From the NCBI RefSeq assembly GCF_008711175.1, contig NZ_VWNF01000021.1, forward strand, positions 1 to 64,000: a stretch of 64,000 nt of DNA, given 5' to 3'. A program made the translations under genes and the position numbers. Position 1 is the first letter of the stretch, and the number at the start of each line of letters is the position of its first letter. Origin of the DNA: Nesterenkonia ebinurensis. GTDB lineage: Bacteria; Actinomycetota; Actinomycetes; Actinomycetales; Micrococcaceae. The notes beneath the pieces were generated by a model. It ran no database searches. It was not told the origin of the DNA and saw nothing but the letters and a program-made list of their open reading frames with translations. Shown piece by piece: positions 1 through 64,000 of the stretch.

Positions 1-147
1 GGAATCGTCCTAGCCCGACAACGAGCCATCATCCTCGACGGCATCCGCCCCCAAGCCATGACCACCCCACTACCAGCACAACCACTCACCGGAGAAGACC
101 TCCACAAACTAGCCCACGGCCAACAGCCCAACTCAGAGAAAGGCTGA
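1..147 (+). CDS. C-terminal end of an unrecognised protein (5' end outside window)
   Basis: An open frame runs from base 1 to a TGA at 145-147 and gives 48 residues beginning GIVLARQRAIIL and ending QPNSEKG. I do not recognise the family. Codon use is unlike the neighbours: CCA, CAA and CTA are frequent, where the rest of the window prefers CCG, CAG and CTG. That would fit the end of a transferred gene such as a transposase, but nothing in the residues proves it. It converges on the cupin gene. Confidence 0.4.
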   Translation, partial: GIVLARQRAIILDGIRPQAMTTPLPAQPLTGEDLHKLAHGQQPNSEKG

Positions 148-193
148 CCAGGAAAAACCGCCCGGCAGCCGACCTGTAGTGACACAAAGCCGT

Positions 194-985
194 TCAGGTG
201 CGCCAGGTGGCTAGGCGGCCGCACATGCCATAAAGACGCGGGGTGCTCTCGCTGCCGGTCTGCGGTGTGCCACGCAGCACGGTGGCCCGGCCCAGGTGGG
301 AACCGTCGCCGGCGGCCAGCGCGGCCAGCTGTTCGGCGGTGCGGTGAGTCTCAGCGGCCACGTTGGCTTCGAAGATCTGCTGCCAGTGCTGCGTCTTGGA
401 CCGCACCAGGTTCACCGCGTGCTGGTAGAACCGGCCCATCGCCGCCTCGACCCCCTCGGACTCGATGGCGGCCAGCAGCTGCTCATAGCCTTCCAGGGCG
501 AGGTCCCGGCGGGTGCGGGCAGCCGCTGCCTTGGCGGCGTCGTCGTGATCTGGCAGTGCTACCGCCGCGGCATATTTCTCCGCATCGGCGACGATCTCTT
601 CAGGGAAGGTCAGCACCGCATCCCCGGCCTCCGGCAGGCCCGCGTTGGACATCACCACGGCCATCTCCAGTCCGCGGTGGTTGACCAGCCGGTGCACCGT
701 GCCGGGGGTGAACCACAGCAGCGAACCGGGTTCCAGGGCATCCCTGGCAGGACCAGTTGCACTGATGGTGTGCACCTCACCGCGCCCGGCAGTGATCACA
801 TAAGCCTCGGTGGAGAGGGTGTGCAGATGCGGGGACCCGCCGTGCAGTCCGTCGGGGGTGTCCCAGTCGTAGACGCAGAGGTGGGACAGACTGGTGCCGC
901 CGGGAAAGTGCGGCAGCGCTCGGTCCACCACAGTGCGGTTCTCCGCAGGGCTGGACGCTCCGGGGTCTGAGGCGGGATGGGACAT
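194..985 (-). CDS. Cupin domain protein, third gene of a LacI-controlled operon
   Basis: The protein has 263 residues. The N-terminal half is a cupin barrel: GSPHLHTLSTEAYVI supplies the H-x-H...E metal ligands and TPGTVHRLVNH a further histidine. The C-terminal half (about residues 140-263) is helical and Ala/Glu-rich and I do not recognise it. The ATG at 985 is chosen because it overlaps the TGA of the upstream DUF6807 gene (ATGA); an open frame continues further upstream but lies inside that gene. It probably binds a metal and acts on, or senses, a sugar-derived metabolite of the same pathway. Function is inferred from fold and context only. Confidence 0.75.
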   Translation of the reverse strand: MSHPASDPGASSPAENRTVVDRALPHFPGGTSLSHLCVYDWDTPDGLHGGSPHLHTLSTEAYVITAGRGEVHTISATGPARDALEPGSLLWFTPGTVHRLVNHRGLEMAVVMSNAGLPEAGDAVLTFPEEIVADAEKYAAAVALPDHDDAAKAAAARTRRDLALEGYEQLLAAIESEGVEAAMGRFYQHAVNLVRSKTQHWQQIFEANVAAETHRTAEQLAALAAGDGSHLGRATVLRGTPQTGSESTPRLYGMCGRLATWRT

Positions 986-1920
986 CAGAGCGCGTACTCC
1001 TCCGCGATGGCTTTCAGGTCTTCGCCCTGCATGACCTGGTCGATGAAGACGAAGCGATGGTTCAGTCTCAATGTACCGCCTGCTGGCAGGTGGATCTCCT
1101 GGTCGAAGGCCGGCGAGGGACTGGCCACCGCGAAAATCCCGGTGCGGGTGAACCACTTGACCGGAGGTACCTCGGTGTCATCCGATGCAGAGGACCCAGA
1201 GTAGACCAGCACTGTGCCGCCACCGTTGAAGTCGTCGTGCTCGGAGCTGAAGGCCACCCATTGAGCCTCAGTGCCCATGATGGCGGCCTCATCCTCCAGG
1301 CCGGTGGAGGAGACCAGGCTGCAGCCGGTCCAGGACCGCGGCCCGCGCCAGAACCATCCGGTGTAGCCGGCCTTCTCCCGCCCGGCGGTGGTGGGACTGC
1401 CCAGGTCAACGGTGGAGCCGCGCACGTTAGTGATCTCGGTGGTCAGGTCCACCGCCCAGACGCCGCGGCCCTCAGCAAAGCGGTTCAGGTCCAGCGAGTG
1501 AATGCGCTGCACCCGGTGCTCGTCGATCCAGTGCTCACCGGCTGCGGTGATCCACTGCAGATCCTCATCCAGGACGACCTCGCCGCCGGAAGCAGGTGCG
1601 GCCCGGAACCCGGTGTGCCGCATGGTGCCGAGGTTGTCCTTCATGACGTACCACTTGGTGTCCTTATCAAAGGAGGCCCCGCCCCAGAAGTTCTGATCAT
1701 CGACATGGGACCAGGTGAACTGCAGCCCGGTGTGCCAGCGGTGGTCCCAGGGCCGGCGCACCGAGGCTTCGGCTCCGGAGGTGAATCGCAGCGGGAACAG
1801 GTAGGGCTTGGGGGCCTCGTCCTGGGGTGAGTCCGGGTCGGTCTCATACTGGGCGATCTCCACGCCTCTGGCACTGACTGCAACCCCGTCGTCGTACTCT
1901 GCTACCTCAAACTGGCTCAT
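985..1920 (-). CDS. DUF6807 (PmoA-like) family protein
   Basis: The 311-residue protein carries the family pattern KPYLFPLRF, then RPWDHRWHTGLQFTWSH and NFWGG near residues 35-85. These proteins are annotated as DUF6807 or PmoA-family and usually sit in sugar-catabolism operons beside Gfo/Idh/MocA oxidoreductases, as here. The biochemical role is not established to my knowledge; the conserved His/Trp/Asp cluster suggests a sugar-binding or hydrolytic site. It overlaps both neighbours by ATGA junctions, so it is translationally coupled in a three-gene operon. Confidence 0.8.
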   Translation of the reverse strand: MSQFEVAEYDDGVAVSARGVEIAQYETDPDSPQDEAPKPYLFPLRFTSGAEASVRRPWDHRWHTGLQFTWSHVDDQNFWGGASFDKDTKWYVMKDNLGTMRHTGFRAAPASGGEVVLDEDLQWITAAGEHWIDEHRVQRIHSLDLNRFAEGRGVWAVDLTTEITNVRGSTVDLGSPTTAGREKAGYTGWFWRGPRSWTGCSLVSSTGLEDEAAIMGTEAQWVAFSSEHDDFNGGGTVLVYSGSSASDDTEVPPVKWFTRTGIFAVASPSPAFDQEIHLPAGGTLRLNHRFVFIDQVMQGEDLKAIAEEYAL

Positions 1921-3023
1921 CAGCTCTCCTGCGGCTTCTGGTAGATCACGTTCTCGTCATGCATCCCGGTGTAGTAGATGCCGTCCTTGACCAGCTCATC
2001 GCGGCGCACCCGCCGTCCGGTCTCAGCCGACTGGTAGAGGGCGGCGATGAACTCCAAGGTGCGTCGCCCGTCATGCCCCGAGGCGCGCGGGCGGGCGCCA
2101 GCCTCCATCGCGTCGAGAAGCTCGGCCAGCTGCTGCTTATGCGAAGAGGGGGTATTGTCATGCGGGCGCCAGGACTCCACAGTCTCAGCATCCTCAGCCT
2201 TATGCGGTGCCGGTGTCCAGCGCCAGGAGGAGTTGTCGTAGCCGTAGAGGTGCTCCACCTCCACGGTAGCGTCCTGGAAGTCGAAGCGCAGGTAGCTGGT
2301 CTCCCGGGGTGAGAGCACCGAGTTGACGATGGAGGCGATCGCCCCGGATGCGAATTTCACAATGGCGAAGCTGACATCCTCGGTCTCGATGTCGCGGTCC
2401 AGAGTCTCGGCCACTGCGGTGACCTCGGTCCAGTCGCCGAGCACCTCGAAGAGCAGGTCCATCTGGTGGATGCCGTGGCCCATGGCCGGTCCGCCCCCCT
2501 CGGTGGCCCAAAGCCCGCGCCAGGGCACATCGTAGTAGGCGTGCGGGCGGTACCAGAGCGTATTGCACAGCGCGACCATCGGCCTGCCCAGCGTGCCCTC
2601 GGCCACCTGCTGCTTCAGGGTGCGGGCCCCGGAGCCGAACCGGTGCTGGAACACATAGCTGGCGTAGGGGCCGCCCTCGCGCTCGTGAGCCTCCACCTCG
2701 TCGTAGTCGGAGAGGGTGAGCATGGGCGGCTTCTCGCACCAGACCCAGGCACCGGCCTGTAGGCCTTTGACCACTGCCTCCTTATGCGCCGAGGGCGGGG
2801 TGCAGACGATCAGCAGGTCGGGCTTCTCGGCCTCCAGCAGGGCGTCCACATCGGTGTAGCGTCCGGGAATGCCCCACTCCTCGGCCACCTGGGCGACCCG
2901 GTCGACGTCGAGGTCGGCGATGGCGGCCACCTCCACGCGGCCCTGGTGAGCCTTAAGAGTAGGCAGGTGAGCAATAGTGGCGATGCCTCCGGCACCGATG
3001 AGACCCGCTTTGACCTTGGACAT
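1920..3023 (-). CDS. Gfo/Idh/MocA family oxidoreductase
   Basis: The 367-residue protein has an N-terminal Rossmann fold (GLIGAGGIATIAHLP), the EKPP motif near residue 98 that holds the catalytic lysine, and GHGIHQMDLL in the substrate domain. Family members use NAD(P) to oxidise sugars, inositols or related polyols. It is the first gene of the operon; AAGGAG lies 9 bases before the ATG. A LacI operator lies about 45 bases upstream and a divergent LacI gene beyond it, so expression is probably induced by the sugar substrate. No transporter gene is present in the operon. Confidence 0.88.
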   Translation of the reverse strand: MSKVKAGLIGAGGIATIAHLPTLKAHQGRVEVAAIADLDVDRVAQVAEEWGIPGRYTDVDALLEAEKPDLLIVCTPPSAHKEAVVKGLQAGAWVWCEKPPMLTLSDYDEVEAHEREGGPYASYVFQHRFGSGARTLKQQVAEGTLGRPMVALCNTLWYRPHAYYDVPWRGLWATEGGGPAMGHGIHQMDLLFEVLGDWTEVTAVAETLDRDIETEDVSFAIVKFASGAIASIVNSVLSPRETSYLRFDFQDATVEVEHLYGYDNSSWRWTPAPHKAEDAETVESWRPHDNTPSSHKQQLAELLDAMEAGARPRASGHDGRRTLEFIAALYQSAETGRRVRRDELVKDGIYYTGMHDENVIYQKPQES

Positions 3024-3066
3024 GATCCATGACTCCTTGACAGACTGTGATGCTGTTCACAGCCTA

Positions 3067-3084
3067 TTGGAAAACGTTTGCCGA
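3067..3084. promoter_or_regulatory. LacI-family operator
   Basis: The sequence TTGGAAAACGTTTGCCGA is an 18-base palindrome centred on CG, with 7 of 9 position pairs matching, and contains the classic AAACGTTT core of LacI/GalR-family operators. It lies between the divergent oxidoreductase and LacI genes. It is placed to repress the oxidoreductase operon and perhaps the regulator as well. Confidence 0.75.
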
Positions 3085-3239
3085 ACGCAATAGTGACACA
3101 GCTTCTGCGCTGATGCCACCTCCTTTGCGGATACGATGACGACAGCGGGTAACCCCTTTCCCATCCGGGGAAGTGGGCGAGACCGCCGACCTCAACACCG
3201 CACCGAGTCTCTGAACCCGGCCGAACCAAGGAGCAGCCG

Positions 3240-4262
3240 ATGCCGCCGCAGCACCAGGTCACCCTAGCCCAGGTCGCTGAGGCTGCCGGGGTGTCCATCG
3301 CCACTGCGTCACGGGCGATCAACGGCAGCACCCGCAAAGTCAGCGAGGTGATCCGTGCCCGGGTGCGCCGCACCGCCGAGGAGCTGGGCTACCTGCCGAA
3401 CCTTTCCGCGCAGACCGTGGTCAAAGGCGCCTCCCCCACCGTGGCGGTGCTGGTCAGCGATATCGCCGACCCCTACTTCAGCGCGATCAGCTCCGGGATC
3501 ATGGCAGGTGCCCGACAGGCCGGACTGATGGTGACTATGGCCACCTCGGAACGTCGTTCTGCTGATGAGCGGGACATGATCCGCACCTTCCGCTCCCAAC
3601 GGCCCCGGGCGATTGTGGTGGTGGGCTCCCGGTGGGATGAGGACCCGGAGGCCCAGGCTATCGAGGAGCAGCTCACCGCCTACCAGCAGGCCGGGGGGCG
3701 CGTGGTGATGGTCTCCCAGGGGCCCTCCCCCTTCGACCTGGTGGAGATCCAGAACGTGGAGGGCGCCCGAGCCCTGGCCCATGCCCTGGTGGACCAGGGC
3801 GGGCAGCACTTCGGCGTGGTGCTGGGCTACCGGGGGCTGCGCACCAATGCGGACCGGCTGGCCGGCTTCGCCCAGGGCCTGGCCGAGCGCGGCATCACCC
3901 TGCAGGAGGAGACCGTGGCCGAGGGGGCCTTCACCCGCGACGGGGGCTACGCCGCCATGGGGGAACTGCTGGGGCGGGACCTGGAGCTGGACACCGTGTT
4001 CGCCACCAGCGACCTGATGGCCTTCGGGGCCGGGACCGCCATGCGGGAGGCCGGCCTCCAGCCGGGGGTGCAGATCGGGCTGGCCGGCTTCGACAATATC
4101 GCCCTGAGCGAGGATGTCACCCCCGCGCTGACCACTGTGGATGTACCGCTGGGTCAGATCGGCCGCCACGCCATGGACTTAGCGCTCTCCGACCACGAGG
4201 AAGCTCGCACTATCGAGATACCCACCTCAGTGATTCTGCGCGCCTCCACCCCGGTGCGCTGA
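3240..4262 (+). CDS. LacI-family transcriptional regulator
   Basis: The 340-residue protein has an N-terminal helix-turn-helix and hinge (LAQVAEAAGVSIATASRA, residues about 8-25) followed by a periplasmic-binding-protein-like sensor domain with VAVLVSDIADPYFSAI. AAGGAG stands 6 bases before the ATG. It is divergent from the oxidoreductase/DUF6807/cupin operon and the operator at 3067-3084 is its likely target. The ligand is probably the sugar or intermediate handled by that operon, but its identity cannot be read from sequence. Confidence 0.92.
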   Translation: MPPQHQVTLAQVAEAAGVSIATASRAINGSTRKVSEVIRARVRRTAEELGYLPNLSAQTVVKGASPTVAVLVSDIADPYFSAISSGIMAGARQAGLMVTMATSERRSADERDMIRTFRSQRPRAIVVVGSRWDEDPEAQAIEEQLTAYQQAGGRVVMVSQGPSPFDLVEIQNVEGARALAHALVDQGGQHFGVVLGYRGLRTNADRLAGFAQGLAERGITLQEETVAEGAFTRDGGYAAMGELLGRDLELDTVFATSDLMAFGAGTAMREAGLQPGVQIGLAGFDNIALSEDVTPALTTVDVPLGQIGRHAMDLALSDHEEARTIEIPTSVILRASTPVR

Positions 4263-4413
4263 GCCGTAAATTCGCACCATACCTGCGCAACCTCGCCTCC
4301 GGGTCGCCAAACCCACACGCGCCCATCTCTTCTTATCTGGGCGCCCAAATCAACCGAAATGAAAAAGAATGGGTGCTTGGGCGGAAAAGAGCGCGGGATG
4401 CCCCCGAAACTTT

Positions 4414-5379
4414 TCAGGATGAGACGGGTTGGCGTCGTCGTGGTTTCTCCAATGTCCCGGAGTTGGGGTCTGAGGGATCTGCTGTCAGCCGGGCAGCGCA
4501 TTTTTCGCACCGCTGGGTGGCCGGAATATGCGCGCAGCCCTCGCAGTAGAGCTGCAGATTGGAGCAGCCGCGGTCCAAGCAGTTATAGAACGACGACGTC
4601 GCCCCACTACAGTTCACGCATTCACCCAGGGTCTTGGCGTGCTCGCTGAACCGGGTGTTCATCCGCCCGTCGAACACGTAGAGCTCACCCTCCCAGTAGC
4701 CGGCATCCCCGAAGGTTTCCCCATAGCGGACAATCCCGCCGTCCAGCTGGTAGACCTCCTGCCAGCCACGGTCCTTCATCAGGGTGGAGAGCACCTCGCA
4801 GCGGATCCCACCGGTGCAGTAGGTGATCACTGGCCGGTCCTTCAGATGATCGTATTTGCCAGAGTCGAGCTCGGCGATGAAGTCCCGGGTGGTCTCCGCC
4901 TGAGGCACCACGGCGTCGCGGAACCGCCCGATCTGCGCCTCCATGGCGTTACGCCCGTCGAAGAAAGTCACCTCCACACCCTGGGACTTCTTGGCCTCCA
5001 CCAGCTGGTGAACCTGCTCGGGCGCCAAATGTTCACCGCTGCCGATCACCCCGTCCTCGTTGACCTTGACCGCCTGGGGCACCCCGAATGCCACCAGTTC
5101 GGGCCGGACCTTCACGCTGAGCCGGGGGAAGTCCTCAGCTCCGCCGGCTGACCACTTGAATTCGGTGCCGCGGAACGGGGTGTAGCTGCGGGTCTCTTTG
5201 ACGTAGCGCTTCACCGCCCGCATATCTCCGCCCACAGTGCCGTTGATGCCGTGCTCGGAGATAATGATCCGGCCCTTCAACCCCAGCTCGCGGCACAGTG
5301 CCAGCTGCCAGAGCTTCACCGCCTCGGGGTCCTTCACCGGGGCAAACTTGTAGTACAGAACAATGCGGGACTCAGTCAC
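4414..5379 (-). CDS. trhO: tRNA uridine(34) hydroxylase (rhodanese family, TrhO/YceA)
   Basis: The 321-residue protein matches the TrhO layout: an N-terminal acylphosphatase-like domain ([20 protein letters not shown]), a central rhodanese domain with [11 protein letters not shown] placing the active-site cysteine at about residue 188, and a Cys-rich C-terminus with several CxxC pairs (ECVNC, CEGC, CEKC). The family makes 5-hydroxyuridine in the anticodon wobble position of tRNAs using oxygen. The last residues before the stop include an RRR stretch encoded CGA CGA CGC, rare codons that create a copy of the GGCGTCGTCG motif. It stands alone. Confidence 0.9.
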
Positions 5380-5395
5380 AAGGTTTAAGGGTATT

Positions 5396-5406
5396 ACGAC
5401 GACGCC
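5396..5406 (-). repeat. Intergenic copy of the GGCGTCGTCGT motif
   Basis: The plus strand reads ACGACGACGCC here, the complement of GGCGTCGTCGT. It lies in the 217-base gap between trhO and the divergent GNAT gene, outside any protein. A second intergenic copy is at 47948-47958. No other feature is obvious in this gap. Confidence 0.6.
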
Positions 5407-5596
5407 GGCTCAGCGCATCCAGCGAATTGTTACTCAGTGCCCCTACCGGTGAATGTGATCTTCCCTATATGTTGGATGTGGACACACAACTTGATGAGCC
5501 GCCCTGCCTCGGTGACGGCGAGCAGGCACTGCATATGACCCGACCCACCGGTGATCTGGAAGGATACCGCGGGCCGAGAATGAAATGGAGCGAAGA

Positions 5597-6304
5597 ATGA
5601 CTACCGAGCTGAGCGACTCTCTTGTCCAGACCTGGGTGACCGGATGGGCTCGCACCCACGGCTACGAGGTGCGTGATGAGGGGGACGTGCACTCTGCACG
5701 GCTGGGGCCTGATTCCGATGAGTGGGAGTATGTGATCTTCGACCCCGAGGAGACTGAGCTGCGCAAGCTGACCTCCGCGGTGAACAAGTCCCCCGCCCGG
5801 CTGCTGACTGTGATCGCCGAGCCAGATTCGGACATCATGGGCACCAAGGAGGTGGACGGCCTGGAGCTGATCTCTGATGAGGAGAAGCTCATGGTGGTGG
5901 ATATGAGCACCCAGGACGTGGAAGACCCCATCACCCCGGAGACCTACACCACAAGCCGTGAGGATTTTGACGGCTGGGTACTCTTCACTGTCCACCAGGG
6001 CGAGAACGTGGCCGCCCGCGGCCGGATGGCAGTGGTGGAGGACTACGTGATACTGGACCGGATCTACACCTCACCCGACTATCGGCGCCAGGGCCTGGGC
6101 ACCTTTGTGACCCGTGCGCTGCTGGCCATCGCCCATGAGCACGACGTCGCCTGGGGCCTGTTGGTTGCCACCGCCGACGGCCAGGAGCTCTACGAGTACC
6201 TGGGCTGGACCCACTTGGGCGATGTGCACGTCTTCGGCGCACCGGACGCGGCCGACCGCCGCCGCCCCTCGCACTCCCAGATCGACGAAGAGATCTCACA
6301 GTAG
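5597..6304 (+). CDS. GNAT-family N-acetyltransferase with an unassigned N-terminal domain
   Basis: The ATG at 5597 is preferred over one 12 bases upstream because GGAG stands 6 bases before it. The protein is 235 residues. The C-terminal half is a GNAT fold: VILDRIYTSPDYRRQGLGTF contains the acetyl-CoA-binding R-R-Q-G-L-G at residues 163-168, and YEYLGWTHLGD is the usual last strand. Residues 1-120 do not resemble a domain I know. The acceptor substrate is unknown. It is a single gene. Confidence 0.75.
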   Translation: MTTELSDSLVQTWVTGWARTHGYEVRDEGDVHSARLGPDSDEWEYVIFDPEETELRKLTSAVNKSPARLLTVIAEPDSDIMGTKEVDGLELISDEEKLMVVDMSTQDVEDPITPETYTTSREDFDGWVLFTVHQGENVAARGRMAVVEDYVILDRIYTSPDYRRQGLGTFVTRALLAIAHEHDVAWGLLVATADGQELYEYLGWTHLGDVHVFGAPDAADRRRPSHSQIDEEISQ

Positions 6305-6411
6305 GCGTTCAGAACCCGACCCGCGACTGTACCAGTATTTGAACATAAAACTCCGTATTGGCGGTCATTGCGCTATAGTCGTGAGCACTGTCACGGAATG
6401 TTCACTCTTTA

Positions 6412-6466
6412 CGGCCGGATATGCGAGGCCTCGCCTCGGCCGCTCCTGACGTGGCAGCTTCACGTC
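6412..6466 (+). promoter_or_regulatory. Structured leader of the homocysteine methyltransferase gene
   Basis: Two hairpins lie just before the gene. In the first, CGGCCG at 6412-6417 pairs with CGGCCG at 6437-6442, enclosing a GAGGC/GCCTC stem at 6425-6437. In the second, GACGTG at 6448-6453 pairs with CACGTC at 6461-6466. A TATAGT at 6374-6379 could be the -10 element. I could not match the leader by eye to a SAM, SAH or cobalamin riboswitch. Confidence 0.35.
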
Positions 6467-6488
6467 CCACGACTGAAAGGAGCGGTAC

Positions 6489-7538
6489 ATGACCGCCCCC
6501 GCATCTCTGCAAGACCGGCTCAACGCCGGACCCGTCATCTGCGCCGAGGGCTTCCTGTTCGAGCTTGAGCGCCGCGGCTACCTCAGTGCAGGCGAGTTCG
6601 TCCCCGAAGTCGCTCTGGAGCACCCGGAGGCACTGAGCACCCTGCACGTGGACTTCCAGCGCGCCGGCTCCGACATCGTGGAGGCCTTCACCTACAACGG
6701 GCACCGCGAGAAGATGCGGGTGATCGGCAAGGAGCATCTGCTGGAGCCGCTGAACCGTGCAGCTCTGCGGATCGCCCGCGAGGTGGCCGACTCGCGGCCC
6801 GGTGACTTGATGGCCGGCAATATCTCCAACACCAATATCTGGGATCCCGCCGATCTGGCCAAGCAGGCCGAGGTGCGCTCGATGTTCGAGGAGATGGTCG
6901 GCTGGGCCCTGGAAGAGGGCGCCGATCTGATCATCGGTGAGACGTTCTACTACGCCGGTGAGGCGCTCACCGCCCTGGAGGTCGCCAAGGCCTCCGAGCT
7001 GCCGGTAGTGCTCACCCTGGCACCGATGGCCTTCGAAGAGATGGCCGACGGGGTCGGCGTCGTCGAGACCGCCCAGCGGCTGGAGCAGGCCGGGGCCGAT
7101 GTGGTCGGGCTCAACTGCTTCCGCGGCCCGGAGACTATGCTGCCCTGGCTCAAACAGATCAGGGAGAAGGTCTCCTGCCATGTCGCAGCACTGCCGATTC
7201 CCTACCGCACCACCGCGGAGGAGCCCACCTTCTTCAACCTCTCCGATGCCCGCGCCTCGGTGCCCTCACCGCATGGGCGCACCTTCCCCACCGCCCTGGA
7301 CCCGCTGTTCACCAACCGGTATGAGATCGGCGCCTTCGCCCAGGAGGCCTATGCACTGGGGATCAACTACCTGGGCGTCTGCTGCGGGGCTTCGCCGATG
7401 CATATCCGGCAGGTGGCCGAGGCGGTGGGGCTGACCACCGAGGCCAGCCGCTTCTCCGAGCGCATGGAGAACCACTTCATGTACGGCAGCAATGAGCGGC
7501 TGCCGGAGAACATCGTCGCACTCGGCGACCGCGCTTGA
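6489..7538 (+). CDS. Homocysteine S-methyltransferase family protein
   Basis: The 349-residue protein has the pfam02574 zinc site: GLNC (Cys210) and GVCCG (Cys298 and Cys299). The N-terminal AEGFLFELERRGY and the IIGETFYY region fit the same barrel. Members move a methyl group from betaine, S-methylmethionine or a similar donor to homocysteine to make methionine; the length and overall look suggest a betaine-homocysteine-type enzyme, but the donor is inference. AAAGGAG stands 6 bases before the ATG. The hairpin-rich leader suggests transcript-level control. Confidence 0.88.
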   Translation: MTAPASLQDRLNAGPVICAEGFLFELERRGYLSAGEFVPEVALEHPEALSTLHVDFQRAGSDIVEAFTYNGHREKMRVIGKEHLLEPLNRAALRIAREVADSRPGDLMAGNISNTNIWDPADLAKQAEVRSMFEEMVGWALEEGADLIIGETFYYAGEALTALEVAKASELPVVLTLAPMAFEEMADGVGVVETAQRLEQAGADVVGLNCFRGPETMLPWLKQIREKVSCHVAALPIPYRTTAEEPTFFNLSDARASVPSPHGRTFPTALDPLFTNRYEIGAFAQEAYALGINYLGVCCGASPMHIRQVAEAVGLTTEASRFSERMENHFMYGSNERLPENIVALGDRA

Positions 7539-7555
7539 GGGCCATCACTGAAAGA

Positions 7556-7626
7556 AAGTTATGTCTCTGAATATGCCAAACTTCGGGTCGATGACGCCGA
7601 GTTCAGCAAAGCCCGAGACATAACTT
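7556..7626. repeat. 71-bp element with 12-bp perfect inverted repeats
   Basis: AAGTTATGTCTC at 7556-7567 is exactly complementary to GAGACATAACTT at 7615-7626, with 47 bases between. It lies between the methyltransferase stop and the helicase start. It is A/T-richer than its surroundings, has no T-run after the second arm, and its loop is too long for a simple terminator. It could be a small non-autonomous mobile element or an insertion-sequence scar. I saw no second copy in the window. Confidence 0.5.
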
Positions 7627-7680
7627 CGTCAAGGATGGGCTTACTTCTTGCGGTGATCCACAACGGCTTAGTCTTAGTTG

Positions 7681-10125
7681 GTGACTGAGAACGACGACGA
7701 CGCGGCAGCACTTCAGCTGCTGCGGACAGTGGGCCTGCCGGTGCGGGTCGGCGAGGGCTCCCCGATCAAGCACATCCGGACCCTTCCGGCGCGCACCGCG
7801 GTGACCGCGCCGTGGCCGGACTGGGTGCCTGCTGAGCTGAGAGCGGCCTACCGGCAGCTGGGAGCGCCTCAGCCGTATGCGCATCAGCTGGAGGCGGCTG
7901 AGGCGCTCCATGCGGGGAGGCACACCATCCTGGCCACCGGCACTGCCTCGGGGAAGTCGCTGGCCACCCAGCTGCCCGGGCTTGCAGCTATCACCGGTGC
8001 GGCTGCGTCGTCGTCGGTAGTTGCTCACCCCACCGGTGAGACGACCCTCCTCTACCTCTCCCCCACCAAGGCGCTGGCCGCCGATCAGCTGGATGCGCTG
8101 CTGGAGCTGGCCGAGACCGTGGGATCAGTGGGCCCCTCCGGCGGCATCCGGCCTGCCGCCTATGACGGAGACACCGATCCGGAGGAGCGCCGCTGGGTGC
8201 GCTCCCACGCCAATCTGGTGCTGACCAACCCGGATATGCTCAACGCCGGAATCCTGCCCAACCACCGCGGCTGGGCCCGGTTCTTCTCCCGGCTGCGCTA
8301 TGTGATCGTAGATGAGGCTCATACTGCCCGCGGGATCTTCGGCTCGCATACTGCTCTGCTGCTGCGCAGGCTGCGCCGAGTGGCGCGGTCCTACGGAGCT
8401 GAGCCGGTATTTGCCGCGGCTTCGGCCACCAGCGGCGACCCGGCGTCGTCGTTCGCCCGGCTGATCGGTGAGTGCAACTCCCAGGTGACTGCCGTGACCG
8501 AAGATGCTTCCCCGCACGGGCCGGTGGACATCTACCTGTGGGAACCCGCGGAGTCCGGGCTCACGGGGGACAATGATGCCCCGCTGAAGCGCAGTCTGAG
8601 CACTGAGGCGGCCGATATTCTCACCAGTCTGGTAGTGGCTGGGCACCGCAGCCTGGCGTTCATCAAGTCCCGCCGAGGCGCTGAGGTCATCGCGAACATC
8701 GCCCGCGACAACCTGCTCGAGGTTGATCCGGCGCTCAAAGACCGCGTGGCCACCTACCGCTCCGGGTACCTCAAGGAGGAGCGTCGTGAGCTGGAGGAGG
8801 CGCTGCGCACCGGTCAGCTGCTGGGTGTGGCCTCCACCCCCGCCCTGGAGCTGGGGATCGACATCTCCGGGCTGGACGCGGTGGTGATTGCTGGCTGGCC
8901 GGGCACCCGGGCGGGGTTCTTCCAGCAGCTGGGCCGGGCCGGGCGAACGGCGAAGACCGAACAGCGCTCTGCCGCGTTCTTCATCGCTGGCGACGACCCG
9001 CTGGACGCCTATCTGCTGGAGCACCCAGAGGCGATCTTCGCCACCCCGGTAGAGGATGCGGTCACTGATCCGCACAACCCGCATGTGGCTGCCCCGCACC
9101 TGCTGGCGGCAGCCCAGGAGCTGCCGCTGGTGCCAGCTGATTTCACAACGGACCAAGCCGCCGGCTCCCCGGGTCAGGCACCGGCCCTGTTCCCCGGGCT
9201 GGGTGAGCTGGTGGACTCGCTCACCGCGCAGGGGCACTTGCGGCGCCGCCCACGCGGCTGGTTCTTCGGGCACGACGATGTTTCCGCCGCCAGTTGGGTG
9301 CGAATGCGTTCCGACGGTGGCGGGCCCTACACCATTGTCAATGCGGAGGACGGGACCGTGGTGGGCGATATGGGGGCCACTCAGGTGCAGCCGCAGGCTC
9401 ATCCGCAAGCGGTGTATGTGCACCAGGGCAGAACGTTCCTGGTGGAGGAGCTGGACCTGGAGCAGAACACCGTGCTGGTGACTGCTGCGAACCCACCGTT
9501 CTACACCCAGGCGCGGGAAACCACCTCTATTGCGGTGATTGAGCAGCTGGAGCATCAGGGGTGGGAGGAGTTCCGGCTCTGCTTCGGCACGGTGGAGGTG
9601 ACCAGTGCGGTGGTGGGGTTCCAGCGCAAGGCGGTGGGCACCTCGGAGGTGCTCTCGGATGAGCCGTTAGAGCTGCCGCCTTCTACGCTGCGCACCCAAG
9701 CCATGTGGATCACCGCTCCGGAGACCGCCCTGCAGCGCTCTGGGGTAGTGGTGGAGCATATTCCAGGTGCGCTGCATGCCGCTGAGCATGCGATGATCGG
9801 CCTGCTGCCGCTGCTGACCAGCTCAGACCGCTGGGATATCGGCGGGGTGTCCACCGCCCTGCACAGGGACACCGAGCTGCCCAGTATCTTCGTCTACGAC
9901 GGGCATCCTGGTGGCGCGGGCTTCGCCGAGCGCGGCTACCGGATGGCCGCCCGCTGGTTGAGAGCCACCGCGGACACTATTGCAGCCTGCTCCTGCGCGG
10001 AGGGCTGCCCCAGCTGCGTGCAGTCGCCCAAATGCGGCAATAGGAACTCTCCGTTACACAAGCAGGGCGCACTGAACCTGCTGCGAATGCTGAGCAATGT
10101 AGGGCGGTCAGAGCTCCAGGAGTGA
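7681..10125 (+). CDS. DEAD/DEAH-box helicase with DUF1998-type C-terminal cysteine cluster
   Basis: About 814 residues. Helicase motifs appear in order: ATGTASGKS (residues about 86-94), VDEAH, SATSGD, and the motif VI QQLGRAGR. The C-terminus has CSCAEGCPSC followed by a further Cys at about residues 771-786, the metal cluster of the COG1205/MrfA-like group, which acts in DNA repair in Bacillus. GTG at 7681 is chosen: there is no Shine-Dalgarno, but TAGTCT at 7669-7674 stands 6 bases before it, a possible leaderless start. A TTG at 7678 is the alternative. Its 3' end overlaps the convergent M24 gene by 18 bases. Confidence 0.88.
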   Translation: MTENDDDAAALQLLRTVGLPVRVGEGSPIKHIRTLPARTAVTAPWPDWVPAELRAAYRQLGAPQPYAHQLEAAEALHAGRHTILATGTASGKSLATQLPGLAAITGAAASSSVVAHPTGETTLLYLSPTKALAADQLDALLELAETVGSVGPSGGIRPAAYDGDTDPEERRWVRSHANLVLTNPDMLNAGILPNHRGWARFFSRLRYVIVDEAHTARGIFGSHTALLLRRLRRVARSYGAEPVFAAASATSGDPASSFARLIGECNSQVTAVTEDASPHGPVDIYLWEPAESGLTGDNDAPLKRSLSTEAADILTSLVVAGHRSLAFIKSRRGAEVIANIARDNLLEVDPALKDRVATYRSGYLKEERRELEEALRTGQLLGVASTPALELGIDISGLDAVVIAGWPGTRAGFFQQLGRAGRTAKTEQRSAAFFIAGDDPLDAYLLEHPEAIFATPVEDAVTDPHNPHVAAPHLLAAAQELPLVPADFTTDQAAGSPGQAPALFPGLGELVDSLTAQGHLRRRPRGWFFGHDDVSAASWVRMRSDGGGPYTIVNAEDGTVVGDMGATQVQPQAHPQAVYVHQGRTFLVEELDLEQNTVLVTAANPPFYTQARETTSIAVIEQLEHQGWEEFRLCFGTVEVTSAVVGFQRKAVGTSEVLSDEPLELPPSTLRTQAMWITAPETALQRSGVVVEHIPGALHAAEHAMIGLLPLLTSSDRWDIGGVSTALHRDTELPSIFVYDGHPGGAGFAERGYRMAARWLRATADTIAACSCAEGCPSCVQSPKCGNRNSPLHKQGALNLLRMLSNVGRSELQE

Positions 10126-11244
10126 GCGGTCCGCCTTGTTGAGGCTCTCACCACCCTCGGCGGTGACCACCACGATGTCCTCAATGCGCACGCCCAGTTC
10201 GTCTGGGAGGTAAATGCCCGGTTCGATGCTGAACGTCATGCCTTCCTCTAGCACAGTGGTGTCGCCTGCCACCAGGTACGGGGGTTCGTGCACCTCAAGA
10301 CCAATCCCATGGCCAGTACGGTGCAGGAAGTACTCTCCGTAGCCGGCATCCTCGATAACACCTCTCACCACTGCATCGATCGACTCAGCGGTAACGCCGG
10401 GCCGTACCGCAGCAAGCCCAGCCTGATTAGCCTCAAGCACCACGGTATGAATCTCCTTCAGGTGCGTCGAGGCCGGCCCCAGGCTCCACGTCCTGGTCAT
10501 ATCAGAGCAGTAACCATTACGGGGGCCGCCGAAGTCAGTGAGAACTCCCATCCCCTCACGCAGCACTGTGTCTGCGGGGCGGTGGTGTGGGGAAGCCGCG
10601 TTAGCGCCAGCAGCAACAATGCTGAAGGACCGGGAGAGGTCATGTCCGGTTTCCTGCAGATGCTTACGCAGATCCTGCTGGACGGCCTGCTCACTCCGCC
10701 CGCGAAGTTCGGTGGTCCCCAACAGCAAACGATAGGTTTCATCGTCTGCCGCAGCCGCGGCTTTGAGCAGGGCCCGCTCTTCAGCCGACTTTCGCATCCT
10801 CAGCGGGACAAGAATATCGTCCCCGGCTGCCCAAGAAATGTTTCGGTGCCGCATAAACTCCAGCGGAAAGCGCATAGGCGTACTTGCCCCCACTGCAATC
10901 TGCGGACGACTCCCGAGTCTCAGACTCTCCAGCAACATCGCTGCCGGATCCTGGCCATCGGACCAGCTGATCACCTCCAGACCAGCTGCAGCAGCCGGAG
11001 CCACGTCCTCAGCCTCGAAACCTGGTGCGATCAGCCTCACCACTCCTTCAGCCGTGATTCCCAGAGCTATGAGCCGCTCCATCATCGGCGGCTGAATCCC
11101 GGTGAGGTAGGCGAAATCCGGCGAAGGCGTAACGATCAGGGCTTCCTGGTCCGAAGATGCCAGCGCCTCGACCACTCGGCTGATGCGCTGTTGAACAATG
11201 GACTCTGCACCAGCCTCAGACTGCGATCCAGCATGTGCGGTCAT
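10108..11244 (-). CDS. M24 family metallopeptidase (Xaa-Pro dipeptidase/creatinase-like)
   Basis: The 378-residue protein has an N-terminal creatinase domain and a C-terminal pita-bread domain. The five metal ligands can be placed: Asp237 (LTDFGG), Asp248 (CSDMTRTW), His312 (HRTGHGIG), Glu341 (SIEPGIY) and Glu355 (RIEDIV). It is the last gene of the ABC-importer operon, 7 bases after the preceding ATPase, with GAGG before its ATG. It probably cleaves what the transporter brings in, for example a proline dipeptide, creatine-like amide or hydrolysable N-acyl compound; sequence alone does not decide among these. Confidence 0.88.
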   Translation of the reverse strand: MTAHAGSQSEAGAESIVQQRISRVVEALASSDQEALIVTPSPDFAYLTGIQPPMMERLIALGITAEGVVRLIAPGFEAEDVAPAAAAGLEVISWSDGQDPAAMLLESLRLGSRPQIAVGASTPMRFPLEFMRHRNISWAAGDDILVPLRMRKSAEERALLKAAAAADDETYRLLLGTTELRGRSEQAVQQDLRKHLQETGHDLSRSFSIVAAGANAASPHHRPADTVLREGMGVLTDFGGPRNGYCSDMTRTWSLGPASTHLKEIHTVVLEANQAGLAAVRPGVTAESIDAVVRGVIEDAGYGEYFLHRTGHGIGLEVHEPPYLVAGDTTVLEEGMTFSIEPGIYLPDELGVRIEDIVVVTAEGGESLNKADRSLLEL

Positions 11245-11251
11245 AAGATCC

Positions 11252-12097
11252 TCATCTCGTCTCGACTTGTCTGCTCAGCGCCTCAGGCAATGTGCTGGCC
11301 CATTCTTCCGGCGCCTCCGCGGCAGGAGCCGCCGGAAGAACGCCTCGACCATCCGGGTGCGGGATGGCGCCCAACAGCGCCTCGGTATAGGGGTGCACCG
11401 GCTCTGACCAAACCAAAGGTGTCGGGCCCGATTCCACCACTGAGCCCCGGTACATCACCATCACCCGGTCAGCCATCAGCCGCACCACCGAAAGGTCGTG
11501 GGAGATGAAGAGCATCCCAGCACCGGCCTCCAGGCAGAGCCTGCGCATCATCGCTGCTACCGAAGCCTGGCTCGAGGCGTCCAGAGCAGAGATGGGTTCA
11601 TCGGCCACGATCAAATCTGGTTTAGCGGCCAGTGCTCGGGCAATAGCTATCCGCTGTCGCTGACCTCCGGAGAACTGGTGCGGGTAGCGGGTTGTCATCT
11701 CCGGCTGCAACCCCACGGCCTCCAACCAGCTGTCGGGCCTTGCAGAGTTCAACCCTCTCGCCTGTGCTGCGCGCACACCGTCAGCAATCTGCTCTCCAAC
11801 TCGTTTACGGGGATTGAGCGATGAGTTCGGATCCTGAAAGACCATCTGAATGGCAGTAAACTCAGTACGACGACGTCGTAGACCCAAGGGCGGCACTGCC
11901 GTCCCGCGGAACAGTACCGTGCCTTCAGCGGGTCGCTCCATGCCTACCACCGCACGGGCGGTAGAGGACTTGCCGCAGCCTGACTCACCAACCAGAGCAA
12001 GCACCTCACCAGCGCGGATGCTCATCGACATACCATCCACGGCAGTCATCCCCCCATAGCGCACTACGAGATCCTCGACTTTCAGCAGCTCGTTCAC
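11252..12097 (-). CDS. ABC transporter ATP-binding protein, OppF/DppF type (importer 1)
   Basis: The 281-residue ATPase has Walker A GESGCGKSS (residues 37-45), signature FSGGQRQRIAIARAL (from about 142) and Walker B LIVADEP (from about 162). It lacks the Cys-rich C-terminal extension seen in the ATPases of importer 2. It overlaps the preceding ATPase by an ATGA junction and pairs with it as the second nucleotide-binding subunit of a peptide/nickel-type importer at the membrane. Confidence 0.9.
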   Translation of the reverse strand: MNELLKVEDLVVRYGGMTAVDGMSMSIRAGEVLALVGESGCGKSSTARAVVGMERPAEGTVLFRGTAVPPLGLRRRRTEFTAIQMVFQDPNSSLNPRKRVGEQIADGVRAAQARGLNSARPDSWLEAVGLQPEMTTRYPHQFSGGQRQRIAIARALAAKPDLIVADEPISALDASSQASVAAMMRRLCLEAGAGMLFISHDLSVVRLMADRVMVMYRGSVVESGPTPLVWSEPVHPYTEALLGAIPHPDGRGVLPAAPAAEAPEEWASTLPEALSRQVETR

Positions 12098-12894
12098 AGC
12101 ACCTCACTCTCCTGAGCATCAGGCATAGCCTCCAGCAGCTGCCGTGTATAGGGATGCTGGGGATCGGTGAACATCTGGGCCCGGGTGCCTGACTCCACCA
12201 CACGGCCATCACGCATCACTGCAACGTCGTCCGCTACCGCACTCATGACTCCCAGATCATGAGTGACCAGCAGAACGGCTAGGTCACGCTCATCAACCAG
12301 CTCACGTAGCAGATGCAGAATGCCCGCCTGCACCGTCACGTCCAGGGCAGTGGTCGGCTCATCGGCCAGCAGCACCTCAGGGTCGCAGGCCAGTGCAATC
12401 GCGATCGCTATGCGCTGGCGCTGACCTCCGGAAAATTGGTGCGGGAAGCGACTCAACGCCTCCTGCGGATGAGGAACCTTGACCCGGGCAAGCAGCTCCA
12501 TCGCCTGGCGCTGGGCGGCTTTGCGTTTCAACCCCAGGTGGTGCCGCAAATGGTCGGTGAGCTGCGCACCGATCGTGATCTGCGGATGGAGACTAGCGGA
12601 AGGGTCCTGGAAGACCATAGCTACCCGGCGCCCGCGGATCCGATTGAGCTCGCGTGGCCTCAGCGAGGTCAGGTCAACCTCACCCAGCCGGGCAGATCCG
12701 GTCACTCTGGCTGAGGCCGGCAGCAAGCCTAGCACTGCCATGGCGGTGACTGTCTTGCCCGAGCCTGACTCCCCTGCCAGGCCTTGGATGCGACCGGCTT
12801 GAAGATTGAGCGAGACTCCGCGTACCACCTGGCGGCGAGCATCCTTGGGACCAAGCTCCACGGTGAGATTCTCTAGAGTCAGCATAGTCGTCAT
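12094..12894 (-). CDS. ABC transporter ATP-binding protein, OppD/DppD type (importer 1)
   Basis: The 266-residue ATPase has Walker A GESGSGKT (residues 41-48), the signature FSGGQRQRIAIAIAL and Walker B VLLADEPTTALD. It is the first of the two ATPases of importer 1. Four-base overlaps with both neighbours mark it as part of one translationally coupled operon. It is shorter than many OppD proteins, with no Cys-rich tail. Confidence 0.9.
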   Translation of the reverse strand: MTTMLTLENLTVELGPKDARRQVVRGVSLNLQAGRIQGLAGESGSGKTVTAMAVLGLLPASARVTGSARLGEVDLTSLRPRELNRIRGRRVAMVFQDPSASLHPQITIGAQLTDHLRHHLGLKRKAAQRQAMELLARVKVPHPQEALSRFPHQFSGGQRQRIAIAIALACDPEVLLADEPTTALDVTVQAGILHLLRELVDERDLAVLLVTHDLGVMSAVADDVAVMRDGRVVESGTRAQMFTDPQHPYTRQLLEAMPDAQESEVL

Positions 12895-13880
12895 CGCGGT
12901 GCCTCCTGCTCCGAGATCTCACTGGTTAGAGCACTAACCGGATCAGCTCCTTCATCCTGGGCGCTGGCAGGCGGGGCTGCTGCCCCTGCGCCTTGCCGTT
13001 CAGCTGAGGAGAGCGGATCGAGAACATCGCGCAGCGAGTCACCGATGAAGTTGAAGGCCATCACCACAGTCAGGATGGCTAAGCCCGGGAAGACTCCAAG
13101 CCACCAAGAGTCAATATTCTGCATGGCTCCGGAGATCATCGACCCCCACTCTGCTGTCGGCGGTTGTGCACCAAGTCCGAGGAAGGACAGCCCGGTCAGC
13201 AGCAGAATAGCCGTACCCACTTCCAACGAGGCCAGCACCAGTACCGGTCCCAGCATATTTGGCAGGATGTCAGTACCCAGAGAACGCCATGGGGAGTAGC
13301 CCAGCAGACGCGAGGCGATCACATAGTTCTGTGAGCGTAGGCTCAGTACCAGAGACCGGGTCACACGAGCGTACATGGGCCAGGTCACCACGATGCCGGC
13401 CAGGACAGCGTTATATAGCGAGGGACCGAGTGAGGCGGCGATGACCATGGCGAGAATGACTGTCGGAAAAGCCATGAACAAATCTGTCAGGCGGCCCAGA
13501 ACTTCATCCACCCAGCCACCCACGTATCCGGCAACAGCACCGATCACAGTGCCCAGCACCATGGCGCAGGCGACAAGCATGCCGGCAAGCGGGATGGTCA
13601 CCCGGGCTCCGTGGAGCAGCCGGGAAAACACGTCTCGGCCCAGAGCATCAGTTCCCATAATCGAAGCCTCCCCAGGCGGGGTCAGCCGTGGGAGACTCTG
13701 GGCCAGTGGATCATATGGCGCGATCCACGGGGCCAGGATGGCAGCCAGGAACCAGACTGCGGCGATCACCAGGCCGATCACGGCCAATGGGCTACGCCAG
13801 GCGGCTGGAAGCCTGCGCCGCGAACGGCGGGAGACCCGGGCTTCAGCAGCACGAGAAACACGTGAAGCAGACGTACTCAT
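12891..13880 (-). CDS. ABC transporter permease, OppC/DppC type (importer 1)
   Basis: The 329-residue membrane protein has an N-terminal OppC-type segment (LAVIGLVIAAVWFLAAILAP), then MGTDALGRDVFSRLLHGAR, the usual entry to the permease core, and about five further membrane spans. The EAA-loop region is around SLRSQNYVIASRLLGYSPW. The C-terminal 40 residues are a hydrophilic Ala/Ser/Glu tail. It forms the channel together with the DppB-type subunit upstream. Confidence 0.9.
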   Translation of the reverse strand: MSTSASRVSRAAEARVSRRSRRRLPAAWRSPLAVIGLVIAAVWFLAAILAPWIAPYDPLAQSLPRLTPPGEASIMGTDALGRDVFSRLLHGARVTIPLAGMLVACAMVLGTVIGAVAGYVGGWVDEVLGRLTDLFMAFPTVILAMVIAASLGPSLYNAVLAGIVVTWPMYARVTRSLVLSLRSQNYVIASRLLGYSPWRSLGTDILPNMLGPVLVLASLEVGTAILLLTGLSFLGLGAQPPTAEWGSMISGAMQNIDSWWLGVFPGLAILTVVMAFNFIGDSLRDVLDPLSSAERQGAGAAAPPASAQDEGADPVSALTSEISEQEAPR

Positions 13881-14938
13881 CCCAACCTCACCCTCGGGTC
13901 TAGGACCCCATAGAGCAGGTCCACGATCAGGTTGATCACAACATAGACAACTCCGACCACCAGTCCGACACCCATCACCGCAGGGAGATCAAGGTTGATC
14001 GCCGCGTAGTAGGCATACGTACCCAAACCCGGCCAGGCGAAGACTGCCTCGACCAGCACTGTGCCGGAGAGCAACGCACCGAAGGCGATGCCAACCATCG
14101 TGAGGATCGGCAGTGAGGCTCCGCGGAGCAGGTATCCCACAATTACTCGCCGTGCCGGCAGCCCCTTGGCACGTGCGGCCCGGATGTAGTCAGTGGAGAG
14201 CACCTCCAGCACCGAGGTGCGGATGAAGCGAGTCAGCAGTCCGATGGTGAATAGAGATAGCACAAGCACCGGCAGGGCGAGGTGGGCTGCAGCGTCGATG
14301 AAACCAACAGGATCACCGTCGATCGCGAAATCGATCAGGTACAGCCCTGTTACCCGTGGTGGAGGATTCAGCGCCGGGGAAAGCCGCCCCGAGCCGGGAG
14401 CCCAACCCAGCTGCATGAAGAAGAGGCGGTACACCATGATCGCCAGCCAGAAGGTGGGTACGCTGAGTCCCACCAGAGAGACCACTCGAACCACTTGGTC
14501 AGCGAGCTTACCGCTGCGGTAGGCCGCAATAGTTCCCAGCACCAGAGCAACTGCCAAAGAAACCACAATGGCGCCGAACGCTACTTCGACGGTGGCGGGT
14601 AAAGCAGTGGACAGCTCTTCCATCACTGGACGACTGGTTCGGATGGAGGTTCCCAGATCCCCTTGAAGCAGAGCTAGCAGGTAGAGCAGGTACCGCTCAG
14701 GCAGCGAGCGATCCATGCCATAGCGTTCACGATAGGCCTGGACAGTCGCTTCGTTCTGGATTGCCCCCTCACCCAGTGCGGCAGCAATAGGGTCTCCGGG
14801 CACCAGGGCGGTGAGCACGAAGGTGACCAGGGTGACGCCGATGAGCAGCACAATGGAGGTACCCAATCGACGTAGTAGGTAGCGCGGCAGCGCGGAACCA
14901 GATGTCCGGTTCCGCGCTGCCCTGGTGGGAGCCACCAT
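13877..14938 (-). CDS. ABC transporter permease, OppB/DppB type (importer 1)
   Basis: The 353-residue membrane protein begins with the OppB-type segment YLLRRLGTSIVLLIGVTLVT, followed by LVPGDPI and a large extracytoplasmic loop. EVLSTDYIRAARAKGLPARR is the coupling-helix region. The C-terminus ends LYGVLDPRVRLG, typical of this subunit. It follows the binding-protein gene after 4 bases and overlaps the DppC-type gene. Confidence 0.9.
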   Translation of the reverse strand: MVAPTRAARNRTSGSALPRYLLRRLGTSIVLLIGVTLVTFVLTALVPGDPIAAALGEGAIQNEATVQAYRERYGMDRSLPERYLLYLLALLQGDLGTSIRTSRPVMEELSTALPATVEVAFGAIVVSLAVALVLGTIAAYRSGKLADQVVRVVSLVGLSVPTFWLAIMVYRLFFMQLGWAPGSGRLSPALNPPPRVTGLYLIDFAIDGDPVGFIDAAAHLALPVLVLSLFTIGLLTRFIRTSVLEVLSTDYIRAARAKGLPARRVIVGYLLRGASLPILTMVGIAFGALLSGTVLVEAVFAWPGLGTYAYYAAINLDLPAVMGVGLVVGVVYVVINLIVDLLYGVLDPRVRLG

Positions 14939-14942
14939 TGAC

Positions 14943-16538
14943 TCAATCCGCCGGACTTAGCTCAGCGATGTCAATGGTCCAGTTGGAGTTGTATGTAACC
15001 CCGTCCACATCTGTGGAAGCGAAACTGCGGGCAGGAACCAGCAGCGGGATGAAGGGGCCTTCCTCCTGCAAAGCAGCTGCGAAGTCCGCAAATGCCTGCT
15101 CACGTTCGTCCAGATCAGTTGCGGTGCGGGCCTGAGCCACCAGGTCTGCGATCTCCGGAGCATCCTCAGCTGTCCAGCCAGAGCGGGTGCCGACCGTCTC
15201 ATCAGGGCCGAAAGGCAGGAATGAGGATGAATCGGCAAAATCAGGACCCCAGTACCACATAGCAAAATCCGCAGTTCCCTCAACATAGGGGTCGATCTCT
15301 GATGCGAAGGGGCCCGGCGCCAGGTCCACGTTGATACCAGCCTCCGCGAGCTGGGACTGAATCCGCTCAGCGAGGGTGGTGAAATCGACTCCGCCGATGG
15401 GCTGATCGTTGGGGAATCGCAGTGTCAGAGTCTCCCCGTCATAACCGGACTCCTCCAATGCCGCAGCTGCGCGGACAAGGTCCTGTTCTACTCCATCCTC
15501 AAGAGCTCCGAGGAACATCGGCGGAATCACGCCAGTGGCCTGGGCCGCGCCCTCACCGGCGAGCTCAAGCAGCGAGTCGTAGTCGAGGGCGTAACGGACA
15601 GCCTCGGCGAAAGCAGGGTTGGCGAGATCTCCAAAGACCTCGTCGTCCTGGTTCACCAGCAGGAAGATGGTCTGGGCCCCGGGGCCTGCAGTGATGTCAA
15701 AATCATCACCAAGCTCAGCGACCTGGTCACCAGAGAGATCGAGGGCCAGATCCGAGTCCCCACCACGGAGATTGGTGAGCTGGGTGGCTGCCTCCGAGAC
15801 GTTGCGAACCACAACGCGCTCAAACTGGGCGGGCTGATCGCCGTTGTATTCCTCGTTGGGGACCAGAACCACCTGAGAAGTCAGGTCGAAAGTCTCCAAC
15901 TGGTAGGGGCCCGAGCCCACGGAGGTGCCGTTGAGAAACTCCTCGGCAGCATCGGAATCATCGGTAGTACCACCATTCTCCTGCACCACCTCAGAGTTGA
16001 GAACAGAGAGGGCCGGATTGGTCACGATGGCCGGTAGCTGGAGGTAGGGTTCCTCTGTGGTCATCCGCACCGTCATGTCATCGACTTTCTCAATGTCGAT
16101 GTCAACCACAAGGTGGTTGGCTTTGGAAGCTTCCATCCCTTTGAGCCGTTCGAAGGAGAAAACCACGTCGTCAGCCTCGATAGGACTGCCGTCGGAGAAT
16201 ACTCGACCTTCATCAAGAGTGAAGGTGAACTCGGTAGCATCCTCGTTGACTTCCATTGTGGCTAAGCCGGGCACTGGCTCGGACTCATCATCACCTTCAA
16301 AAGTCAGCAGAGTCTCGTAGATGGGGTGCAGCACAGTAGAGCCGGTGGGCACATAGTTCCGACCTGGGTCTCCGGTTTCCAAGGAGAACGCAGTATCAAT
16401 GACCAGGGTCTCGCCGCTGGCCTGGGCCCCGTTGGAATCTGAGTCGGACTGAGCAGTATTGCCTCCCGAACAGGCGGTCAGCGCCAGAGTTCCGGCAAGG
16501 CAGAGAGCCACAGCTCTGCGGGCTAACGATGCAGACAT
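14943..16538 (-). CDS. Family 5 extracellular substrate-binding lipoprotein (importer 1)
   Basis: The protein has a lipoprotein signal peptide ending LALTACSGG, so the mature form is lipid-anchored at Cys. It is a large SBP_bac_5 protein (about 531 residues) of the kind that binds peptides, opines or similar. The ATG at 16538 is chosen because AAGAGG stands 7 bases before it; an ATG at 16556 is in frame but lies before that site. It gives importer 1 its specificity. The neighbouring M24 peptidase suggests a peptide-like or amide substrate. Confidence 0.88.
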   Translation of the reverse strand: MSASLARRAVALCLAGTLALTACSGGNTAQSDSDSNGAQASGETLVIDTAFSLETGDPGRNYVPTGSTVLHPIYETLLTFEGDDESEPVPGLATMEVNEDATEFTFTLDEGRVFSDGSPIEADDVVFSFERLKGMEASKANHLVVDIDIEKVDDMTVRMTTEEPYLQLPAIVTNPALSVLNSEVVQENGGTTDDSDAAEEFLNGTSVGSGPYQLETFDLTSQVVLVPNEEYNGDQPAQFERVVVRNVSEAATQLTNLRGGDSDLALDLSGDQVAELGDDFDITAGPGAQTIFLLVNQDDEVFGDLANPAFAEAVRYALDYDSLLELAGEGAAQATGVIPPMFLGALEDGVEQDLVRAAAALEESGYDGETLTLRFPNDQPIGGVDFTTLAERIQSQLAEAGINVDLAPGPFASEIDPYVEGTADFAMWYWGPDFADSSSFLPFGPDETVGTRSGWTAEDAPEIADLVAQARTATDLDEREQAFADFAAALQEEGPFIPLLVPARSFASTDVDGVTYNSNWTIDIAELSPAD

Positions 16539-16580
16539 GAACATTCCTCTTCTCATCAGGTGTGGTGATGCGGTTCAGGG

Positions 16581-16907
16581 TTACGAGTGGGTCAATGAGG
16601 CTTGATGGAGGCTCTCCAGAGCAGACCCTCGGGACTCTGGGGTGAAGCCTTCTTTAAGGAACTGGTTTATCTGACTGGTAGTTGACTGGCGCCAAGGGTG
16701 CGCCACCCACCGCTCATAGTCCTCTCCTGATTCCCAAAGGGCAGTCACTAGGAGGCGGTCTTCGTCCTCGGCATCCGGGTAGAGCTCCGTAGAGAGACAT
16801 CCGGCATATTCCACTGCCTTCTCCAGGGCACCGGATTCTTTGTACCAGGCAATAAGTGCGTCACGCTGCCCAGGCTTCACATCCAAGGACAGGAAAGTTC
16901 TGATCAT
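16581..16907 (-). CDS. ABM (antibiotic biosynthesis monooxygenase) domain protein
   Basis: The 108-residue protein has the ferredoxin-like ABM pattern: MIRTFLSLDVKPGQRDAL at the start, LLVTALWESGEDYERW in the middle and a short helical tail. Such small proteins are heme- or cofactor-free monooxygenases or stress proteins. It is the first gene of the importer 1 operon, 42 bases before the binding protein, so it is probably co-regulated and may oxidise the imported substrate. That role is inference. Confidence 0.72.
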   Translation of the reverse strand: MIRTFLSLDVKPGQRDALIAWYKESGALEKAVEYAGCLSTELYPDAEDEDRLLVTALWESGEDYERWVAHPWRQSTTSQINQFLKEGFTPESRGSALESLHQASLTHS

Positions 16908-16945
16908 GCGGCAGCTCCAAGGTCGGGAATTTCTGTATGACTAAA

Positions 16946-16963
16946 GCTATACCTTAGGATAGC
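16946..16963. promoter_or_regulatory. Palindromic operator candidate between ABM and XRE genes
   Basis: GCTATACCTTAGGATAGC has matching GCTAT/ATAGC arms and sits in the 178-base divergent gap. A second, wider pair, AAAGCT at 16943-16948 and AGCTTT at 16973-16978, frames it. Either of the XRE-cupin regulators next door could bind here. This is the only clear symmetry in the gap. Confidence 0.4.
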
Positions 16964-17085
16964 GATAGTCACAGCTTTCGCTCCGAGATGATGAAAGTTT
17001 TACTTAACCGAAACATTGAGAGAGCCCTGAGCCCCAGCAAGCACTCCAGAACGGTTACGCTTAGTTCGCCCAGGTCAGACGAAAA

Positions 17086-17715
17086 GTGAAAGTGGGGGAG
17101 ATGAGCTCAGACGGTACAGCGGGTTCTGCTGCAACCCACAGGCCATCAGAAGCTGAGTGGGTGCTCAGCAACTTGGGCAGCCGCATCAGAGAGCTGCGAA
17201 AGAACCGAGGCATGACACTGGCTGAACTGGCTGAACAGGGCGGTTACAGTGAGGGCTACATCTCGGCAGTGGAAACCTCTGCCACTGTCCCCAGCCTTAG
17301 CGCACTCAGCACCCTGGCAGCAGTGCTGCGGGTTGATGTCTCCGCCCTGTTCCCTCGCGAAGTAGAACCGGAGGTGACCGTTCACCGGGCAGATGCCCCC
17401 AACCAACTCAAGCTCTCCGAGTCCAGCGCGGAGTCATACTCCCTGCTCTCCTCCAGGCTCGACAGTCCTTCCTATACCGCATTGCGCCATGAGTTCACAG
17501 CAATCGATGCCAGTGCCACCTACCGGTATCTCGGAGAACGCTTCTGCCTTGTACTCCAAGGGGAAATCACGCTCTCTTTCGGGTCCGAGAAATTCAGTCT
17601 CACACCGGGAGAATCTCTGCACTATTCATCACATCCCGAACATGCACTCTCCATCAACCACGGGATCGATAACGTTGAGATTCTCTGGATCGTCACGCCG
17701 GCACTAGTGAGGTGA
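17086..17715 (+). CDS. XRE-family regulator with C-terminal cupin sensor (first of two)
   Basis: The 209-residue protein has a helix-turn-helix near residues 32-86 (RIRELRKNRGMTLAELAEQG, then GYSEGYISAVE) and a cupin_2 domain at the C-terminus (YRYLGERFCLVLQGEITLSF, then LTPGESLHYSSHPEHAL). Such regulators often control amine, amino-acid or peptide uptake. The start is uncertain: GTG at 17086, or ATG at 17101, which has GGGGGAG touching it. It is divergent from importer 1 and presumably controls it. Confidence 0.85.
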   Translation: MKVGEMSSDGTAGSAATHRPSEAEWVLSNLGSRIRELRKNRGMTLAELAEQGGYSEGYISAVETSATVPSLSALSTLAAVLRVDVSALFPREVEPEVTVHRADAPNQLKLSESSAESYSLLSSRLDSPSYTALRHEFTAIDASATYRYLGERFCLVLQGEITLSFGSEKFSLTPGESLHYSSHPEHALSINHGIDNVEILWIVTPALVR

Positions 17716-17720
17716 GACCT

Positions 17721-18254
17721 ATGGGTTCCGACCAGTTAGCGTTCCGGATAGGTGATGCCATCCGTCGTCGCCGCAAAGACGCACGACTGACCCTCACCCA
17801 GGTGGCACGACGCGCCGATATTTCTGTCTCACACCTGTCGAATATCGAGAATGGGCTGTCCATTGCTTCACTGCCCCTGCTGGCCAAAGTGGCTGCTGCA
17901 TTGAACACCAGCCTCGCTGAGCTGACTCGGGACGAGGATCAACTCATGGTTCAGCCCTCTAGCCTGCCCGACCCCCTGCAGGGCTGGCGGGAGCTCTCGC
18001 ATCCTTCCTTGGAGACTCGCATCATGGCCGGCAGCTTCGACCGGGACGAGCGGCTGGGGTTCCCCCTCCCGCTGAGCGGCCGTGACCTCTTTCTCACTGT
18101 TCTCCGCGGGGCAGCAGTCATCACTATCGACGGGACTGAGTACGCACTCAGACAGGATGATGCACTGGACGCCCGGAGCACATTGAGCGCAACAATTACT
18201 GTCACCGAGGATGCTGAAGTCCTCTGCTCAACAACTCCCAGCTCACGCCTCTGA
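17721..18254 (+). CDS. XRE-family regulator with cupin-like C-terminus (second of two)
   Basis: The 177-residue protein has a helix-turn-helix (IGDAIRRRRKDARLTLTQVA, then ISVSHLSNIENG) and a degenerate cupin-like sensor half, around FLTVLRGAAVITIDGTEYAL. GAGGTGAG stands shortly before the ATG at 17721; a GTG at 17712 is in frame but overlaps the preceding stop codon. It lies 5 bases after the first XRE gene, so both are made together. They may form heteromers or respond to different ligands. Confidence 0.82.
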   Translation: MGSDQLAFRIGDAIRRRRKDARLTLTQVARRADISVSHLSNIENGLSIASLPLLAKVAAALNTSLAELTRDEDQLMVQPSSLPDPLQGWRELSHPSLETRIMAGSFDRDERLGFPLPLSGRDLFLTVLRGAAVITIDGTEYALRQDDALDARSTLSATITVTEDAEVLCSTTPSSRL

Positions 18255-18370
18255 GCAGCTCCGGGCTGCACGCTCATACAGGAGCGCCCAACCTGCTGCG
18301 GGCGCCCGGGGAGAAGATCACAGAAAAGCTGAATCCACGCTCAGCCCCAGGATTGCCTGCCTGGCAGCAC

Positions 18371-18408
18371 GCATGGAGGTCACCCTCGCTGGAGCATGAC
18401 CTCCATGC
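18371..18408. terminator. Strong hairpin between convergent genes, probable bidirectional terminator
   Basis: GCATGGAGGTCA at 18371-18382 pairs perfectly with TGACCTCCATGC at 18397-18408 around a 14-base loop. It lies between the second XRE gene (plus) and the DAO-type gene (minus), which converge. There is no T-run, so function as a terminator is inferred from position. A weaker GCGCCC/GGGCGC stem is at 18284-18305. Nothing else is seen in 18255-18493. Confidence 0.45.
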
Positions 18409-18493
18409 AAGGTGCTCAAAAGCGACGATACGCCTCTCGCGGTGTAGCCGGCAAAGAAATGCATCATCGGCGACACCGCGCTCATCGTTGGCT

Positions 18494-19681
18494 TCAGGAT
18501 GCGAAACGTTCTGGACGGTAGTCACGGAACAGGTCAACTTCTGCACCATAGAGAACTTCTGTGGTGAGCAGCTGGCCGAAGGCGGGCCCCAGCGAGATAC
18601 CAGCGTTGGTCGCCATAACGTGCACCCCCGGCAGAGTTTTGCTCTCACCGACAATGGGAAGCCCATCGACCGGAACGACACGGCGTCCCCTGGTGGTTTT
18701 CTCTACCTTTGCGCCCTTCAGCGCCGGGAAAATCTCTGCCGCATCTTTGATCACCTCGCTAGGATCCAGCTCCCCGTCATCATCGATGTCTCCGCTGGAA
18801 ACTCCGGTGTAATGACGCGCCACAATGACACGACCATCGGGACGCTGTAGGGCGTGGAGGTCCGGAGCCATCACCATAGGGGCAATCAGGTCTTCCTGGG
18901 GCGCAAAATGGACCAAGTCTCCCGATGATTCTGCCAAGGGCACTTGAACATCAACTTCTGCTGCCAGATCTGGAGTCTGTCGCCCTGCCGCGATAACGAC
19001 TTTATCGCACACGGTGGAACCTTCAGAGTGCTTAACCAGGATCCGGTCACCAGCAGCAGATTCAAAAGTCTCCACTACACGGGGAGCTTCAACTGTGACC
19101 CCCAACCGTTGAGCAGCTTTGAGAAGCGCAGGCACTGCAGAGAAAGGATCAACTATTCCCTCGTCATTAGCAAAAAGAGCAATCGCTGGTTCTTCCGGCA
19201 ATTGTGCAGAGGGAAGAAGTTCTCCGATTTCCAGAGCACTCACGGGGTACGAGGGGCTCCCCCAACTCTGTCTCCTCTCCAACTCAGCCCGAATGCGAAC
19301 GATCTCCTCCTGCTGCCCCTGGTATGCCCACTGCACTGCCCCATTCCAGCGGACGCCCAGCCGATCATTCAACTTGAGCTGGAGACGACGCCAGGCCGCA
19401 TGGCTGAGCCGGTGAAGATTGAAATACGCTCGAGCTTTATCGTCAGGAACAGGGTCTTTAGCTCGGAAAAAGGTCTGGTTTGTTATCCAAGCAAATGAAT
19501 TGGGGGTTGCTCCCTCTTCCAGACTTGCGTTAGCTGCTAGGACAGTCACTTCGGCTCCCTGAGCAGCAAGCTCAAGCGTAATATTCGCTCCAACGACTCC
19601 AGCTCCCACCACTACCACATGAGGCCGCCAGTGACTGTTCTGGATGACCCTGAGGTCGTTTTCTTCAATAAAAGGAGACAT
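18494..19681 (-). CDS. FAD-dependent oxidoreductase, DAO family (D-amino acid/sarcosine-type)
   Basis: The 395-residue protein has the N-terminal FAD-binding motif VVVVGAGVVGANITLELAAQ followed by a basic strand, and the C-terminal DAO pattern LPGVHVMATNAGISLGPAFG with VVPVDGLPIVGES before it. DAO-family members oxidise secondary or D-amines such as sarcosine, N-methyl amino acids or D-amino acids. It ends the importer 2 operon, 34 bases after the OYE-like gene, so it probably works on an imported amine or its demethylated product. Confidence 0.85.
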   Translation of the reverse strand: MSPFIEENDLRVIQNSHWRPHVVVVGAGVVGANITLELAAQGAEVTVLAANASLEEGATPNSFAWITNQTFFRAKDPVPDDKARAYFNLHRLSHAAWRRLQLKLNDRLGVRWNGAVQWAYQGQQEEIVRIRAELERRQSWGSPSYPVSALEIGELLPSAQLPEEPAIALFANDEGIVDPFSAVPALLKAAQRLGVTVEAPRVVETFESAAGDRILVKHSEGSTVCDKVVIAAGRQTPDLAAEVDVQVPLAESSGDLVHFAPQEDLIAPMVMAPDLHALQRPDGRVIVARHYTGVSSGDIDDDGELDPSEVIKDAAEIFPALKGAKVEKTTRGRRVVPVDGLPIVGESKTLPGVHVMATNAGISLGPAFGQLLTTEVLYGAEVDLFRDYRPERFAS

Positions 19682-19715
19682 ATTTGCCTTTCATAATCAG
19701 TGAATATCAGATAAT

Positions 19716-21680
19716 TTATATAAGAACCGCAGAGCGTGCGCCTTCACTGATGGCATTACGCATGAGGCGAGGGGCTAACGCATCTCCGATGACCTGCACT
19801 TGGAGCTCAGCGGCTGCCTGTCGCAGTTCGGCATAGAGGGAACTCTGCGGGGCTGTCCAGCCAACAGCCACTAGGTAATCGTTTGCGCCAAGCGGATATT
19901 TTGTGTCCGACCACATATGGCGCAGCTGAGCTTCTGGAGAAAACTCCAGCTCATAGCTTGTCAGGAGTTCCACTCCAGCTGCGGTCAAGCGTCGCAGAAG
20001 CGGCGGTTTATTCGAGTTCTCAAGCCGCGCCATAGGCTCCAGGGAAGGCGTAGCCAATCGAACGCGATTAGGCAGGTCCTCCGCCAAAGTAGCGGCAATA
20101 GCCGCTCCCCTCCGGTAACTTTGGGCATCTACCACAGTGATGTCTTTTTCACCTGGAGGAGCCGCAGTTTCCGTGAGTAGGTCAACATCCGTTACTGCCA
20201 CCACGGCTGACGAGTGCCGCAGTTCTGCTGGTGTTGTAATCTTTACACCACTGGCAAGAATAACGCTGTCAAAAGAGCTCTCAACCAGGCTTCCAGAAGT
20301 AGCACACGTGTTCAGTCTCACGTCTACTCCTAGCTCTTCCAGCCTTTCTGACAACCAACGAACATGTCTCGTAAGATTCGGTCTACCGTTTTCTTTCGCA
20401 GCGGTAATCACTTGGCCGCCAAGTACTGGTTGTTTTTCAAATAGCGTTACGGCGTGGCCCCGTTGCGCTGCAACCCGGGCCGCTTCCATGCCACCAGGCC
20501 CTCCCCCTACTACTGCCACTCGCTGGGACGTAGTTGCTGGCACGGGGTGTTCTAGAGCTGGGTCGGCTACAACAGGATTTACCGTACATGTCACACGACC
20601 GCCGTAGGTGACCCGTCGGCACCCTTCATTTATGGCAATGCACGGACGAGCCATTTCTTCAGTTCCGCGGAGAATATGTCTCGGAAGATCAGGGTCGGCA
20701 ATAAGCGCCCGAGTCATAGCAACCATATCTGCTTGCCCGGAGCGGATGGTCTCTTCAGCTACAGCTGCGGTGAGCATTCTTCCGGCAACAGCTACTGGGG
20801 TGGTGGTCTGTTGCTTGACCAGTCCTGCGAGGTGCGCGTAGGTGGCCAGTGGATAGGCTTCTGTGGGCACATTGCCGGCATGAGTTTCAATCGTCGCCCC
20901 GCTCCCACCAGAGATGCTGATTGTGTCTATCCGACCTAGAGCATCAAGGTGATCAACAATTTCTAAGAGGTCCTCCGTCTGAAGGCCCAGGGTGTGAGAC
21001 TGTGGGTCGAGGCTGATTCGGAAAGAAACTAAGAACTCTTCTGGTACTGCTTGCGCTACTGCGTGGATGATTTCCCTGCTGAATCGCATCCTGTTCGTAA
21101 AGCTCCCCCCGTACTTATCTGTCCTCTGGTTCAGTTGAGGGCTCCAAAACAGCTCTGGTAGGTGACTACCAAGTCCAGTAATCTCTATTCCAGAGAATCC
21201 ACAGCGGGCCAGTCTGGCAGCAGCAGCCGCGTAGAAATCCACTAGTTCTTCAATCTCATGCACCTCAAGCACATGAGGATTGCCATGGGCGAAAGGCCCT
21301 ACCATCGGGGAGGGAGCACTCGTAAAAGCATCAAGCGAGGTAGGCGACTCCCGAGGCCCACGATGAGTAGCTTGAGCCAGCAGAACTGTTCCATAACCCC
21401 GGATCTTTCCTGCCATTTCTCGCAACGCCGGTTCATTCTCTGAATCCCATAAGCTGATGTTTCCGGCGTTATCTGCCTTTGGATGGATCGTGCCGGAGCC
21501 AAACGCCACAATCATTCCCACTCCACCTTGAGCACGCCGAGTGTGGTAGTCGATAAGCTCCTGGGGGATTCGGCCCTTGTGTCCCATATGTTCACCATGA
21601 GCGCTAGAAACAATTCGATTGGATAGACGATGTGCCCCTAGACTAAGTGGTTGCGTGAGATTCCGATATTTGTTTTTCAT
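19716..21680 (-). CDS. NADH:flavin oxidoreductase of the FadH/TMADH/OYE type with an altered Fe-S motif
   Basis: The 654-residue protein has an OYE barrel (about 1-340), an Fe-S segment, and FAD/NAD(P) domains starting at VAVVGGGPGGMEA (about 388). The Fe-S segment reads RPCIAINEGCRR...VTCTVNP: Cys347, Cys354 and Cys365 are present but the second of the four usual cysteines is Ile350. The usual barrel HAAHGY motif is also changed, to TGLGSHL. Relatives reduce dienoyl-CoA or demethylate trimethylamine, dimethylglycine or N-methylproline; with a DAO protein and an importer, amine demethylation is the better guess. ATGA overlap joins it to the upstream ATPase. Confidence 0.85.
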   Translation of the reverse strand: MKNKYRNLTQPLSLGAHRLSNRIVSSAHGEHMGHKGRIPQELIDYHTRRAQGGVGMIVAFGSGTIHPKADNAGNISLWDSENEPALREMAGKIRGYGTVLLAQATHRGPRESPTSLDAFTSAPSPMVGPFAHGNPHVLEVHEIEELVDFYAAAAARLARCGFSGIEITGLGSHLPELFWSPQLNQRTDKYGGSFTNRMRFSREIIHAVAQAVPEEFLVSFRISLDPQSHTLGLQTEDLLEIVDHLDALGRIDTISISGGSGATIETHAGNVPTEAYPLATYAHLAGLVKQQTTTPVAVAGRMLTAAVAEETIRSGQADMVAMTRALIADPDLPRHILRGTEEMARPCIAINEGCRRVTYGGRVTCTVNPVVADPALEHPVPATTSQRVAVVGGGPGGMEAARVAAQRGHAVTLFEKQPVLGGQVITAAKENGRPNLTRHVRWLSERLEELGVDVRLNTCATSGSLVESSFDSVILASGVKITTPAELRHSSAVVAVTDVDLLTETAAPPGEKDITVVDAQSYRRGAAIAATLAEDLPNRVRLATPSLEPMARLENSNKPPLLRRLTAAGVELLTSYELEFSPEAQLRHMWSDTKYPLGANDYLVAVGWTAPQSSLYAELRQAAAELQVQVIGDALAPRLMRNAISEGARSAVLI

Positions 21681-22645
21681 GCTTTGCTATCCGTGCCTAA
21701 CATTGTGTCTTTGGAAGGCTCCCCTGCAAAGTGGCAACGTGAGCGCCAACCGTTCGAAAGTGTCTTTAACTTCGGCTTTTCCTGAAAACAGATTTCCTGG
21801 GCAATAGGGCATTGCCCTGCAAATGGACACCCATTTGAACTCGCTGGAGTGATGCCTCCAGTAGCGCTGGCTCTGACACCGTCGTTATCAGTTTCTACTT
21901 CAGTGGGTTCAAGGCTCGCTTTGCGGAGTTCTCGGGTATATGGGTTATCAGGACCTGTGTAAAGCGCCTCAATGGGGAGATCTTCCATTACTTCGCCGGC
22001 ATAGAGAACTACTACCCGTTCACAGAGATAACCTACTGTGGCTAAGTCATGGGTGATGTACAAAGTAGTTACAGCTCTCTCTTGCCGTAGATCGGAGAGG
22101 ATATTGAGCACTTGGGCTCGAGCTGAGGCATCAAGAGCTGAAACAGGTTCATCGAGCAACAAGAGTTCAGGATCGGCACCGATAGCACGAGCGATGACCA
22201 CTCGCTGTCGCTGACCACCAGATAGCTGGGTGGGATATCTTGTCGCAAGACCAGCATCGAGACCCACCAGATCTAAGAGTTCCTCAGCCTTCTGACGTTT
22301 CTTTCGCTTGGACATACGTGCCCGCGCAGTCAAGGGCTCAGTGATCGAGGTGTCCACCCTGACTCGCGGATTCAGGGAAGCCGTAGGGTTCTGTAGCACT
22401 GCTTGTGAGGCGTAACGCCATTCGCGCATTTCCCTACCTTTAAGGCGCGAAACATCAATGCCATTGAACGAATAAGTTCCCCCGGTTGCTTTGACAAACC
22501 CAAGGACTACTTTGGCGAGTGTGCTCTTCCCAGCCCCACTTTCCCCGACAACTGCTACTGACTCACCCTCCTGGACCGAAAGGTTCACATCGCGTAGAAC
22601 GGATTTCTTCCCATAGTGGACAGAGAGGTCCTGCAGTGTAATCAT
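21677..22645 (-). CDS. ABC transporter ATP-binding protein, OppF type (importer 2)
   Basis: The ATG at 22645 is chosen because it overlaps the TGA of the preceding ATPase, giving 322 residues; an open frame continues upstream inside that gene. Walker A is GESGAGKST (about 34-42), the signature LSGGQRQRVVIARAI and Walker B LLLLDEPVSALD. The C-terminus has the oligopeptide-transporter Cys pattern CPFAGQCPIAQEIC. It is the second ATPase of importer 2. Confidence 0.9.
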   Translation of the reverse strand: MITLQDLSVHYGKKSVLRDVNLSVQEGESVAVVGESGAGKSTLAKVVLGFVKATGGTYSFNGIDVSRLKGREMREWRYASQAVLQNPTASLNPRVRVDTSITEPLTARARMSKRKKRQKAEELLDLVGLDAGLATRYPTQLSGGQRQRVVIARAIGADPELLLLDEPVSALDASARAQVLNILSDLRQERAVTTLYITHDLATVGYLCERVVVLYAGEVMEDLPIEALYTGPDNPYTRELRKASLEPTEVETDNDGVRASATGGITPASSNGCPFAGQCPIAQEICFQEKPKLKTLSNGWRSRCHFAGEPSKDTMLGTDSKA

Positions 22646-23640
22646 GCGGTCGCTCCTTGCTGACTGTTCTCTCCGCCAGGCACGGGCTTCCAACACCAGT
22701 AGGCGGTAAGGTCTTCACTGGCTGGCGGGAACTCTTCAGCACAACTCTCAATTGCATTGGCGCAGCGTGATCGGAACGGACATCCTGGTGGATGGTTAAG
22801 CACCGAGGTGAAACGACCTGGGATCGGTGTAACACGTTCTGATTGTCCGAAACGGGGAGAAGCTCCTAAAAGTGCTTTAGTGTACGGATGCTTTGCGTTG
22901 TTCCTGAGATGTTCTGGGGCACCTATTTCAACGAGCCTTCCGGCATACATGACACCGACTCGGTCACAGCTTCCCAGCGCAAGTTCCAAATCGTGAGTGA
23001 CCATCATGATGGATGTGCCACGTCGCGCACGAATATCGAGTAAGAGTTTCATAATCGCTGCTTGGGTTCTGACGTCCAGAGCAGAAGTGGGCTCATCGGC
23101 GATGAGGATTTTAGGATTCTTTAGCAGAGCCATGGCAATCGACACTCGTTGGTTCATACCTCCACTGAGTTGGTGCGGGTATGAGCGCAGAACCCGCGAG
23201 TCGGTAAGCCCAACGTCAAGCAGTACTTCGCCAATCGCTTCATCTCGCTTACCTCGCGGTGTTCCGGTCGCCGCTGCGGATTCACGTAGCTGTGACCGGA
23301 TTGTTCTGACAGGGTTCAGCGATCCCAGAGGATCCTGCAGAATCGTAGCTACGTAGTTACGCCTCAGCTTCCTCATCACAGAGCCTTTAGCTTTCAAAAC
23401 ATTGGTTCCGATAACATCTATTTCTCCAGATATCACATCATTTTCTAGTAATCCAAGAATTCCTTGAGCTACTGTGGTCTTACCACTTCCAGACTCACCT
23501 ACAATTCCCAGAATTTCCCCGCTATAAATATTTAATGAGACCAATGATACTGCATTAAGTATACCTTTATCTGTAGGGTAGTTCACAGATAAATCTCGAA
23601 CAGTGACGGCAGTATCGATATCTACTTTCTGCGCATTCAT
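22642..23640 (-). CDS. ABC transporter ATP-binding protein, OppD type (importer 2)
   Basis: The 332-residue ATPase has Walker A GESGSGKTT (about 48-56), signature LSGGMNQRVSIAMAL, Walker B ILIADEPTSALD, and the Cys-rich tail CPFRSRCANAIESC. The methionine in the signature is common in this family. The first 250 bases of its reading frame are clearly A/T-rich. It overlaps the upstream permease by 4 bases. Confidence 0.9.
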   Translation of the reverse strand: MNAQKVDIDTAVTVRDLSVNYPTDKGILNAVSLVSLNIYSGEILGIVGESGSGKTTVAQGILGLLENDVISGEIDVIGTNVLKAKGSVMRKLRRNYVATILQDPLGSLNPVRTIRSQLRESAAATGTPRGKRDEAIGEVLLDVGLTDSRVLRSYPHQLSGGMNQRVSIAMALLKNPKILIADEPTSALDVRTQAAIMKLLLDIRARRGTSIMMVTHDLELALGSCDRVGVMYAGRLVEIGAPEHLRNNAKHPYTKALLGASPRFGQSERVTPIPGRFTSVLNHPPGCPFRSRCANAIESCAEEFPPASEDLTAYWCWKPVPGGENSQQGATA

Positions 23641-24512
23641 CGACGCACTCCCATCTTGTTACGCATCTGGTCACCTAAAAGGTTCACAGAGAGTGAAAGC
23701 ACCACTAATGCCAGCACAGGAACCATAGGAAGCCATGGGTCAGACTGCATATATACACGGGTCTGTCCCACCATAAGTCCCAGAGATGTATTAGGCGGTT
23801 GAACTCCGAGTCCTAGGAAGCTGAGGGCGGACTCTTCGATGACAGCCACTGCTATTTGTTGAGTAGCTAGGATAAGCGTGGATGGAATCACATTAGGCAA
23901 CAGATGGCGAACGAGAATTCTGGCAGCGTGGACTCCGGAAAGCTGAGCCAGCGTGACAAACTCACGTTCACGAAGGGCTAGAGTCTCACTACGAACCAAA
24001 CGAGCGAATGGAACCCAGCCACTGAGCGCTATGGCTAAGACAAGTGTGGGCAAAGAAGGTCCCAAAGCTACGACCAAAGTCATGGCCACAATCAGCAACG
24101 GCAGTGCCATCTGTGCTTCAGTGAGCCGACCGACAATGAAGTCGACCCACCCTCCCCGATAGCCACTCAGTAACCCAAAAATCGCACCTGCAGTACCTGC
24201 AAAAAAGACTGAAACGACCGCAACTAGTCCTGAAACCCGAAGTGCATGAGCTAACTGAAGAAGAATATCCCGACCCAGATTGTCAGTTCCAAGAGGATGT
24301 TCCCATGTTCCTCCGAGAAAGACAGGCTCACGGAGTGTTCTGCCCAGGTGAACTGACGTGGGGGATTCTGAGCTCAACATGGGGTAAAACACTGCAAAGA
24401 ACATGAGAGCGGCAATGACCGCTAGTGCTACCAATGCGACAATCGGAAGCCTCGTGGTCAGCTTAGAGAAGATCTGTAGTGGTGACCGGCTGATTGAACG
24501 AGGACTTGTCAT
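23637..24512 (-). CDS. ABC transporter permease, OppC type (importer 2)
   Basis: The 291-residue membrane protein has an N-terminal span, the LGTDNLGRDILLQLAHALR entry motif, about five further spans, and the coupling region LALREREFVTLAQLSGVHAA. It ends LLGDQMRNKMGVRR, close to the family norm. Four-base overlaps on both sides place it inside the importer 2 operon. Confidence 0.9.
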   Translation of the reverse strand: MTSPRSISRSPLQIFSKLTTRLPIVALVALAVIAALMFFAVFYPMLSSESPTSVHLGRTLREPVFLGGTWEHPLGTDNLGRDILLQLAHALRVSGLVAVVSVFFAGTAGAIFGLLSGYRGGWVDFIVGRLTEAQMALPLLIVAMTLVVALGPSLPTLVLAIALSGWVPFARLVRSETLALREREFVTLAQLSGVHAARILVRHLLPNVIPSTLILATQQIAVAVIEESALSFLGLGVQPPNTSLGLMVGQTRVYMQSDPWLPMVPVLALVVLSLSVNLLGDQMRNKMGVRR

Positions 24513-25438
24513 TGGGGGGAGCCTCCCAGCCTGACACGTGGGTCAAGGATGGCTGTCAAAACGTCACTAATAAGATTGAGTGCAATAAAGATCACAGCGG
24601 AGAGCATGACGATTCCAATCACTAAAGGCTGGTCACGGTTACTGACAGCATCTACCGCAAGCGCTCCTAGCCCAGGGATTCCAAAGAGGACCTCCGTAAC
24701 CACTGTGCCCGAAAAGAGGGTTCCAGCCAGCACCGCGCCGTAGCTGATTACTGGCGGCATACTTGGGCGTGCTGCGTGACGCAGCAAGACATGGGGTGCG
24801 CTGAGGCCTTTTGTCTGCGCCAATGTCACATATTGCTGCGCAGATCTCTCTTGCATTGTGGAGCGCGCAATACGCGCAACATTCGAAAACATCCAGATAG
24901 TCAGGGTAGCGACGGGAAGTACCGCGTGGGCCCCAGTGCCCCACCCCCCGGCCGGGAACATGCCTAGGCCGATGGAGAAGGTGACCACTAGCAAGATACC
25001 AACTGCGAAGGAGGGTACTGCCATGCCGAGTGTGGCTAAGAGGGTAGTCAATGAGTCCAGAAAACGGGAGCGCGAGTATGCAGCAACGAATCCAAGAATC
25101 AGAGCAGATCCGAAACCCAGCAGGAGCGAACTGACTGCTAAATACAAGGTGACTGGAATGCGAGAGGCGAGGACGTCTACAACCGGTTCAGAACGGGTAA
25201 TAGACGTGCCTAAGTCCCCCCGAACCAGCCCACCCAAGAAATCCATGAACTGGATATGGACGGGCTGGTCGTATCCCAGAGCGCTCGCTAAACGGTCGTA
25301 TTCTTCTGGGGTATATGTGGGTGGCAATAACTGCACGACGGGATCTCCAAGCAGGCGAGTCAGCATGAAGATGATGACTGTGATGATGCCTAATGAGATG
25401 GCCCCTTGCAGCAGCCTGTGCAAGAGATATTTGAGCAT
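24509..25438 (-). CDS. ABC transporter permease, OppB type (importer 2)
   Basis: The 309-residue membrane protein opens MLKYLLHRLLQGAISLGIIT, the usual OppB start, with LLGDPVVQLLPP after the first span and the coupling region QYVTLAQTKGLSAPHVLLRH. It ends AILDPRVRLGGSPQ. It follows the binding-protein gene after 40 bases. Confidence 0.9.
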   Translation of the reverse strand: MLKYLLHRLLQGAISLGIITVIIFMLTRLLGDPVVQLLPPTYTPEEYDRLASALGYDQPVHIQFMDFLGGLVRGDLGTSITRSEPVVDVLASRIPVTLYLAVSSLLLGFGSALILGFVAAYSRSRFLDSLTTLLATLGMAVPSFAVGILLVVTFSIGLGMFPAGGWGTGAHAVLPVATLTIWMFSNVARIARSTMQERSAQQYVTLAQTKGLSAPHVLLRHAARPSMPPVISYGAVLAGTLFSGTVVTEVLFGIPGLGALAVDAVSNRDQPLVIGIVMLSAVIFIALNLISDVLTAILDPRVRLGGSPQ

Positions 25439-25478
25439 ATGACCGAATCTTGATGGTGGGTGCGGTTAGGTCGGTAGA

Positions 25479-27038
25479 TCACTCAGGACGGATATCGGTG
25501 TAGTCAAAGTTCCGATAGCCCGGGGTAGGGTACCACTGGATGCCTTCTTGCATGGCGTAGACCTGGTGGAAATCGAGGAGGAAGAGGGCCGGTGGATCTT
25601 CTTTGAAGCCCTCGCTCAGCTCAATAAAGCCCTCAAGCCGCTCTTCACCTTGAAGTCTGGAGAGTCGTTCCAGCTCTTCTTCAAGATCTTCATCGCACCA
25701 TAGAGACCAGGGACCTTCACATGCGGTCGCAGACCATAGGGACTGGTATGAGTCATAGTTGGTGTTGGAAAGAAGTGTGAGGGACATATCGTCCAAGGTT
25801 TTTTCCTGCAGCCCATCAAGCCACTGGTTGGAGTCCATGGAGTGTATCTCGAGGTCGAGTCCAATATCACCCAGGTTTGCCTGCACTGTTTGGATAAGTT
25901 GCGAGTCCTGGGGATACCGGCCCGAGGGGTAATTGATAATTAGCGTTTCACCGTCATAGCTGGATGCTTCCAGCAGATCTTCGGCCTGCTCCGGGTCGTA
26001 TTCGAACGGCTCTACTAGATCTGCGGAAATATTCGCGTCCATAGTCCCAGTGGCCGAGGCAAGACCGTCATACAAGCTCTCAATGATGCTCTCTCTGTCT
26101 ACGGCAAGATTAATCGCCTGACGCAGTTGAGGATCTTCAAGGACTTCAGTCCGGTGATTAAAAATCACGCTGAGAAACTGCCCACTCGGATTAGTGGAGA
26201 TTTGGAACCCATCACCCTCCAGCGCCTCTACTTGACTAATGTCAACATCAACTGCGAAGTCAATATCACCAGCGCGTAGCTGAGCAATGCGGGTTGCGCC
26301 CTCCGTGAGCACTTGAAGGTTGACTTCCTCGAAGGCTTCACCGGTCTCAAATGCGTAGTCGTCAAACAGTTGCAGGGTGAATTCCTGGCCGGGAGTTGAG
26401 CTTTCCAATACATAGGGGCCACTGCCAATCGGATCAGCTAGGAACCCATCATTTCCTACCTCTTGGACGTAGTCCGAGGGAACAACCATTCCCGGAAGAT
26501 ACGCCAAGGAGTTGCGCAAAATAGGATCAGGTTCGGAGAGATGAATTATTACAGTGTAGTCATCTTCGACTTCAACGTAATCAATGAGAGCGAGGGAGCT
26601 CGTGTAAGCGGGGCCCTCAAGGCTCTCATCTTCACCTCGGACTCGGTCGAGACTGAAAGCCACATCCTCAGCAGTTAGCTCACTCCCGTCATGGAAAGTG
26701 ATGCCACTGTGAATATTCATAGTGAGAGTGAGCTCATCTTCACTCAATTCGTCACTCTCCACAATATGGGGCTGAGGCAATCCATCCTCGTCAAAGTCAT
26801 AGAGAGTGTCATAAATGCTATAAAGCACTGGAATAGCTGTTCCACCAGCAGTCAGCGCGGGATCCCACTCACGGCCACTGACATCATTGGCAATTCCGAT
26901 CACGAGTTCACTCTGGTCTACTGTGGCGTCTCCCCCGGCATCTCCATTGACTCCATCCTCACCTCCAGGCGGGGAACAGGCGCTAGCAAGCAGAAGCGCG
27001 GTCATAAACACGGCAAGGGTGCGGGTGCTCTTCATCAT
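25479..27038 (-). CDS. Family 5 extracellular substrate-binding lipoprotein (importer 2)
   Basis: The 519-residue protein has a lipoprotein signal peptide ending LLASACSPP and a large SBP_bac_5 domain. It is very acidic, as expected for a surface protein of a salt-tolerant organism. ATG at 27038 or the next codon at 27035 could start translation. It is the first gene of importer 2 and fixes its specificity; the downstream OYE-like and DAO enzymes suggest an N-methylated or opine-like amine. The LysR regulator is divergent. Confidence 0.87.
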   Translation of the reverse strand: MMKSTRTLAVFMTALLLASACSPPGGEDGVNGDAGGDATVDQSELVIGIANDVSGREWDPALTAGGTAIPVLYSIYDTLYDFDEDGLPQPHIVESDELSEDELTLTMNIHSGITFHDGSELTAEDVAFSLDRVRGEDESLEGPAYTSSLALIDYVEVEDDYTVIIHLSEPDPILRNSLAYLPGMVVPSDYVQEVGNDGFLADPIGSGPYVLESSTPGQEFTLQLFDDYAFETGEAFEEVNLQVLTEGATRIAQLRAGDIDFAVDVDISQVEALEGDGFQISTNPSGQFLSVIFNHRTEVLEDPQLRQAINLAVDRESIIESLYDGLASATGTMDANISADLVEPFEYDPEQAEDLLEASSYDGETLIINYPSGRYPQDSQLIQTVQANLGDIGLDLEIHSMDSNQWLDGLQEKTLDDMSLTLLSNTNYDSYQSLWSATACEGPWSLWCDEDLEEELERLSRLQGEERLEGFIELSEGFKEDPPALFLLDFHQVYAMQEGIQWYPTPGYRNFDYTDIRPE

Positions 27039-27076
27039 GATTCCTCATTTAGGGGTGCAAGGGGCGAGCATTTCTT

Positions 27077-27117
27077 CAAGACTTCAGACGGCTCTGGCAG
27101 GACTACCGGAAGTCTTG
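27077..27117. promoter_or_regulatory. Inverted repeat upstream of importer 2
   Basis: CAAGACTTC at 27077-27085 is exactly complementary to GAAGTCTTG at 27109-27117, with 23 bases between. It lies 39-79 bases before the binding-protein start and about 75 bases before the LysR start. It may be a regulator-binding site or a leader hairpin. The rest of the divergent gap (27039-27191) is A/T-rich and shows no firm promoter. Confidence 0.4.
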
Positions 27118-27191
27118 TCGTAGAACGATAGTTGTAGCCTGAAATAATGGCAAGATAATATTTTGCACACTAAATATCTAGGAGATCGATA

Positions 27192-28085
27192 ATGCTAGTG
27201 CCCGAAGAGGTTCAAACTTTCCTCTCAGTCGTACGGGCCGGGAGCCTGCTAGGTGGTTCAGAAGCAGTACATACCACACAGTCAACTGTGTCTTATCGCA
27301 TCCGATCACTCGAAAACCGGCTGGGGCGACGATTGCTGCTACGAGCTAGGGGTGGCAGAGGCGTAACACTGACTAATGATGGCAGGACGTTCCTCGAGAT
27401 TGCCCAACGCTGGGAACAACTCTCCTCGGAAGCGCAAGTGCTACAGGAAGAGGGTGATCTCCGATTATCTCTAGGGTCCGTTCAAGTCTTGACCAGGTAC
27501 GTACTCCCACCTCTTTACGAGCACATTGTGAACAACCGGCAGGGTCTGAGCCTGCGCCTTGAGACGGGAAGCGGAGTAGATCTTGCCGAACGCGTCGCCA
27601 CAGGTCATCTGCACGCTGCTTATACGGTGTTTTCACATGAGCACATCGACCTTAAAGTGACCCGTCTAGCGCGTTTCCCCATGCGGATAGTCATGAACTC
27701 CCCACCCTCACACCTTGGGAAGAAAGTGTCCGTCACATCTCTCGATCCCAACTCTGAAATCGGAATGCCCTGGGGGGCTGACTATCAGTTATGGCGCCAC
27801 CAAGTCCACCTTCGACCACCACGTCTACTATCTGACACAGTCAATACCCTCGCACCCTTGCTTCGCTCTCAGGGAGTCTGGGCTTTCGTCCCGGAGTTCA
27901 TGGTCCCGCAGTTGCAGAAAAGCACTAACTGCTCTGTTCTTCACCCAGAGCCAGAACCTCCACTCCAAAGCGTGTACCGCACTATTCGAAAGCGGGACAA
28001 CGCTGCAACTGCTCCTGAGATCAAGTTTCTTGAAGAAGCCAGTCGCCAGGTCTGGCCTGATTGGTATCAGAAACCCGATCACTAA
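27192..28085 (+). CDS. LysR-family transcriptional regulator
   Basis: The 297-residue protein has an N-terminal winged helix-turn-helix (EEVQTFLSVVRAGSLLGGSE, then TQSTVSYRIRSLENRLGRRL) and a C-terminal effector-binding domain. TAGGAGATC stands before the ATG. It is divergent from importer 2, the classic LysR arrangement, and probably activates the importer and its two flavoproteins when the substrate is present. The gene is A/T-richer than the core genes. Confidence 0.9.
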   Translation: MLVPEEVQTFLSVVRAGSLLGGSEAVHTTQSTVSYRIRSLENRLGRRLLLRARGGRGVTLTNDGRTFLEIAQRWEQLSSEAQVLQEEGDLRLSLGSVQVLTRYVLPPLYEHIVNNRQGLSLRLETGSGVDLAERVATGHLHAAYTVFSHEHIDLKVTRLARFPMRIVMNSPPSHLGKKVSVTSLDPNSEIGMPWGADYQLWRHQVHLRPPRLLSDTVNTLAPLLRSQGVWAFVPEFMVPQLQKSTNCSVLHPEPEPPLQSVYRTIRKRDNAATAPEIKFLEEASRQVWPDWYQKPDH

Positions 28086-28232
28086 GCAGTCGCCTATTGC
28101 CGGAGCACCCCCAGTTTCAGTACTTGCTGCGTCATCCGGAGTTTCAACACCCATAAGATTAGCACTTCCGAAACACATAATTTACATATAACACGCCTTA
28201 AATCACTCTCAATGGCTTTCAGTTTCACTCCC

Positions 28233-30014
28233 CTATCGGCCGGCGGCGTAGCCTTGGGCGCCGCGGGGATTGGCGGCGGCTTTGAGCCATTCGCCGTCCC
28301 GAGCTACAGCTGAGAGCCGACCCTCGGTCCAGCCGGCACCGACTTTCAGGTCATGGCCGCGGCGAGCCAGTTCCTGAAGCACCTCGGGAGCGAACCGGTC
28401 CTCGATCATCACCTGGGCGGGGAAGGACTCCCGCGGGTAGAAGGAGCTGGGCACGTGAGTGGAGTGGAAGGCTGGAGCATCAATCGCCTCCTGCAGGTTC
28501 ATCCCGCTGTGCACCAGGTTGAGGAACAGCTGAATGTTCCACTGGTCCTGGGAGTCCCCACCCGGAGTGCCGAAGGCCAACCAGGGCTTGCCGTCGCGCA
28601 GCGCGAAGCTCGGGGTCAGGGTGGTCCGCGGACGAGCCCCAGGCCGCAGCGAGTTCGGCAGACCCTCCTGCAGCCAGAACATCTGCGCCCGGGAACTGAG
28701 ACAGAAGCCCAGCTCAGGGATGGTGGGGGAGGCCTGCAGCCAACCGCCTGAGGGGGTGGCGGAGATCATCATGCCGTCGGAGTCCACTACATCTACATGG
28801 CAGGTGTCTCCGCGGGTCTCCCCGTTGTGCGCCACTGTCGGTTCTCCCACTCCGGCGGCCGGCGTGGTCAGGCTGGCCTGCGGATACTCGGGCAGCACAG
28901 GTGTGCGTCCCCCAGGTGAGCCGGGCAGCAGAGCCGTGGAGGCGGCGTCGTGCGCTATCAGTTCCCGGCGGGCAGCGGTGTACTCAGGGCTGAGCAGATC
29001 GTCCAGCGGCACCTCGGTGAAGCGGGGATCGCCGTACCAAGCCTCACGGTCAGCGAAGGCCAGCTTGCCGGACTCCACGATCAAGTGCACCCAGTCGACC
29101 GAGCCTGGGGCGATGCCATCCAGGTCGAAGCCCTCCAGCAGGGCCAGCTGCTGCAGCATCACAGGACCCTGTCCCCAGGGTCCTGTCTTGGCCACGGTGT
29201 AGTTCTTGTAGTCCAGGGTGACCGGGTCTTCCACCTCGGCCTGCCAGGCGGCCAGGTCCTGGGCGGTGAGCAGGCCGGAGTTGGGCTGGCCGGAGGTGTC
29301 CTGCACAGCGTTGGAAGCGCAGAACTCGCCGATGGCCTCGGCCACGAATCCTTGGTACCAGGCGCGCTGGGCGACCTCGAGCTGGGCTTCGCGATCGCTT
29401 CCTGCGGTCTCGGCCTCCTCCACTAGGCGCATGTAGGTGCGAGCGAGCACGCTGTTGCTGAACCGGCTATTGGGGGCGGGAACCTCACCACCGGGCAGCC
29501 AGACAGCCGCGGAGCTGGGCCAGTGCTCGGCGAAGAGCTCTCTGACTGTCTCGATGGTGCGCGAGACCCGGGGCAGCACTGGGTGTCCGTTCTGGGCGAG
29601 CCCGATGGCTGGGCTCAGCACTTCCCGCAGGGTCATAGTGCCGTGGCGGGCCAGCAGAGACAGCCATGCGCCGAAGGCCCCGGGAACCACTGCGGAGAGC
29701 AGGCCGGTACCGGGCATGATTTTCAGGCCCCTCTCCTTGAGCCTGGCCACCGTGGCGGCCTGGGGCGCAGGGCCCTGGCCATTGATCACCTCGACCTTCT
29801 GCTCCTTCTCGGACCAGACCAGAATGGGCACTTCTCCGCCGGGACCGTTGAGGTGGGGTTCGACTATTTGGAGCACGAACCCGGAAGCGACCGCAGCATC
29901 GGCGGCGTTGCCTCCGCGCTCCAGGATGCTCATCCCGGTCTGTGAGGCGAGCCAATGGGTGGAGGCAACCATTCCGAAGTCGCCGAGCAGTTCGGGGCGA
30001 GTTGATTCAAGCAC
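28233..30014 (-). CDS. Gamma-glutamyltransferase family protein
   Basis: The protein (593 residues from GTG 30014) has the family signature around ILERGGNAADAAVASGFVLQ and the nucleophile region GDTCHVDVVDSDG, where Thr would be the N-terminal residue of the small subunit after self-cleavage, and TPSGGWLQASPTIPELG. The frame is open up to 30161, but homology starts just after 30014; TATGCT stands 6 bases before that GTG, a possible leaderless start. Members cleave gamma-glutamyl compounds or acylate amino acids. I see no clear signal peptide. It stands alone with an operator-like palindrome upstream. Confidence 0.85.
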   Translation of the reverse strand: MLESTRPELLGDFGMVASTHWLASQTGMSILERGGNAADAAVASGFVLQIVEPHLNGPGGEVPILVWSEKEQKVEVINGQGPAPQAATVARLKERGLKIMPGTGLLSAVVPGAFGAWLSLLARHGTMTLREVLSPAIGLAQNGHPVLPRVSRTIETVRELFAEHWPSSAAVWLPGGEVPAPNSRFSNSVLARTYMRLVEEAETAGSDREAQLEVAQRAWYQGFVAEAIGEFCASNAVQDTSGQPNSGLLTAQDLAAWQAEVEDPVTLDYKNYTVAKTGPWGQGPVMLQQLALLEGFDLDGIAPGSVDWVHLIVESGKLAFADREAWYGDPRFTEVPLDDLLSPEYTAARRELIAHDAASTALLPGSPGGRTPVLPEYPQASLTTPAAGVGEPTVAHNGETRGDTCHVDVVDSDGMMISATPSGGWLQASPTIPELGFCLSSRAQMFWLQEGLPNSLRPGARPRTTLTPSFALRDGKPWLAFGTPGGDSQDQWNIQLFLNLVHSGMNLQEAIDAPAFHSTHVPSSFYPRESFPAQVMIEDRFAPEVLQELARRGHDLKVGAGWTEGRLSAVARDGEWLKAAANPRGAQGYAAGR

Positions 30015-30041
30015 CCCACCAGCATAGTTGCCAGCAGCAAC

Positions 30042-30058
30042 TGTTGTATTCGACAACA
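30042..30058. promoter_or_regulatory. Operator-like palindrome upstream of the gamma-glutamyltransferase gene
   Basis: TGTTGT-ATTCG-ACAACA is a perfect 6-bp inverted repeat with a 5-base spacer, about 28-44 bases upstream of the GTG at 30014. The TTGT...ACAA form resembles GntR- or TetR-type operators. It would cover the -35 region. No regulator gene is adjacent. Confidence 0.45.
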
Positions 30059-30219
30059 AACTCCACAGAGTTTTCCCCAGGTGGAGATAGCCGCTCCAGG
30101 ACACGCCGCGCAGTCCACAGACCAGCAGGGGACTGCACGGCAGGGCATCCGAGCAGGCCACGGTGGAAGCAGCTGACCACCACCCGGTGGCGGCTAACCC
30201 ACCGATAAGGAGAGAACCA

Positions 30220-30408
30220 ATGAGTGATCAGCCAAAGGACTGTTCCCTGGCTTCACTGCACGCTGAGGAGGACGGCCTGGCCACCGCAGAGTATGGCATT
30301 GTCATGCTCGGAGCGGTAGCTTTTGCCGGACTGCTCACAGCCATCCTCACCTCGGATACAGTCCGTGGGTGGCTGGAGGCGATCGTGCAGCGAGCGTTGG
30401 GCGCCTGA
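30220..30408 (+). CDS. DUF4244 protein, Flp-like pilin
   Basis: The 62-residue protein has the actinobacterial Flp-pilin pattern: EEDGLATAEYGIVMLGAVAF, in which the short acidic segment before a hydrophobic helix with Glu at position 5 is the prepilin processing and assembly signal. GGAG stands 8 bases before the ATG at 30220; an upstream in-frame ATG at 30163 has no such site. It is the likely major pilin of the Tad pilus and starts the pilin operon. Confidence 0.85.
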   Translation: MSDQPKDCSLASLHAEEDGLATAEYGIVMLGAVAFAGLLTAILTSDTVRGWLEAIVQRALGA

Positions 30409-30443
30409 GCGCAGGTGGGTCCATGATGCGGACACGGAACGCC

Positions 30444-30578
30444 CGACCGAGCCGAGTGAAGACCGGAGCTTGCTCCGAATCTTCCGAGACCCGACTAAAC
30501 CGAGTGAAATGCGGCGTTTGCGGCGCAGTTTCCGAGGAGACTCAGGGCTGCCCGAGGTGCGGGCAGGTGACCGAGGAG
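30444..30578. repeat. Dispersed palindromic repeat, copy a
   Basis: The unit CTTCCGAGACCCGACT at 30481-30496 and the following AAACCGAGTGAAATGC match, nearly base for base, the intergenic sequence at 59645-59676. The preceding part, GAGCCGAGTGAAGAC at 30449-30463, matches the complement of 45338-45352. GAAGA at 30458-30462 pairs with TCTTC at 30480-30484 around an inner GGAGC/GCTCC stem. The copy lies between the pilin and TadE genes and runs into the open frame of the latter. Confidence 0.55.
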
Positions 30579-30980
30579 CGTGAGCGAAACGACGACGAGG
30601 CCTCGCCTCCCCCTCCTTTCGTCGCAGAACGAGGCTCCGTCACCGCCGAGTTCGCACTGGCGCTGCCCGGGGTGGTGCTGGTCCTGCTGCTGGTGATCTC
30701 ACTGGCGATGACCGGTGCCTCCCGGGTGGCTTTGGAGGATGCGGCCCGGGCCGCAGCCCGCGAATCCGCCCGAGGCCAGTCAGCTGCGGTGGCTGAGCAG
30801 ACCGCCAGGGACACTGCCGGCGGTGACATCACTGTGACTATCTCTGCCGAGGGAGCCTACACCTCAGTGGTGGTGACCCAGCCTGTTCAGCTGATCGGTC
30901 TGATCGAGCTCAATGCGGAGATCTCTGCCGAAGCCCATGCTCGGACCGAGCATCTGGAGGGGTCAGGGGGCGTTCCGTGA
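30567..30980 (+). CDS. TadE-family pilus assembly protein (minor pseudopilin)
   Basis: The core ERGSVTAEFALALPGVVLVL is the TadE N-terminal helix; the rest is a short extracellular domain. From the GTG at 30567, with GAGG 9 bases upstream, the protein has 137 residues, a normal length. An ATG at 30423 is also in frame, 14 bases after the pilin stop. It would add 48 residues with two CxxC pairs (KCGVCG, CPRCG) resembling a zinc ribbon, unusual for TadE. That extension is largely encoded by a dispersed repeat, so I prefer the shorter form. Confidence 0.75.
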   Translation: MTEERERNDDEASPPPPFVAERGSVTAEFALALPGVVLVLLLVISLAMTGASRVALEDAARAAARESARGQSAAVAEQTARDTAGGDITVTISAEGAYTSVVVTQPVQLIGLIELNAEISAEAHARTEHLEGSGGVP

Positions 30981-31381
30981 CCAGGAATCTGCTCAGCGGG
31001 GAGCGAGGCTCCGGCACAGTGACAGCGCTCGGCATCATCGCCGTGCTGGCGATGTTGCTGGGCCTGATCGCCGTCCTCAGCACGGTGGCCACCACCAAAT
31101 CTCAAGTTGAACGGGCGGCTGACTTGGCCGCGCTTGCGGCCGCTGACACAGCCCGCGGGCTGAACATCGGAGACCCGTGCACCGTTGCAGAGCAGGTCGC
31201 TGGACACAACGGCGCAGAGTTACAGCACTGCACAGTGGGCGGCGAGCACCCCACCGAGGTAACAGTCACGGTAAACCAGGATTCCGGCGTCGTCGTCATC
31301 TCCCATCTGATCCCGGCCATGAATCTGAGTGCCTCCGCCACCTCTCGCGCGGGCCCACCCGAGGCTCTGCACGGCGATTAG
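30977..31381 (+). CDS. Tad-locus TadE/TadG-like pseudopilin (Rv3654c-like)
   Basis: The 134-residue protein starts at a GTG overlapping the TadE stop (GTGA). GERGSGTVTALGIIAVLAML is a prepilin-like membrane helix, followed by QVERAADLAALAAADTA, the signature of the secretion-helicase-neighbourhood TadE-like group. It is the third gene of the pilin operon and probably a minor component of the pilus or its base. A GGC GTC GTC GTC run in it carries a copy of the GGCGTCGTCG motif. Confidence 0.8.
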   Translation: MTRNLLSGERGSGTVTALGIIAVLAMLLGLIAVLSTVATTKSQVERAADLAALAAADTARGLNIGDPCTVAEQVAGHNGAELQHCTVGGEHPTEVTVTVNQDSGVVVISHLIPAMNLSASATSRAGPPEALHGD

Positions 31382-31445
31382 CCGTCGGGTACTCAAACAC
31401 CTGGCTCTGGAGGACATCTAGAGGACGCAGTAAGTCGGGCAGCAC

Positions 31446-31458
31446 CGGCCTAAGGCCG
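31446..31458 (+). terminator. Short hairpin after the pilin operon
   Basis: CGGCC and GGCCG form a 5-bp stem around TAA, 65 bases after the last pilin gene. There is no T-run. It is a weak candidate for the operon terminator. Confidence 0.25.
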
Positions 31459-31538
31459 CGTGATCTAGCCTCACCTATGACTGAACAGGGCAGAGACCGC
31501 AGCTGCTCTCCGGTAGCACTCCGCAGCTCCCAACGGTG

Positions 31539-31768
31539 AGGGCGACGGACCGGTACCGGACTATATCGCCGCCATACCCGACTGGAGGTCGGCACTGGGT
31601 GCGCGCCTGGATGCGCTGATCACGGAGGCGATGCCGAGGGTGCACAAAGCCTCCAAACATCCCGAGGTGCGCTACCTGGACATCTACCAGGACGATTCAA
31701 TCAACGAGAGCCAGCTGCGTTCCTGGTTCCAGCAGTCCTCCCAGCCGCCGGCGAGCGCCTCTGAGCTA
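31539..31768 (+). pseudogene. Remnant of a DUF1801-domain gene with an internal deletion
   Basis: One frame reads DYIAAIPDWRSALGARLDAL then ITEAMPRVHKA, which is the start of a DUF1801 (YdhG-like) domain, and continues at once as SKHPEVRYLDIYQDD and NESQLRSWFQQSSQ, which is its end. The middle 50-60 residues, normally including the conserved WG/FYG and substrate-pocket part, are missing in frame. A plausible original ATG at 31477 is now in another frame, so there is also a 5' frameshift. The 3' end runs into the toxin gene on the other strand. The gene is dead. Confidence 0.65.
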
Positions 31769-32152
31769 TCCAGCCCACAGTACCGGGATGCCCAGGTACT
31801 GGGCTACATCACGCATGTTCTTATCCGCAGTGAACAGCGCCTCAGCACCGACTTTCATGCAGGAAGCCAGGTGCAGTGCGTCAAGACTCTTGACATGGAC
31901 TGGGATCTCGAACGCCCTACGGAAGTCTTCAGAGTCAACCTCGACGATTTCAATGGTTTCCAGCTCCTGTTGAAAGTCGTCCCAGTCCAATCCAGTACGC
32001 ACTTGGACTCTGCGCGCTTCAAGCCGTAACAGGTGTGAGGAGATCACAGTTCGGCCCTCCGCAAGTACCCAGTCTCTCTGTTGGGCCAAGGCGCCGCTGT
32101 TGTCCTGATTAAGGACGCTGCGGAGGAAGGCAGAGGTGTCAATGTAGATCAT
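31766..32152 (-). CDS. PIN-domain ribonuclease toxin (VapC-like)
   Basis: The 128-residue protein has the PIN acidic quartet: Asp5 (YIDTSAFL), Glu45 (LLRLEARR), Asp91 (SLDALHLAS) and Asp110 (LFTADKNM). VapC toxins cut tRNA or rRNA. Its ATG overlaps the antitoxin stop (ATGA), the usual order of antitoxin before toxin. All catalytic residues are present, so the toxin looks active. Confidence 0.88.
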   Translation of the reverse strand: MIYIDTSAFLRSVLNQDNSGALAQQRDWVLAEGRTVISSHLLRLEARRVQVRTGLDWDDFQQELETIEIVEVDSEDFRRAFEIPVHVKSLDALHLASCMKVGAEALFTADKNMRDVAQYLGIPVLWAG

Positions 32153-32430
32153 CGTTCCTCACCCCAATCGGCACGCATCTCGTGCATCAGCTCATCGAAA
32201 TCCCCGTCATAATCCGTGACAGGGCGGGGAAACCCTTTCCTTATCGCCGGTCGGATCTTGCCAGCAGCTTTGAGCCGCTCATAGGGGGTCTCCGGTGCAG
32301 GGCTGATAATGAAAGATTTCCCACCACGGCCATTGCCCGGTTCAATCAGGGCAGGTTCTCCGGTCTCCTCGATCTCACGGAGGATCCGACCACTGTGCTG
32401 GTTCAGTTCCCGCTTGCTGTACTTCTTCAT
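32149..32430 (-). CDS. Antitoxin of the PIN toxin (Phd/YefM-like)
   Basis: The 93-residue protein begins KKYSKRELNQHSGRILREIE, a Phd/YefM-type DNA-binding start, and is charged and partly disordered at the C-terminus, where it would wrap the toxin (DYDGDFDELMHEMRADW). GAGG stands 7 bases before the ATG. It most likely represses its own operon together with the toxin. The 68-base gap to the TadC gene is A/T-rich. Confidence 0.8.
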   Translation of the reverse strand: MKKYSKRELNQHSGRILREIEETGEPALIEPGNGRGGKSFIISPAPETPYERLKAAGKIRPAIRKGFPRPVTDYDGDFDELMHEMRADWGEER

Positions 32431-32498
32431 AAGACGCCCTCACTTTCGGGATCTCCAGAATATGACTCTTGTAGAACATTCTCTACATTTCCTTCTCT

Positions 32499-33083
32499 TT
32501 AGATTCCTAAAGCGTCAGGAAGCAGGCTGACTACCACAGGCGCTACCCCCAGCAGGATGAAGGCCGGAAGGAAGCAGGCACCCAGCGGAAGCATCATCTT
32601 CACCCCCAGCTTCTCCGCAGCGGCCTCGGCCTGGTTCCTACGCTCAGCCCGGGCCCGCACCGCAGCCGCCTGAAGCATCCGCGCACTCGGCGCCCCAGTG
32701 GCATAGGCGAAGCTGAGATGCTCGCAGAAACTGACCAGCTCAGAATCCTCCGTCACGGCCTCAACTGCCTGCTCCCAAGCGGCTCCGGCCGCCAGCGCCC
32801 GGTGCACTCCTGCCAGCGGCTCGGCGCCCGGAACAGACTGGGCCAGCCGGGCGAAAGCCGCCTCCACCCCCGTCCCTGCCCTCAGCAGCGCAGCGGTCAG
32901 GTCCAGCAGCACCGCAGCATCGGCCTGCTCAGCAGAGTCTCTCCGGGTACGACGCCGCCAGGAAAGCACTCTGCCCCAAGCCTGGCTGCCTGCCGCACTG
33001 CGCTCCCCCGGCAGTGCCGGCACCAGCAGCAGAACCGCTGCGGCGGCTGCTAGGGCAGTGACCAGAACCCACAGACTAGACAT
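32499..33083 (-). CDS. tadC: Type II secretion F-domain protein, TadC-like
   Basis: The 194-residue membrane protein has an N-terminal span (WVLVTALAAAAAVLLLVPAL), a T2SSF cytoplasmic domain (AALLRAGTGVEAAFARLA), and two C-terminal spans ending LGVAPVVVSLLPDALGI. It overlaps the end of the TadB gene by 8 bases. With TadB it forms the inner-membrane platform of the Tad pilus. Confidence 0.82.
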   Translation of the reverse strand: MSSLWVLVTALAAAAAVLLLVPALPGERSAAGSQAWGRVLSWRRRTRRDSAEQADAAVLLDLTAALLRAGTGVEAAFARLAQSVPGAEPLAGVHRALAAGAAWEQAVEAVTEDSELVSFCEHLSFAYATGAPSARMLQAAAVRARAERRNQAEAAAEKLGVKMMLPLGACFLPAFILLGVAPVVVSLLPDALGI

Positions 33084-33822
33084 GGCGCATCACCGCATTA
33101 ATCATCCGAGCACTCCACACCCGCCCGACCAGCAAGCACAGTACACCGCCGAGCAGGCAGGCCAAGCCGAGTCCACCGCCGAAGAGGGCTGCCAGTGGTG
33201 AGGCTCCCATGAGCTGGCCCAGCCCGAGACCACCCACCGGCAGCAGGATCAGCAGAAGCTGAGTGAGCTTGGGCCCTGCCACCGCCGTCTGCACGGCAGC
33301 CGCCAGATCTGCGGAATCATCTGCTGAGGAGGCCATCTGCTCCACCAGCTCAGAGAGCGGAGCGCCGGTCTGTTCAGACAGTGCCGTGACCGCAAGCAGC
33401 CGGTTCAGCAAGCCTCTGAGCTCGGGGTTGTGCCCCGCGGCAGATACTTCAGCGGCCATTGCTCTGCGCAGCCCCTCAGCGGTCCCGGCCCCCAGACTCT
33501 CCGCAGCAACAATCTGCTGGCACGCTGCGGTCAACGGGTGGTCGGGATCCCGCCGCCGCCAGGTCTCCCGAAGATCCATCCAGGCCTGAGCCTCGCCGCG
33601 GCCGGAGGCCAGCAGTGCTGAGAACTGTCGGAGCAGCTCAGCAGCATCCTTGCGGAGATCAGCCGGCCGAGGCATGGCCCGCAAGTGCAGTGCCGTGCGC
33701 AGCCGGACTATCGCTCCCCGCAGGGCTCTGCCGCCTCGCGGTCCTCCCGATCTCGGCGGAATCAGCACCAGCACGGCTGTGGCCGCACAGCCCATGGTGA
33801 TCAGCAGCAGAAGCATGCTCAT
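33076..33822 (-). CDS. tadB: Type II secretion F-domain protein, TadB-like
   Basis: The ATG at 33822 is chosen because it overlaps the TGA of TadA (ATGA), giving 248 residues. The protein has an N-terminal span, a cytoplasmic T2SSF domain (QFSALLASGRGEAQAWMDL, SEQTGAPLSELVEQ) and C-terminal spans rich in Gly and Leu. It is the second platform protein of the Tad system. Confidence 0.82.
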   Translation of the reverse strand: MSMLLLLITMGCAATAVLVLIPPRSGGPRGGRALRGAIVRLRTALHLRAMPRPADLRKDAAELLRQFSALLASGRGEAQAWMDLRETWRRRDPDHPLTAACQQIVAAESLGAGTAEGLRRAMAAEVSAAGHNPELRGLLNRLLAVTALSEQTGAPLSELVEQMASSADDSADLAAAVQTAVAGPKLTQLLLILLPVGGLGLGQLMGASPLAALFGGGLGLACLLGGVLCLLVGRVWSARMINAVMRHV

Positions 33823-34940
33823 CCCAGCAGTTCCTCCCACCCCGGGCCCCTCTCGACCTGATCTGCCACCGTGGAGAGCACCGGCACCATAGCCAGCCGG
33901 GCGTCGTCGTACTTTAGGGCTGAAAGCGCCACCGGCATCCGGTGTCCGGCACCCCGCTCTACATGGACCACCGCATCCAGCGCGGCAGCCGCCTGGACGG
34001 CCACGGTCTCCGGAGTGAGGCCGGCCAGCGCACCCATCGCCACCAAGCGGGCGGGGACCGCCTCAGGGGAATTCGCGTGCACCGTGCCACCGGCCCCGGC
34101 ATGACCGGTGTTCATCGCGGTGAGGAAGTCACGCAGCTCAGCCCCGCGGCACTCCCCCACGATCAGCCGGTCCGGGCGCATACGCAGGGTTTCGCGCACC
34201 AGCTGGCCCATATCAACCCGACCAGCACCCTCCACGTTGCCGCCACGGCCCTGCAGGTGCAGCACATGGGGATGCTGCGGAGAGAGCTCAGTGGTGTCCT
34301 CCACGATCACGATTCGCTCTTCAGATGGCACCTCACTGAGCATCGCGGCCAACAGCGAAGTCTTTCCCGAGCCGGTGGCCCCGGAGACCAGACAGTTGCG
34401 GCGCCGGGTCACCAGAGTTCGCACCGCCTCCAGCCACTGCTCCGCGCCGATCCAGTGCTGAGCCAGGTGCTCCAGGGTGGCGGTGGAGCTGCGCGCCACC
34501 CGCACTGAAATCAACGTGCCCTCCACAGCGATCGGCGGGATGACCGCATGGATGCGGCAGTTGCCTATCCGGCCGTCAGCGCAGGGGTGCCCCTCATCCA
34601 GCCGACCACCGGCGATAGAGACCAGTCTGCGGGCCAATGCACGGGCCTGCTCTTCGGAGCCGATCTGCTCCCCAGTGTCAGTGAGCCCGTGTTCACCGTC
34701 GGTCCAGATGCGTCCTTGCCCGTCAAGTACCACATCGGTCACCCCGGCAGTGTCCACAAACTGCTGCAGCGGACCGAGCCCTACCAGCTCATCACGCAGA
34801 GCCTTGACCAGCTGTGCAGTGGTCCCGGTACCCAGCGCCATCCCCTCGGCCCGCACCGCTTCAGCAATCCGTTCCGCGCTGACCGGCTCTGCCGATGCGG
34901 TCAGCCGATCACGGATAGCCTCCAGCTGCTGCTCACGCAT
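33819..34940 (-). CDS. tadA: Tad pilus assembly ATPase TadA (CpaF-type)
   Basis: The ATG at 34940 overlaps the end of the Ssd-like gene by 8 bases and gives 373 residues; a longer open frame is an artefact inside that gene. Walker A is SGATGSGKTSLL, followed by VIVEDTTEL (Asp box), and RMRPDRLIVGECRGAELRD with GTVHANSP, the signature of CpaF secretion ATPases. It drives pilin assembly from the cytoplasmic face of the membrane. Confidence 0.92.
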   Translation of the reverse strand: MREQQLEAIRDRLTASAEPVSAERIAEAVRAEGMALGTGTTAQLVKALRDELVGLGPLQQFVDTAGVTDVVLDGQGRIWTDGEHGLTDTGEQIGSEEQARALARRLVSIAGGRLDEGHPCADGRIGNCRIHAVIPPIAVEGTLISVRVARSSTATLEHLAQHWIGAEQWLEAVRTLVTRRRNCLVSGATGSGKTSLLAAMLSEVPSEERIVIVEDTTELSPQHPHVLHLQGRGGNVEGAGRVDMGQLVRETLRMRPDRLIVGECRGAELRDFLTAMNTGHAGAGGTVHANSPEAVPARLVAMGALAGLTPETVAVQAAAALDAVVHVERGAGHRMPVALSALKYDDARLAMVPVLSTVADQVERGPGWEELLG

Positions 34941-36033
34941 CGTCTGCCCCCAGGGCACTGAGCACTGCCCCGACGAGGGCGCTGCCGCGCCGAGTACGCA
35001 GCAGCTCATAGGCCTCGGCGATGTCATCGTTGCGGGCCAGCCATTTCTGCACCGGCAGATCGGCCACCACCTGAGCGCCCAGGGCCTCCTGGACCTCCGC
35101 CGCACTCCAGCCCGGAGCAGCAAGCCCGTTGACCACCAGATGCGGCCGGTGCTGCGGCACCGCATTGATCAGCTGCTCGGCGGCATCGGCACCGCGGCGG
35201 GAGGCCCGGGTGACCACCATCAGCTCATCGATGTTCTCCCCCAGCCCAGCAAGCGTCTCAGCCTGGTGGCCGATATCGATGAGGACGACGTCGTAGGCTC
35301 GCCTGGCTGCCACCACCGCAGCATTCAGCCGTCCCGACTGAACGCGGGAAGCTGTTGTGCCGGTGAGCACCCCGATGCCGTCGAGCACCGGGACCGCCTC
35401 TCTCAGATGTGCTGCAGAAATCTCCCCCTCGATAGCGGTCAGCTGCTTCCAGTCCAGCTCCCCTCCGCTGAGACTGTGCTGTCTGCGGGCAGCGCACACG
35501 AGGTCGGCAATGCCTCTACCAGTGCCACCAGCGGCATCAATGAGCATGGGGCTGTATTCCCTGATCGCCAGTTCTGCGGCGCAGATGTAGGCGAAGGTGG
35601 TGACACCGACTCCTCCGGTTGCTCCGGCCACAGCGATCACCCGTCCCTGAGCGCGGTCCAGCACCTGGGCGGAGAGATGCTCGGTAAGCCACTTCTCGGC
35701 AGCTGGCAGCGGGACAGGGGCCAGGCCGGGTGTTTCGGCTGCCGCAGCCCAGACGGCTTCGGCATCGTGACCGACCAGCAGGCACCGCTGAGCCAGGGCT
35801 GTGGTGCGCGGCGTGCTCTGCGGGCAACAGAGCACGGCCACAGCTGAATCAGCGACCTGATCGGTGATCCCGCTCCAGCGTGCGCATGCCTCCAGGCGAA
35901 CTCCCACCACTGCGGCAATCAGGGAAATGTCCTCGCGCAGCTGCTGGTCTTCGGTGACCAGCAGCAGGACTGGTTCCTCAGTGCTGGGCAGTTCCCCGGC
36001 CAGAGCCGGGGAGGCGAGTTCGTTGAGTCTCAT
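34933..36033 (-). CDS. ssd: Septum-site-determining-like protein Ssd (CpaE-type ATPase fold)
   Basis: From the ATG at 36033 the protein has 366 residues. It has a CheY-like N-terminal part (EPVLLLVTEDQQLREDISLI) and a MinD/CpaE-like domain with VIAVAGATGGVGVTTFAYI, where the Walker A lysine position is Val, as often seen in Ssd. It heads the ssd-tadA-tadB-tadC operon and probably positions the pilus machine. The start is moderately sure: an open frame continues to 36180 but through a simple-sequence repeat. Confidence 0.8.
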   Translation of the reverse strand: MRLNELASPALAGELPSTEEPVLLLVTEDQQLREDISLIAAVVGVRLEACARWSGITDQVADSAVAVLCCPQSTPRTTALAQRCLLVGHDAEAVWAAAAETPGLAPVPLPAAEKWLTEHLSAQVLDRAQGRVIAVAGATGGVGVTTFAYICAAELAIREYSPMLIDAAGGTGRGIADLVCAARRQHSLSGGELDWKQLTAIEGEISAAHLREAVPVLDGIGVLTGTTASRVQSGRLNAAVVAARRAYDVVLIDIGHQAETLAGLGENIDELMVVTRASRRGADAAEQLINAVPQHRPHLVVNGLAAPGWSAAEVQEALGAQVVADLPVQKWLARNDDIAEAYELLRTRRGSALVGAVLSALGADDA

Positions 36034-36346
36034 GAGACACAGCGTGGACGCCTCCGCAGCCCTGTGGGACAGCCCACTGACAGTCTGTGGAAGCCGCGGC
36101 GTGTCGAACTGCGCACCCGGGCACCTGGGGAAAACCTTACGATCCCAGGGTCCTAGGACCACCAGGGCCACCAGAACCACCAGGGCCTTTACTTTGATAT
36201 AATTGTTGCGCGGTAGAGTCCGCGGCTAAGCCATTGAGTGCATGATGTGAGCAGCAGTTTGGCCACAAAACACCCCGAAACGCTGCACAGATCACGCACT
36301 CAGCGAGAGCGAGTTGCGGCAAGAGGCGGATACCGGCAAGAGGCAG
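36034..36346. other. Intergenic region upstream of the tad secretion operon
   Basis: This 313-base gap holds a 9-base tandem repeat (36158-36187), a perfect TATAAT on the plus strand at 36198-36203, a CGCGG/CCGCG hairpin just after it, and a repeated GGCAAGAGGC near 36317-36344. The complement of the A/T-rich patch (TTATAT) could be the -10 of the ssd-tad operon. No gene is seen on the plus strand after the TATAAT. Confidence 0.5.
36158..36187. repeat. Short 9-base tandem repeat
   Basis: ACCACCAGG, GCCACCAGA and ACCACCAGG follow each other, so that ACCACCAGGGCC occurs twice 18 bases apart. The repeat is untranslated if the ssd start at 36033 is right. It could vary in length by slippage. Confidence 0.5.
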
Positions 36347-37156
36347 TCAGCGGCGAAAGTGGCGGGGATCGATCTCCTTAGACCGGTCCCAATCACGCTC
36401 CCAGCCGAACCGGTGCAGCATCCTGTCCAGCAGCGTGCCGGTAAACCCCCAGATGAACCAGCCTTCTTGCTCCCCGTGAGGCTCAGAGCGGCGCGACTGG
36501 GGCGCCTTAGGGCGTGAGGGCTGCGGCAACGGGGCCGAAAGTGGGCCGCCGGGAGTGCGCAGGTATGCAGGTGAGGGTAGCCGGGGGCCGCGGTGCACCA
36601 CTACTGCGGTGTGCCGGTGCTGAGGCTCCACCAGGTCAGCCACCGGGATCTTCAGCACCCGGGAGACCTCGCCCGACTGCGGGGCCAGCACCCCGGGATC
36701 TTCAGCCACCGCTGCCACAGGCGTCACCACGAACCCGCTGATCCGGATAGGCGCCACCGGCAGTGTCCCGATCACGGTGACCCGTCTGGGGTCCAGCCCA
36801 GTCTCCTCCTGAGCCTCACGCAGTGCGGTGGCCACCGGACCGGAGTCGAATTCCTCAGCCCCGCCCCCGGGGAAGCTGATCTGTCCGGGATGTTTGGCCA
36901 GCTCCGGGCTGCGCTCGGTCAGCAGCACCTGCGGCCCCTCCGGAGTGGGCCAGAACAAGGCCAGCACCGCAGCTTCACGGGTGGTGGGCGGCGCTGCGCC
37001 GTGCTGGTGCACTTCACTGGCGGGAATCCCCCACCACCAGACCCCCGCTGCGGCGTCCTCAGGGCTCTGCTCGGCGTACTCAGCGCCCAACTGCACCAGT
37101 CCGCGCAGCGAAGCAGTCAGCTCCTGGTGGGTCGTGGGCAGGGGGTTCTCAGGCAC
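36347..37156 (-). CDS. NUDIX hydrolase, CoA-pyrophosphatase type
   Basis: The NUDIX box is seen as SFPGGGAEEFD followed by ATALREAQEETGL, with the REAQEETGL core intact and Asp at the GX5E position as in coenzyme A diphosphatases. The GTG at 37156 is preferred, with GGAGGGG 10 bases upstream, giving 269 residues; a start at 37180 is possible. The C-terminal HGEQEGWFIWGFTG is also typical of the CoA group. It probably hydrolyses CoA or a related nucleotide. The 134-base gap to nth contains only short palindromes. Confidence 0.82.
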   Translation of the reverse strand: MPENPLPTTHQELTASLRGLVQLGAEYAEQSPEDAAAGVWWWGIPASEVHQHGAAPPTTREAAVLALFWPTPEGPQVLLTERSPELAKHPGQISFPGGGAEEFDSGPVATALREAQEETGLDPRRVTVIGTLPVAPIRISGFVVTPVAAVAEDPGVLAPQSGEVSRVLKIPVADLVEPQHRHTAVVVHRGPRLPSPAYLRTPGGPLSAPLPQPSRPKAPQSRRSEPHGEQEGWFIWGFTGTLLDRMLHRFGWERDWDRSKEIDPRHFRR

Positions 37157-37314
37157 CGAACGGATACCCCTCCGCAGCACTGGTCCCGCCGGCGGGGGCG
37201 GACCCCTGAGGTTCGGGACCTGTGCGAACGTGAAGCGATCCCGCGGGCCGCGTCAGGGAACCCCGCTCGACTCTCGGCCCGCTGAGGCTGGCCATCACGC
37301 CCAACACGAGTACT

Positions 37315-38109
37315 TCACGCATGCAACGGATATCCCTCCGCCTGCAGCTGGCGACGGGTGTAGCCGGCCAGGAACTTCTGGTGCAGCTCCTGCCTGCCCG
37401 GAGCCAGCTCATACTTCAGCAGCTGGCTGGCCGCCTCGGCATCGGTCTCGCCGATCCCGTAGCTGGGGCACAGATGCGCCACCGGGCAGGCCCCGCATGC
37501 TGGCTTCCGCGAATGACAGGTCCGTCGCCCGTGATAAATCAGCCTGTGGCTCAGGTCCGTCCAGTCCTTGGGCTCGAACAGCTCCGCAACCTCGCGCTCC
37601 ACCTTCACCGGATCGGTCTCCTCGGCCATCCCCAGCCGCCGGGCCAGTCGGCCGAAGTGGGTGTCCACGGTCAGTCCCGGCTTACCGAACGCGTTGCCCA
37701 GCACCACGAACGCGGTCTTCCGCCCCACCCCGGGCAGCTTGACCAGCTCATCCAAATCATCCGGCACCTCCCCGTCATGTGCCTCCACTAGGGCGTTGGA
37801 GAGTCCCAGCAGCGAACGGGTCTTGGCCTGGTAGAACCCGGTAGGCCGGATGAACTCAGAAAGCTCGGCCTCATCCGCTGCAGCCATGGCATGAGCATCC
37901 GGGTAGCGAGCGAACAGCTGCGGAGTGATCGCATTGACCCGTACATCAGTGGTCTGCGCAGAGAGCACCGTGGCCACCAACAGCTCGAACGGGTTTTCAA
38001 AGTCCAGCTCCGCCACCGCATAAGGGTAGGTCTCCCCCAGGATCCGGTTGATCTTCCGGACTCGGCGCTTCTTGCCGATGAGCGTCTTGTCCTGCACTGC
38101 TGTGTCCAT
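37315..38109 (-). CDS. nth: Endonuclease III
   Basis: The protein (about 264 residues) has the helix-hairpin-helix [12 protein letters not shown] with the catalytic lysine, the catalytic aspartate in TVDTHFGRL, and the [4Fe-4S] cysteines [17 protein letters not shown]. It removes oxidised pyrimidines in base excision repair. The ATG at 38109 has TAGGAT 7 bases upstream, consistent with a leaderless start; ATG at 38118 is the alternative. Confidence 0.95.
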
Positions 38110-38201
38110 CTCCACCATCCTAGGGCCACCCGGGCCAGTCGGGCGCGTCGTCCTGCTTTCCCGTCCCGGTACCGCTCATGGCACAAAAATGACCGCTTAT
38201 C

Positions 38202-38217
38202 GGTGATCCTGATCACT
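38202..38217. promoter_or_regulatory. Crp/GlxR-type binding site upstream of acs (distal)
   Basis: GGTGA-TCCTGA-TCACT fits the TGTGA-N6-TCACA consensus in 8 of 10 half-site positions and contains the perfect palindrome GTGATC-CT-GATCAC. It is 85-100 bases before the acs start. A Crp/GlxR-type regulator is encoded at 42572. Confidence 0.55.
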
Positions 38218-38258
38218 CCGCGATTGCTGTCTCGCTTGAGCGGGCCGGATCACGCTAT

Positions 38259-38274
38259 TGTGAGGACAGACACA
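38259..38274. promoter_or_regulatory. Crp/GlxR-type binding site upstream of acs (proximal)
   Basis: TGTGA-GGACAG-ACACA fits the Crp half-sites with one mismatch. It lies 28-43 bases before the acs start, close to where the promoter should be, so binding there could repress or compete with polymerase. Confidence 0.45.
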
Positions 38275-38301
38275 GCCGTCTGCCCAAGGAGGTACATTTT
38301 C

Positions 38302-40290
38302 ATGACCACCACGCCTGACGAGAGCGTCCAGACTTTCCCGCCGAGTGCGGATTTCGCTGCTGGTGCCGTGGCCACCGCAGAGAAGTACGACGCCGCCCAA
38401 GCTGACCGCCTCGGGTACTGGGCAGACCAGGCCCGCAGCACACTGAGCTGGGACAAGGACTTCGGAGAGGTGCTGGACTGGTCCGAGGCGCCCTTCGCCA
38501 AATGGTTCGTAGGCGGGGAGCTCAACGCCGCCTACAACTGTGTGGACCGCCATGTGGAGGCCGGCAACGGCGAGCGCGTGGCCCTGCACTTTGAGGGCGA
38601 GCCCGGAGATGCCCGCCAGATCACCTACGCAGAGCTGAAGGATGAGGTGGCCCGTGCCGCCAATGCCTTCGAGTCCCTGGGCGTGGCCAAGGGCGACCGA
38701 GTGGCCATCTACATGCCGATGATCCCCGAGACCGTGGTGACCATGCTGGCCTGCGCCCGGATCGGGGCGATCCACTCAGTGGTCTTCGGCGGGTTCAGCT
38801 CGGATGCGCTGCGCTCCCGGGTGGATGACGCCGAGGCCAAGCTGGTGGTCACCGCCGACGGCTCCTACCGCCGTGGCAAGCCCTCACCGCTGAAGCCCAA
38901 TGTGGACACCGCCCTAGCCCGCCCCGGGCACACCGTGGAGCATGTGCTGGTGGTCCAGCGCAACGGTGAGTCCGTGGACTTCGAAGAAGGGCGCGATATC
39001 TGGTGGCATGAGCTGGTGCCGGGCCAGTCCGCGGAGCACAGCTATGTGCCGCATGACTCGGAGCACCCGCTGTTCATCCTCTACACCTCGGGCACCACAG
39101 GTAAGCCCAAGGGCATCCTGCACACCACCGGCGGCTACCTGACCCAGACCGCGGTCACCCACCGGGACAGCTTCGACCTCAAGCCTGAGCAGGACGTCTA
39201 CTGGTGCTCGGCCGATGTGGGTTGGGTGACCGGGCACAGCTACATCGTCTACGGACCCATGGCCAACGGGACCACCCAGGTGATCTACGAAGGCACCCCG
39301 GACACCCCGCATAAGGGCCGGCTCTGGGAGATCGTGCAGAAGTACAAAGTCACCCAGTTCTACACCGCTCCAACCCTGATCCGCACCTGCATGAAGTGGG
39401 GGCGGGAGATCCCCGACCAGTACGATCTCTCCAGCCTGCGCGTGCTGGGCACCGTGGGCGAGGCGATCAACCCGGAGGCCTGGCTGTGGTTCCGCGAGGT
39501 GATCGGCGCCAACAACGGCCCCGACAACCCGCCCAAGGAGAGCCCCGCGCCGATCGTGGACACCTGGTGGCAGACCGAGACCGGCGCCCATATGATCGCC
39601 CCGCTGCCCGGCGTCACCCACACCAAACCCGGCTCCGCACAGACTCCGGTGCCCGGCGTGGAGGTCGGCGTAGTAGATGAGGAGGGTAAGCCGCTGGGCA
39701 ATGGCGAGGCCGGCCTGCTGGTGATCAGGGAGCCCTGGCCGGCCATGCTGCGCGGAATCTACAAGAATCCCGAACGGTACAAGGAGACCTACTGGTCCCG
39801 GTTCGGCGAGCTGTACTTCGCCGGCGACGGCGCCCGGTATGACGCCGAGGGCGACATCTGGCTGATGGGCCGGGTGGACGACGTCATGAACGTCTCCGGG
39901 CACCGGCTCTCCACCACCGAGATCGAGTCCGCCCTGGTGGCGCATGAGGCTGTGGCCGAGGCCGCGGTGGTCGGCGCCAAGGACGCCACCACCGGCGAGG
40001 CAGTGGTCGCCTTCGTGATCCTCACCGGCGCGGCCGCTGAGGCCACCAGCGACAATGAGGCCCTGGAGCAGGAACTGAGGGCCCATGTGGGCAAGGAGAT
40101 CGGGCCGATCGCCAAGCCACGCAATGTGCTGGTGGTCCCCGAGCTGCCCAAGACCCGCTCCGGCAAGATCATGCGCCGGCTGCTGAAGAACGTGGCCAAC
40201 GGTGACGAGGTCGGCGACGCCTCCACCCTGGCCGATCCCTCCATCATGGAGAAGATCGCCGAGGACATGCGCGCCAAGCACGGGTCCTGA
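38302..40290 (+). CDS. acs: Acetyl-coenzyme A synthetase
   Basis: The 662-residue enzyme makes acetyl-CoA from acetate, ATP and CoA via acetyl-AMP. It has the AMP-binding loop [45 protein letters not shown] with the hinge, and [13 protein letters not shown] with the lysine that is acetylated for control in this family. AAGGAGG stands 9 bases before the ATG at 38302; the open frame upstream is chance. Two Crp-like sites precede it, so it is probably carbon-source controlled. Confidence 0.97.
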
Positions 40291-40331
40291 CCTGCCCTCC
40301 AGGCGTCCTTCCCACCTGCTAGTTTGAGCCG

Positions 40332-40676
40332 GTGGACATAGATGCGTACTCGGGCCCCGACTTCTACTGCGACCTCGCCATTCCGCATCCTGAACGGCTC
40401 GAGGTGGTGCACGAGGACGAGCTTGTTCTCGCCTACCACCACACCCGGCCATTCTGGGAGGTGCATATCGTCGTCGTGCCCAAGCGCCATATCGGATCCC
40501 TAACCGCTGTGCAGGCTGAGGAGGAAGCAGATATCCGGGCACTGCTTCGAACGGTCCAGTCAGTCGCCCGCTCGGTAGAGGATGCCCATGGCGCAGCCGG
40601 TGTTCTCACGAATCTCGGACGCTATCAGGATTCGAAGCACCTTCATATCCACATCTACAGCGGGGCCCTGCGCTGA
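40332..40676 (+). CDS. HIT-family protein
   Basis: The 114-residue protein has the histidine triad SKHLHIHIY (His103, 105, 107) and the upstream PFWEVHIVVVPKRHI strand. HIT proteins hydrolyse or transfer nucleotidyl groups. It starts with GTG at 40332, with TAGTTT at 40320-40325 exactly 6 bases before, which suggests a leaderless mRNA; no Shine-Dalgarno is seen. Confidence 0.87.
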   Translation: MDIDAYSGPDFYCDLAIPHPERLEVVHEDELVLAYHHTRPFWEVHIVVVPKRHIGSLTAVQAEEEADIRALLRTVQSVARSVEDAHGAAGVLTNLGRYQDSKHLHIHIYSGALR

Positions 40677-40699
40677 GGGGTAATCTGACAAGACAGCGA

Positions 40700-40747
40700 G
40701 CCGGGACACCCTGGTTCGCGCAGTGACATGTGGGAAGCGAGCGAATA
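40700..40747. repeat. Intergenic repeat, family 2, copy at aroQ
   Basis: GCGAGCCGGG at the start of this segment and TGGGAAGCGAGCGAA at its end also occur, in the same order and about 25 bases apart, at 57983-58025 before the asparaginase gene. The end of the copy runs up to the aroQ start codon. Confidence 0.4.
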
Positions 40748-41200
40748 ATGACTGAGACCGGACGGCTGCTGATTGTGCATGGGCCGAACCTCAACCTGCT
40801 CGGCACCCGTGAGCCGGAGATCTACGGCACCGCCACCATTGAGGACATCAACGAGCTGTGCCGGGAAACGGGGAGGCAGCTGGGCTTTGAGGTGGAGACT
40901 GCGCAGTCCAACCACGAGGGCGAACTGGTGGATGCGATCCAGGATGCCCGCAGCACCGCAGACGGCATCGTGATCAACCCGGCTGCCTACACGCACACCT
41001 CAGTGGCAATCGCCGATGCGCTGGCTGCGGTGGGGCTTCCGGTGGTGGAGGTGCACCTGTCGAATGTGCACGCCCGGGAAGAGTTCCGCCGGCACTCCTA
41101 CGTCTCACCACTGGCCAGCGCAGTGATCGCCGGTGCCGGCATCACCGGCTACCGCTTCGCGGTCGAGCATCTCGCAGAATTGCTTGGCAACGGGTCGTAG
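40748..41200 (+). CDS. aroQ: 3-dehydroquinate dehydratase, type II
   Basis: The 150-residue enzyme of the shikimate pathway has [16 protein letters not shown] (with the active-site Arg and Tyr), [22 protein letters not shown], and [17 protein letters not shown]. It forms a dodecamer in this family. The ATG at 40748 starts directly after a family-2 repeat copy; an in-frame GTG 18 bases earlier lies within the repeat. Confidence 0.95.
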
Positions 41201-41244
41201 CTGAACCCCGGAAGGATCCCTTCGCGGATCATGTCAGGGAAGAA

Positions 41245-41269
41245 GCGGTACGGGCCGTTAGGGTACCGC
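41245..41269. terminator. Hairpin between convergent aroQ and the MarP-like gene
   Basis: GCGGTAC at 41245-41251 pairs with GTACCGC at 41263-41269 around an 11-base loop. A second stem, CGACC to GGTCG, follows at about 41268-41294. No T-run is present; the position between convergent genes suggests a terminator. Confidence 0.35.
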
Positions 41270-41308
41270 GACCGAGCGGAGCGCAGCGGGTCGCTCGCAC
41301 AGGGCCGC

Positions 41309-42481
41309 TCAGCGGTCGACGCACTGGCCGGTAGAGACCGTTTCAGTGAAGGACTCGGGGTCAGCGAGCACTTCACCGGCGGCCTCGGCCGTCACCGCGA
41401 ACCCCACCGCGTTTCCCTCCATGGCGCGGGCGAACACGATCCCGGCCACCCGGCCCTCCTGGTCCACCAGCGGGCCGCCTGAGTTTCCTTGACGCACATC
41501 AGCGTTGAGCTGGTAGATCTCCAGGTCGGAGGGCGAGCTGCCGTAGATGTTATTGACCTGAGAGACGTCCCGGGCCTGAACCACCGCTGATCCTGCCGAG
41601 AACGGACCACCGGAGGGGTAACCCATTACGAAGCCGGCATCCCCCGGCTCCATCGGGCCGCCGACCCGAGCGGGGACGGCGTCGAGCCCGTCCACGGCCA
41701 GCAGCGCCAGGTCACTGGAAGTGTTGAAGTAGACCACCCGGGCAGTGCCGATCTGTCCGTCGGGCAGCTCCACCGAAGGTTCGGCGACCCCGGCCACCAC
41801 ATGCGCATTGGTGACCACCCGGTCGGCGGCCACCGCCACCCCGGAACCTGCCTGAGACTGCCCGCACTGCTGGGCCACCCCGGTGATCCGGGCTACCGAG
41901 CGCTGAGTTCCAGCCGCAGCCTCGGTGAGCTCACTGGCCTGGGGGGCTTCAGGCTCCTCGGGCACCAGCAGCTGGGCGAGCTCAGGGATATCGGAGGCCA
42001 GCACAGTGGAGCGGACATCGGCGAACATCGCCTCCACCCGGTCCGGCATCAGGGTGTTGATCCCCTGCAGCACCGCCGACTGCTTCATGTGCTGATTGAC
42101 CTGGGGAAAACCCATGGCCTGCACAGAAAAGCTCAGGGCTGCGATGACAATGAGGGCCACCACCAGATTGACCGCCGCACCGATGAGCGAGGAGACCGTC
42201 TTCAGGGTGGGCGAACGGAACATCCGCTGCACCTCAGCCCCGGCCGCTGAGCCCAGTGCGTGCCCAGCCACCACCAGCACAATGGCTGCCCCGATCACCG
42301 CCACCACACGCCACAGCGGGTCCGGTACCCAGGCAGCTACAATAGGGATCGCGAAGAAAGCCGCGATAGCTCCCACCAGGAATCCGGCCGCCCCGCCCAC
42401 TGTGGACCAGACGCCGCGGGCAAATCCGGCCGCAACAAAACCAATCACCACCAGCACAAGAGCCACGTCCAGTAAAGTCAC
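41309..42481 (-). CDS. MarP-like membrane serine protease (CvpA domain plus trypsin-like domain)
   Basis: The 390-residue protein has four membrane spans of a CvpA domain (residues 1-125) and an extracytoplasmic chymotrypsin-like protease with His227 (TNAHVV), Asp257 (SSDLALL) and Ser334 (GNSGGPL). Cys206 and the C-terminal Cys near 387 are placed as in mycobacterial MarP, where they form a disulfide that controls activity. MarP protects against acid and oxidative stress by processing a peptidoglycan hydrolase. GTG at 42481 is the start. It is divergent from the Crp gene. Confidence 0.88.
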   Translation of the reverse strand: MTLLDVALVLVVIGFVAAGFARGVWSTVGGAAGFLVGAIAAFFAIPIVAAWVPDPLWRVVAVIGAAIVLVVAGHALGSAAGAEVQRMFRSPTLKTVSSLIGAAVNLVVALIVIAALSFSVQAMGFPQVNQHMKQSAVLQGINTLMPDRVEAMFADVRSTVLASDIPELAQLLVPEEPEAPQASELTEAAAGTQRSVARITGVAQQCGQSQAGSGVAVAADRVVTNAHVVAGVAEPSVELPDGQIGTARVVYFNTSSDLALLAVDGLDAVPARVGGPMEPGDAGFVMGYPSGGPFSAGSAVVQARDVSQVNNIYGSSPSDLEIYQLNADVRQGNSGGPLVDQEGRVAGIVFARAMEGNAVGFAVTAEAAGEVLADPESFTETVSTGQCVDR

Positions 42482-42571
42482 GAGACCATACGTTAGCCTG
42501 ACAGGGCTACAACCTGGTAACTTCTATTCCACAGATAATGACCAACTTCACACCCTAGAAATGGAACGGTT

Positions 42572-43249
42572 ATGGATCTCGAAGTGCTGCGCCGCGCTCC
42601 TCTGTTCGCCACGCTCGACGACGATGTCTTCGCAGCACTGACCAATGAGCTCACCGAGGTGGAGCTCTCCCGCGGTGCCTCGGTCTTCCACGAAGGCGAT
42701 CAGGGCGATCAGCTCTACTTCATCGTCTCCGGCAAGATCAAGCTGGGCCGCTCCACCCCGGACGGCCGGGAGAACCTGCTGGCCGTGCTCGGCCCCGGCG
42801 AGATCTTCGGTGAGATGGCGCTGTTCAATCCCGCGCCGCGCACCGCCACCGCCACCGCGGTCTCAGAGACACGGCTGGCCGGGCTGAAGCATGACAGCCT
42901 CAAGGAGATCATCAACTCCAACCCGGAGATCTCCGTGCAGCTGCTGCAGGCTCTGGCCAAGCGCCTGACGCGCACCAACGAGTCCCTGGCCGACCTGGTG
43001 TTCTCTGATGTGCCCGGCCGTGTGGCCAAGGCGCTGCTGGACCTGGCCGACCGGTTCGGCCGCCCCGCCCCCGACGGCATCCTGGTGGCCCACGAGCTCA
43101 CCCAGGAGGAGCTGGCTCAGTTGGTCGGAGCCTCCCGCGAGACCGTCAACAAGGCGCTGGCAGAGTTCGTGCAGCGCGGCTGGCTGCGGCTTGAGGCACG
43201 TGCCGTGGTGATTCTAGATACCCAGCGCATCAAGCAGCGCAGCCGCTGA
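42572..43249 (+). CDS. Crp/Fnr-family regulator, GlxR/Crp type
   Basis: The 225-residue protein has an N-terminal cyclic-nucleotide domain with GEIFGEMALFNPAPRTATA, which holds the phosphate-binding GE...R...T pattern, and a C-terminal helix-turn-helix LTQEELAQLVGASRETVNKA. It matches actinobacterial GlxR/Crp closely. CTAGAAAT about 10 bases before the ATG is a probable -10, so the leader is very short. The sites before acs are candidate targets. Confidence 0.93.
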   Translation: MDLEVLRRAPLFATLDDDVFAALTNELTEVELSRGASVFHEGDQGDQLYFIVSGKIKLGRSTPDGRENLLAVLGPGEIFGEMALFNPAPRTATATAVSETRLAGLKHDSLKEIINSNPEISVQLLQALAKRLTRTNESLADLVFSDVPGRVAKALLDLADRFGRPAPDGILVAHELTQEELAQLVGASRETVNKALAEFVQRGWLRLEARAVVILDTQRIKQRSR

Positions 43250-43353
43250 GCTGACTGCTTTTGTCGCGGGGTTCGCCCCTGGTCATGCTCCGCTCGGTGC
43301 TCCGCGGCGCGCTCGAATTCCTTGGCTCGAATAGCCCGCTCGCACAGTCAGCT
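43249..43353. repeat. Intergenic palindromic region after the Crp gene
   Basis: AGCTGACTG at 43249-43257 is complementary to CAGTCAGCT at 43345-43353, so the whole 105-base gap between the convergent Crp and ATP-grasp genes can fold. Inside are GGGG/CCCC and GCTCGAAT repeats. The complement contains ACCGAGCGGAGC, also present at 41269-41280. It may act as a bidirectional terminator. Confidence 0.4.
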
Positions 43354-43355
43354 AC

Positions 43356-44600
43356 TCAATGAGCCTGTTGAGCCCACGTGGCGTTGGCATACTTGCGCTT
43401 GTACCGAATGCCCCGGACAGCCACCCAGGCCCGCCGCTTGAGGTGGAACCGGTCAGCGCGGGCGATCATCGGGGTGTGCAGCTTCTTCTCCCGATAGAGC
43501 CGATCCACTTCCGCCAATACTGCAGGGTCGTCAACGTAAGTCTTCAGAATGGACCGCGGCACCACGGTGTAGAGGATCTCGGTATCCACATACACGCACT
43601 CCGATGACGGGTTCCTGCGGACCACATCCTCCACCAGGTAGCCGGCCAGGTTGTGCCCCTGGGCGGTGGCGTGCGAACTGGAGCGGCCTTGGCGGGTGTT
43701 GACCTCCAAGATCTTGAACTCGCCGTCGCGTTCGTCATACTTCAGATCCACATTGGCCAGCCCGGTATAGCCGATGCCCTCCAGGAAGTCCTTCAGCTGG
43801 GTCATGACCTCCCGGTTGAACTGGGAGCGTACTGCCGCGAAGTTCCCGATCGCGGTGGGCTCATGCTCCTGCAGCACCACCTGGGCCAGATTCACGAACT
43901 CCGCCCGTCCGTCGGTATGCAGGTAGAGGTCCGACTCGTACACGTAGGTGTCCCCGCCAGGGATGAAATCCTGGATGATCAGGGAGCTGCGGTACCCGGA
44001 GCTCTCAACACGGTCGACGACGCCGCGCAGCTCCTCGGCCGAGTACACCCGGTAGATCTTCTCCTGGCCTTGGAACTTATTGCGGTTGTACTGCACCGGG
44101 TCACTGGGTTTGACGATCACCGGGAAGCGGCTGATCTTCTCTGCCTCCAGCGGCTCCCCAGCCTGGTGGATGTGGGTCTCCGGGATGGTCAGGCCGTGCT
44201 GCTCGGCGAAGGGGTAGAACAGCTCCTTGAGTTGGAGAGTCTCCAGCAGCTCTGCGGTGGGGTAGTTGAACCGGTAGTGCTCCCCCAGTGCTGAAGCGTG
44301 TTCAATGATCAGGCGCACGTACTGGTCGTTGGTGCCTACCAGCAGAAGCGGGGCGGCGTCGTCATGATGTTTCTTCGCGAACTGAAGCAGGGCGGGCAGA
44401 AAAGCTTCGGCGGTGTCCAACTCATCCACCAGAGTGATGGATTCGATGATGGTGGAGTAGCTCACGTAGCCCAGCGCCATCTTGCCGATCACATGCGGTT
44501 TGACCCCGAAGCCTTCGTGGAAGGCGGTGGCCATGTGGTAGGCGTTGAGGTCGGTGCCGATCAGGACCGGGGTGAAGCCGTGCTCAGCTGACATGGGCAA
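43356..44600 (-). CDS. ATP-grasp ligase, D-aspartate-ligase-like (paralogue 1)
   Basis: The protein has about 412-414 residues (ATG 44600 or 44594). The start FTPVLIGTDLNAYHMATAFH is the N-terminal pattern of the COG3919 group that contains the D-aspartate ligase of Enterococcus faecium. ATP-grasp parts follow: FPVIVKPSDP, SLIIQDFIPGGD, ANVDLKYDERDG and the metal-binding EVNTRQGRS. It should couple a carboxylate to an amine with ATP. It overlaps the end of the RidA gene. With two paralogues upstream it probably builds a peptide branch, perhaps the peptidoglycan cross-bridge. Confidence 0.82.
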   Translation of the reverse strand: MPMSAEHGFTPVLIGTDLNAYHMATAFHEGFGVKPHVIGKMALGYVSYSTIIESITLVDELDTAEAFLPALLQFAKKHHDDAAPLLLVGTNDQYVRLIIEHASALGEHYRFNYPTAELLETLQLKELFYPFAEQHGLTIPETHIHQAGEPLEAEKISRFPVIVKPSDPVQYNRNKFQGQEKIYRVYSAEELRGVVDRVESSGYRSSLIIQDFIPGGDTYVYESDLYLHTDGRAEFVNLAQVVLQEHEPTAIGNFAAVRSQFNREVMTQLKDFLEGIGYTGLANVDLKYDERDGEFKILEVNTRQGRSSSHATAQGHNLAGYLVEDVVRRNPSSECVYVDTEILYTVVPRSILKTYVDDPAVLAEVDRLYREKKLHTPMIARADRFHLKRRAWVAVRGIRYKRKYANATWAQQAH

Positions 44601-45042
44601 TCAGGTCGACTTCCACGGGGGTGTCCAGCGGAAGCACCGGTACGCCGACTGCGCTGCGGGCATGGGTTCCGGCCTCGCCGAAGGCCTCACCGAGCAGCTC
44701 GGAGGCTCCGTTGATCACCTGCGGCTGGCCGGTGAAGTCCGGTGCGCTGGCCACGAATCCGCCGACCTTGGCGATCCGGGTGATGCTGTCCAAATCCACC
44801 ACGGACTTCAGGGCCGCAATCAGGTTCAGCCCGCACTGCTTGGCCAGCTCATAGGCCTGTTCTGGGGTGACCTCGGCGCCCACTTTGCCCTTCACGGGAA
44901 GTTCACCGCCCACCAGGGGCAGCTGCCCGGAGACGTAGACGACATGATCGACGACGACGGCGGGGTGGTAGACGGCAACCGGGGGCACTACATCGGGCAC
45001 CGTGAGTCCGAGGGCGGCCAGACGGTCTTCGACCTGAGACAT
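44584..45042 (-). CDS. RidA/YjgF-family protein
   Basis: The 152-residue protein belongs to the YjgF-like group with ALGLTVPDVVPPVAVYHPAV and VYVSGQLPLVGGEL; the active-site arginine is in THARSAVGVPVLPLDTPVEV. RidA proteins deaminate reactive enamine or imine intermediates made by amino-acid enzymes. It lies between the DUF4177 gene and the first ATP-grasp gene, overlapping the latter by 11-17 bases, so it is coupled to the ligase pathway. Confidence 0.87.
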   Translation of the reverse strand: MSQVEDRLAALGLTVPDVVPPVAVYHPAVVVDHVVYVSGQLPLVGGELPVKGKVGAEVTPEQAYELAKQCGLNLIAALKSVVDLDSITRIAKVGGFVASAPDFTGQPQVINGASELLGEAFGEAGTHARSAVGVPVLPLDTPVEVDLIAHVS

Positions 45043-45064
45043 AGAAGACTCTCCTTGCCCGGGA

Positions 45065-45229
45065 CTACTGCTTAGGACGTTTGAGGTAGGCCACCGGGGC
45101 GTTGCCGTCGGGGCCCGGGAGCACCGTGACCAGCTCCCAGCCGTCCTCGCCCCACTGGTCGAGAATGCCCTTGGTGTTGTGGATGATGAGCGGAATAGTG
45201 GCGTACTCCCACTGTGTCAGTTCAGCCAT
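45065..45229 (-). CDS. DUF4177-like small protein
   Basis: A 54-residue frame beginning MAELTQWEYATIPLI and containing GILDQWGEDGWELVTVLPGP matches the DUF4177 pattern (WEY..., then GWELV.V). GAGG lies 3 bases before the ATG and the stop is 22 bases before the RidA start, so it heads the short DUF4177-RidA-ligase operon. The role is unknown. Confidence 0.75.
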   Translation of the reverse strand: MAELTQWEYATIPLIIHNTKGILDQWGEDGWELVTVLPGPDGNAPVAYLKRPKQ

Positions 45230-45282
45230 GCCCTCACTCTACAGCGCTGGTCCCACCGGCGCGCGCAGTTCGCGCTGCCTCG

Positions 45283-45385
45283 GGGCACCTTCGGTGCCCA
45301 GCTCTCAATCGCCTCAGAAGACTGCGGGCAGGCTGGCGTCTTCACTCGGCTCAATCGCCTCTCGGCCGGCAGAGCTTTGCCGGCC
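45283..45385. repeat. Hairpin-rich intergenic region with dispersed repeat copy c
   Basis: Two strong stems are present: GGGCACC/GGTGCCC with a TTC loop at 45283-45299, and GGCCGGCA/TGCCGGCC with a 6-base loop at 45364-45385. Between them, GAAGAC at 45317-45322 pairs with GTCTTC at 45338-45343. The complement contains GAGCCGAGTGAAGAC and GGCGATTGAG, also found in the repeats at 30444 and 59640. It separates ATP-grasp paralogue 2 from the DUF4177 gene and may act as terminator or processing site. Confidence 0.5.
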
Positions 45386-45393
45386 TTCACGCC

Positions 45394-46671
45394 TTATGGA
45401 CTCCTATGCGGCGGATAGTAGGTGAAGAACTTCTTGACCAGTTTGGCCTGTGCGGCCAGCACCAGCGGCCGCCTGCGGAGGCTGCGGTCGGCCGCATAGA
45501 AAAACGGGTTCCGAGCCCCACCGGAGCGCAGCAGCTTCGCCACCCGGCGGCGGCGCTGCGGATCGGTGACGTAGCGGGGCGCCAGCCACTTCGGCAGCAG
45601 CGTGTAGACCGTCTCCTCGGTGGTCTCCAGGGGCGGCTGGCCGGCGGCCGGGGGCAGGGTATTGAGGATCCAGTCCGCTACGTACCAGGTCACCGGGTTG
45701 TGGCCGGTGCCGGTCACGTAGTAGCTGGAGTTGCCAAGCCGGGGGTTGAGCTCAAAGAACTTGGTGCTGCCGTCACGCGGATCGTATTTGAGATCGAAGT
45801 TGGCGTACCCCACCCATTTCAGCTCGCTGACCAGCTGCTGGGCCTGTTCCACTGCCTGGCTGTTCTGCCCGGTGAGGATCACCGAGGGGTTGCCTAACAA
45901 CGCGGGGCTGTGGTCTTCCACGATGGTCTCCCCGTAGGAGGCGAAGCGGATTCGGGAGTCGGCATCGCAGTAGCAGGTCAGCACCCGCATCTGCTGGTCA
46001 TCGCCGGGGATCTCCTCCTGCACCACAAAGCTGCCCCGGTACCCGGCCTCCTCGGCGGCGCTGAGCAGTTGCTGGAGCTCCTCAGGAGTCTGCATCCGGT
46101 GGACCTTCTTGCGGCCTTCGAAGCTGATGTGCAGCCAGGCTGAGACATCGGAGGGCTTGGCCCACACCGGGAAGCTGATATTCAGCGGCAGCTGGGTATC
46201 CAGCGGCTGGGCGAGGTCTACGATCCGGGTCACCGGGTGATTGATCCCCAGTCTCTGCGCCAGTGCGGAGAAGTTGTGCTTGATGGTTCCGGCCTCGAAC
46301 CGCTGCTGGTCCACATAGGGGGCCACGAAGCCCAGCGGCAGCCGGCCGGCATCGCGCAGCTGGATGATCGCCTGCACTGTGGCATCCATGGAGCCCAGCA
46401 GCAGCAGCTTCACCCCGGTCTCACGGAGCTGGTCCAGCTCGGCAGTCTCCAGCCCCTTGAGCAGCTCATCGGGATCTGTGGCCGAGGCCACCGGCAGGTA
46501 GCGGACAATCTCCGAGTGGCGGATCATCCACAGCTCGGCCTTGCCCAGGCTGAAACTGGGGATTCCGTAGGCCTCATGGAAGGCCCGGGCCAGGGCGTAG
46601 GCCCCGGTGTCCGCCCCTGCGATGACTGGGACGAACCCCACCTCACGGTATTTCTGGATCACTGCTGACAT
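45394..46671 (-). CDS. ATP-grasp ligase, D-aspartate-ligase-like (paralogue 2)
   Basis: The 425-residue protein opens GFVPVIAGADTGAYALARAF and has FPVWAKPSDVS, SFVVQEEIPGDDQ, ANFDLKYDPRDG and the metal site ELNPRLGNS. The Arg-Gly of EVNTRQGRS is replaced by Leu-Gly-Asn here, so its substrate pocket probably differs from paralogues 1 and 3. It ends with a basic tail. It follows paralogue 3 after 8 bases, and the two form an operon. Confidence 0.82.
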   Translation of the reverse strand: MSAVIQKYREVGFVPVIAGADTGAYALARAFHEAYGIPSFSLGKAELWMIRHSEIVRYLPVASATDPDELLKGLETAELDQLRETGVKLLLLGSMDATVQAIIQLRDAGRLPLGFVAPYVDQQRFEAGTIKHNFSALAQRLGINHPVTRIVDLAQPLDTQLPLNISFPVWAKPSDVSAWLHISFEGRKKVHRMQTPEELQQLLSAAEEAGYRGSFVVQEEIPGDDQQMRVLTCYCDADSRIRFASYGETIVEDHSPALLGNPSVILTGQNSQAVEQAQQLVSELKWVGYANFDLKYDPRDGSTKFFELNPRLGNSSYYVTGTGHNPVTWYVADWILNTLPPAAGQPPLETTEETVYTLLPKWLAPRYVTDPQRRRRVAKLLRSGGARNPFFYAADRSLRRRPLVLAAQAKLVKKFFTYYPPHRSP

Positions 46672-46679
46672 ACCTGCCT

Positions 46680-47930
46680 TTAGAGCCCGTGCCGCCAGGT
46701 GGTGGCCTCATACCTGCGGCCCTGCACCAGGTATCGGCGCAGCAGGGAGGCGTTGCGGCGCGGGGAGATGTCCTTGGCGTAGACCAGCGGATTGGTGTCC
46801 TTGCCCTCGGCCAGCAGGCGGTCCACCTCGGCCCTGGTCTCCGGGTCGGTGACGTATTTGCGCAGCACGTATTTGGGCACCACCCGGAAGAGGATGTCCG
46901 CCTGGGCCAGAGTGAGCCCCTTGCGACGGCCGAAGACCACGTCATCTACCAGGTACTGCATCACCGGGTGGCCCATCTGAGCAGGGTAGTAGCTGGAGCG
47001 GCCGGGCCGGCAGTTGATCTCCATGACCTTGTAGACGCCGTCGCGCTCATCCCATTTCATGTCCACATTGGCCACCCCGGTGTAGCCGATGGTCTCCAGG
47101 AACTCCTTGAACTTCAGCATCAGCTCCTCGTCGTATTTGGAGATGATGGCGGTGTAGGAGCCCACTAGGTGGGATTCGTGCTCCTGCAGGGCCACCTGGC
47201 CCAGGGTGACCAGCTCGCACTTGGCCTCACTGTTCAGGTACAGCACTGCATCCCAGATCCTGCTGTCGTCCCCGGGCACGAACTCCTGGATGATCAGGCT
47301 GTCCCGGTAGTCGGAGGCCTCCACGGCGCGCACTACCTGGTGGACCTCTTCGATGGAGTTCAGCCGGTAGATCTTCTGGTGCCCGGCGATCTTCTGATGG
47401 TTCAGCCACCACTGATTGGGGTTGGCGGGCTTGATGATCACCGGGAACCGGTCCACCTCCAGGGTGAAGGGCTCGCCCATCTGGTGCACCTGGGTGGCGG
47501 GGATGTCAATCCCGTGCTGGGCGGCCAGCTGGTAGAAGGCCTGCTTGTCCATGATCTGGGAGCGCAGCGTCTCGTCGGGACTGTTGAACACATAGTGCTG
47601 CCGGATGGTATCGGCATGCCTGGCCACCAGCTCCACGTACATGTCGTTGCTGGGCACCAGCACCAGCGGCACACCGTATGTGGCCTTGAGCTGCCTGGCC
47701 TTCTGGGTGAGTACCCGCAGGAAGCCCTCATCCTCACTGATGTCATCGTGCAGCTCGATATCCAGGATGCTGCTGCCCCAGGTGAAGCCGGTCTTGTACT
47801 TGCCCAGCATCACCGACTTCACCCCGTAGGTCTCGTGGAAGCTGCGGGCTGGGGTGTACCCGTGGATCATGGTTCCCAGGATCACCGGCAGGAACCCTGC
47901 CTTGCGAGGACTGACGCTCATTTGCAACAC
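46680..47930 (-). CDS. ATP-grasp ligase, D-aspartate-ligase-like (paralogue 3)
   Basis: The 416-residue protein opens GFLPVILGTMIHGYTPARSF and has FPVIIKPANPNQWW, SLIIQEFVPGDDS, ANVDMKWDERDG and EINCRPGRSSYYPAQMG. It is the first ligase of the cluster. GTG at 47930 or ATG at 47921 could start it; no Shine-Dalgarno is seen and TATGTT about 20-30 bases upstream could be the -10. It is divergent from the class A penicillin-binding protein, which supports a cell-wall role. Confidence 0.82.
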   Translation of the reverse strand: MLQMSVSPRKAGFLPVILGTMIHGYTPARSFHETYGVKSVMLGKYKTGFTWGSSILDIELHDDISEDEGFLRVLTQKARQLKATYGVPLVLVPSNDMYVELVARHADTIRQHYVFNSPDETLRSQIMDKQAFYQLAAQHGIDIPATQVHQMGEPFTLEVDRFPVIIKPANPNQWWLNHQKIAGHQKIYRLNSIEEVHQVVRAVEASDYRDSLIIQEFVPGDDSRIWDAVLYLNSEAKCELVTLGQVALQEHESHLVGSYTAIISKYDEELMLKFKEFLETIGYTGVANVDMKWDERDGVYKVMEINCRPGRSSYYPAQMGHPVMQYLVDDVVFGRRKGLTLAQADILFRVVPKYVLRKYVTDPETRAEVDRLLAEGKDTNPLVYAKDISPRRNASLLRRYLVQGRRYEATTWRHGL

Positions 47931-47947
47931 ACTAACGCAGAGAACAT

Positions 47948-47958
47948 ACGACGACGCC
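47948..47958 (-). repeat. Intergenic copy of the GGCGTCGTCGT motif
   Basis: The plus strand reads ACGACGACGCC. It lies in the 99-base divergent gap between the ligase cluster and the penicillin-binding-protein gene, just upstream of the presumed -10 of the ligase operon. Confidence 0.6.
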
Positions 47959-48029
47959 CGTGGCTCACCTAAACCACGCCTTGAGAGAAATCTGCCCCAG
48001 GTTTTGACGGGCCCGATATCATAATCCGG

Positions 48030-50318
48030 ATGGCACCTGCGAAATCCCCCCTCTTTGACACGGCTACCACCGTGGGCAAGATCATGTCTTTCCTGGGCAT
48101 CAGTGCCCTCTGTGGGCTGCTTGCCGCGGGCCTGCTGTTCCCTCTTGCTGCCACCGGGGGGGCTGCCGCCTCAGCCGGGCACGACATCCTTGATGAGGTT
48201 CCGGTGGAGCTGCAGGAGGAACCGCTGTCCACTCCCTCGCATATGTATGCCCGGGACGGGGAGACCTGGATCGCCACTTTCTACGTGGAGAACCGGGTGC
48301 CGGTGCCGCTGGACGACATCTCCCAGGAGATGCAGGATGCCATTATTGCCATTGAGGATGAGCGATTCTTCGACCACGGCGGGGTGGACGCCCAGGGTGT
48401 GGCCCGCGCTGCGGTGAACAATGTGATGTCCCCCCAGACTCAGGGCGCTTCGACGCTGACCATGCAGTATGTGAACAACATTCTGAACAACGCCATGGTG
48501 GTCCGTGGCGAGGCAGACAATATCCTGGCTGCAGGCATCCAGGAGAAGACCTACGCCGACAAGCTGCGCGAGATGAAGCTTGCCGTACAGCTGGAGCAGG
48601 AGATGACCAAGGATGAGATCCTTGAGGGTTATCTCAATATTGTGATGCTCGGCGGGGTGAACTACGGGGTGGAGGCCGCAGCCCAGTACTACTTCGGCGT
48701 GCCGGCCGCAGAGCTGGATGCCCAACAGTCGGCCACTCTGGCCGGCATCGTGCAGGCGCCCAACTACTACCGCCCGGACCACAACCCGGAGAACGCGGAG
48801 AACCGGCGCAACACTGTGCTGCGCAACATGTACACCCAGGGCTTCATCACCGAAGCGGAGTTCGAGGAGGCCCGCAGCATCGATCTTGCGGAGACCCTGC
48901 GCCCGGCTGAGGAGATGAACAACGAGCGTGGCTGCATCGCAGCAGACTTCGCGCAGTATTTCTGCGACTATGCCGCAGAGGAGATTCGCCAGCTTGGCGC
49001 TTTCGGCGAGACAGCCGAGGAGCGCACTGAGCTGCTGCACCGCGGGGGGCTGCGAATCATCACCACTCTGGATCCTGAGCTTCAGGAGCATGCCGAGGCA
49101 ACCGTAGAGCAGCACCGGCCCTCCGGCACCGGCGCTGCTGCGGTACTGAACTCCCTGGATCCGGAGACCGGTGACATCCTGGCCATGGCGCAGTCCACTG
49201 AGTACAACCCCTCGGAGTTCGAGGAGGACAACCCCGGGGAGTGGTATGAAACCTCTTTGAATCTCAACGCCGGGCAATCCCATAACGGCGGCATCGGCTT
49301 CCAAGGCGGCTCAACCCTCAAACCCTTCGTGGCTGCCACCTGGGTGGAGGAGGGCAATTCCATGGATGACCAGGTGGCCGCTGATACCACGCACTACGAG
49401 TACCTCAGTGAGTGGGAGGCCTCCTGTGAGCCTGCCGGGCATATCCGCCTGTTGGATGAAGACGGCTGGGATGTCTGGAACGTCATGGACGACACCGAGC
49501 GCGAGATGAGCGTTGACTGGGGCCTGTTTTGGTCCATCAACACCGCCACCGTGGCCACCACTCATGCCATGAACATCTGTGCCATTACCGATCTGACCAG
49601 CCGGCTGGGCATTGAGGGCGTGAGCGAGGGCCAGACAGAAGTCGGCCCACTGCGCCACGATGAGCCCGCCTTTGTGATGGGCTCCACCTCCATCACACCC
49701 ATGGTGATGAACCGGGCCTACTCGGCATTCGCCAATGACGGCACCATCTGCGCTCCGCGCGCCCTGCTGGAGGTCACCGATGCCCACGGCAACTCCTATG
49801 AGGTGCCCGAGACGGACTGCGATGAGGCAGTGGACCCAGATGTGGTTGCCCAGGTCAATGACACGCTGATCAATGTTGCCGAGCAGAACCAATACGTCCA
49901 GCAGCGCGACGGCAGCGCCCCCTTCCCGATGGCCGGGAAGACCGGTACTCATGAAAGTGTGTCTGTGATGTCCTTCCAGGGGTACACCGAAGGTATCTCC
50001 ACCACCGCTTATATCACCCGTATGGACGACAATGATTGCATGTGGCCAGAGGGCGCAATCGAGAACAGAACCTGTCACGGCAACATTCCCGAGGAATACG
50101 CCGGCGACGTCGCCTTCCCGTTCTGGTACGACTACATGCGCGAGGTAGCCCCCACCCGGGCCACCGGCGACTTCACCACCTCGCCCAACTCGCCGTTCAG
50201 CGAGCGCCGCTCCGGCTGGTCCGGCCGTTACAACCCCTCCGAGCTCGGCAGCGGCAGTTCGGACAGTGACGACGACGACGATGACGATGACAACGGCGAC
50301 GATGACGATGACGACTGA
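48030..50318 (+). CDS. Class A penicillin-binding protein (transglycosylase/transpeptidase)
   Basis: The 762-residue protein has one N-terminal membrane span, a GT51 domain (AIIAIEDERFFDHGGVD, then QGASTLTMQYVNN), and a transpeptidase domain with Ser428-T-L-Lys431, Ser502-I-N and Lys637-T-G. It polymerises and cross-links peptidoglycan outside the membrane. The last 20 or so residues are almost all Asp, encoded by GAC/GAT repeats, an odd tail for this family. The ATG at 48030 has TATCAT 7 bases before it and no Shine-Dalgarno. Confidence 0.92.
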   Translation: MAPAKSPLFDTATTVGKIMSFLGISALCGLLAAGLLFPLAATGGAAASAGHDILDEVPVELQEEPLSTPSHMYARDGETWIATFYVENRVPVPLDDISQEMQDAIIAIEDERFFDHGGVDAQGVARAAVNNVMSPQTQGASTLTMQYVNNILNNAMVVRGEADNILAAGIQEKTYADKLREMKLAVQLEQEMTKDEILEGYLNIVMLGGVNYGVEAAAQYYFGVPAAELDAQQSATLAGIVQAPNYYRPDHNPENAENRRNTVLRNMYTQGFITEAEFEEARSIDLAETLRPAEEMNNERGCIAADFAQYFCDYAAEEIRQLGAFGETAEERTELLHRGGLRIITTLDPELQEHAEATVEQHRPSGTGAAAVLNSLDPETGDILAMAQSTEYNPSEFEEDNPGEWYETSLNLNAGQSHNGGIGFQGGSTLKPFVAATWVEEGNSMDDQVAADTTHYEYLSEWEASCEPAGHIRLLDEDGWDVWNVMDDTEREMSVDWGLFWSINTATVATTHAMNICAITDLTSRLGIEGVSEGQTEVGPLRHDEPAFVMGSTSITPMVMNRAYSAFANDGTICAPRALLEVTDAHGNSYEVPETDCDEAVDPDVVAQVNDTLINVAEQNQYVQQRDGSAPFPMAGKTGTHESVSVMSFQGYTEGISTTAYITRMDDNDCMWPEGAIENRTCHGNIPEEYAGDVAFPFWYDYMREVAPTRATGDFTTSPNSPFSERRSGWSGRYNPSELGSGSSDSDDDDDDDDNGDDDDDD

Positions 50319-50363
50319 GCCTGTCGGCACTCGAGCAGCAGCGGTCCGATCAGCGCTGGCCCG

Positions 50364-51308
50364 GTGAGCGCTGACAATACCGCAGCCTGGGCGGCTGCCG
50401 GACTCGGCGGCGTCGTCGGTGCACTGGGGCTGGGAACACTGGTGTATGCCAACCAGGTGGAGCTCAACCGGTTCACTCTCCGGCACGCAGAGATCACCGT
50501 TGCGGATCTGCCCGCTGAGCTGAGGGTGCTGCACATCTCAGACATTCACTACGTGCGAGGGCAGCAGCGCAAATACCGGTGGCTGCAGCAGCTGGCCGAC
50601 CTTGAGCCGGACCTGGTGGTCAATACCGGGGACAATCTCTCCGACCGGCAGGCTGTGCCCGAGGTGCTTGAAGCTCTAGGGCCGCTGCTCCAGTTCCCCG
50701 GGTGTTTTGTGCCGGGCTCTAATGACTACTACGCCCCCCGGTTCAAGAACCCGCTGAAGTATTTCAAAGGGCCCTCCACCCTGCATCCCAGCACTCAGTC
50801 ACTGCCCACTGAGGAGCTGTTCGGCGGTTTCGAGACCGCCGGCTGGGCCAACCTCACCAATGCGCACAGCTCCGCCCGGTTCAACGGACTGGAAGTGGAG
50901 TTCTCCGGAGTGGATGACCCGCATCTACAGCTCGATGAGTTCTCCGGCTGGCCCAGCACCGATGCGCAGCCGAAGCAGCCTGCGGATCTGAAGATCGGGG
51001 TGGCCCATGCCCCAGTCCGGCGAGTGCTGGAGACCTTTGCCGACTCCGGGGCTGATGCGGTCTTCGCCGGGCATACCCACGGCGGCCAGGTGTGCCTGCC
51101 GGCCTTCGACGGGTCCGGCGGACACGCCCTGGTCACCAACTGTGACCTGCCTCCGCGGTACGCTAAGGGACTGCACACCCTGCGCGGGGCTCACGGCAGC
51201 ACGGAGGTGCATGTCTCAGCCGGCATCGGCACCTCAGCCATGGCTCCGGTGCGGCTGTTCTGTCCACCTGAGGCGACCTTGGTCACCATCGGCCCGGAAC
51301 AACGGTGA
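50364..51308 (+). CDS. Membrane-anchored metallophosphoesterase (YkuE-like)
   Basis: The 314-residue protein has an N-terminal hydrophobic segment (AAGLGGVVGALGLGTLVYA) and calcineurin-like motifs in order: SDIHYV, NTGDNLSD, GSNDYY (GNHD type), and GHTHGGQ. Family members act on phosphate esters of cell-envelope lipids or nucleotides. GTG at 50364 starts it, 45 bases after the penicillin-binding-protein gene, so the two may be co-transcribed. Confidence 0.85.
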   Translation: MSADNTAAWAAAGLGGVVGALGLGTLVYANQVELNRFTLRHAEITVADLPAELRVLHISDIHYVRGQQRKYRWLQQLADLEPDLVVNTGDNLSDRQAVPEVLEALGPLLQFPGCFVPGSNDYYAPRFKNPLKYFKGPSTLHPSTQSLPTEELFGGFETAGWANLTNAHSSARFNGLEVEFSGVDDPHLQLDEFSGWPSTDAQPKQPADLKIGVAHAPVRRVLETFADSGADAVFAGHTHGGQVCLPAFDGSGGHALVTNCDLPPRYAKGLHTLRGAHGSTEVHVSAGIGTSAMAPVRLFCPPEATLVTIGPEQR

Positions 51309-51352
51309 GCAGTTTGGTCCCCATCCCCTACCCGGAGTAAAGTAGTTGCACC

Positions 51353-53479
51353 ATGCAACAATCTGAGCAGAAGCGCAGCCAGGAGTCGCAGGAAAATCCT
51401 GAATCCCCGCTCGGCGCTCAGCAGCGCGCCGCCCGGCAACGGGTGGAGTCCGGGGAACGTCGCAGCCTGGCCCAGGCGCTGGGCCGGCTGGTGCCCTATC
51501 TGGAGGGCCTGAAGCTGCGCTGGTTCTTCGGCGTGCTGGCTGCTATCGGCGCCGGGGTCATCGCGCTGTCCATCCCGGTGGTGCTCGGAGGGCTGGTCGA
51601 TGACATCGAGGCCGTCAACGCCGTGGGTGCGGTGGTTTGGACCGCCTTCGCCATTGTGCTGGGCCTGGGCGTGCTGGAGGCGATCTTTGTCTTCCTGCGC
51701 CGGTTCTTTGTGATCCCGCCGGCCTCAGACGCTGAGATGAATATGCGCATCTCCCTGTTCGACCGTCTGGTGCATCAGAACGCGACCTTCCACGGAGCCT
51801 GGGAGGCCGGTCAGCTGCAGTCCCGCGCCATTGCTGACCTCAATATGCTGCGCAGGTTCTTCGCCTTCGGCTCACTGATGCTGGTCACCGCCACCATCAC
51901 AGTCAGTGTGGGCATCGGCGTGATGTTCACCTGGTCACCCATACTGGCCGGACTCTTCCTCTGTGCCGCAGTGCCGGTGATCGTGCTGGGTCCGACCTTC
52001 CGCCGCAAATTCATCCACTACTCCCGCTCAGCCCAGGACCAGGCCGGTGAGGTGGCCACCAAGGTGGAAGAGTCGGTACACGGCATCCGGGTGCTGAAGG
52101 CCTTCGGCCGCGGAGACTGGGCCCGCTCCTCCTTCAAGGAGGAAGCCGCCACCCTCCGTGACCTCGAGGTCTCCAAAATGCGCACCCTGGCCAAGTTCCA
52201 GATGCTCATGGTGCTGCTGCCGGAGTCAGTGCTGGCGCTGTGCATCTTCACCGGCCTCTACCTGGCCGCCCAGGGCGACCTGACCCCCGGCGCGCTTGCC
52301 GGGTTCTTCGCCATGGCCGTGGTGCTCAAACAGCCCATCGAGGGCATCGGCATGCTCATCGGCATGGTCTTCATGGCCAAGACCAGCATTGACCGACACA
52401 TTGATGTGATGGACATCGAGCCGGAGGTCACCTCCCCGGCCGAGCCGACCACCTCCGAAGAGCGTGGGCTGGTCGAGCTGGATCAGGTGCACTTCCGCTA
52501 CCCCGACGCCAAGGAAGACCTGATCCGCGGCGCCACTCTGCGCGTGGAGCCTGGGGAGACCATGGCCCTGGTCTCGGCCACCGGCGGCGGTACCTCCACC
52601 CTGCTGAACCTGGTGCCTCGGCTCTATGACGTCACGGGGGGCAGTGTGCGGATCGACGGCATCGATGTGCGAGAGTACTCGCTGCCGGATCTGCGCTCCC
52701 GGATCGCAGTGGCCTTTGAGGACCCCACCCTGTTCTCCACCACGGTGAAGTCCAATGTGCTCCTGGGCACCGGCCATCAGCGCGACGAGGACGACCCGGC
52801 ACACCCGCACCGCGACCAGGCTCCTACCGCTGGCCAGCTGGAGGAGGTTCTGACCGAGGCACTGCACACTGCTGACGCCGAGTTCGCCGCCAACCTGCCC
52901 GGGGGTCTGGACACCAGAATCGGCGAGGAGGGGCTCAGCCTCTCCGGCGGCCAGCGCCAACGGCTGGCTCTGGCCCGGGCGATCGCCGCCAAACCTTCGG
53001 TGCTGCTGCTGGACGATCCCCTCTCCGCCCTCGATGTGCGCACTGAGGAGCGGGTCACTGCGCGGCTGCGCAGCGTGCTGGAAGGCACCACCACTCTGAT
53101 TGTGGCCCACCGCCCCTCCACAGTGGCTCTGGCAGACCGGGTGGCCCTGCTGCACCAGGGCCGGATCACCGATGTGGGGACTCACACCGAACTGCTGGCC
53201 CGCAGCGAGACCTACGCCAAGATCATGAAACCGCCCCCGCCCGGGGGCCAAGAACTCATGGACACGATCTCCGCAGACGAGAGCGAGCAGGGATTCCGCG
53301 AGAACGGAATGTTCTCGGGGGAAGCGAACGAACGGGATGCGATTCCCGCCGAGCACGATGAGGCCCGAGACCAAGCCGACGGGTCGACTTTAGGTGCGGA
53401 GTCCGGCGCCGTTGCAGCCGAACGAGAGGCAGCGGGACATGTGCCCGCCGCCGGGACTAGCAGGGAGGTGACCAAGTGA
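51353..53479 (+). CDS. ABC exporter half-transporter with a degenerate Walker A (subunit 1)
   Basis: The 708-residue protein has six membrane spans (about 55-330) and an ATPase domain. The Walker A reads SATGGGTSTLL: the invariant lysine is Thr414 and the first Gly is Ser408. The Walker B is VLLLDDPLSALD, so the catalytic Glu is Asp555. The signature LSLSGGQRQR is intact. It therefore forms the non-hydrolysing site of a heterodimer with the next gene, donating a good signature to it. A 90-residue hydrophilic C-terminal tail is extra. The substrate is unknown. Confidence 0.9.
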   Translation: MQQSEQKRSQESQENPESPLGAQQRAARQRVESGERRSLAQALGRLVPYLEGLKLRWFFGVLAAIGAGVIALSIPVVLGGLVDDIEAVNAVGAVVWTAFAIVLGLGVLEAIFVFLRRFFVIPPASDAEMNMRISLFDRLVHQNATFHGAWEAGQLQSRAIADLNMLRRFFAFGSLMLVTATITVSVGIGVMFTWSPILAGLFLCAAVPVIVLGPTFRRKFIHYSRSAQDQAGEVATKVEESVHGIRVLKAFGRGDWARSSFKEEAATLRDLEVSKMRTLAKFQMLMVLLPESVLALCIFTGLYLAAQGDLTPGALAGFFAMAVVLKQPIEGIGMLIGMVFMAKTSIDRHIDVMDIEPEVTSPAEPTTSEERGLVELDQVHFRYPDAKEDLIRGATLRVEPGETMALVSATGGGTSTLLNLVPRLYDVTGGSVRIDGIDVREYSLPDLRSRIAVAFEDPTLFSTTVKSNVLLGTGHQRDEDDPAHPHRDQAPTAGQLEEVLTEALHTADAEFAANLPGGLDTRIGEEGLSLSGGQRQRLALARAIAAKPSVLLLDDPLSALDVRTEERVTARLRSVLEGTTTLIVAHRPSTVALADRVALLHQGRITDVGTHTELLARSETYAKIMKPPPPGGQELMDTISADESEQGFRENGMFSGEANERDAIPAEHDEARDQADGSTLGAESGAVAAEREAAGHVPAAGTSREVTK

Positions 53480-55398
53480 GCGAGCACAACGGCCGCACTG
53501 CGAATATCGACGATTCGCACTTTGTCGACACTGCCGCACTGGACCTCTCCAAGATCGCACCCCCGCGGGAGCAGGATGAGTTCGCCCACCTGCGCGGCAC
53601 CGCCGCCGAGGAGGAGCTGACCTTCAACAAGGATGAGCGTAAGTTCATCCGCAGACGCTCGCTTTCCCTGCTCTGGCGGGCCAGCGAGGGCGTTCGCGGC
53701 AAGCTGCTGGTCACCGCCACCGCCGTGGTGGTCTCCCAGGCCGCTCAGGCCGCCACCCCGTTCATCGCTGGTGGACTGGCCATCGACTGGGGCTTGCCAA
53801 GGCTGATCGACGGGGATATGACCGGCCTGTGGATTCCGGCTGTGCTCTACCTGCTCTGCGCGATCACCGCCGGGGTGCTGCTCTACTGGTACACCCGGAT
53901 GACCGCCGAGGCTTCCCAGGCCATGCTCTACAAACTGCGCGATGAGGTCTTCCGCAAGACCCAGGCACTGAGCCTGGACTTCCACGAGGACTACACCTCA
54001 GGCAAGGTGATATCCCGGCAGACCTCAGACTTGGAGGCGCTGCGCGAGCTGCTCGACGGCGGGGTCAACCAGCTGGTCCAAGGCATCATGTTCATGACCT
54101 TCACTTTTGTCTACATCTGGATCAGCGACTTCCGCTCCGGACTGGTGCTGCTGGCTGCTGTGGTGCCGATCTTCTTCCTGGGCCGCTGGTACCAGAAGAA
54201 CGCTGAGGTGGCCTACCGGCGCACCCGGATCAGCTCGGCCAGGATGATCGTGCACTTTGTGGAGTCGATGACCGGCATCCGCGCGGTCCAGGCCTTCCGG
54301 CGCGAGCACGCCCGGTCCCGGCAGTACCGCAAGCTGGCCAAGATTTACCGCGATGACATGGTCAAGTCCATCGGGCTCTTCGGCATTCTGCAGCCTGGGC
54401 TCATGCTGATCGGCAATCTCTCGGTGGCAGCTGTGCTGCTCTGGGGCGGCTTCCGAGTGCTCGAGGGTGACCTCGGTGCTGGGCTGCTGGCCGGTATCGT
54501 GCTCTCCACCAAGCGGGTGTTCCAGCCGCTGGACATGATCGCCATGTTCTACAACTCCCTGCAGTCGGCTACCGCGGCCCTGGAGAAGGTTTCCGGTCTG
54601 CTGGAGGAGACCCCCAAGGTCCGCCAGGTGAAGAAGCCCCGGCATTTGGAGGAGTGCCGCGGGGAGATCGAGTTCAGAGATGCTGAGTTCAAGTACACCG
54701 AGGAGGGCCCGGTGGTGATGCAGAAGCTGGACCTGCACATCCCGGCCGGGCAGACCGTGGCGGTGGTGGGCCGCACCGGGGCCGGCAAGTCCACCCTGGT
54801 GAAGCTGCTGGCCCGGTTCTACGATGTCACCTCCGGTTCGCTGACCCTAGACGGTGTGGAGCTGCGCGAGCTGGCCGAGCATGATCATCACCGGCACGTA
54901 GCGATGGTCACCCAGGAGGCTTTCCTGTTCTCCGGCTCCATCCGGGAGAACATCGCCCTCTCCCGCCCGGAGGCCACTGATGAGGAGATCTACGACGCTG
55001 CCAAGGCCGTGGGTGCCCATGAGTTCATCTTGAGCCTGCCGGAGGGCTACGACACTGACGTGAATAAGCGCGGCGGCCGGATCTCTGCCGGTCAGCGCCA
55101 GCTGGTCTCCTTCGCCCGAGCCTTCCTGGCCGACCCTGCGGTGCTGATCCTGGATGAGGCGACGTCGTCCTTGGATCTGCCCAGCGAGCAGCTGGTGCAG
55201 CAAGGGCTGGAGCGGCTGCTGGGCAGCCGGACCGCACTGATCATCGCCCACCGGCTCTCCACTGTGGCCATCGCCGACCGGGTGCTGGTCATCGATGAGG
55301 GCCACGTGGTCGAAGACGGCTCCCCGGACGAGCTCATCGCCGCCGGCGGCTACTTCGCCAAACTCCACAGCGCGTGGTCGGCCACCATGGGCTCCTGA
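53476..55398 (+). CDS. ABC exporter half-transporter (subunit 2, catalytic)
   Basis: The 640-residue partner starts with a GTG overlapping the stop of subunit 1 (GTGA). It has six spans and an ATPase domain with intact Walker A GRTGAGKST (Lys438) and Walker B VLILDEATSSLD (Glu561), but a divergent signature, ISAGQRQ. This is the exact complement of subunit 1: its own Walker motifs pair with the good signature of subunit 1. Such asymmetric exporters move lipids, drugs or peptides. Confidence 0.92.
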   Translation: MSEHNGRTANIDDSHFVDTAALDLSKIAPPREQDEFAHLRGTAAEEELTFNKDERKFIRRRSLSLLWRASEGVRGKLLVTATAVVVSQAAQAATPFIAGGLAIDWGLPRLIDGDMTGLWIPAVLYLLCAITAGVLLYWYTRMTAEASQAMLYKLRDEVFRKTQALSLDFHEDYTSGKVISRQTSDLEALRELLDGGVNQLVQGIMFMTFTFVYIWISDFRSGLVLLAAVVPIFFLGRWYQKNAEVAYRRTRISSARMIVHFVESMTGIRAVQAFRREHARSRQYRKLAKIYRDDMVKSIGLFGILQPGLMLIGNLSVAAVLLWGGFRVLEGDLGAGLLAGIVLSTKRVFQPLDMIAMFYNSLQSATAALEKVSGLLEETPKVRQVKKPRHLEECRGEIEFRDAEFKYTEEGPVVMQKLDLHIPAGQTVAVVGRTGAGKSTLVKLLARFYDVTSGSLTLDGVELRELAEHDHHRHVAMVTQEAFLFSGSIRENIALSRPEATDEEIYDAAKAVGAHEFILSLPEGYDTDVNKRGGRISAGQRQLVSFARAFLADPAVLILDEATSSLDLPSEQLVQQGLERLLGSRTALIIAHRLSTVAIADRVLVIDEGHVVEDGSPDELIAAGGYFAKLHSAWSATMGS

Positions 55399-55522
55399 CC
55401 ACGAGTCGATCCACTCCGAGTTGGCCAGTTGGATCCCTTGGAAATGCTGCAGCTGGAGACTATCCTGCGCCGCCTGCTAAAGCTCTGACTGACCTGCCCT
55501 TACGGGGCTCCGCCGTTCCCGT

Positions 55523-56431
55523 TCAGAAACTCAGAGCGGAGCCGGTGAGGCGGCGGTAGGCGTCCAGATAGCGGTCCCGGGTGGCAGTGACGATCTGCTC
55601 CGGAAGCGGTGGTGGGGCGGCGTCGTCGTCCTTGTTCCACCCTGAGTCGGGGCTGGTCAGCCAGTTGCGGACGTACTGCTTGTCGAAGCTGGGCTGGACC
55701 TTGCCCTGCCGAACGTGCTGCTCCCACCCCTCGGCCGGCCAGAACCGGGAGGAGTCCGGCGTGAGCACCTCATCGGCCAGCACCAGCTCGCCAGCGGCAT
55801 CCAGCCCGAACTCGAATTTGGTGTCGGCCAGGATGATCCCGGTCTGCGCGGCGCGCTCGGCAGCGAAGCGGTAGATCCGCAGCGAAGCCTCGCGCACCCG
55901 GTCCGCCAGCTCGGCGCCGAGCGCCACTTCCAGCTTCGCGAAGCTGATGTTCTCATCGTGCAGACCCTGCTCGGCCTTGGTGGAAGGGGTGAAGATCGGC
56001 TCAGGCAGTTTCGAGCCGTCGGTCAGCCCCCCGGGGAGCGGGATCTGATGGACGGTGCCGAACTCGCGATACTCAGCAAGCCCGGAGCCGGTCAGGTAGC
56101 CGCGCACAATCGCCTCGGCCTCCACCATCTCCAACCGGCGGACGACGACGCCGCGGCCGGCCACTTCTTGGGGCACTTCAGTAGACACCACGTGGTTGCC
56201 GATGCCCTGGGCGGCTAGCTGCTCGAACCACCAGAGGCTGAGCTGGGTGAGGATGATGCCCTTGTCCGGGATGCCTGGGCTCAGGGCGTGGTCATAGGCG
56301 CTGATCCGGTCGGTGGCCACCATGAGCAGCACGTTCTGCCCGTCCCACTCAGATCCTGGGGCGGGCTGGTAGAGGTCGCGAACCTTGCCGGAATGTAGAT
56401 GCTGCCAGCCGAGAAGTTCGGATGCGCTCAT
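55523..56431 (-). CDS. purC: Phosphoribosylaminoimidazole-succinocarboxamide synthase
   Basis: The 302-residue enzyme joins aspartate to CAIR in purine synthesis. The N-terminus GWQHLHSGKVRDLYQPAPG and the motif EAIVRGYLTGSG, then ILADTKFEFGLDAAGE, are the standard SAICAR synthetase signatures. Its ATG overlaps the purD stop, so purD-purC is one operon. The coding run GGC GTC GTC GTC and a GAC GAC GAC GCC run each hold a copy of the GGCGTCGTCG motif. Confidence 0.95.
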   Translation of the reverse strand: MSASELLGWQHLHSGKVRDLYQPAPGSEWDGQNVLLMVATDRISAYDHALSPGIPDKGIILTQLSLWWFEQLAAQGIGNHVVSTEVPQEVAGRGVVVRRLEMVEAEAIVRGYLTGSGLAEYREFGTVHQIPLPGGLTDGSKLPEPIFTPSTKAEQGLHDENISFAKLEVALGAELADRVREASLRIYRFAAERAAQTGIILADTKFEFGLDAAGELVLADEVLTPDSSRFWPAEGWEQHVRQGKVQPSFDKQYVRNWLTSPDSGWNKDDDAAPPPLPEQIVTATRDRYLDAYRRLTGSALSF

Positions 56432-57744
56432 ACTGCCGGTTCCACACTGATCTGCCCGGCGACCGCTTTGGCGGCGATGTCGGTGCGGTACTGGGCGCCC
56501 GGCCAGCTGATCTTCTGCGCCCCGGCGTAGGCGCGGGCCTGGGCCTGGGCGAGAGTGTCGGCGGTGCCGACCACGGCCAGCACTCGCCCGCCTGCGGTGA
56601 CCAGCTCGCCATTCTCGTCGAGCACGGTCCCGGCGTGCAGCACTGAGACTCCAGTGTGTCGTTCAGCCTCCTGCACCCCGGTGATCACATCGCCCTTGCG
56701 CGGGGACTCCGGGTAGTTCTCTGCAGCGATCACTACATCTACTGCGTAGCCGTTCGACCACTCCAGCTGCCGATCGGCATCCAGCTGACCGGTGGCTGCA
56801 TCGAGCAGCAGCTGGCCCAGCGGTGTCTGCAGCCGCTCGAGCACTGCCTGGGTCTCGGGATCGCCGAACCGGACGTTGAACTCTACGACCTTGACTCCCC
56901 TGGAAGTGACCGCCAGACCACAGTAGAGCACACCGATAAACGGGGCGCCGCGGCGGGCCATCTCCTCGATGGTGGGCCGGGCGACGGTGTCCACCACGAT
57001 CTCGGTGAAGTTCCGGGTCACGCCCGCAGGATCGGTCTCCGCGTAGCCCTCCAGCCAGTCCAGCGGCGTATAGGCGCCCATGCCTCCGGTGTTGGGGCCG
57101 GCGTCGTCGTTATGGATCCGTTTGAAGTCCTGGGCGGGGCTCAGCGGAACCAGGTTCTGTCCGTCGCTGAGCACAAAGAGGGAGACTTCGGGACCGTCCA
57201 GGAACTCCTCGATGACTACCGTGGAGCCCCCGGAGAGACAGCTGACCGCATGCGCGACTGCGGCCTCCCGATCCTCAGTGACCACCACCCCCTTGCCCGC
57301 GGCCAGGCCGTCGTCCTTGACCACATACGGGGGGCCGAAGCTGCTCAACGCCTCGATCGCCTCGGCCGGGGTGGTGGCATGGACTGCCTCAGCGGTGGGA
57401 ACTCCGGCGGAGCTCATCACCAGTTTGGCGAAAGCCTTGGAGGCTTCAAGCTGGGCGGCGGCCTGCGAGGGGCCGAACACCGGAATGCCCGCATCGCGGA
57501 CAGCATCGGCCACGCCGGCGGCCAAAGGAGCCTCGGGGCCGATGACTACCAGATCGTAGCCGCCGTCGTAGGCCAGCGCCGCGACATCACGGGGGGCGCT
57601 GGCATCGACTGCTTTCAGCGTGGCGTCCTGGGAAATCCCGGCGTTGCCCGGGGCGGCATGGACCTCTTTGACCTGCGGGTCACGGTTCAGCGCGCGGACA
57701 ATAGCGTGCTCACGGCCTCCGGACCCAATCACCAGAATCTTCAT
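56428..57744 (-). CDS. purD: Phosphoribosylamine-glycine ligase
   Basis: The 438-residue ATP-grasp enzyme opens MKILVIGSGGREHAIVRAL and has VVKDDGLAAGKGVVV, HNDDAGPNTGGMGAY and EFNVRFGDPETQ, the GARS signatures. It makes glycinamide ribonucleotide in purine synthesis and is the first gene of the purD-purC operon. Confidence 0.97.
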   Translation of the reverse strand: MKILVIGSGGREHAIVRALNRDPQVKEVHAAPGNAGISQDATLKAVDASAPRDVAALAYDGGYDLVVIGPEAPLAAGVADAVRDAGIPVFGPSQAAAQLEASKAFAKLVMSSAGVPTAEAVHATTPAEAIEALSSFGPPYVVKDDGLAAGKGVVVTEDREAAVAHAVSCLSGGSTVVIEEFLDGPEVSLFVLSDGQNLVPLSPAQDFKRIHNDDAGPNTGGMGAYTPLDWLEGYAETDPAGVTRNFTEIVVDTVARPTIEEMARRGAPFIGVLYCGLAVTSRGVKVVEFNVRFGDPETQAVLERLQTPLGQLLLDAATGQLDADRQLEWSNGYAVDVVIAAENYPESPRKGDVITGVQEAERHTGVSVLHAGTVLDENGELVTAGGRVLAVVGTADTLAQAQARAYAGAQKISWPGAQYRTDIAAKAVAGQISVEPAV

Positions 57745-58119
57745 GGCTCCAGCCTAGCGGCAGCCGGGCCTCAGCAATCCTCTGCTGGCACTTAAGTCGG
57801 AAGAGCTGACGGGGGAGGCCTCGGCCTGGCGATGGCTTAGGGGGTTCTGCCGGTAGGTGCTGCCGTTGTGAGCATGTGCGAGGGTGCGTACTGGGCAAAT
57901 CCGGCGGAGTGGGGCACATGCCGCAGGCATGTGTGACCGAGCCAGGCGCAGAACCAGTTACGTGCCAGCGTGAGCGCAAGAGCGCGAGCCGGGGGCCCGC
58001 TGATGGGCCGTGGGAAGCAAGCGAACCAGACATCGCCCAGTGGCGGATCTCTTAAAGTGGCGAGAGCACAGCGCCGGGCGCAGCAGGAGCCGGAGACTCA
58101 GTCGTCATAGGGTGTACCT
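57745..58119. other. 375-base intergenic region between divergent purD and the asparaginase gene
   Basis: No gene is seen. A strong hairpin, CACATGCC-GCA-GGCATGTG, is at 57915-57933. A family-2 repeat copy is at 57983-58025 (GCGAGCCGGG, then TGGGAAGCAAGCGAA). TAGGGT at 58108-58113 stands 6 bases before the asparaginase ATG. No purine riboswitch was recognised by eye before purD. Confidence 0.5.
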
Positions 58120-59133
58120 ATGAGCAGTGTGCAGACAGCTACGGCGGTTCAATCCGCAGAACTGGCAGTGGTGACCCGGGCCGGGTTCACCGAATCCCGG
58201 CACCTGGGCTCCGCGGTGCTGATCGGCCCCGGGGGCGGAGTCCTCCGCTCCCTGGGCGCCCCGCAGGCCACCACTTTCCCGCGCTCATCTCTGAAACCTC
58301 TGCAGGCGGTGGCTTCGCTGCGCTCCGGTGCACTGATCAGCCCGGAGGCTGTGGCCCTGGCCTGCGGCTCCCATATAGGATCCCAGCGGCACCAGGACCT
58401 GGCGGCCAGCACACTGGCCAAAGAGCGACTGGAGGAGAGCCACCTGAAGTGCCCGGAGGCGTATCCGGCCCGGACCAAGGATCTACAGCAACACCTGGAG
58501 GCGGGCCGCCCTAAGACCAAGCTGGCATTCAACTGCTCGGGCAAACATGCTGCTTTTCTGGCCGCAGCCCGCACCCAGGGCTGGCGGCTGGCCACCTACA
58601 CCGACCCTGAACACCCTCTCCAGCAGGCGGTCAACGAGGTCTACGCCGAGTACTGCGGGGAGCGGCCTGCCGCAGTGGGCGTAGACGGCTGTGGGGCCCC
58701 GGCTGCCGCCATGAGCCTGACCGGGCTGGCCCGCGGGATGGGGAAGCTGGCATCCTCGTTGTCCCGCCGAGATGCCGAGGTGCATGCCTTCACCGTGACC
58801 CAGGCGATGCTGGACTACCCGTGGGCGGTGCGCGGCGAGGGCGAATCCGACACCGTGGTGATGGAGCAGCTGGGCCTGCTAGCCAAATCCGGGGCCGAGG
58901 GTGTGCTGGTGGTCGCCGCCCCTGACGGCACCACCGCAGCGGTGAAGACCCTGGACGGCTCGCCGCGGGCCAATCACCTGGTGGCGTTGAGCCTGCTGGC
59001 CGCCGCCGAGGTCATCGATCTGGATGACTTACAGCGGGTGCTGACCATCCTGGTCAAACCGATCACTGGCGGGGCCGATCAGCTGCCTGCCGGGGAGCTT
59101 CACCTCTCTGAGGCTGTTACCTCAGCCCTGTAG
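58120..59133 (+). CDS. L-asparaginase, Rhizobium etli type
   Basis: The 337-residue protein belongs to the COG4448 asparaginase group. PRSSLKPLQ supplies the Ser56-x-x-Lys59 pair and GSHIGSQRH the second serine; NCSGKHAAFL and DGCGAP give the Cys/Lys/Cys metal site known in R. etli ReAV. It hydrolyses asparagine to aspartate and ammonia. The ATG at 58120 has no Shine-Dalgarno but TAGGGT 6 bases before it, so it may be leaderless. Confidence 0.9.
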   Translation: MSSVQTATAVQSAELAVVTRAGFTESRHLGSAVLIGPGGGVLRSLGAPQATTFPRSSLKPLQAVASLRSGALISPEAVALACGSHIGSQRHQDLAASTLAKERLEESHLKCPEAYPARTKDLQQHLEAGRPKTKLAFNCSGKHAAFLAAARTQGWRLATYTDPEHPLQQAVNEVYAEYCGERPAAVGVDGCGAPAAAMSLTGLARGMGKLASSLSRRDAEVHAFTVTQAMLDYPWAVRGEGESDTVVMEQLGLLAKSGAEGVLVVAAPDGTTAAVKTLDGSPRANHLVALSLLAAAEVIDLDDLQRVLTILVKPITGGADQLPAGELHLSEAVTSAL

Positions 59134-59171
59134 CTCGCATACCCACGTACGGTGGTCGGTTGCGACGACAA

Positions 59172-59194
59172 ATCTGTCCGAAAAGCGGGCAGAT
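59172..59194 (+). terminator. Hairpin after the asparaginase gene
   Basis: ATCTGTCCG-AAAAG-CGGGCAGAT forms a 9-bp stem with one G-T pair and a 5-base loop, 40 bases after the stop. No T-run follows. It is a probable terminator or processing site. Confidence 0.4.
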
Positions 59195-59239
59195 CCTCGT
59201 CATAGCCGCCCACCGAACGGATCAGGAGGAGCACCACCA

Positions 59240-59632
59240 ATGGCAAGACGACGTATCAGTGAGCAGCAGGGCCAGACCGCCCTGCAGACGTGGGCAGAGG
59301 AGCACGACGGCGCTGACTCCCCTGACCGCCGCACCCTCGCCACTGCAGTGCGTTACCTGCTGGAAGAACTGGCCGAACGGGCTCCGGGGAACTCTGTGGA
59401 GGTACGGGTGCCGCCCTACGGGGTCACCCAGTGCATCGCCGGACCCGCCCATACCCGCGGTACCCCGCCGAACATAGTGGAGCTTGACCCAGCTACCTGG
59501 TTGCAACTGGCCACTGGGCGGCTCCGCTGGGAGCAGGCGCAGCAGACCGGCCGGATCACCGCCTCCGGCACCCGCGCCGATCTGAGTCATCTGCTTCCCC
59601 TAAGTGCCCGATTGAGCCGGGAGCAGACCTGA
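59240..59632 (+). CDS. Sterol carrier family protein (actinobacterial, SCP2-like)
   Basis: The 130-residue protein has the small SCP-like fold pattern found next to purF in many actinobacteria: VEVRVPPYGVTQCIAGP, NIVELDPATWLQLATGRL and RWEQAQQTGRITASGTRADL. The role is not known; a hydrophobic ligand is likely. GGAGGAG stands 8 bases before the ATG. Confidence 0.82.
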   Translation: MARRRISEQQGQTALQTWAEEHDGADSPDRRTLATAVRYLLEELAERAPGNSVEVRVPPYGVTQCIAGPAHTRGTPPNIVELDPATWLQLATGRLRWEQAQQTGRITASGTRADLSHLLPLSARLSREQT

Positions 59633-59639
59633 GCCCGCT

Positions 59640-59745
59640 CAGGGCCTTCCGAGACCCGACTGAGCCGAGAGAAATGCCCCGCATGCCGAACTATTACCAA
59701 GGTGGCTGAGGATTGCCCGCTCATTTCGGGCAGGCGATTGAGGGG
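59640..59745. repeat. Dispersed palindromic repeat, copy b
   Basis: CTTCCGAGACCCGACT at 59646-59661 followed by GAGCCGAGAGAAATGC matches copy a at 30481-30511. Further on, CGGGCAGGCGATTGAGG at 59728-59743 matches GGGCAGGTGACCGAGG of copy a and GGCGATTGAG of copy c. It fills the gap between the sterol-carrier-like gene and the small membrane protein, and TTGAGG at its end could serve as a -35 for the latter. Confidence 0.55.
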
Positions 59746-59775
59746 AACACGGCGAAGCCGCGTAGAATTGCCCAT

Positions 59776-60057
59776 ATGTCTCCAAGCACGCACCGCCGTC
59801 AAGTGAGCGTTCGCACCGTGCCCAAACTGATGCCGTTCATTGTGGGCGCCGTGGTGGTGGCCTTCACTGCCGCCGTCATCGTGGTGTATTCCACCCCAGC
59901 TGATCCCAACTACTCCCGTGCAGCCTCCCTGGGGTATATGACCCTGGTGTTCTGCCTACCGGCCATCGCCCTGGGCGCCACTGCGTGGCTGACCCTGGAG
60001 AAAGTGCTGCGCGGCCGTTCAACCTCCGGCTACATCGAACCGGCAGAGGAGCGCTGA
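59776..60057 (+). CDS. Small two-span membrane protein upstream of purF
   Basis: The 93-residue protein has a basic N-terminus (STHRRQVSVRTVPK), two membrane spans (FIVGAVVVAFTAAVIVVY and YMTLVFCLPAIALGATAWL), and a basic cytoplasmic tail. I do not recognise a named family. TAGAAT at 59763-59768 lies 7 bases before the ATG, so the mRNA is probably leaderless. Its stop is 4 bases before purF, so it is co-transcribed with purF-purM. Confidence 0.72.
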   Translation: MSPSTHRRQVSVRTVPKLMPFIVGAVVVAFTAAVIVVYSTPADPNYSRAASLGYMTLVFCLPAIALGATAWLTLEKVLRGRSTSGYIEPAEER

Positions 60058-60061
60058 GCAC

Positions 60062-61687
60062 ATGGCACGGGCCGACGGCCGCCTGAATCACAATCTTCTG
60101 GATGAGGACCCTCTGCCGCAGGACGAGTGCGGAGTGTTCGGAGTCTGGGCCCCGGGCGAGGAGGTCGCCAAGCTCAGCTTCTACGGGCTCTTCGCCCTGC
60201 AGCACCGTGGTCAGGAGTCGGCCGGGATCGCCACCTCCGACGGCGACCATATCCAGGTGTACAAGGACGTGGGCCTGGTCTCCCAGGTGTTCGACGAGGC
60301 CACGCTGAACGCTCTGCGCGGGCATATCTCGATCGGCCACTGCCGCTACTCCACCACCGGCGGCAACCAGTGGTCCAATGCCCAACCGACTCTCGGCGCC
60401 ACCCCGCACGGCACTGTGGCTCTGGGCCACAACGGCAACCTGACCAACTCCGCGGACCTCTACGACCAGGTGGTCGCCCGGCACGGGGCCGCCAAGTTCG
60501 GCGAGCTCGCCCAGGGCAACACCACAGACACCGCCCTGGTCACCGCCCTGCTGAAGAACCAGCCCGGAGAGTCCCTGGAGGAGCAGGCGCTGGCGCTGCT
60601 GCCCACTCTGAAGGGCGCCTTCTGCCTGGTGTTCATGGATGAGAACACCCTCTACGCCGCCCGCGATCCACAAGGGGTCCGGCCTCTGGTGCTGGGTCGG
60701 CTGGCCAACGGCTGGGTGGTGGCCTCTGAGCAGTCCGCCCTGGCCACCGTGGGCGCCAGCATCATCCGGGAGGTGGAGCCCGGAGAGTTCATCGCCATCG
60801 ATGCCGACGGGGTTCGCTCCCACCGGTTCGCCGAGGCTGATCCGGCCCGCTGTGTGTTCGAGTACGTGTATCTGGCCCGCCCGGATGCCAACATCAACGG
60901 CCGCAGCGTCTATGAGTCCCGGGTGGAGATGGGTCGGCAGCTGGCCCATGAGGACACCCACGACGCCGATATCGTGATCCCGGTGCCCGAATCCGGCACT
61001 CCTGCCGCTGTGGGGTATGCGGAGGCTTCCGGACTGCCGTTTTCCCAGGGGTTCATCAAGAACGCCTATGTGGGCCGCACCTTCATCCAGCCCAGCCAGA
61101 CTCTGCGCCAGCTGGGGATTCGGCTCAAGCTCAACGTGCAAGAGCATGTGGTGCGGGGCAAGAAGGTGGTGGTGGTAGACGATTCGATCGTGCGCGGCAA
61201 CACTCAGCGGGCTATCGTGCGGATGCTCAAGGAGGCCGGTGCCGCAGAAATTCATGTCAAGATCTCCTCCCCGCCGATCAAATGGCCCTGCTTCTACGGG
61301 ATCGACTTCGCCACCCGCGCCGAGCTGATCGCCAACGGGGCTACCATTGGAGAGATCACCACGGCAGTGGGCGCAGATTCCCTGGCCTACATCAGCGAAG
61401 ACGGCATGATCGCCGCCACCGGTCAGCCGCGCTCCACCCTGTGCACCGCCTGCTTCTCCGGCCAATACCCCATTGAGCTGCCCCCGGAGGAGCGTCGCGG
61501 CAAGATGCTGCTGGAGCAGCCGCTGCTGCCTGGGATGCCGCACCGCCGGGCGCAGATCGGCTGCGAACCCGGCCCGGATGCCGAGTTCGAACTCGATGAC
61601 ACTGAGCCGCCGCTGCGCGAGGAGACCGTGACCAACGGTGCCGGCAACGGGGTGCTGGAAAGCACGACGACGGGAGCCCGGCAATGA
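60062..61687 (+). CDS. purF: Amidophosphoribosyltransferase
   Basis: The 541-residue enzyme starts purine synthesis by making phosphoribosylamine from PRPP and glutamine. A 22-residue propeptide precedes the nucleophile Cys23 (DECGVFGVW). FALQHRGQESAGIA, the PRPP loop VVVVDDSIVRGNTQRAIV and CTACFSGQYP, part of the Fe-S site, mark it as the Bacillus type. Its TGA overlaps the purM ATG. Confidence 0.97.
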   Translation: MARADGRLNHNLLDEDPLPQDECGVFGVWAPGEEVAKLSFYGLFALQHRGQESAGIATSDGDHIQVYKDVGLVSQVFDEATLNALRGHISIGHCRYSTTGGNQWSNAQPTLGATPHGTVALGHNGNLTNSADLYDQVVARHGAAKFGELAQGNTTDTALVTALLKNQPGESLEEQALALLPTLKGAFCLVFMDENTLYAARDPQGVRPLVLGRLANGWVVASEQSALATVGASIIREVEPGEFIAIDADGVRSHRFAEADPARCVFEYVYLARPDANINGRSVYESRVEMGRQLAHEDTHDADIVIPVPESGTPAAVGYAEASGLPFSQGFIKNAYVGRTFIQPSQTLRQLGIRLKLNVQEHVVRGKKVVVVDDSIVRGNTQRAIVRMLKEAGAAEIHVKISSPPIKWPCFYGIDFATRAELIANGATIGEITTAVGADSLAYISEDGMIAATGQPRSTLCTACFSGQYPIELPPEERRGKMLLEQPLLPGMPHRRAQIGCEPGPDAEFELDDTEPPLREETVTNGAGNGVLESTTTGARQ

Positions 61688-62838
61688 GCGGAGGCTCACC
61701 TATCACCTATGCTTCGGCCGGGGTGGATGTGGAGGCCGGCGACCGTGCCGTGGAGCTGATGAAGGCTCATATCGAGGCCACCCATACTCCGCAGGTGGTG
61801 GGCGGCTTCGGCGGCTTCGCCGGTCTCTACGACGCATCTGAGCTGAAACGGCTGCCTCGGCCGCTGCTGGCCACCTCCACCGACGGTGTGGGCACCAAGG
61901 TGGCGATCGCCCAGGCCATGGATATTCACGACACCATCGGATATGACCTGGTGGGCATGGTGGTCGATGACATTGTGGTGGCCGGGGCGAAACCGCTGTT
62001 CATGACCGACTATATCGCCTGCGGAAAGGTGGAGCCGGCCCGGATCGCCGCAATCGTCTCCGGGATCGCGAAGGCCACTGCCGAGGCCGGCACTGCCTTG
62101 GTGGGTGGTGAGACTGCTGAGCATCCCGGCCTGTTAGGCGAGCACGAGTATGACGTCGCCGGGGCGGCCACCGGCGTGGTGGACGCCTCCGCTGTGCTGG
62201 GCCCGGAGCGGGTCCGGGCTGGGGATCTGGTCATCGGCATGGCCTCCTCCGGCATCCACTCCAACGGGTACTCACTGATCCGCCGGATTGTGCATGAGGC
62301 CGGCTGGGCCTACAGCAGAGAGGTTCCGGAGTTCGGCCGCACCCTGGGCGAGGAGCTGCTGGAGCCCACCAAGCTCTACACTCAGCCCTGCCTGGATCTG
62401 GTGTCCCACTTCAACGGCGACCCCGCTGAAGCCGAGATCTCCCCCGACGCACCGATCCGTGGTTTCAGCCATGTCACCGGCGGCGGTATGGCCGCCAATC
62501 TGGCCCGCGTGCTGCCCAACGGGCTGATGGCCACTGTGGACCGGTCCACCTGGGCCTGGCCTTCGGTGTTCACCGTGATGGCGGATCTGGGCCAGGTGCC
62601 GCAGGCTGATCTTGAGCGCACTCTCAATTTGGGGGTAGGCATGATCGCGGTGGTGGCACCTGAGGCTGCCGACGGCGTCGTCGAACGTCTCAATGCCGCA
62701 GGTCTTCGCTCCTGGGTGATGGGTAGTATCAGTGCATACTCCCCGGGGGAGGTGGCCGATGCCGGTGAGGACTTTGTGCAGGGCGCCAAAGGCGTGGACG
62801 GCGGCGGCGTCCTGCTCACCGGCACCTACGCCGGGTGA
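61684..62838 (+). CDS. purM: Phosphoribosylformylglycinamidine cyclo-ligase
   Basis: The 384-residue enzyme makes AIR in purine synthesis. TYASAGVDVEAGDRAVEL, LLATSTDGVGTKVAIA, DLVGMVVDDIVVAGAKPLFM and GGETAEHPG are standard AIRS signatures. It is coupled to purF by an ATGA overlap. Near its end, GGC GTC GTC codes Gly-Val-Val and carries a GGCGTCGTCG copy. Confidence 0.97.
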   Translation: MSGGSPITYASAGVDVEAGDRAVELMKAHIEATHTPQVVGGFGGFAGLYDASELKRLPRPLLATSTDGVGTKVAIAQAMDIHDTIGYDLVGMVVDDIVVAGAKPLFMTDYIACGKVEPARIAAIVSGIAKATAEAGTALVGGETAEHPGLLGEHEYDVAGAATGVVDASAVLGPERVRAGDLVIGMASSGIHSNGYSLIRRIVHEAGWAYSREVPEFGRTLGEELLEPTKLYTQPCLDLVSHFNGDPAEAEISPDAPIRGFSHVTGGGMAANLARVLPNGLMATVDRSTWAWPSVFTVMADLGQVPQADLERTLNLGVGMIAVVAPEAADGVVERLNAAGLRSWVMGSISAYSPGEVADAGEDFVQGAKGVDGGGVLLTGTYAG

Positions 62839-62856
62839 CCGGAGACAGCGGAACGC

Positions 62857-62868
62857 GTTACGCGTAAC
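62857..62868. promoter_or_regulatory. Palindrome over the mazEF promoter
   Basis: GTTACGCGTAAC is a perfect 12-base palindrome ending 8 bases before the antitoxin ATG. TAACAT at 62865-62870, which overlaps it, is placed as the -10 of a leaderless mRNA. It is the natural site for autorepression by the MazE-MazF complex. Confidence 0.55.
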
Positions 62869-62876
62869 ATGGAGGC

Positions 62877-63092
62877 ATGAGCAGCGCACAGCGTGTAGCG
62901 GCCTACCGCCAGCGCATGAAGGACCGCGGCTACCGCGAGATCCGCATCTGGGTGCCGGACACCAACAGCGAGGAGTTCCGGCAGTACTGCCGCGAGTCCG
63001 CCCAGCGAATGGCTGAGGCAGACCGGAAAGAGGGCATCATGGACGAACTGGAGGAGTTCGCCGCTGACTTGCCCGAGGACGACTACTCGTGA
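62877..63092 (+). CDS. MazE-type antitoxin
   Basis: The 71-residue protein begins SSAQRVAAYRQRMKDRGYRE then IRIWVPD, a ribbon-helix-helix-like antitoxin start, and ends in an acidic tail (DELEEFAADLPEDDYS) that would block the toxin. GGAGG stands only 1 base before the ATG, too close to act normally, so a leaderless start is likely. The next gene starts 4 bases before its stop codon ends. Confidence 0.82.
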   Translation: MSSAQRVAAYRQRMKDRGYREIRIWVPDTNSEEFRQYCRESAQRMAEADRKEGIMDELEEFAADLPEDDYS

Positions 63093-63427
63093 GGGAAGCC
63101 CGTCGCGGTGATGTCTGGACGATAGGCGGCGGACCGGGCGGTGACAGCAACAAGCCTCGGCCTGCGATCATCATCCGCAGCGATTCGTTTGAAAATCCGG
63201 AGTCGATCACAATGATTCCGCTGACCACCGTGCCTCTGGAATCACCAACCCGCGTTCACATCGGCTCTGACGAAGCCACCGGAATAGCGAATGACTCATA
63301 CGCAATGACGGACAAGATCCACACCTACAAACGCTCTGCACTTGGAACCTACTGCGGTCGCCTCACAGCTGAGCAGCTCGTGGAGGTGGAGCGCGCGCTG
63401 CTGCTCTACCTCGGCATCGCGGGCTGA
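63089..63427 (+). CDS. MazF-type mRNA interferase toxin
   Basis: The 112-residue protein has the PemK/MazF pattern: RRGDVWTIGGG, KPRPAIIIRSDSF, ITMIPLTTVP and SYAMTDKIHTYKRSAL. The conserved Arg and Ser/Thr of the active site are present. It starts at a GTG overlapping the antitoxin stop. MazF cuts mRNA at short sequences and halts growth when the antitoxin is lost. Confidence 0.9.
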   Translation: MREARRGDVWTIGGGPGGDSNKPRPAIIIRSDSFENPESITMIPLTTVPLESPTRVHIGSDEATGIANDSYAMTDKIHTYKRSALGTYCGRLTAEQLVEVERALLLYLGIAG

Positions 63428-63445
63428 CCCCAGGGCCACGCCGGG

Positions 63446-64000
63446 TCAGTCCCGCTCTGCGGTCAGAAACTGGGGCGAGGTGGCGGCGTCGTGCTCACTG
63501 GTCAGCCGGCGGCGCATGGTGGTGATGGCCTCCAGATTCTGGTCGATGAGCAGATAGCGACGGCCCAGTTCAGCCGCAGCCGCCCCGAGGGTCCCGGAGC
63601 CGGCGAAGAAGTCCAGCACCCAGTCCCCCGGCCGCGAGGACGCAGCCACCATGCGGCGGATGATGCCCAACGGTTTCTGGGTGGGGTAGCCGGTCTTCTC
63701 CCGGCCGTTGGGCGAGACGATGGTGTGCCACCAGACATCGGTGGGCAGCTTGCCGCGGGCGACCTTCTCGGCGGTCACCAGGCCCGGGGCCATATAGGGC
63801 TCCCGGTCCACCTCCGCACTGTTGAACCAGTAGCGCTTAGGATCCTTGACGTAGACCAGGATGGTGTCGTGCTTAGTGGGCCATTTCCGTTTGGTGCGTG
63901 CCCCATAGTCATAGGCCCAGATGATCTCGTTGAGGAAGCATTCCCGGCCGAACAGCGCATCCAGCAGCACCTTGGCGTAGTGCACTTCCCGGTAGTCCAG
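63446..64000 (-). CDS. DNA methyltransferase, N4/N6 type (N-terminus outside window)
   Basis: At least 184 residues of the C-terminal part of a pfam01555 enzyme are present. IWAYDYGARTKRKWPTKHD, TGYPTQKPLGIIRRMVAASS and the SAM-binding VLDFFAGSGTLGAAA are typical of the beta class, in which the DPPY catalytic motif lies upstream of this part. The target sequence is unknown. It converges on mazEF with a 19-base gap. A restriction enzyme could lie beyond the window, but many such enzymes are solitary. Confidence 0.88.
   Translation of the reverse strand: MDYREVHYAKVLLDALFGRECFLNEIIWAYDYGARTKRKWPTKHDTILVYVKDPKRYWFNSAEVDREPYMAPGLVTAEKVARGKLPTDVWWHTIVSPNGREKTGYPTQKPLGIIRRMVAASSRPGDWVLDFFAGSGTLGAAAAELGRRYLLIDQNLEAITTMRRRLTSEHDAATSPQFLTAERD

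Follow-up and report, generated by a model that had tools for sequence, protein, structure and literature searches.

Few lineages have been found to carry recognition words throughout their genomes. Uptake sequences of the Neisseriaceae differ as dialects between genera, even spacing is a property of uptake sequences, and KOPS is a short, G-rich word that likewise occurs genome-wide. Relative to base composition, one-mismatch words have been tabulated at ~11 times for one uptake sequence, ~11 times for HIP1 and ~2.5 times for Escherichia coli Chi (PMC1939737); Chi occurs about once per 5 kb, and Chi-like signals are usually polarised (PMC8022716).

In Nesterenkonia, the decamer GGCGTCGTCG was the core of a longer non-palindromic motif, approximately GnnGGCGKCGTCGTnnTC, a word maintained at hundreds of sites by a force directed at the DNA itself. 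Like the DNA uptake sequences of Neisseriaceae and Pasteurellaceae, it had a short non-palindromic core with weaker flanks (PMC1939737), and it occurred in both orientations, in hundreds of copies, in dialects that differ by genus and in strong genome-wide excess independent of coding. Unlike them, it showed no robust spacing pattern and a weaker surplus of one-mismatch words (3.2 times base composition and 1.2 times the codon null), a surplus that is perhaps not a defining feature of uptake sequences. Its density, one copy per 6.7 kb, and its one-mismatch profile were similar to those of Chi, whereas it differed from the Chi of RecBCD/AddAB in being longer, in lacking a leading-strand preference in Kocuria, and in belonging to a genome in which no RecC family member was found. 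It resembled KOPS as a short G-rich word found genome-wide, but in Kocuria it had no strand bias about the origin. A strong genome-wide excess is shared with cyanobacterial HIP1 (PMC1939737), from which the word differed in not being palindromic and in having neighbours less in excess.

Excess in the window and in the genome

The window, the 64-kb stretch of Nesterenkonia DNA analysed here, contained GGCGTCGTCG 14 times, more often than any other decamer (Table 1). All 14 coordinates and strands given in the initial annotation were exact, 10 copies extended to GGCGTCGTCGT as it had reported, and its estimate of less than one copy by chance agreed with 100 dinucleotide shuffles (mean 0.32, maximum 3). 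It had described copies in different reading frames, and the 12 copies in genes comprised six Gly-Val-Val, four antisense Asp-Asp-Ala, one Ala-Ser-Ser and one antisense Arg-Arg-Arg; the two copies that it had placed between genes also lay between genes called with our own simple caller. Its remarks on codon use were borne out, GTG being commoner than GTC for Val (0.545 vs 0.329 in the genes of an 857-kb sample) and CGA being rare (0.076 of Arg codons).

Table 1. Positions in the window of GGCGTCGTCG and of GGCGGCGTCGT, the K = G form of the longer motif
Feature	Position	Strand	Context	Exact in aligned relatives
GGCGTCGTCG	536..545	+	antisense Asp-Asp-Ala frame; GGCGGCGTCGT at 533 overlaps	
GGCGTCGTCG	4431..4440	+	antisense CGA CGA CGC (Arg), near end of gene 4414-5379 (-)	
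GGCGTCGTCG	5397..5406	-	between called genes	0/2
GGCGTCGTCG	7056..7065	+	Gly-Val-Val frame	
GGCGTCGTCG	8442..8451	+	Ala-Ser-Ser frame	
GGCGTCGTCG	31286..31295	+	Gly-Val-Val frame	
GGCGTCGTCG	33900..33909	+	antisense Asp-Asp-Ala frame	
GGCGTCGTCG	44015..44024	-	Gly-Val-Val frame	
GGCGTCGTCG	47949..47958	-	between called genes	0/1
GGCGTCGTCG	50409..50418	+	Gly-Val-Val frame; GGCGGCGTCGT at 50406 overlaps	
GGCGTCGTCG	55619..55628	+	antisense Asp-Asp-Ala frame; GGCGGCGTCGT at 55616 overlaps	1/14 (G015)
GGCGTCGTCG	56143..56152	-	Gly-Val-Val frame	0/11
GGCGTCGTCG	57100..57109	+	antisense Asp-Asp-Ala frame	1/11
GGCGTCGTCG	62674..62683	+	Gly-Val-Val frame	
GGCGGCGTCGT	28941..28951	+		
GGCGGCGTCGT	32949..32959	-		
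GGCGGCGTCGT	38387..38397	-		
GGCGGCGTCGT	44352..44362	+		
GGCGGCGTCGT	63482..63492	+		

The 3.74-Mb genome (50 contigs) held 559 copies of GGCGTCGTCG, and contig C1, taken entire, carried 51 on the plus strand and 66 on the minus strand. GGCGTCGTCG was also the commonest decamer in the 857-kb sample (23% of the genome), where our caller predicted 714 genes covering 81% of the sequence. Coding copies in the sample numbered 127 against 25.2 expected from shuffles that preserved proteins and codons, with the largest z-score among all decamers under this null, and the excess was fivefold under two codon-preserving nulls. All six frames were enriched, three of them holding 2-6 copies; in the frames built on rarer codons, there were 11 Ala-Ser-Ser copies against 0.2 expected and 6 Thr-Thr copies against 0.1, and each of the two Arg frames had 2 copies against 0.1. 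Between called genes, 23 copies were found where 0.4-3.0 were expected (Markov orders 2-5), and because the caller covered 81% of the sample some of these may sit in missed genes. The triplet permutation GTCGTCGGCG occurred 45 times genome-wide against the 559 copies of GGCGTCGTCG, and since permuted triplets were not raised, triplet slippage fails to explain the word.

These results bear on the alternative that the word merely reflects which codons and dipeptides a G+C-rich genome normally favours. GAC, GCC and GGC were indeed used more than any synonymous codon in the sample genes, and the word was itself common in many actinobacteria in which its permutation was not exceeded. The initial annotation had named favoured dipeptides as a possible explanation, but the codon-aware null retains every dipeptide and the excess in the 23% sample remained above it. 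With the rarer-codon frames and intergenic copies enriched, and the tripeptide Asp-Asp-Ala itself in excess (see below), we consider codon and dipeptide preference highly improbable as the cause.

Lineages, strands and acquired DNA

The word was lineage-specific. With seven genera besides Nesterenkonia sampled from the family, their sequence in part, it was strong in Nesterenkonia, Kocuria and g41, present as a variant in g39 and absent from g36 and g37, and in most of the class its count was not above that of its permutation. Four of the other 24 Nesterenkonia genomes had the word at only 1.2-2.1 times its permutation. G064 carried the dialect GCtGCGKCGTCGTaCTc and G062 carried GCCGTCGTCG-type words, while the complete Kocuria genome G180, which we take to be Kocuria rhizophila DC2201, had 752 copies of GGCGTCGTCG. 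Only a weak excess was seen in G155, presumably the naturally competent Micrococcus luteus NCTC 2665. Motif fitting with a fixed site fraction gave a clear motif in G000 and G064, whereas the fits to G180, G062, G026 and G168 were unsuccessful or ambiguous; with a free site fraction, it drifted to general coding periodicity in six of seven sets, G064 excepted.

Strand preference was evaluated in a 420-kb sample of Kocuria G180, with the terminus assumed half-way. Coding DNA had 34 leading and 51 lagging copies (null 9.5 and 19.8) and intergenic DNA had 13 and 20, so that no leading-strand preference was found, and 20 of 21 spread 20-kb stretches contained copies (0-10 each). A replication-oriented signal was therefore rejected for Kocuria, where the segregation role put forward in the initial annotation is contradicted. 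Even spacing was rejected as well: pairs of GGCGTCGTCG 100-400 bp apart numbered 0 in G000 against ~8.5 from jitter, but the effect was not seen in G180, in G064 or in the fuller motif, which formed 20 such pairs in G000 with ~25 expected.

The initial annotation had further noted that the word was missing from the accessory region of the window, which includes two ABC-importer clusters that look acquired. No copy of GGCGTCGTCG lay in 8.5-31.2 kb, but this gap carries less weight than the annotation gave it, the expectation from GC bins being 2.2 with P(0) = 0.11; density drops with G+C, and a flat density would predict 4.0. In the most atypical tenth of codon use the observed/expected ratio was 6.3, compared with 4.2-6.2 above it, and genes of atypical codon use had a lower absolute density. 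Base composition could account for the gap, and the data do not support an avoidance of acquired DNA.

Conservation and amino-acid effect

Codons within aligned sites were conserved among four species in 81 of 91 cases (56.9 expected), compared with 111 of 149 (106.7 expected) for control GACGAC/GTCGTC contexts outside the motif; the exact word was kept in none of three aligned intergenic cases. Asp-Asp-Ala exceeded Ala-Asp-Asp by 168:82 in the window's genome and by 90:45 in Kocuria, against 8:8 and 8:6 in the motif-free genomes G126 and G127. The effect of the word at the protein level was not general across its frames, GVV:VVG being 193:163 in the window's genome but 67:106 in Kocuria, and ASS:SSA being 114:122 in the window's genome. 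The claim of selection on DNA and not protein was thus backed by the codon-aware shuffles, the six frames, the intergenic excess, the permuted control and synonymous conservation.

A bias of mutation or repair, imaginable for HIP1 too, might instead make or protect the word without any selected function. The excess was genome-wide and independent of frame, as such a bias would allow, and biased repair could also yield conserved sites. Against it, the word has considerable length and lacks palindromic symmetry, and its one-mismatch neighbours reached 3.2 times composition where those of HIP1 reach ~11 times (PMC1939737); we regard this origin as distinctly unlikely. Alternatively, an abundant nucleoid or chromosome-organising protein may bind the word across the whole chromosome, which would suit its presence on both strands and in genes and intergenic DNA alike, its spread over nearly all Kocuria stretches without leading-strand preference, and the sharp site indicated by the mismatch profile. 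However, one would rarely expect fixed sites to dictate which amino acid is used or to be replaced so freely from one species to the next, and we hold such a protein to be a rather doubtful explanation.

Possible readers of the word

We infer that the force keeping the word is selection and does not stem from a bias in repair or mutation, and that something in the cell reads it. The data suggest a word kept by selection and hint at an undescribed, putative reader protein, perhaps for self-DNA recognition, and we put at about 50% the probability that the word serves as a self-DNA marker when DNA is exchanged or repaired. In such a scheme, a sequence-specific protein would prefer DNA bearing the word, the preference would favour copies anywhere and in either orientation, and favoured copies would be gained and lost from species to species and diverge into genus-level dialects. 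Several findings speak against this reading: the weak excess in G155, the one-mismatch profile, an amino-acid effect that is not general across the frames, the absence of the exact word in the three aligned intergenic cases, the lack of robust even spacing, and the low ratio to the permutation in four Nesterenkonia genomes.

Within the reading as a self-DNA marker, our first choice, a tentative one, is a candidate signal for natural DNA uptake. ComEC was found in 13 of 13 genomes tested, whether or not they carried the motif. As a second choice, which we think unlikely, the word may be a candidate Chi-like signal that switches an AdnAB-type end-resection enzyme from degradation to recombination. 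Its density resembles the one per 5 kb of Chi (PMC8022716), its one-mismatch excess is nearest to that of Chi among those tabulated (PMC1939737), and the window's genome lacks the RecC family and has an AdnAB-type pair. How AdnAB handles a Chi-recognition-like step is described as unclear (PMC13309787). However, the word had no leading-strand preference in Kocuria, and adjacent PF12705 nuclease pairs, taken as AdnAB, were present in all 11 genomes tested; as ComEC and the AdnAB-type pair also occurred in genera without the motif, neither tracks it.

No prior description of the word was found in the open-licence literature, of which long result lists were covered in part, nor was an uptake word of high-G+C Gram-positives or actinobacteria found there. 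At somewhat less than even odds, the self-DNA marker would be the first known self-recognition word of the Actinomycetota, one with genus dialects that is read in uptake or AdnAB recombination and shapes codons and some amino acids (Asp-Asp-Ala). Both readings are directly testable because the copy-rich genome of Kocuria rhizophila DC2201 is complete. A weak Pfam match had also hinted at a degenerate AdnAB subunit in Nesterenkonia, an idea that was dropped since the translation keeps VDWKTG, which we take to be a nuclease motif.

Abundance of the word and its excess over codon use

The decamer GGCGTCGTCG (the word) ranked first by count among decamers in the window, where all 14 copies claimed by the initial annotation were found in place, and in an 856,652-bp genome sample comprising the window, the adjoining 20 kb, contig C1 and 20 kb each from contigs C2 to C7, which held 150 copies. 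The entire genome (3.74 Mb, 50 contigs) contained 559 copies of the word and 145 of its reversal; contig C1 carried 51 on the plus strand and 66 on the minus strand. The ABC-exporter gene at window positions 51353-53479 had hits at 78-87% in eight Nesterenkonia records, in line with the assignment of the host to this genus. The 150 copies in the sample compared with 11, 26 and 72 expected under Markov models of orders 4, 5 and 6, confirming the suspected excess; orders 7 and 8 predicted 118 and 149, near the observed count because these models contain most of the word.

Genes in the sample (714) were predicted with a simple codon-usage caller, and two nulls of 12 shuffles each were built, one shuffling synonymous codons inside each gene and the other exchanging them only between positions that share both amino acid and neighboring bases. 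The earlier view that the recurrence reflects DNA rather than protein stood up to both: 127 coding copies were found against 25.2 expected under either null, and the word had the highest z-score of all decamers under each. Its reading frames were Asp-Asp-Ala (78 copies versus 19.9 in the null), Gly-Val-Val (28 versus 3.9), Ala-Ser-Ser (11 versus 0.2), Thr-Thr (6 versus 0.1), Arg-Arg-Arg (2 versus 0.1) and Arg-Arg (2 versus 0.1). Outside called genes there were 23 copies against 0.4-3.0 expected (Markov orders 2 to 5). The excess is not due to codon use. Triplet order also matters, since CGGCGTCG was enriched (342 versus nulls of 149-197), CGTCGGCG was not (100 versus nulls of 82-146), and the permutation GTCGTCGGCG, containing the same triplets reordered, occurred only 45 times in the whole genome.

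Extended motif, protein traces and turnover of sites

A mixture fit over an order-5 background extended the word to GnnGGCGKCGTCGTnnTC in the own genome; the strict setting gave ~255 sites, a density of 3.0 per 10 kb in the sample. The same fit yielded GCtGCGKCGTCGTaCTc in G064, another genome of the family; it was unsuccessful or unclear in four further genome sets, and drifted in six of seven sets when the site fraction was free. Single substitutions in the decamer mostly lowered counts to about the null, except T5G (the K position), which stayed raised; smaller rises included G2A, T5A, C9T and G10C. Fold enrichment over the codon null (three shuffles) was 4.9 for the exact word, 3.4 for T5G, 1.2 for remaining one-mismatch forms and 0.86 for two-mismatch forms, a profile that may speak against reading the word as a DNA-uptake signal.

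Proteins reflect the word in part. Asp-Asp-Ala outnumbered Ala-Asp-Asp by 168 to 82 in the own genome, with GACGACGCC encoding 101 of the former and GCCGACGAC 15 of the latter, by 90 to 45 in Kocuria (G180, probably K. rhizophila DC2201), where GACGACGCC was used in 79 of the 90, and by 38 to 20 in G064. Asp-Ala-Ala likewise exceeded Ala-Ala-Asp in these genomes (286 versus 212, 202 versus 100 and 73 versus 47). Where the motif was absent or weak, 100-kb samples gave Asp-Asp-Ala to Ala-Asp-Asp counts of 8:8 (G126), 8:6 (G127), 11:4 (G168) and 17:13 (G155). Two tripeptides go against such a trace: Gly-Val-Val to Val-Val-Gly stood at 193:163 in the own genome yet 67:106 in Kocuria, and Ala-Ser-Ser to Ser-Ser-Ala at 114:122 in the own genome.

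Sixteen sites (window and next 20 kb) were compared with genomes assigned to Nesterenkonia alkaliphila (all 16 aligned), N. haasae (7), N. muleiensis (11) and N. salmonea (6). Fully identical were 10/16, 2/7, 5/11 and 2/6, against 80/338, 26/276, 40/250 and 9/164 control decamers matched in G+C and CpG content. Within sites where the amino acid was conserved, the same codon was kept in 81 of 91 cases over the four species (expectation 56.9, taken from those codons in other positions), and in GACGAC/GTCGTC contexts away from the motif in 111 of 149 (106.7 expected); as the species are related, their site and codon counts cannot be taken as independent. At the window's two intergenic sites the exact word was retained in none of three aligned cases, and the conservation signal, which probably reflects selection, therefore rests on coding sites. 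Among more distant relatives, word sites turn over (Table).

Distribution among genomes

Comparison with related genera gave a divided answer: in codon-aware samples the excess was present in Nesterenkonia, G180 and G064, no comparable excess was found in G126 (genus g36) and G127 (g37), and it was weaker in G168 (g24) and G155 (g28). Pooled 20-kb samples gave 36 copies versus 9.2 in the null for other Nesterenkonia and 10 versus 1.6 for other genomes of genus g20. In G026, from a different family, CG-spaced words of the same type were over-represented. Word to permutation counts over 25 Nesterenkonia genomes ranged from 501:411 to 539:30 (own genome 559:45), the lowest ratios (1.2 to 2.1 times) being those of G008, G017, G009 and G003; G006, G008 and G017 are <80% complete. 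Across 158 genomes of the family, ratios were high in G180 (752:87), G135 (649:99), G064 (225:23) and G090 (220:21), merely 45:23 in G165, a congener of G180, ~1 in all 16 genomes of g36 and g37, and ~2 in many of the remainder. In a class survey of 256 genomes, GGCGKCGTCGT to control GTCGKCGGCGT stood at 693:32 in the own genome and ~1 or lower in most others, the top ratios among others with at least 30 control copies being 100:38, 181:77 and 381:163 (the class survey's two tables were judged by eye).

Variant and unrelated words were also raised. The top over-represented decamers of G062 (genus g39; samples L125-L129 and L091) belonged to a C-dialect of this word, CGCCGTCGTC (33 versus 5.4) and GCCGTCGTCG (29 versus 6.0), and G180 (samples L084 and L095-L114) had two words of another type above the codon null, GTCCGCGAGC (39 versus 8.5) and CGTCCGTGAG (22 versus 3.4).

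Orientation and candidate readers

Explaining these data takes a force at the DNA level, one that senses triplet order, acts in both orientations and varies between genera. A protein reading the word would be its simplest cause; a nucleoid protein, or biased repair, may also lie behind it. Dialects, site turnover and copy density fit both an uptake-type signal and a Chi-like recombination signal. Weak excess in G155, which we take to be Micrococcus luteus, speaks against uptake, and ComEC was found in 13 of 13 genomes, with or without the word. Against a Chi-like signal speaks the missing strand polarity in G180, a single contig of 2,697,540 bp with dnaA and dnaN at its start. In a 420-kb sample, with the terminus assumed half-way, neither a leading-strand preference nor a switch about the origin was found: 34 of 85 coding copies lay on the leading strand (9.5 of 29.3 in the null, which reflects gene orientation), and of the intergenic copies 13 were leading and 20 lagging. 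A pair of long PF12705 proteins encoded next to each other, probably of AdnAB type, occurred in 11 of 11 genomes with or without the word; a RecC family search found none in the own genome, the control search being positive in E. coli only. Among the matches listed, no account of the word was found by title and abstract in the open-licence literature.

The 22.7-kb copy-free stretch noted in the initial annotation is real, its significance less so, only 2.2 copies being expected at its G+C (P(0) = 0.11). A dispersed repeat in the window had no match in a plasmid collection; six more copies lie in the genome, at 83-91% identity.

Table. Located features (window positions unless a contig is named; at word sites, gapped alignment rows were scored as word lost)
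Feature	Position	Observation
Region of lowered G+C	16001-28000	51-57% G+C, as in an acquired island
Word site	55619	exact word in 1/14 aligned relatives
Word site	56143	exact word in 0/11 aligned relatives
Word site	57100	exact word in 1/11 aligned relatives
Dispersed repeat	57834-58000	~140-170 bp; query stopped at 58000, repeat may extend beyond
Further repeat copy	C1:429674-429809
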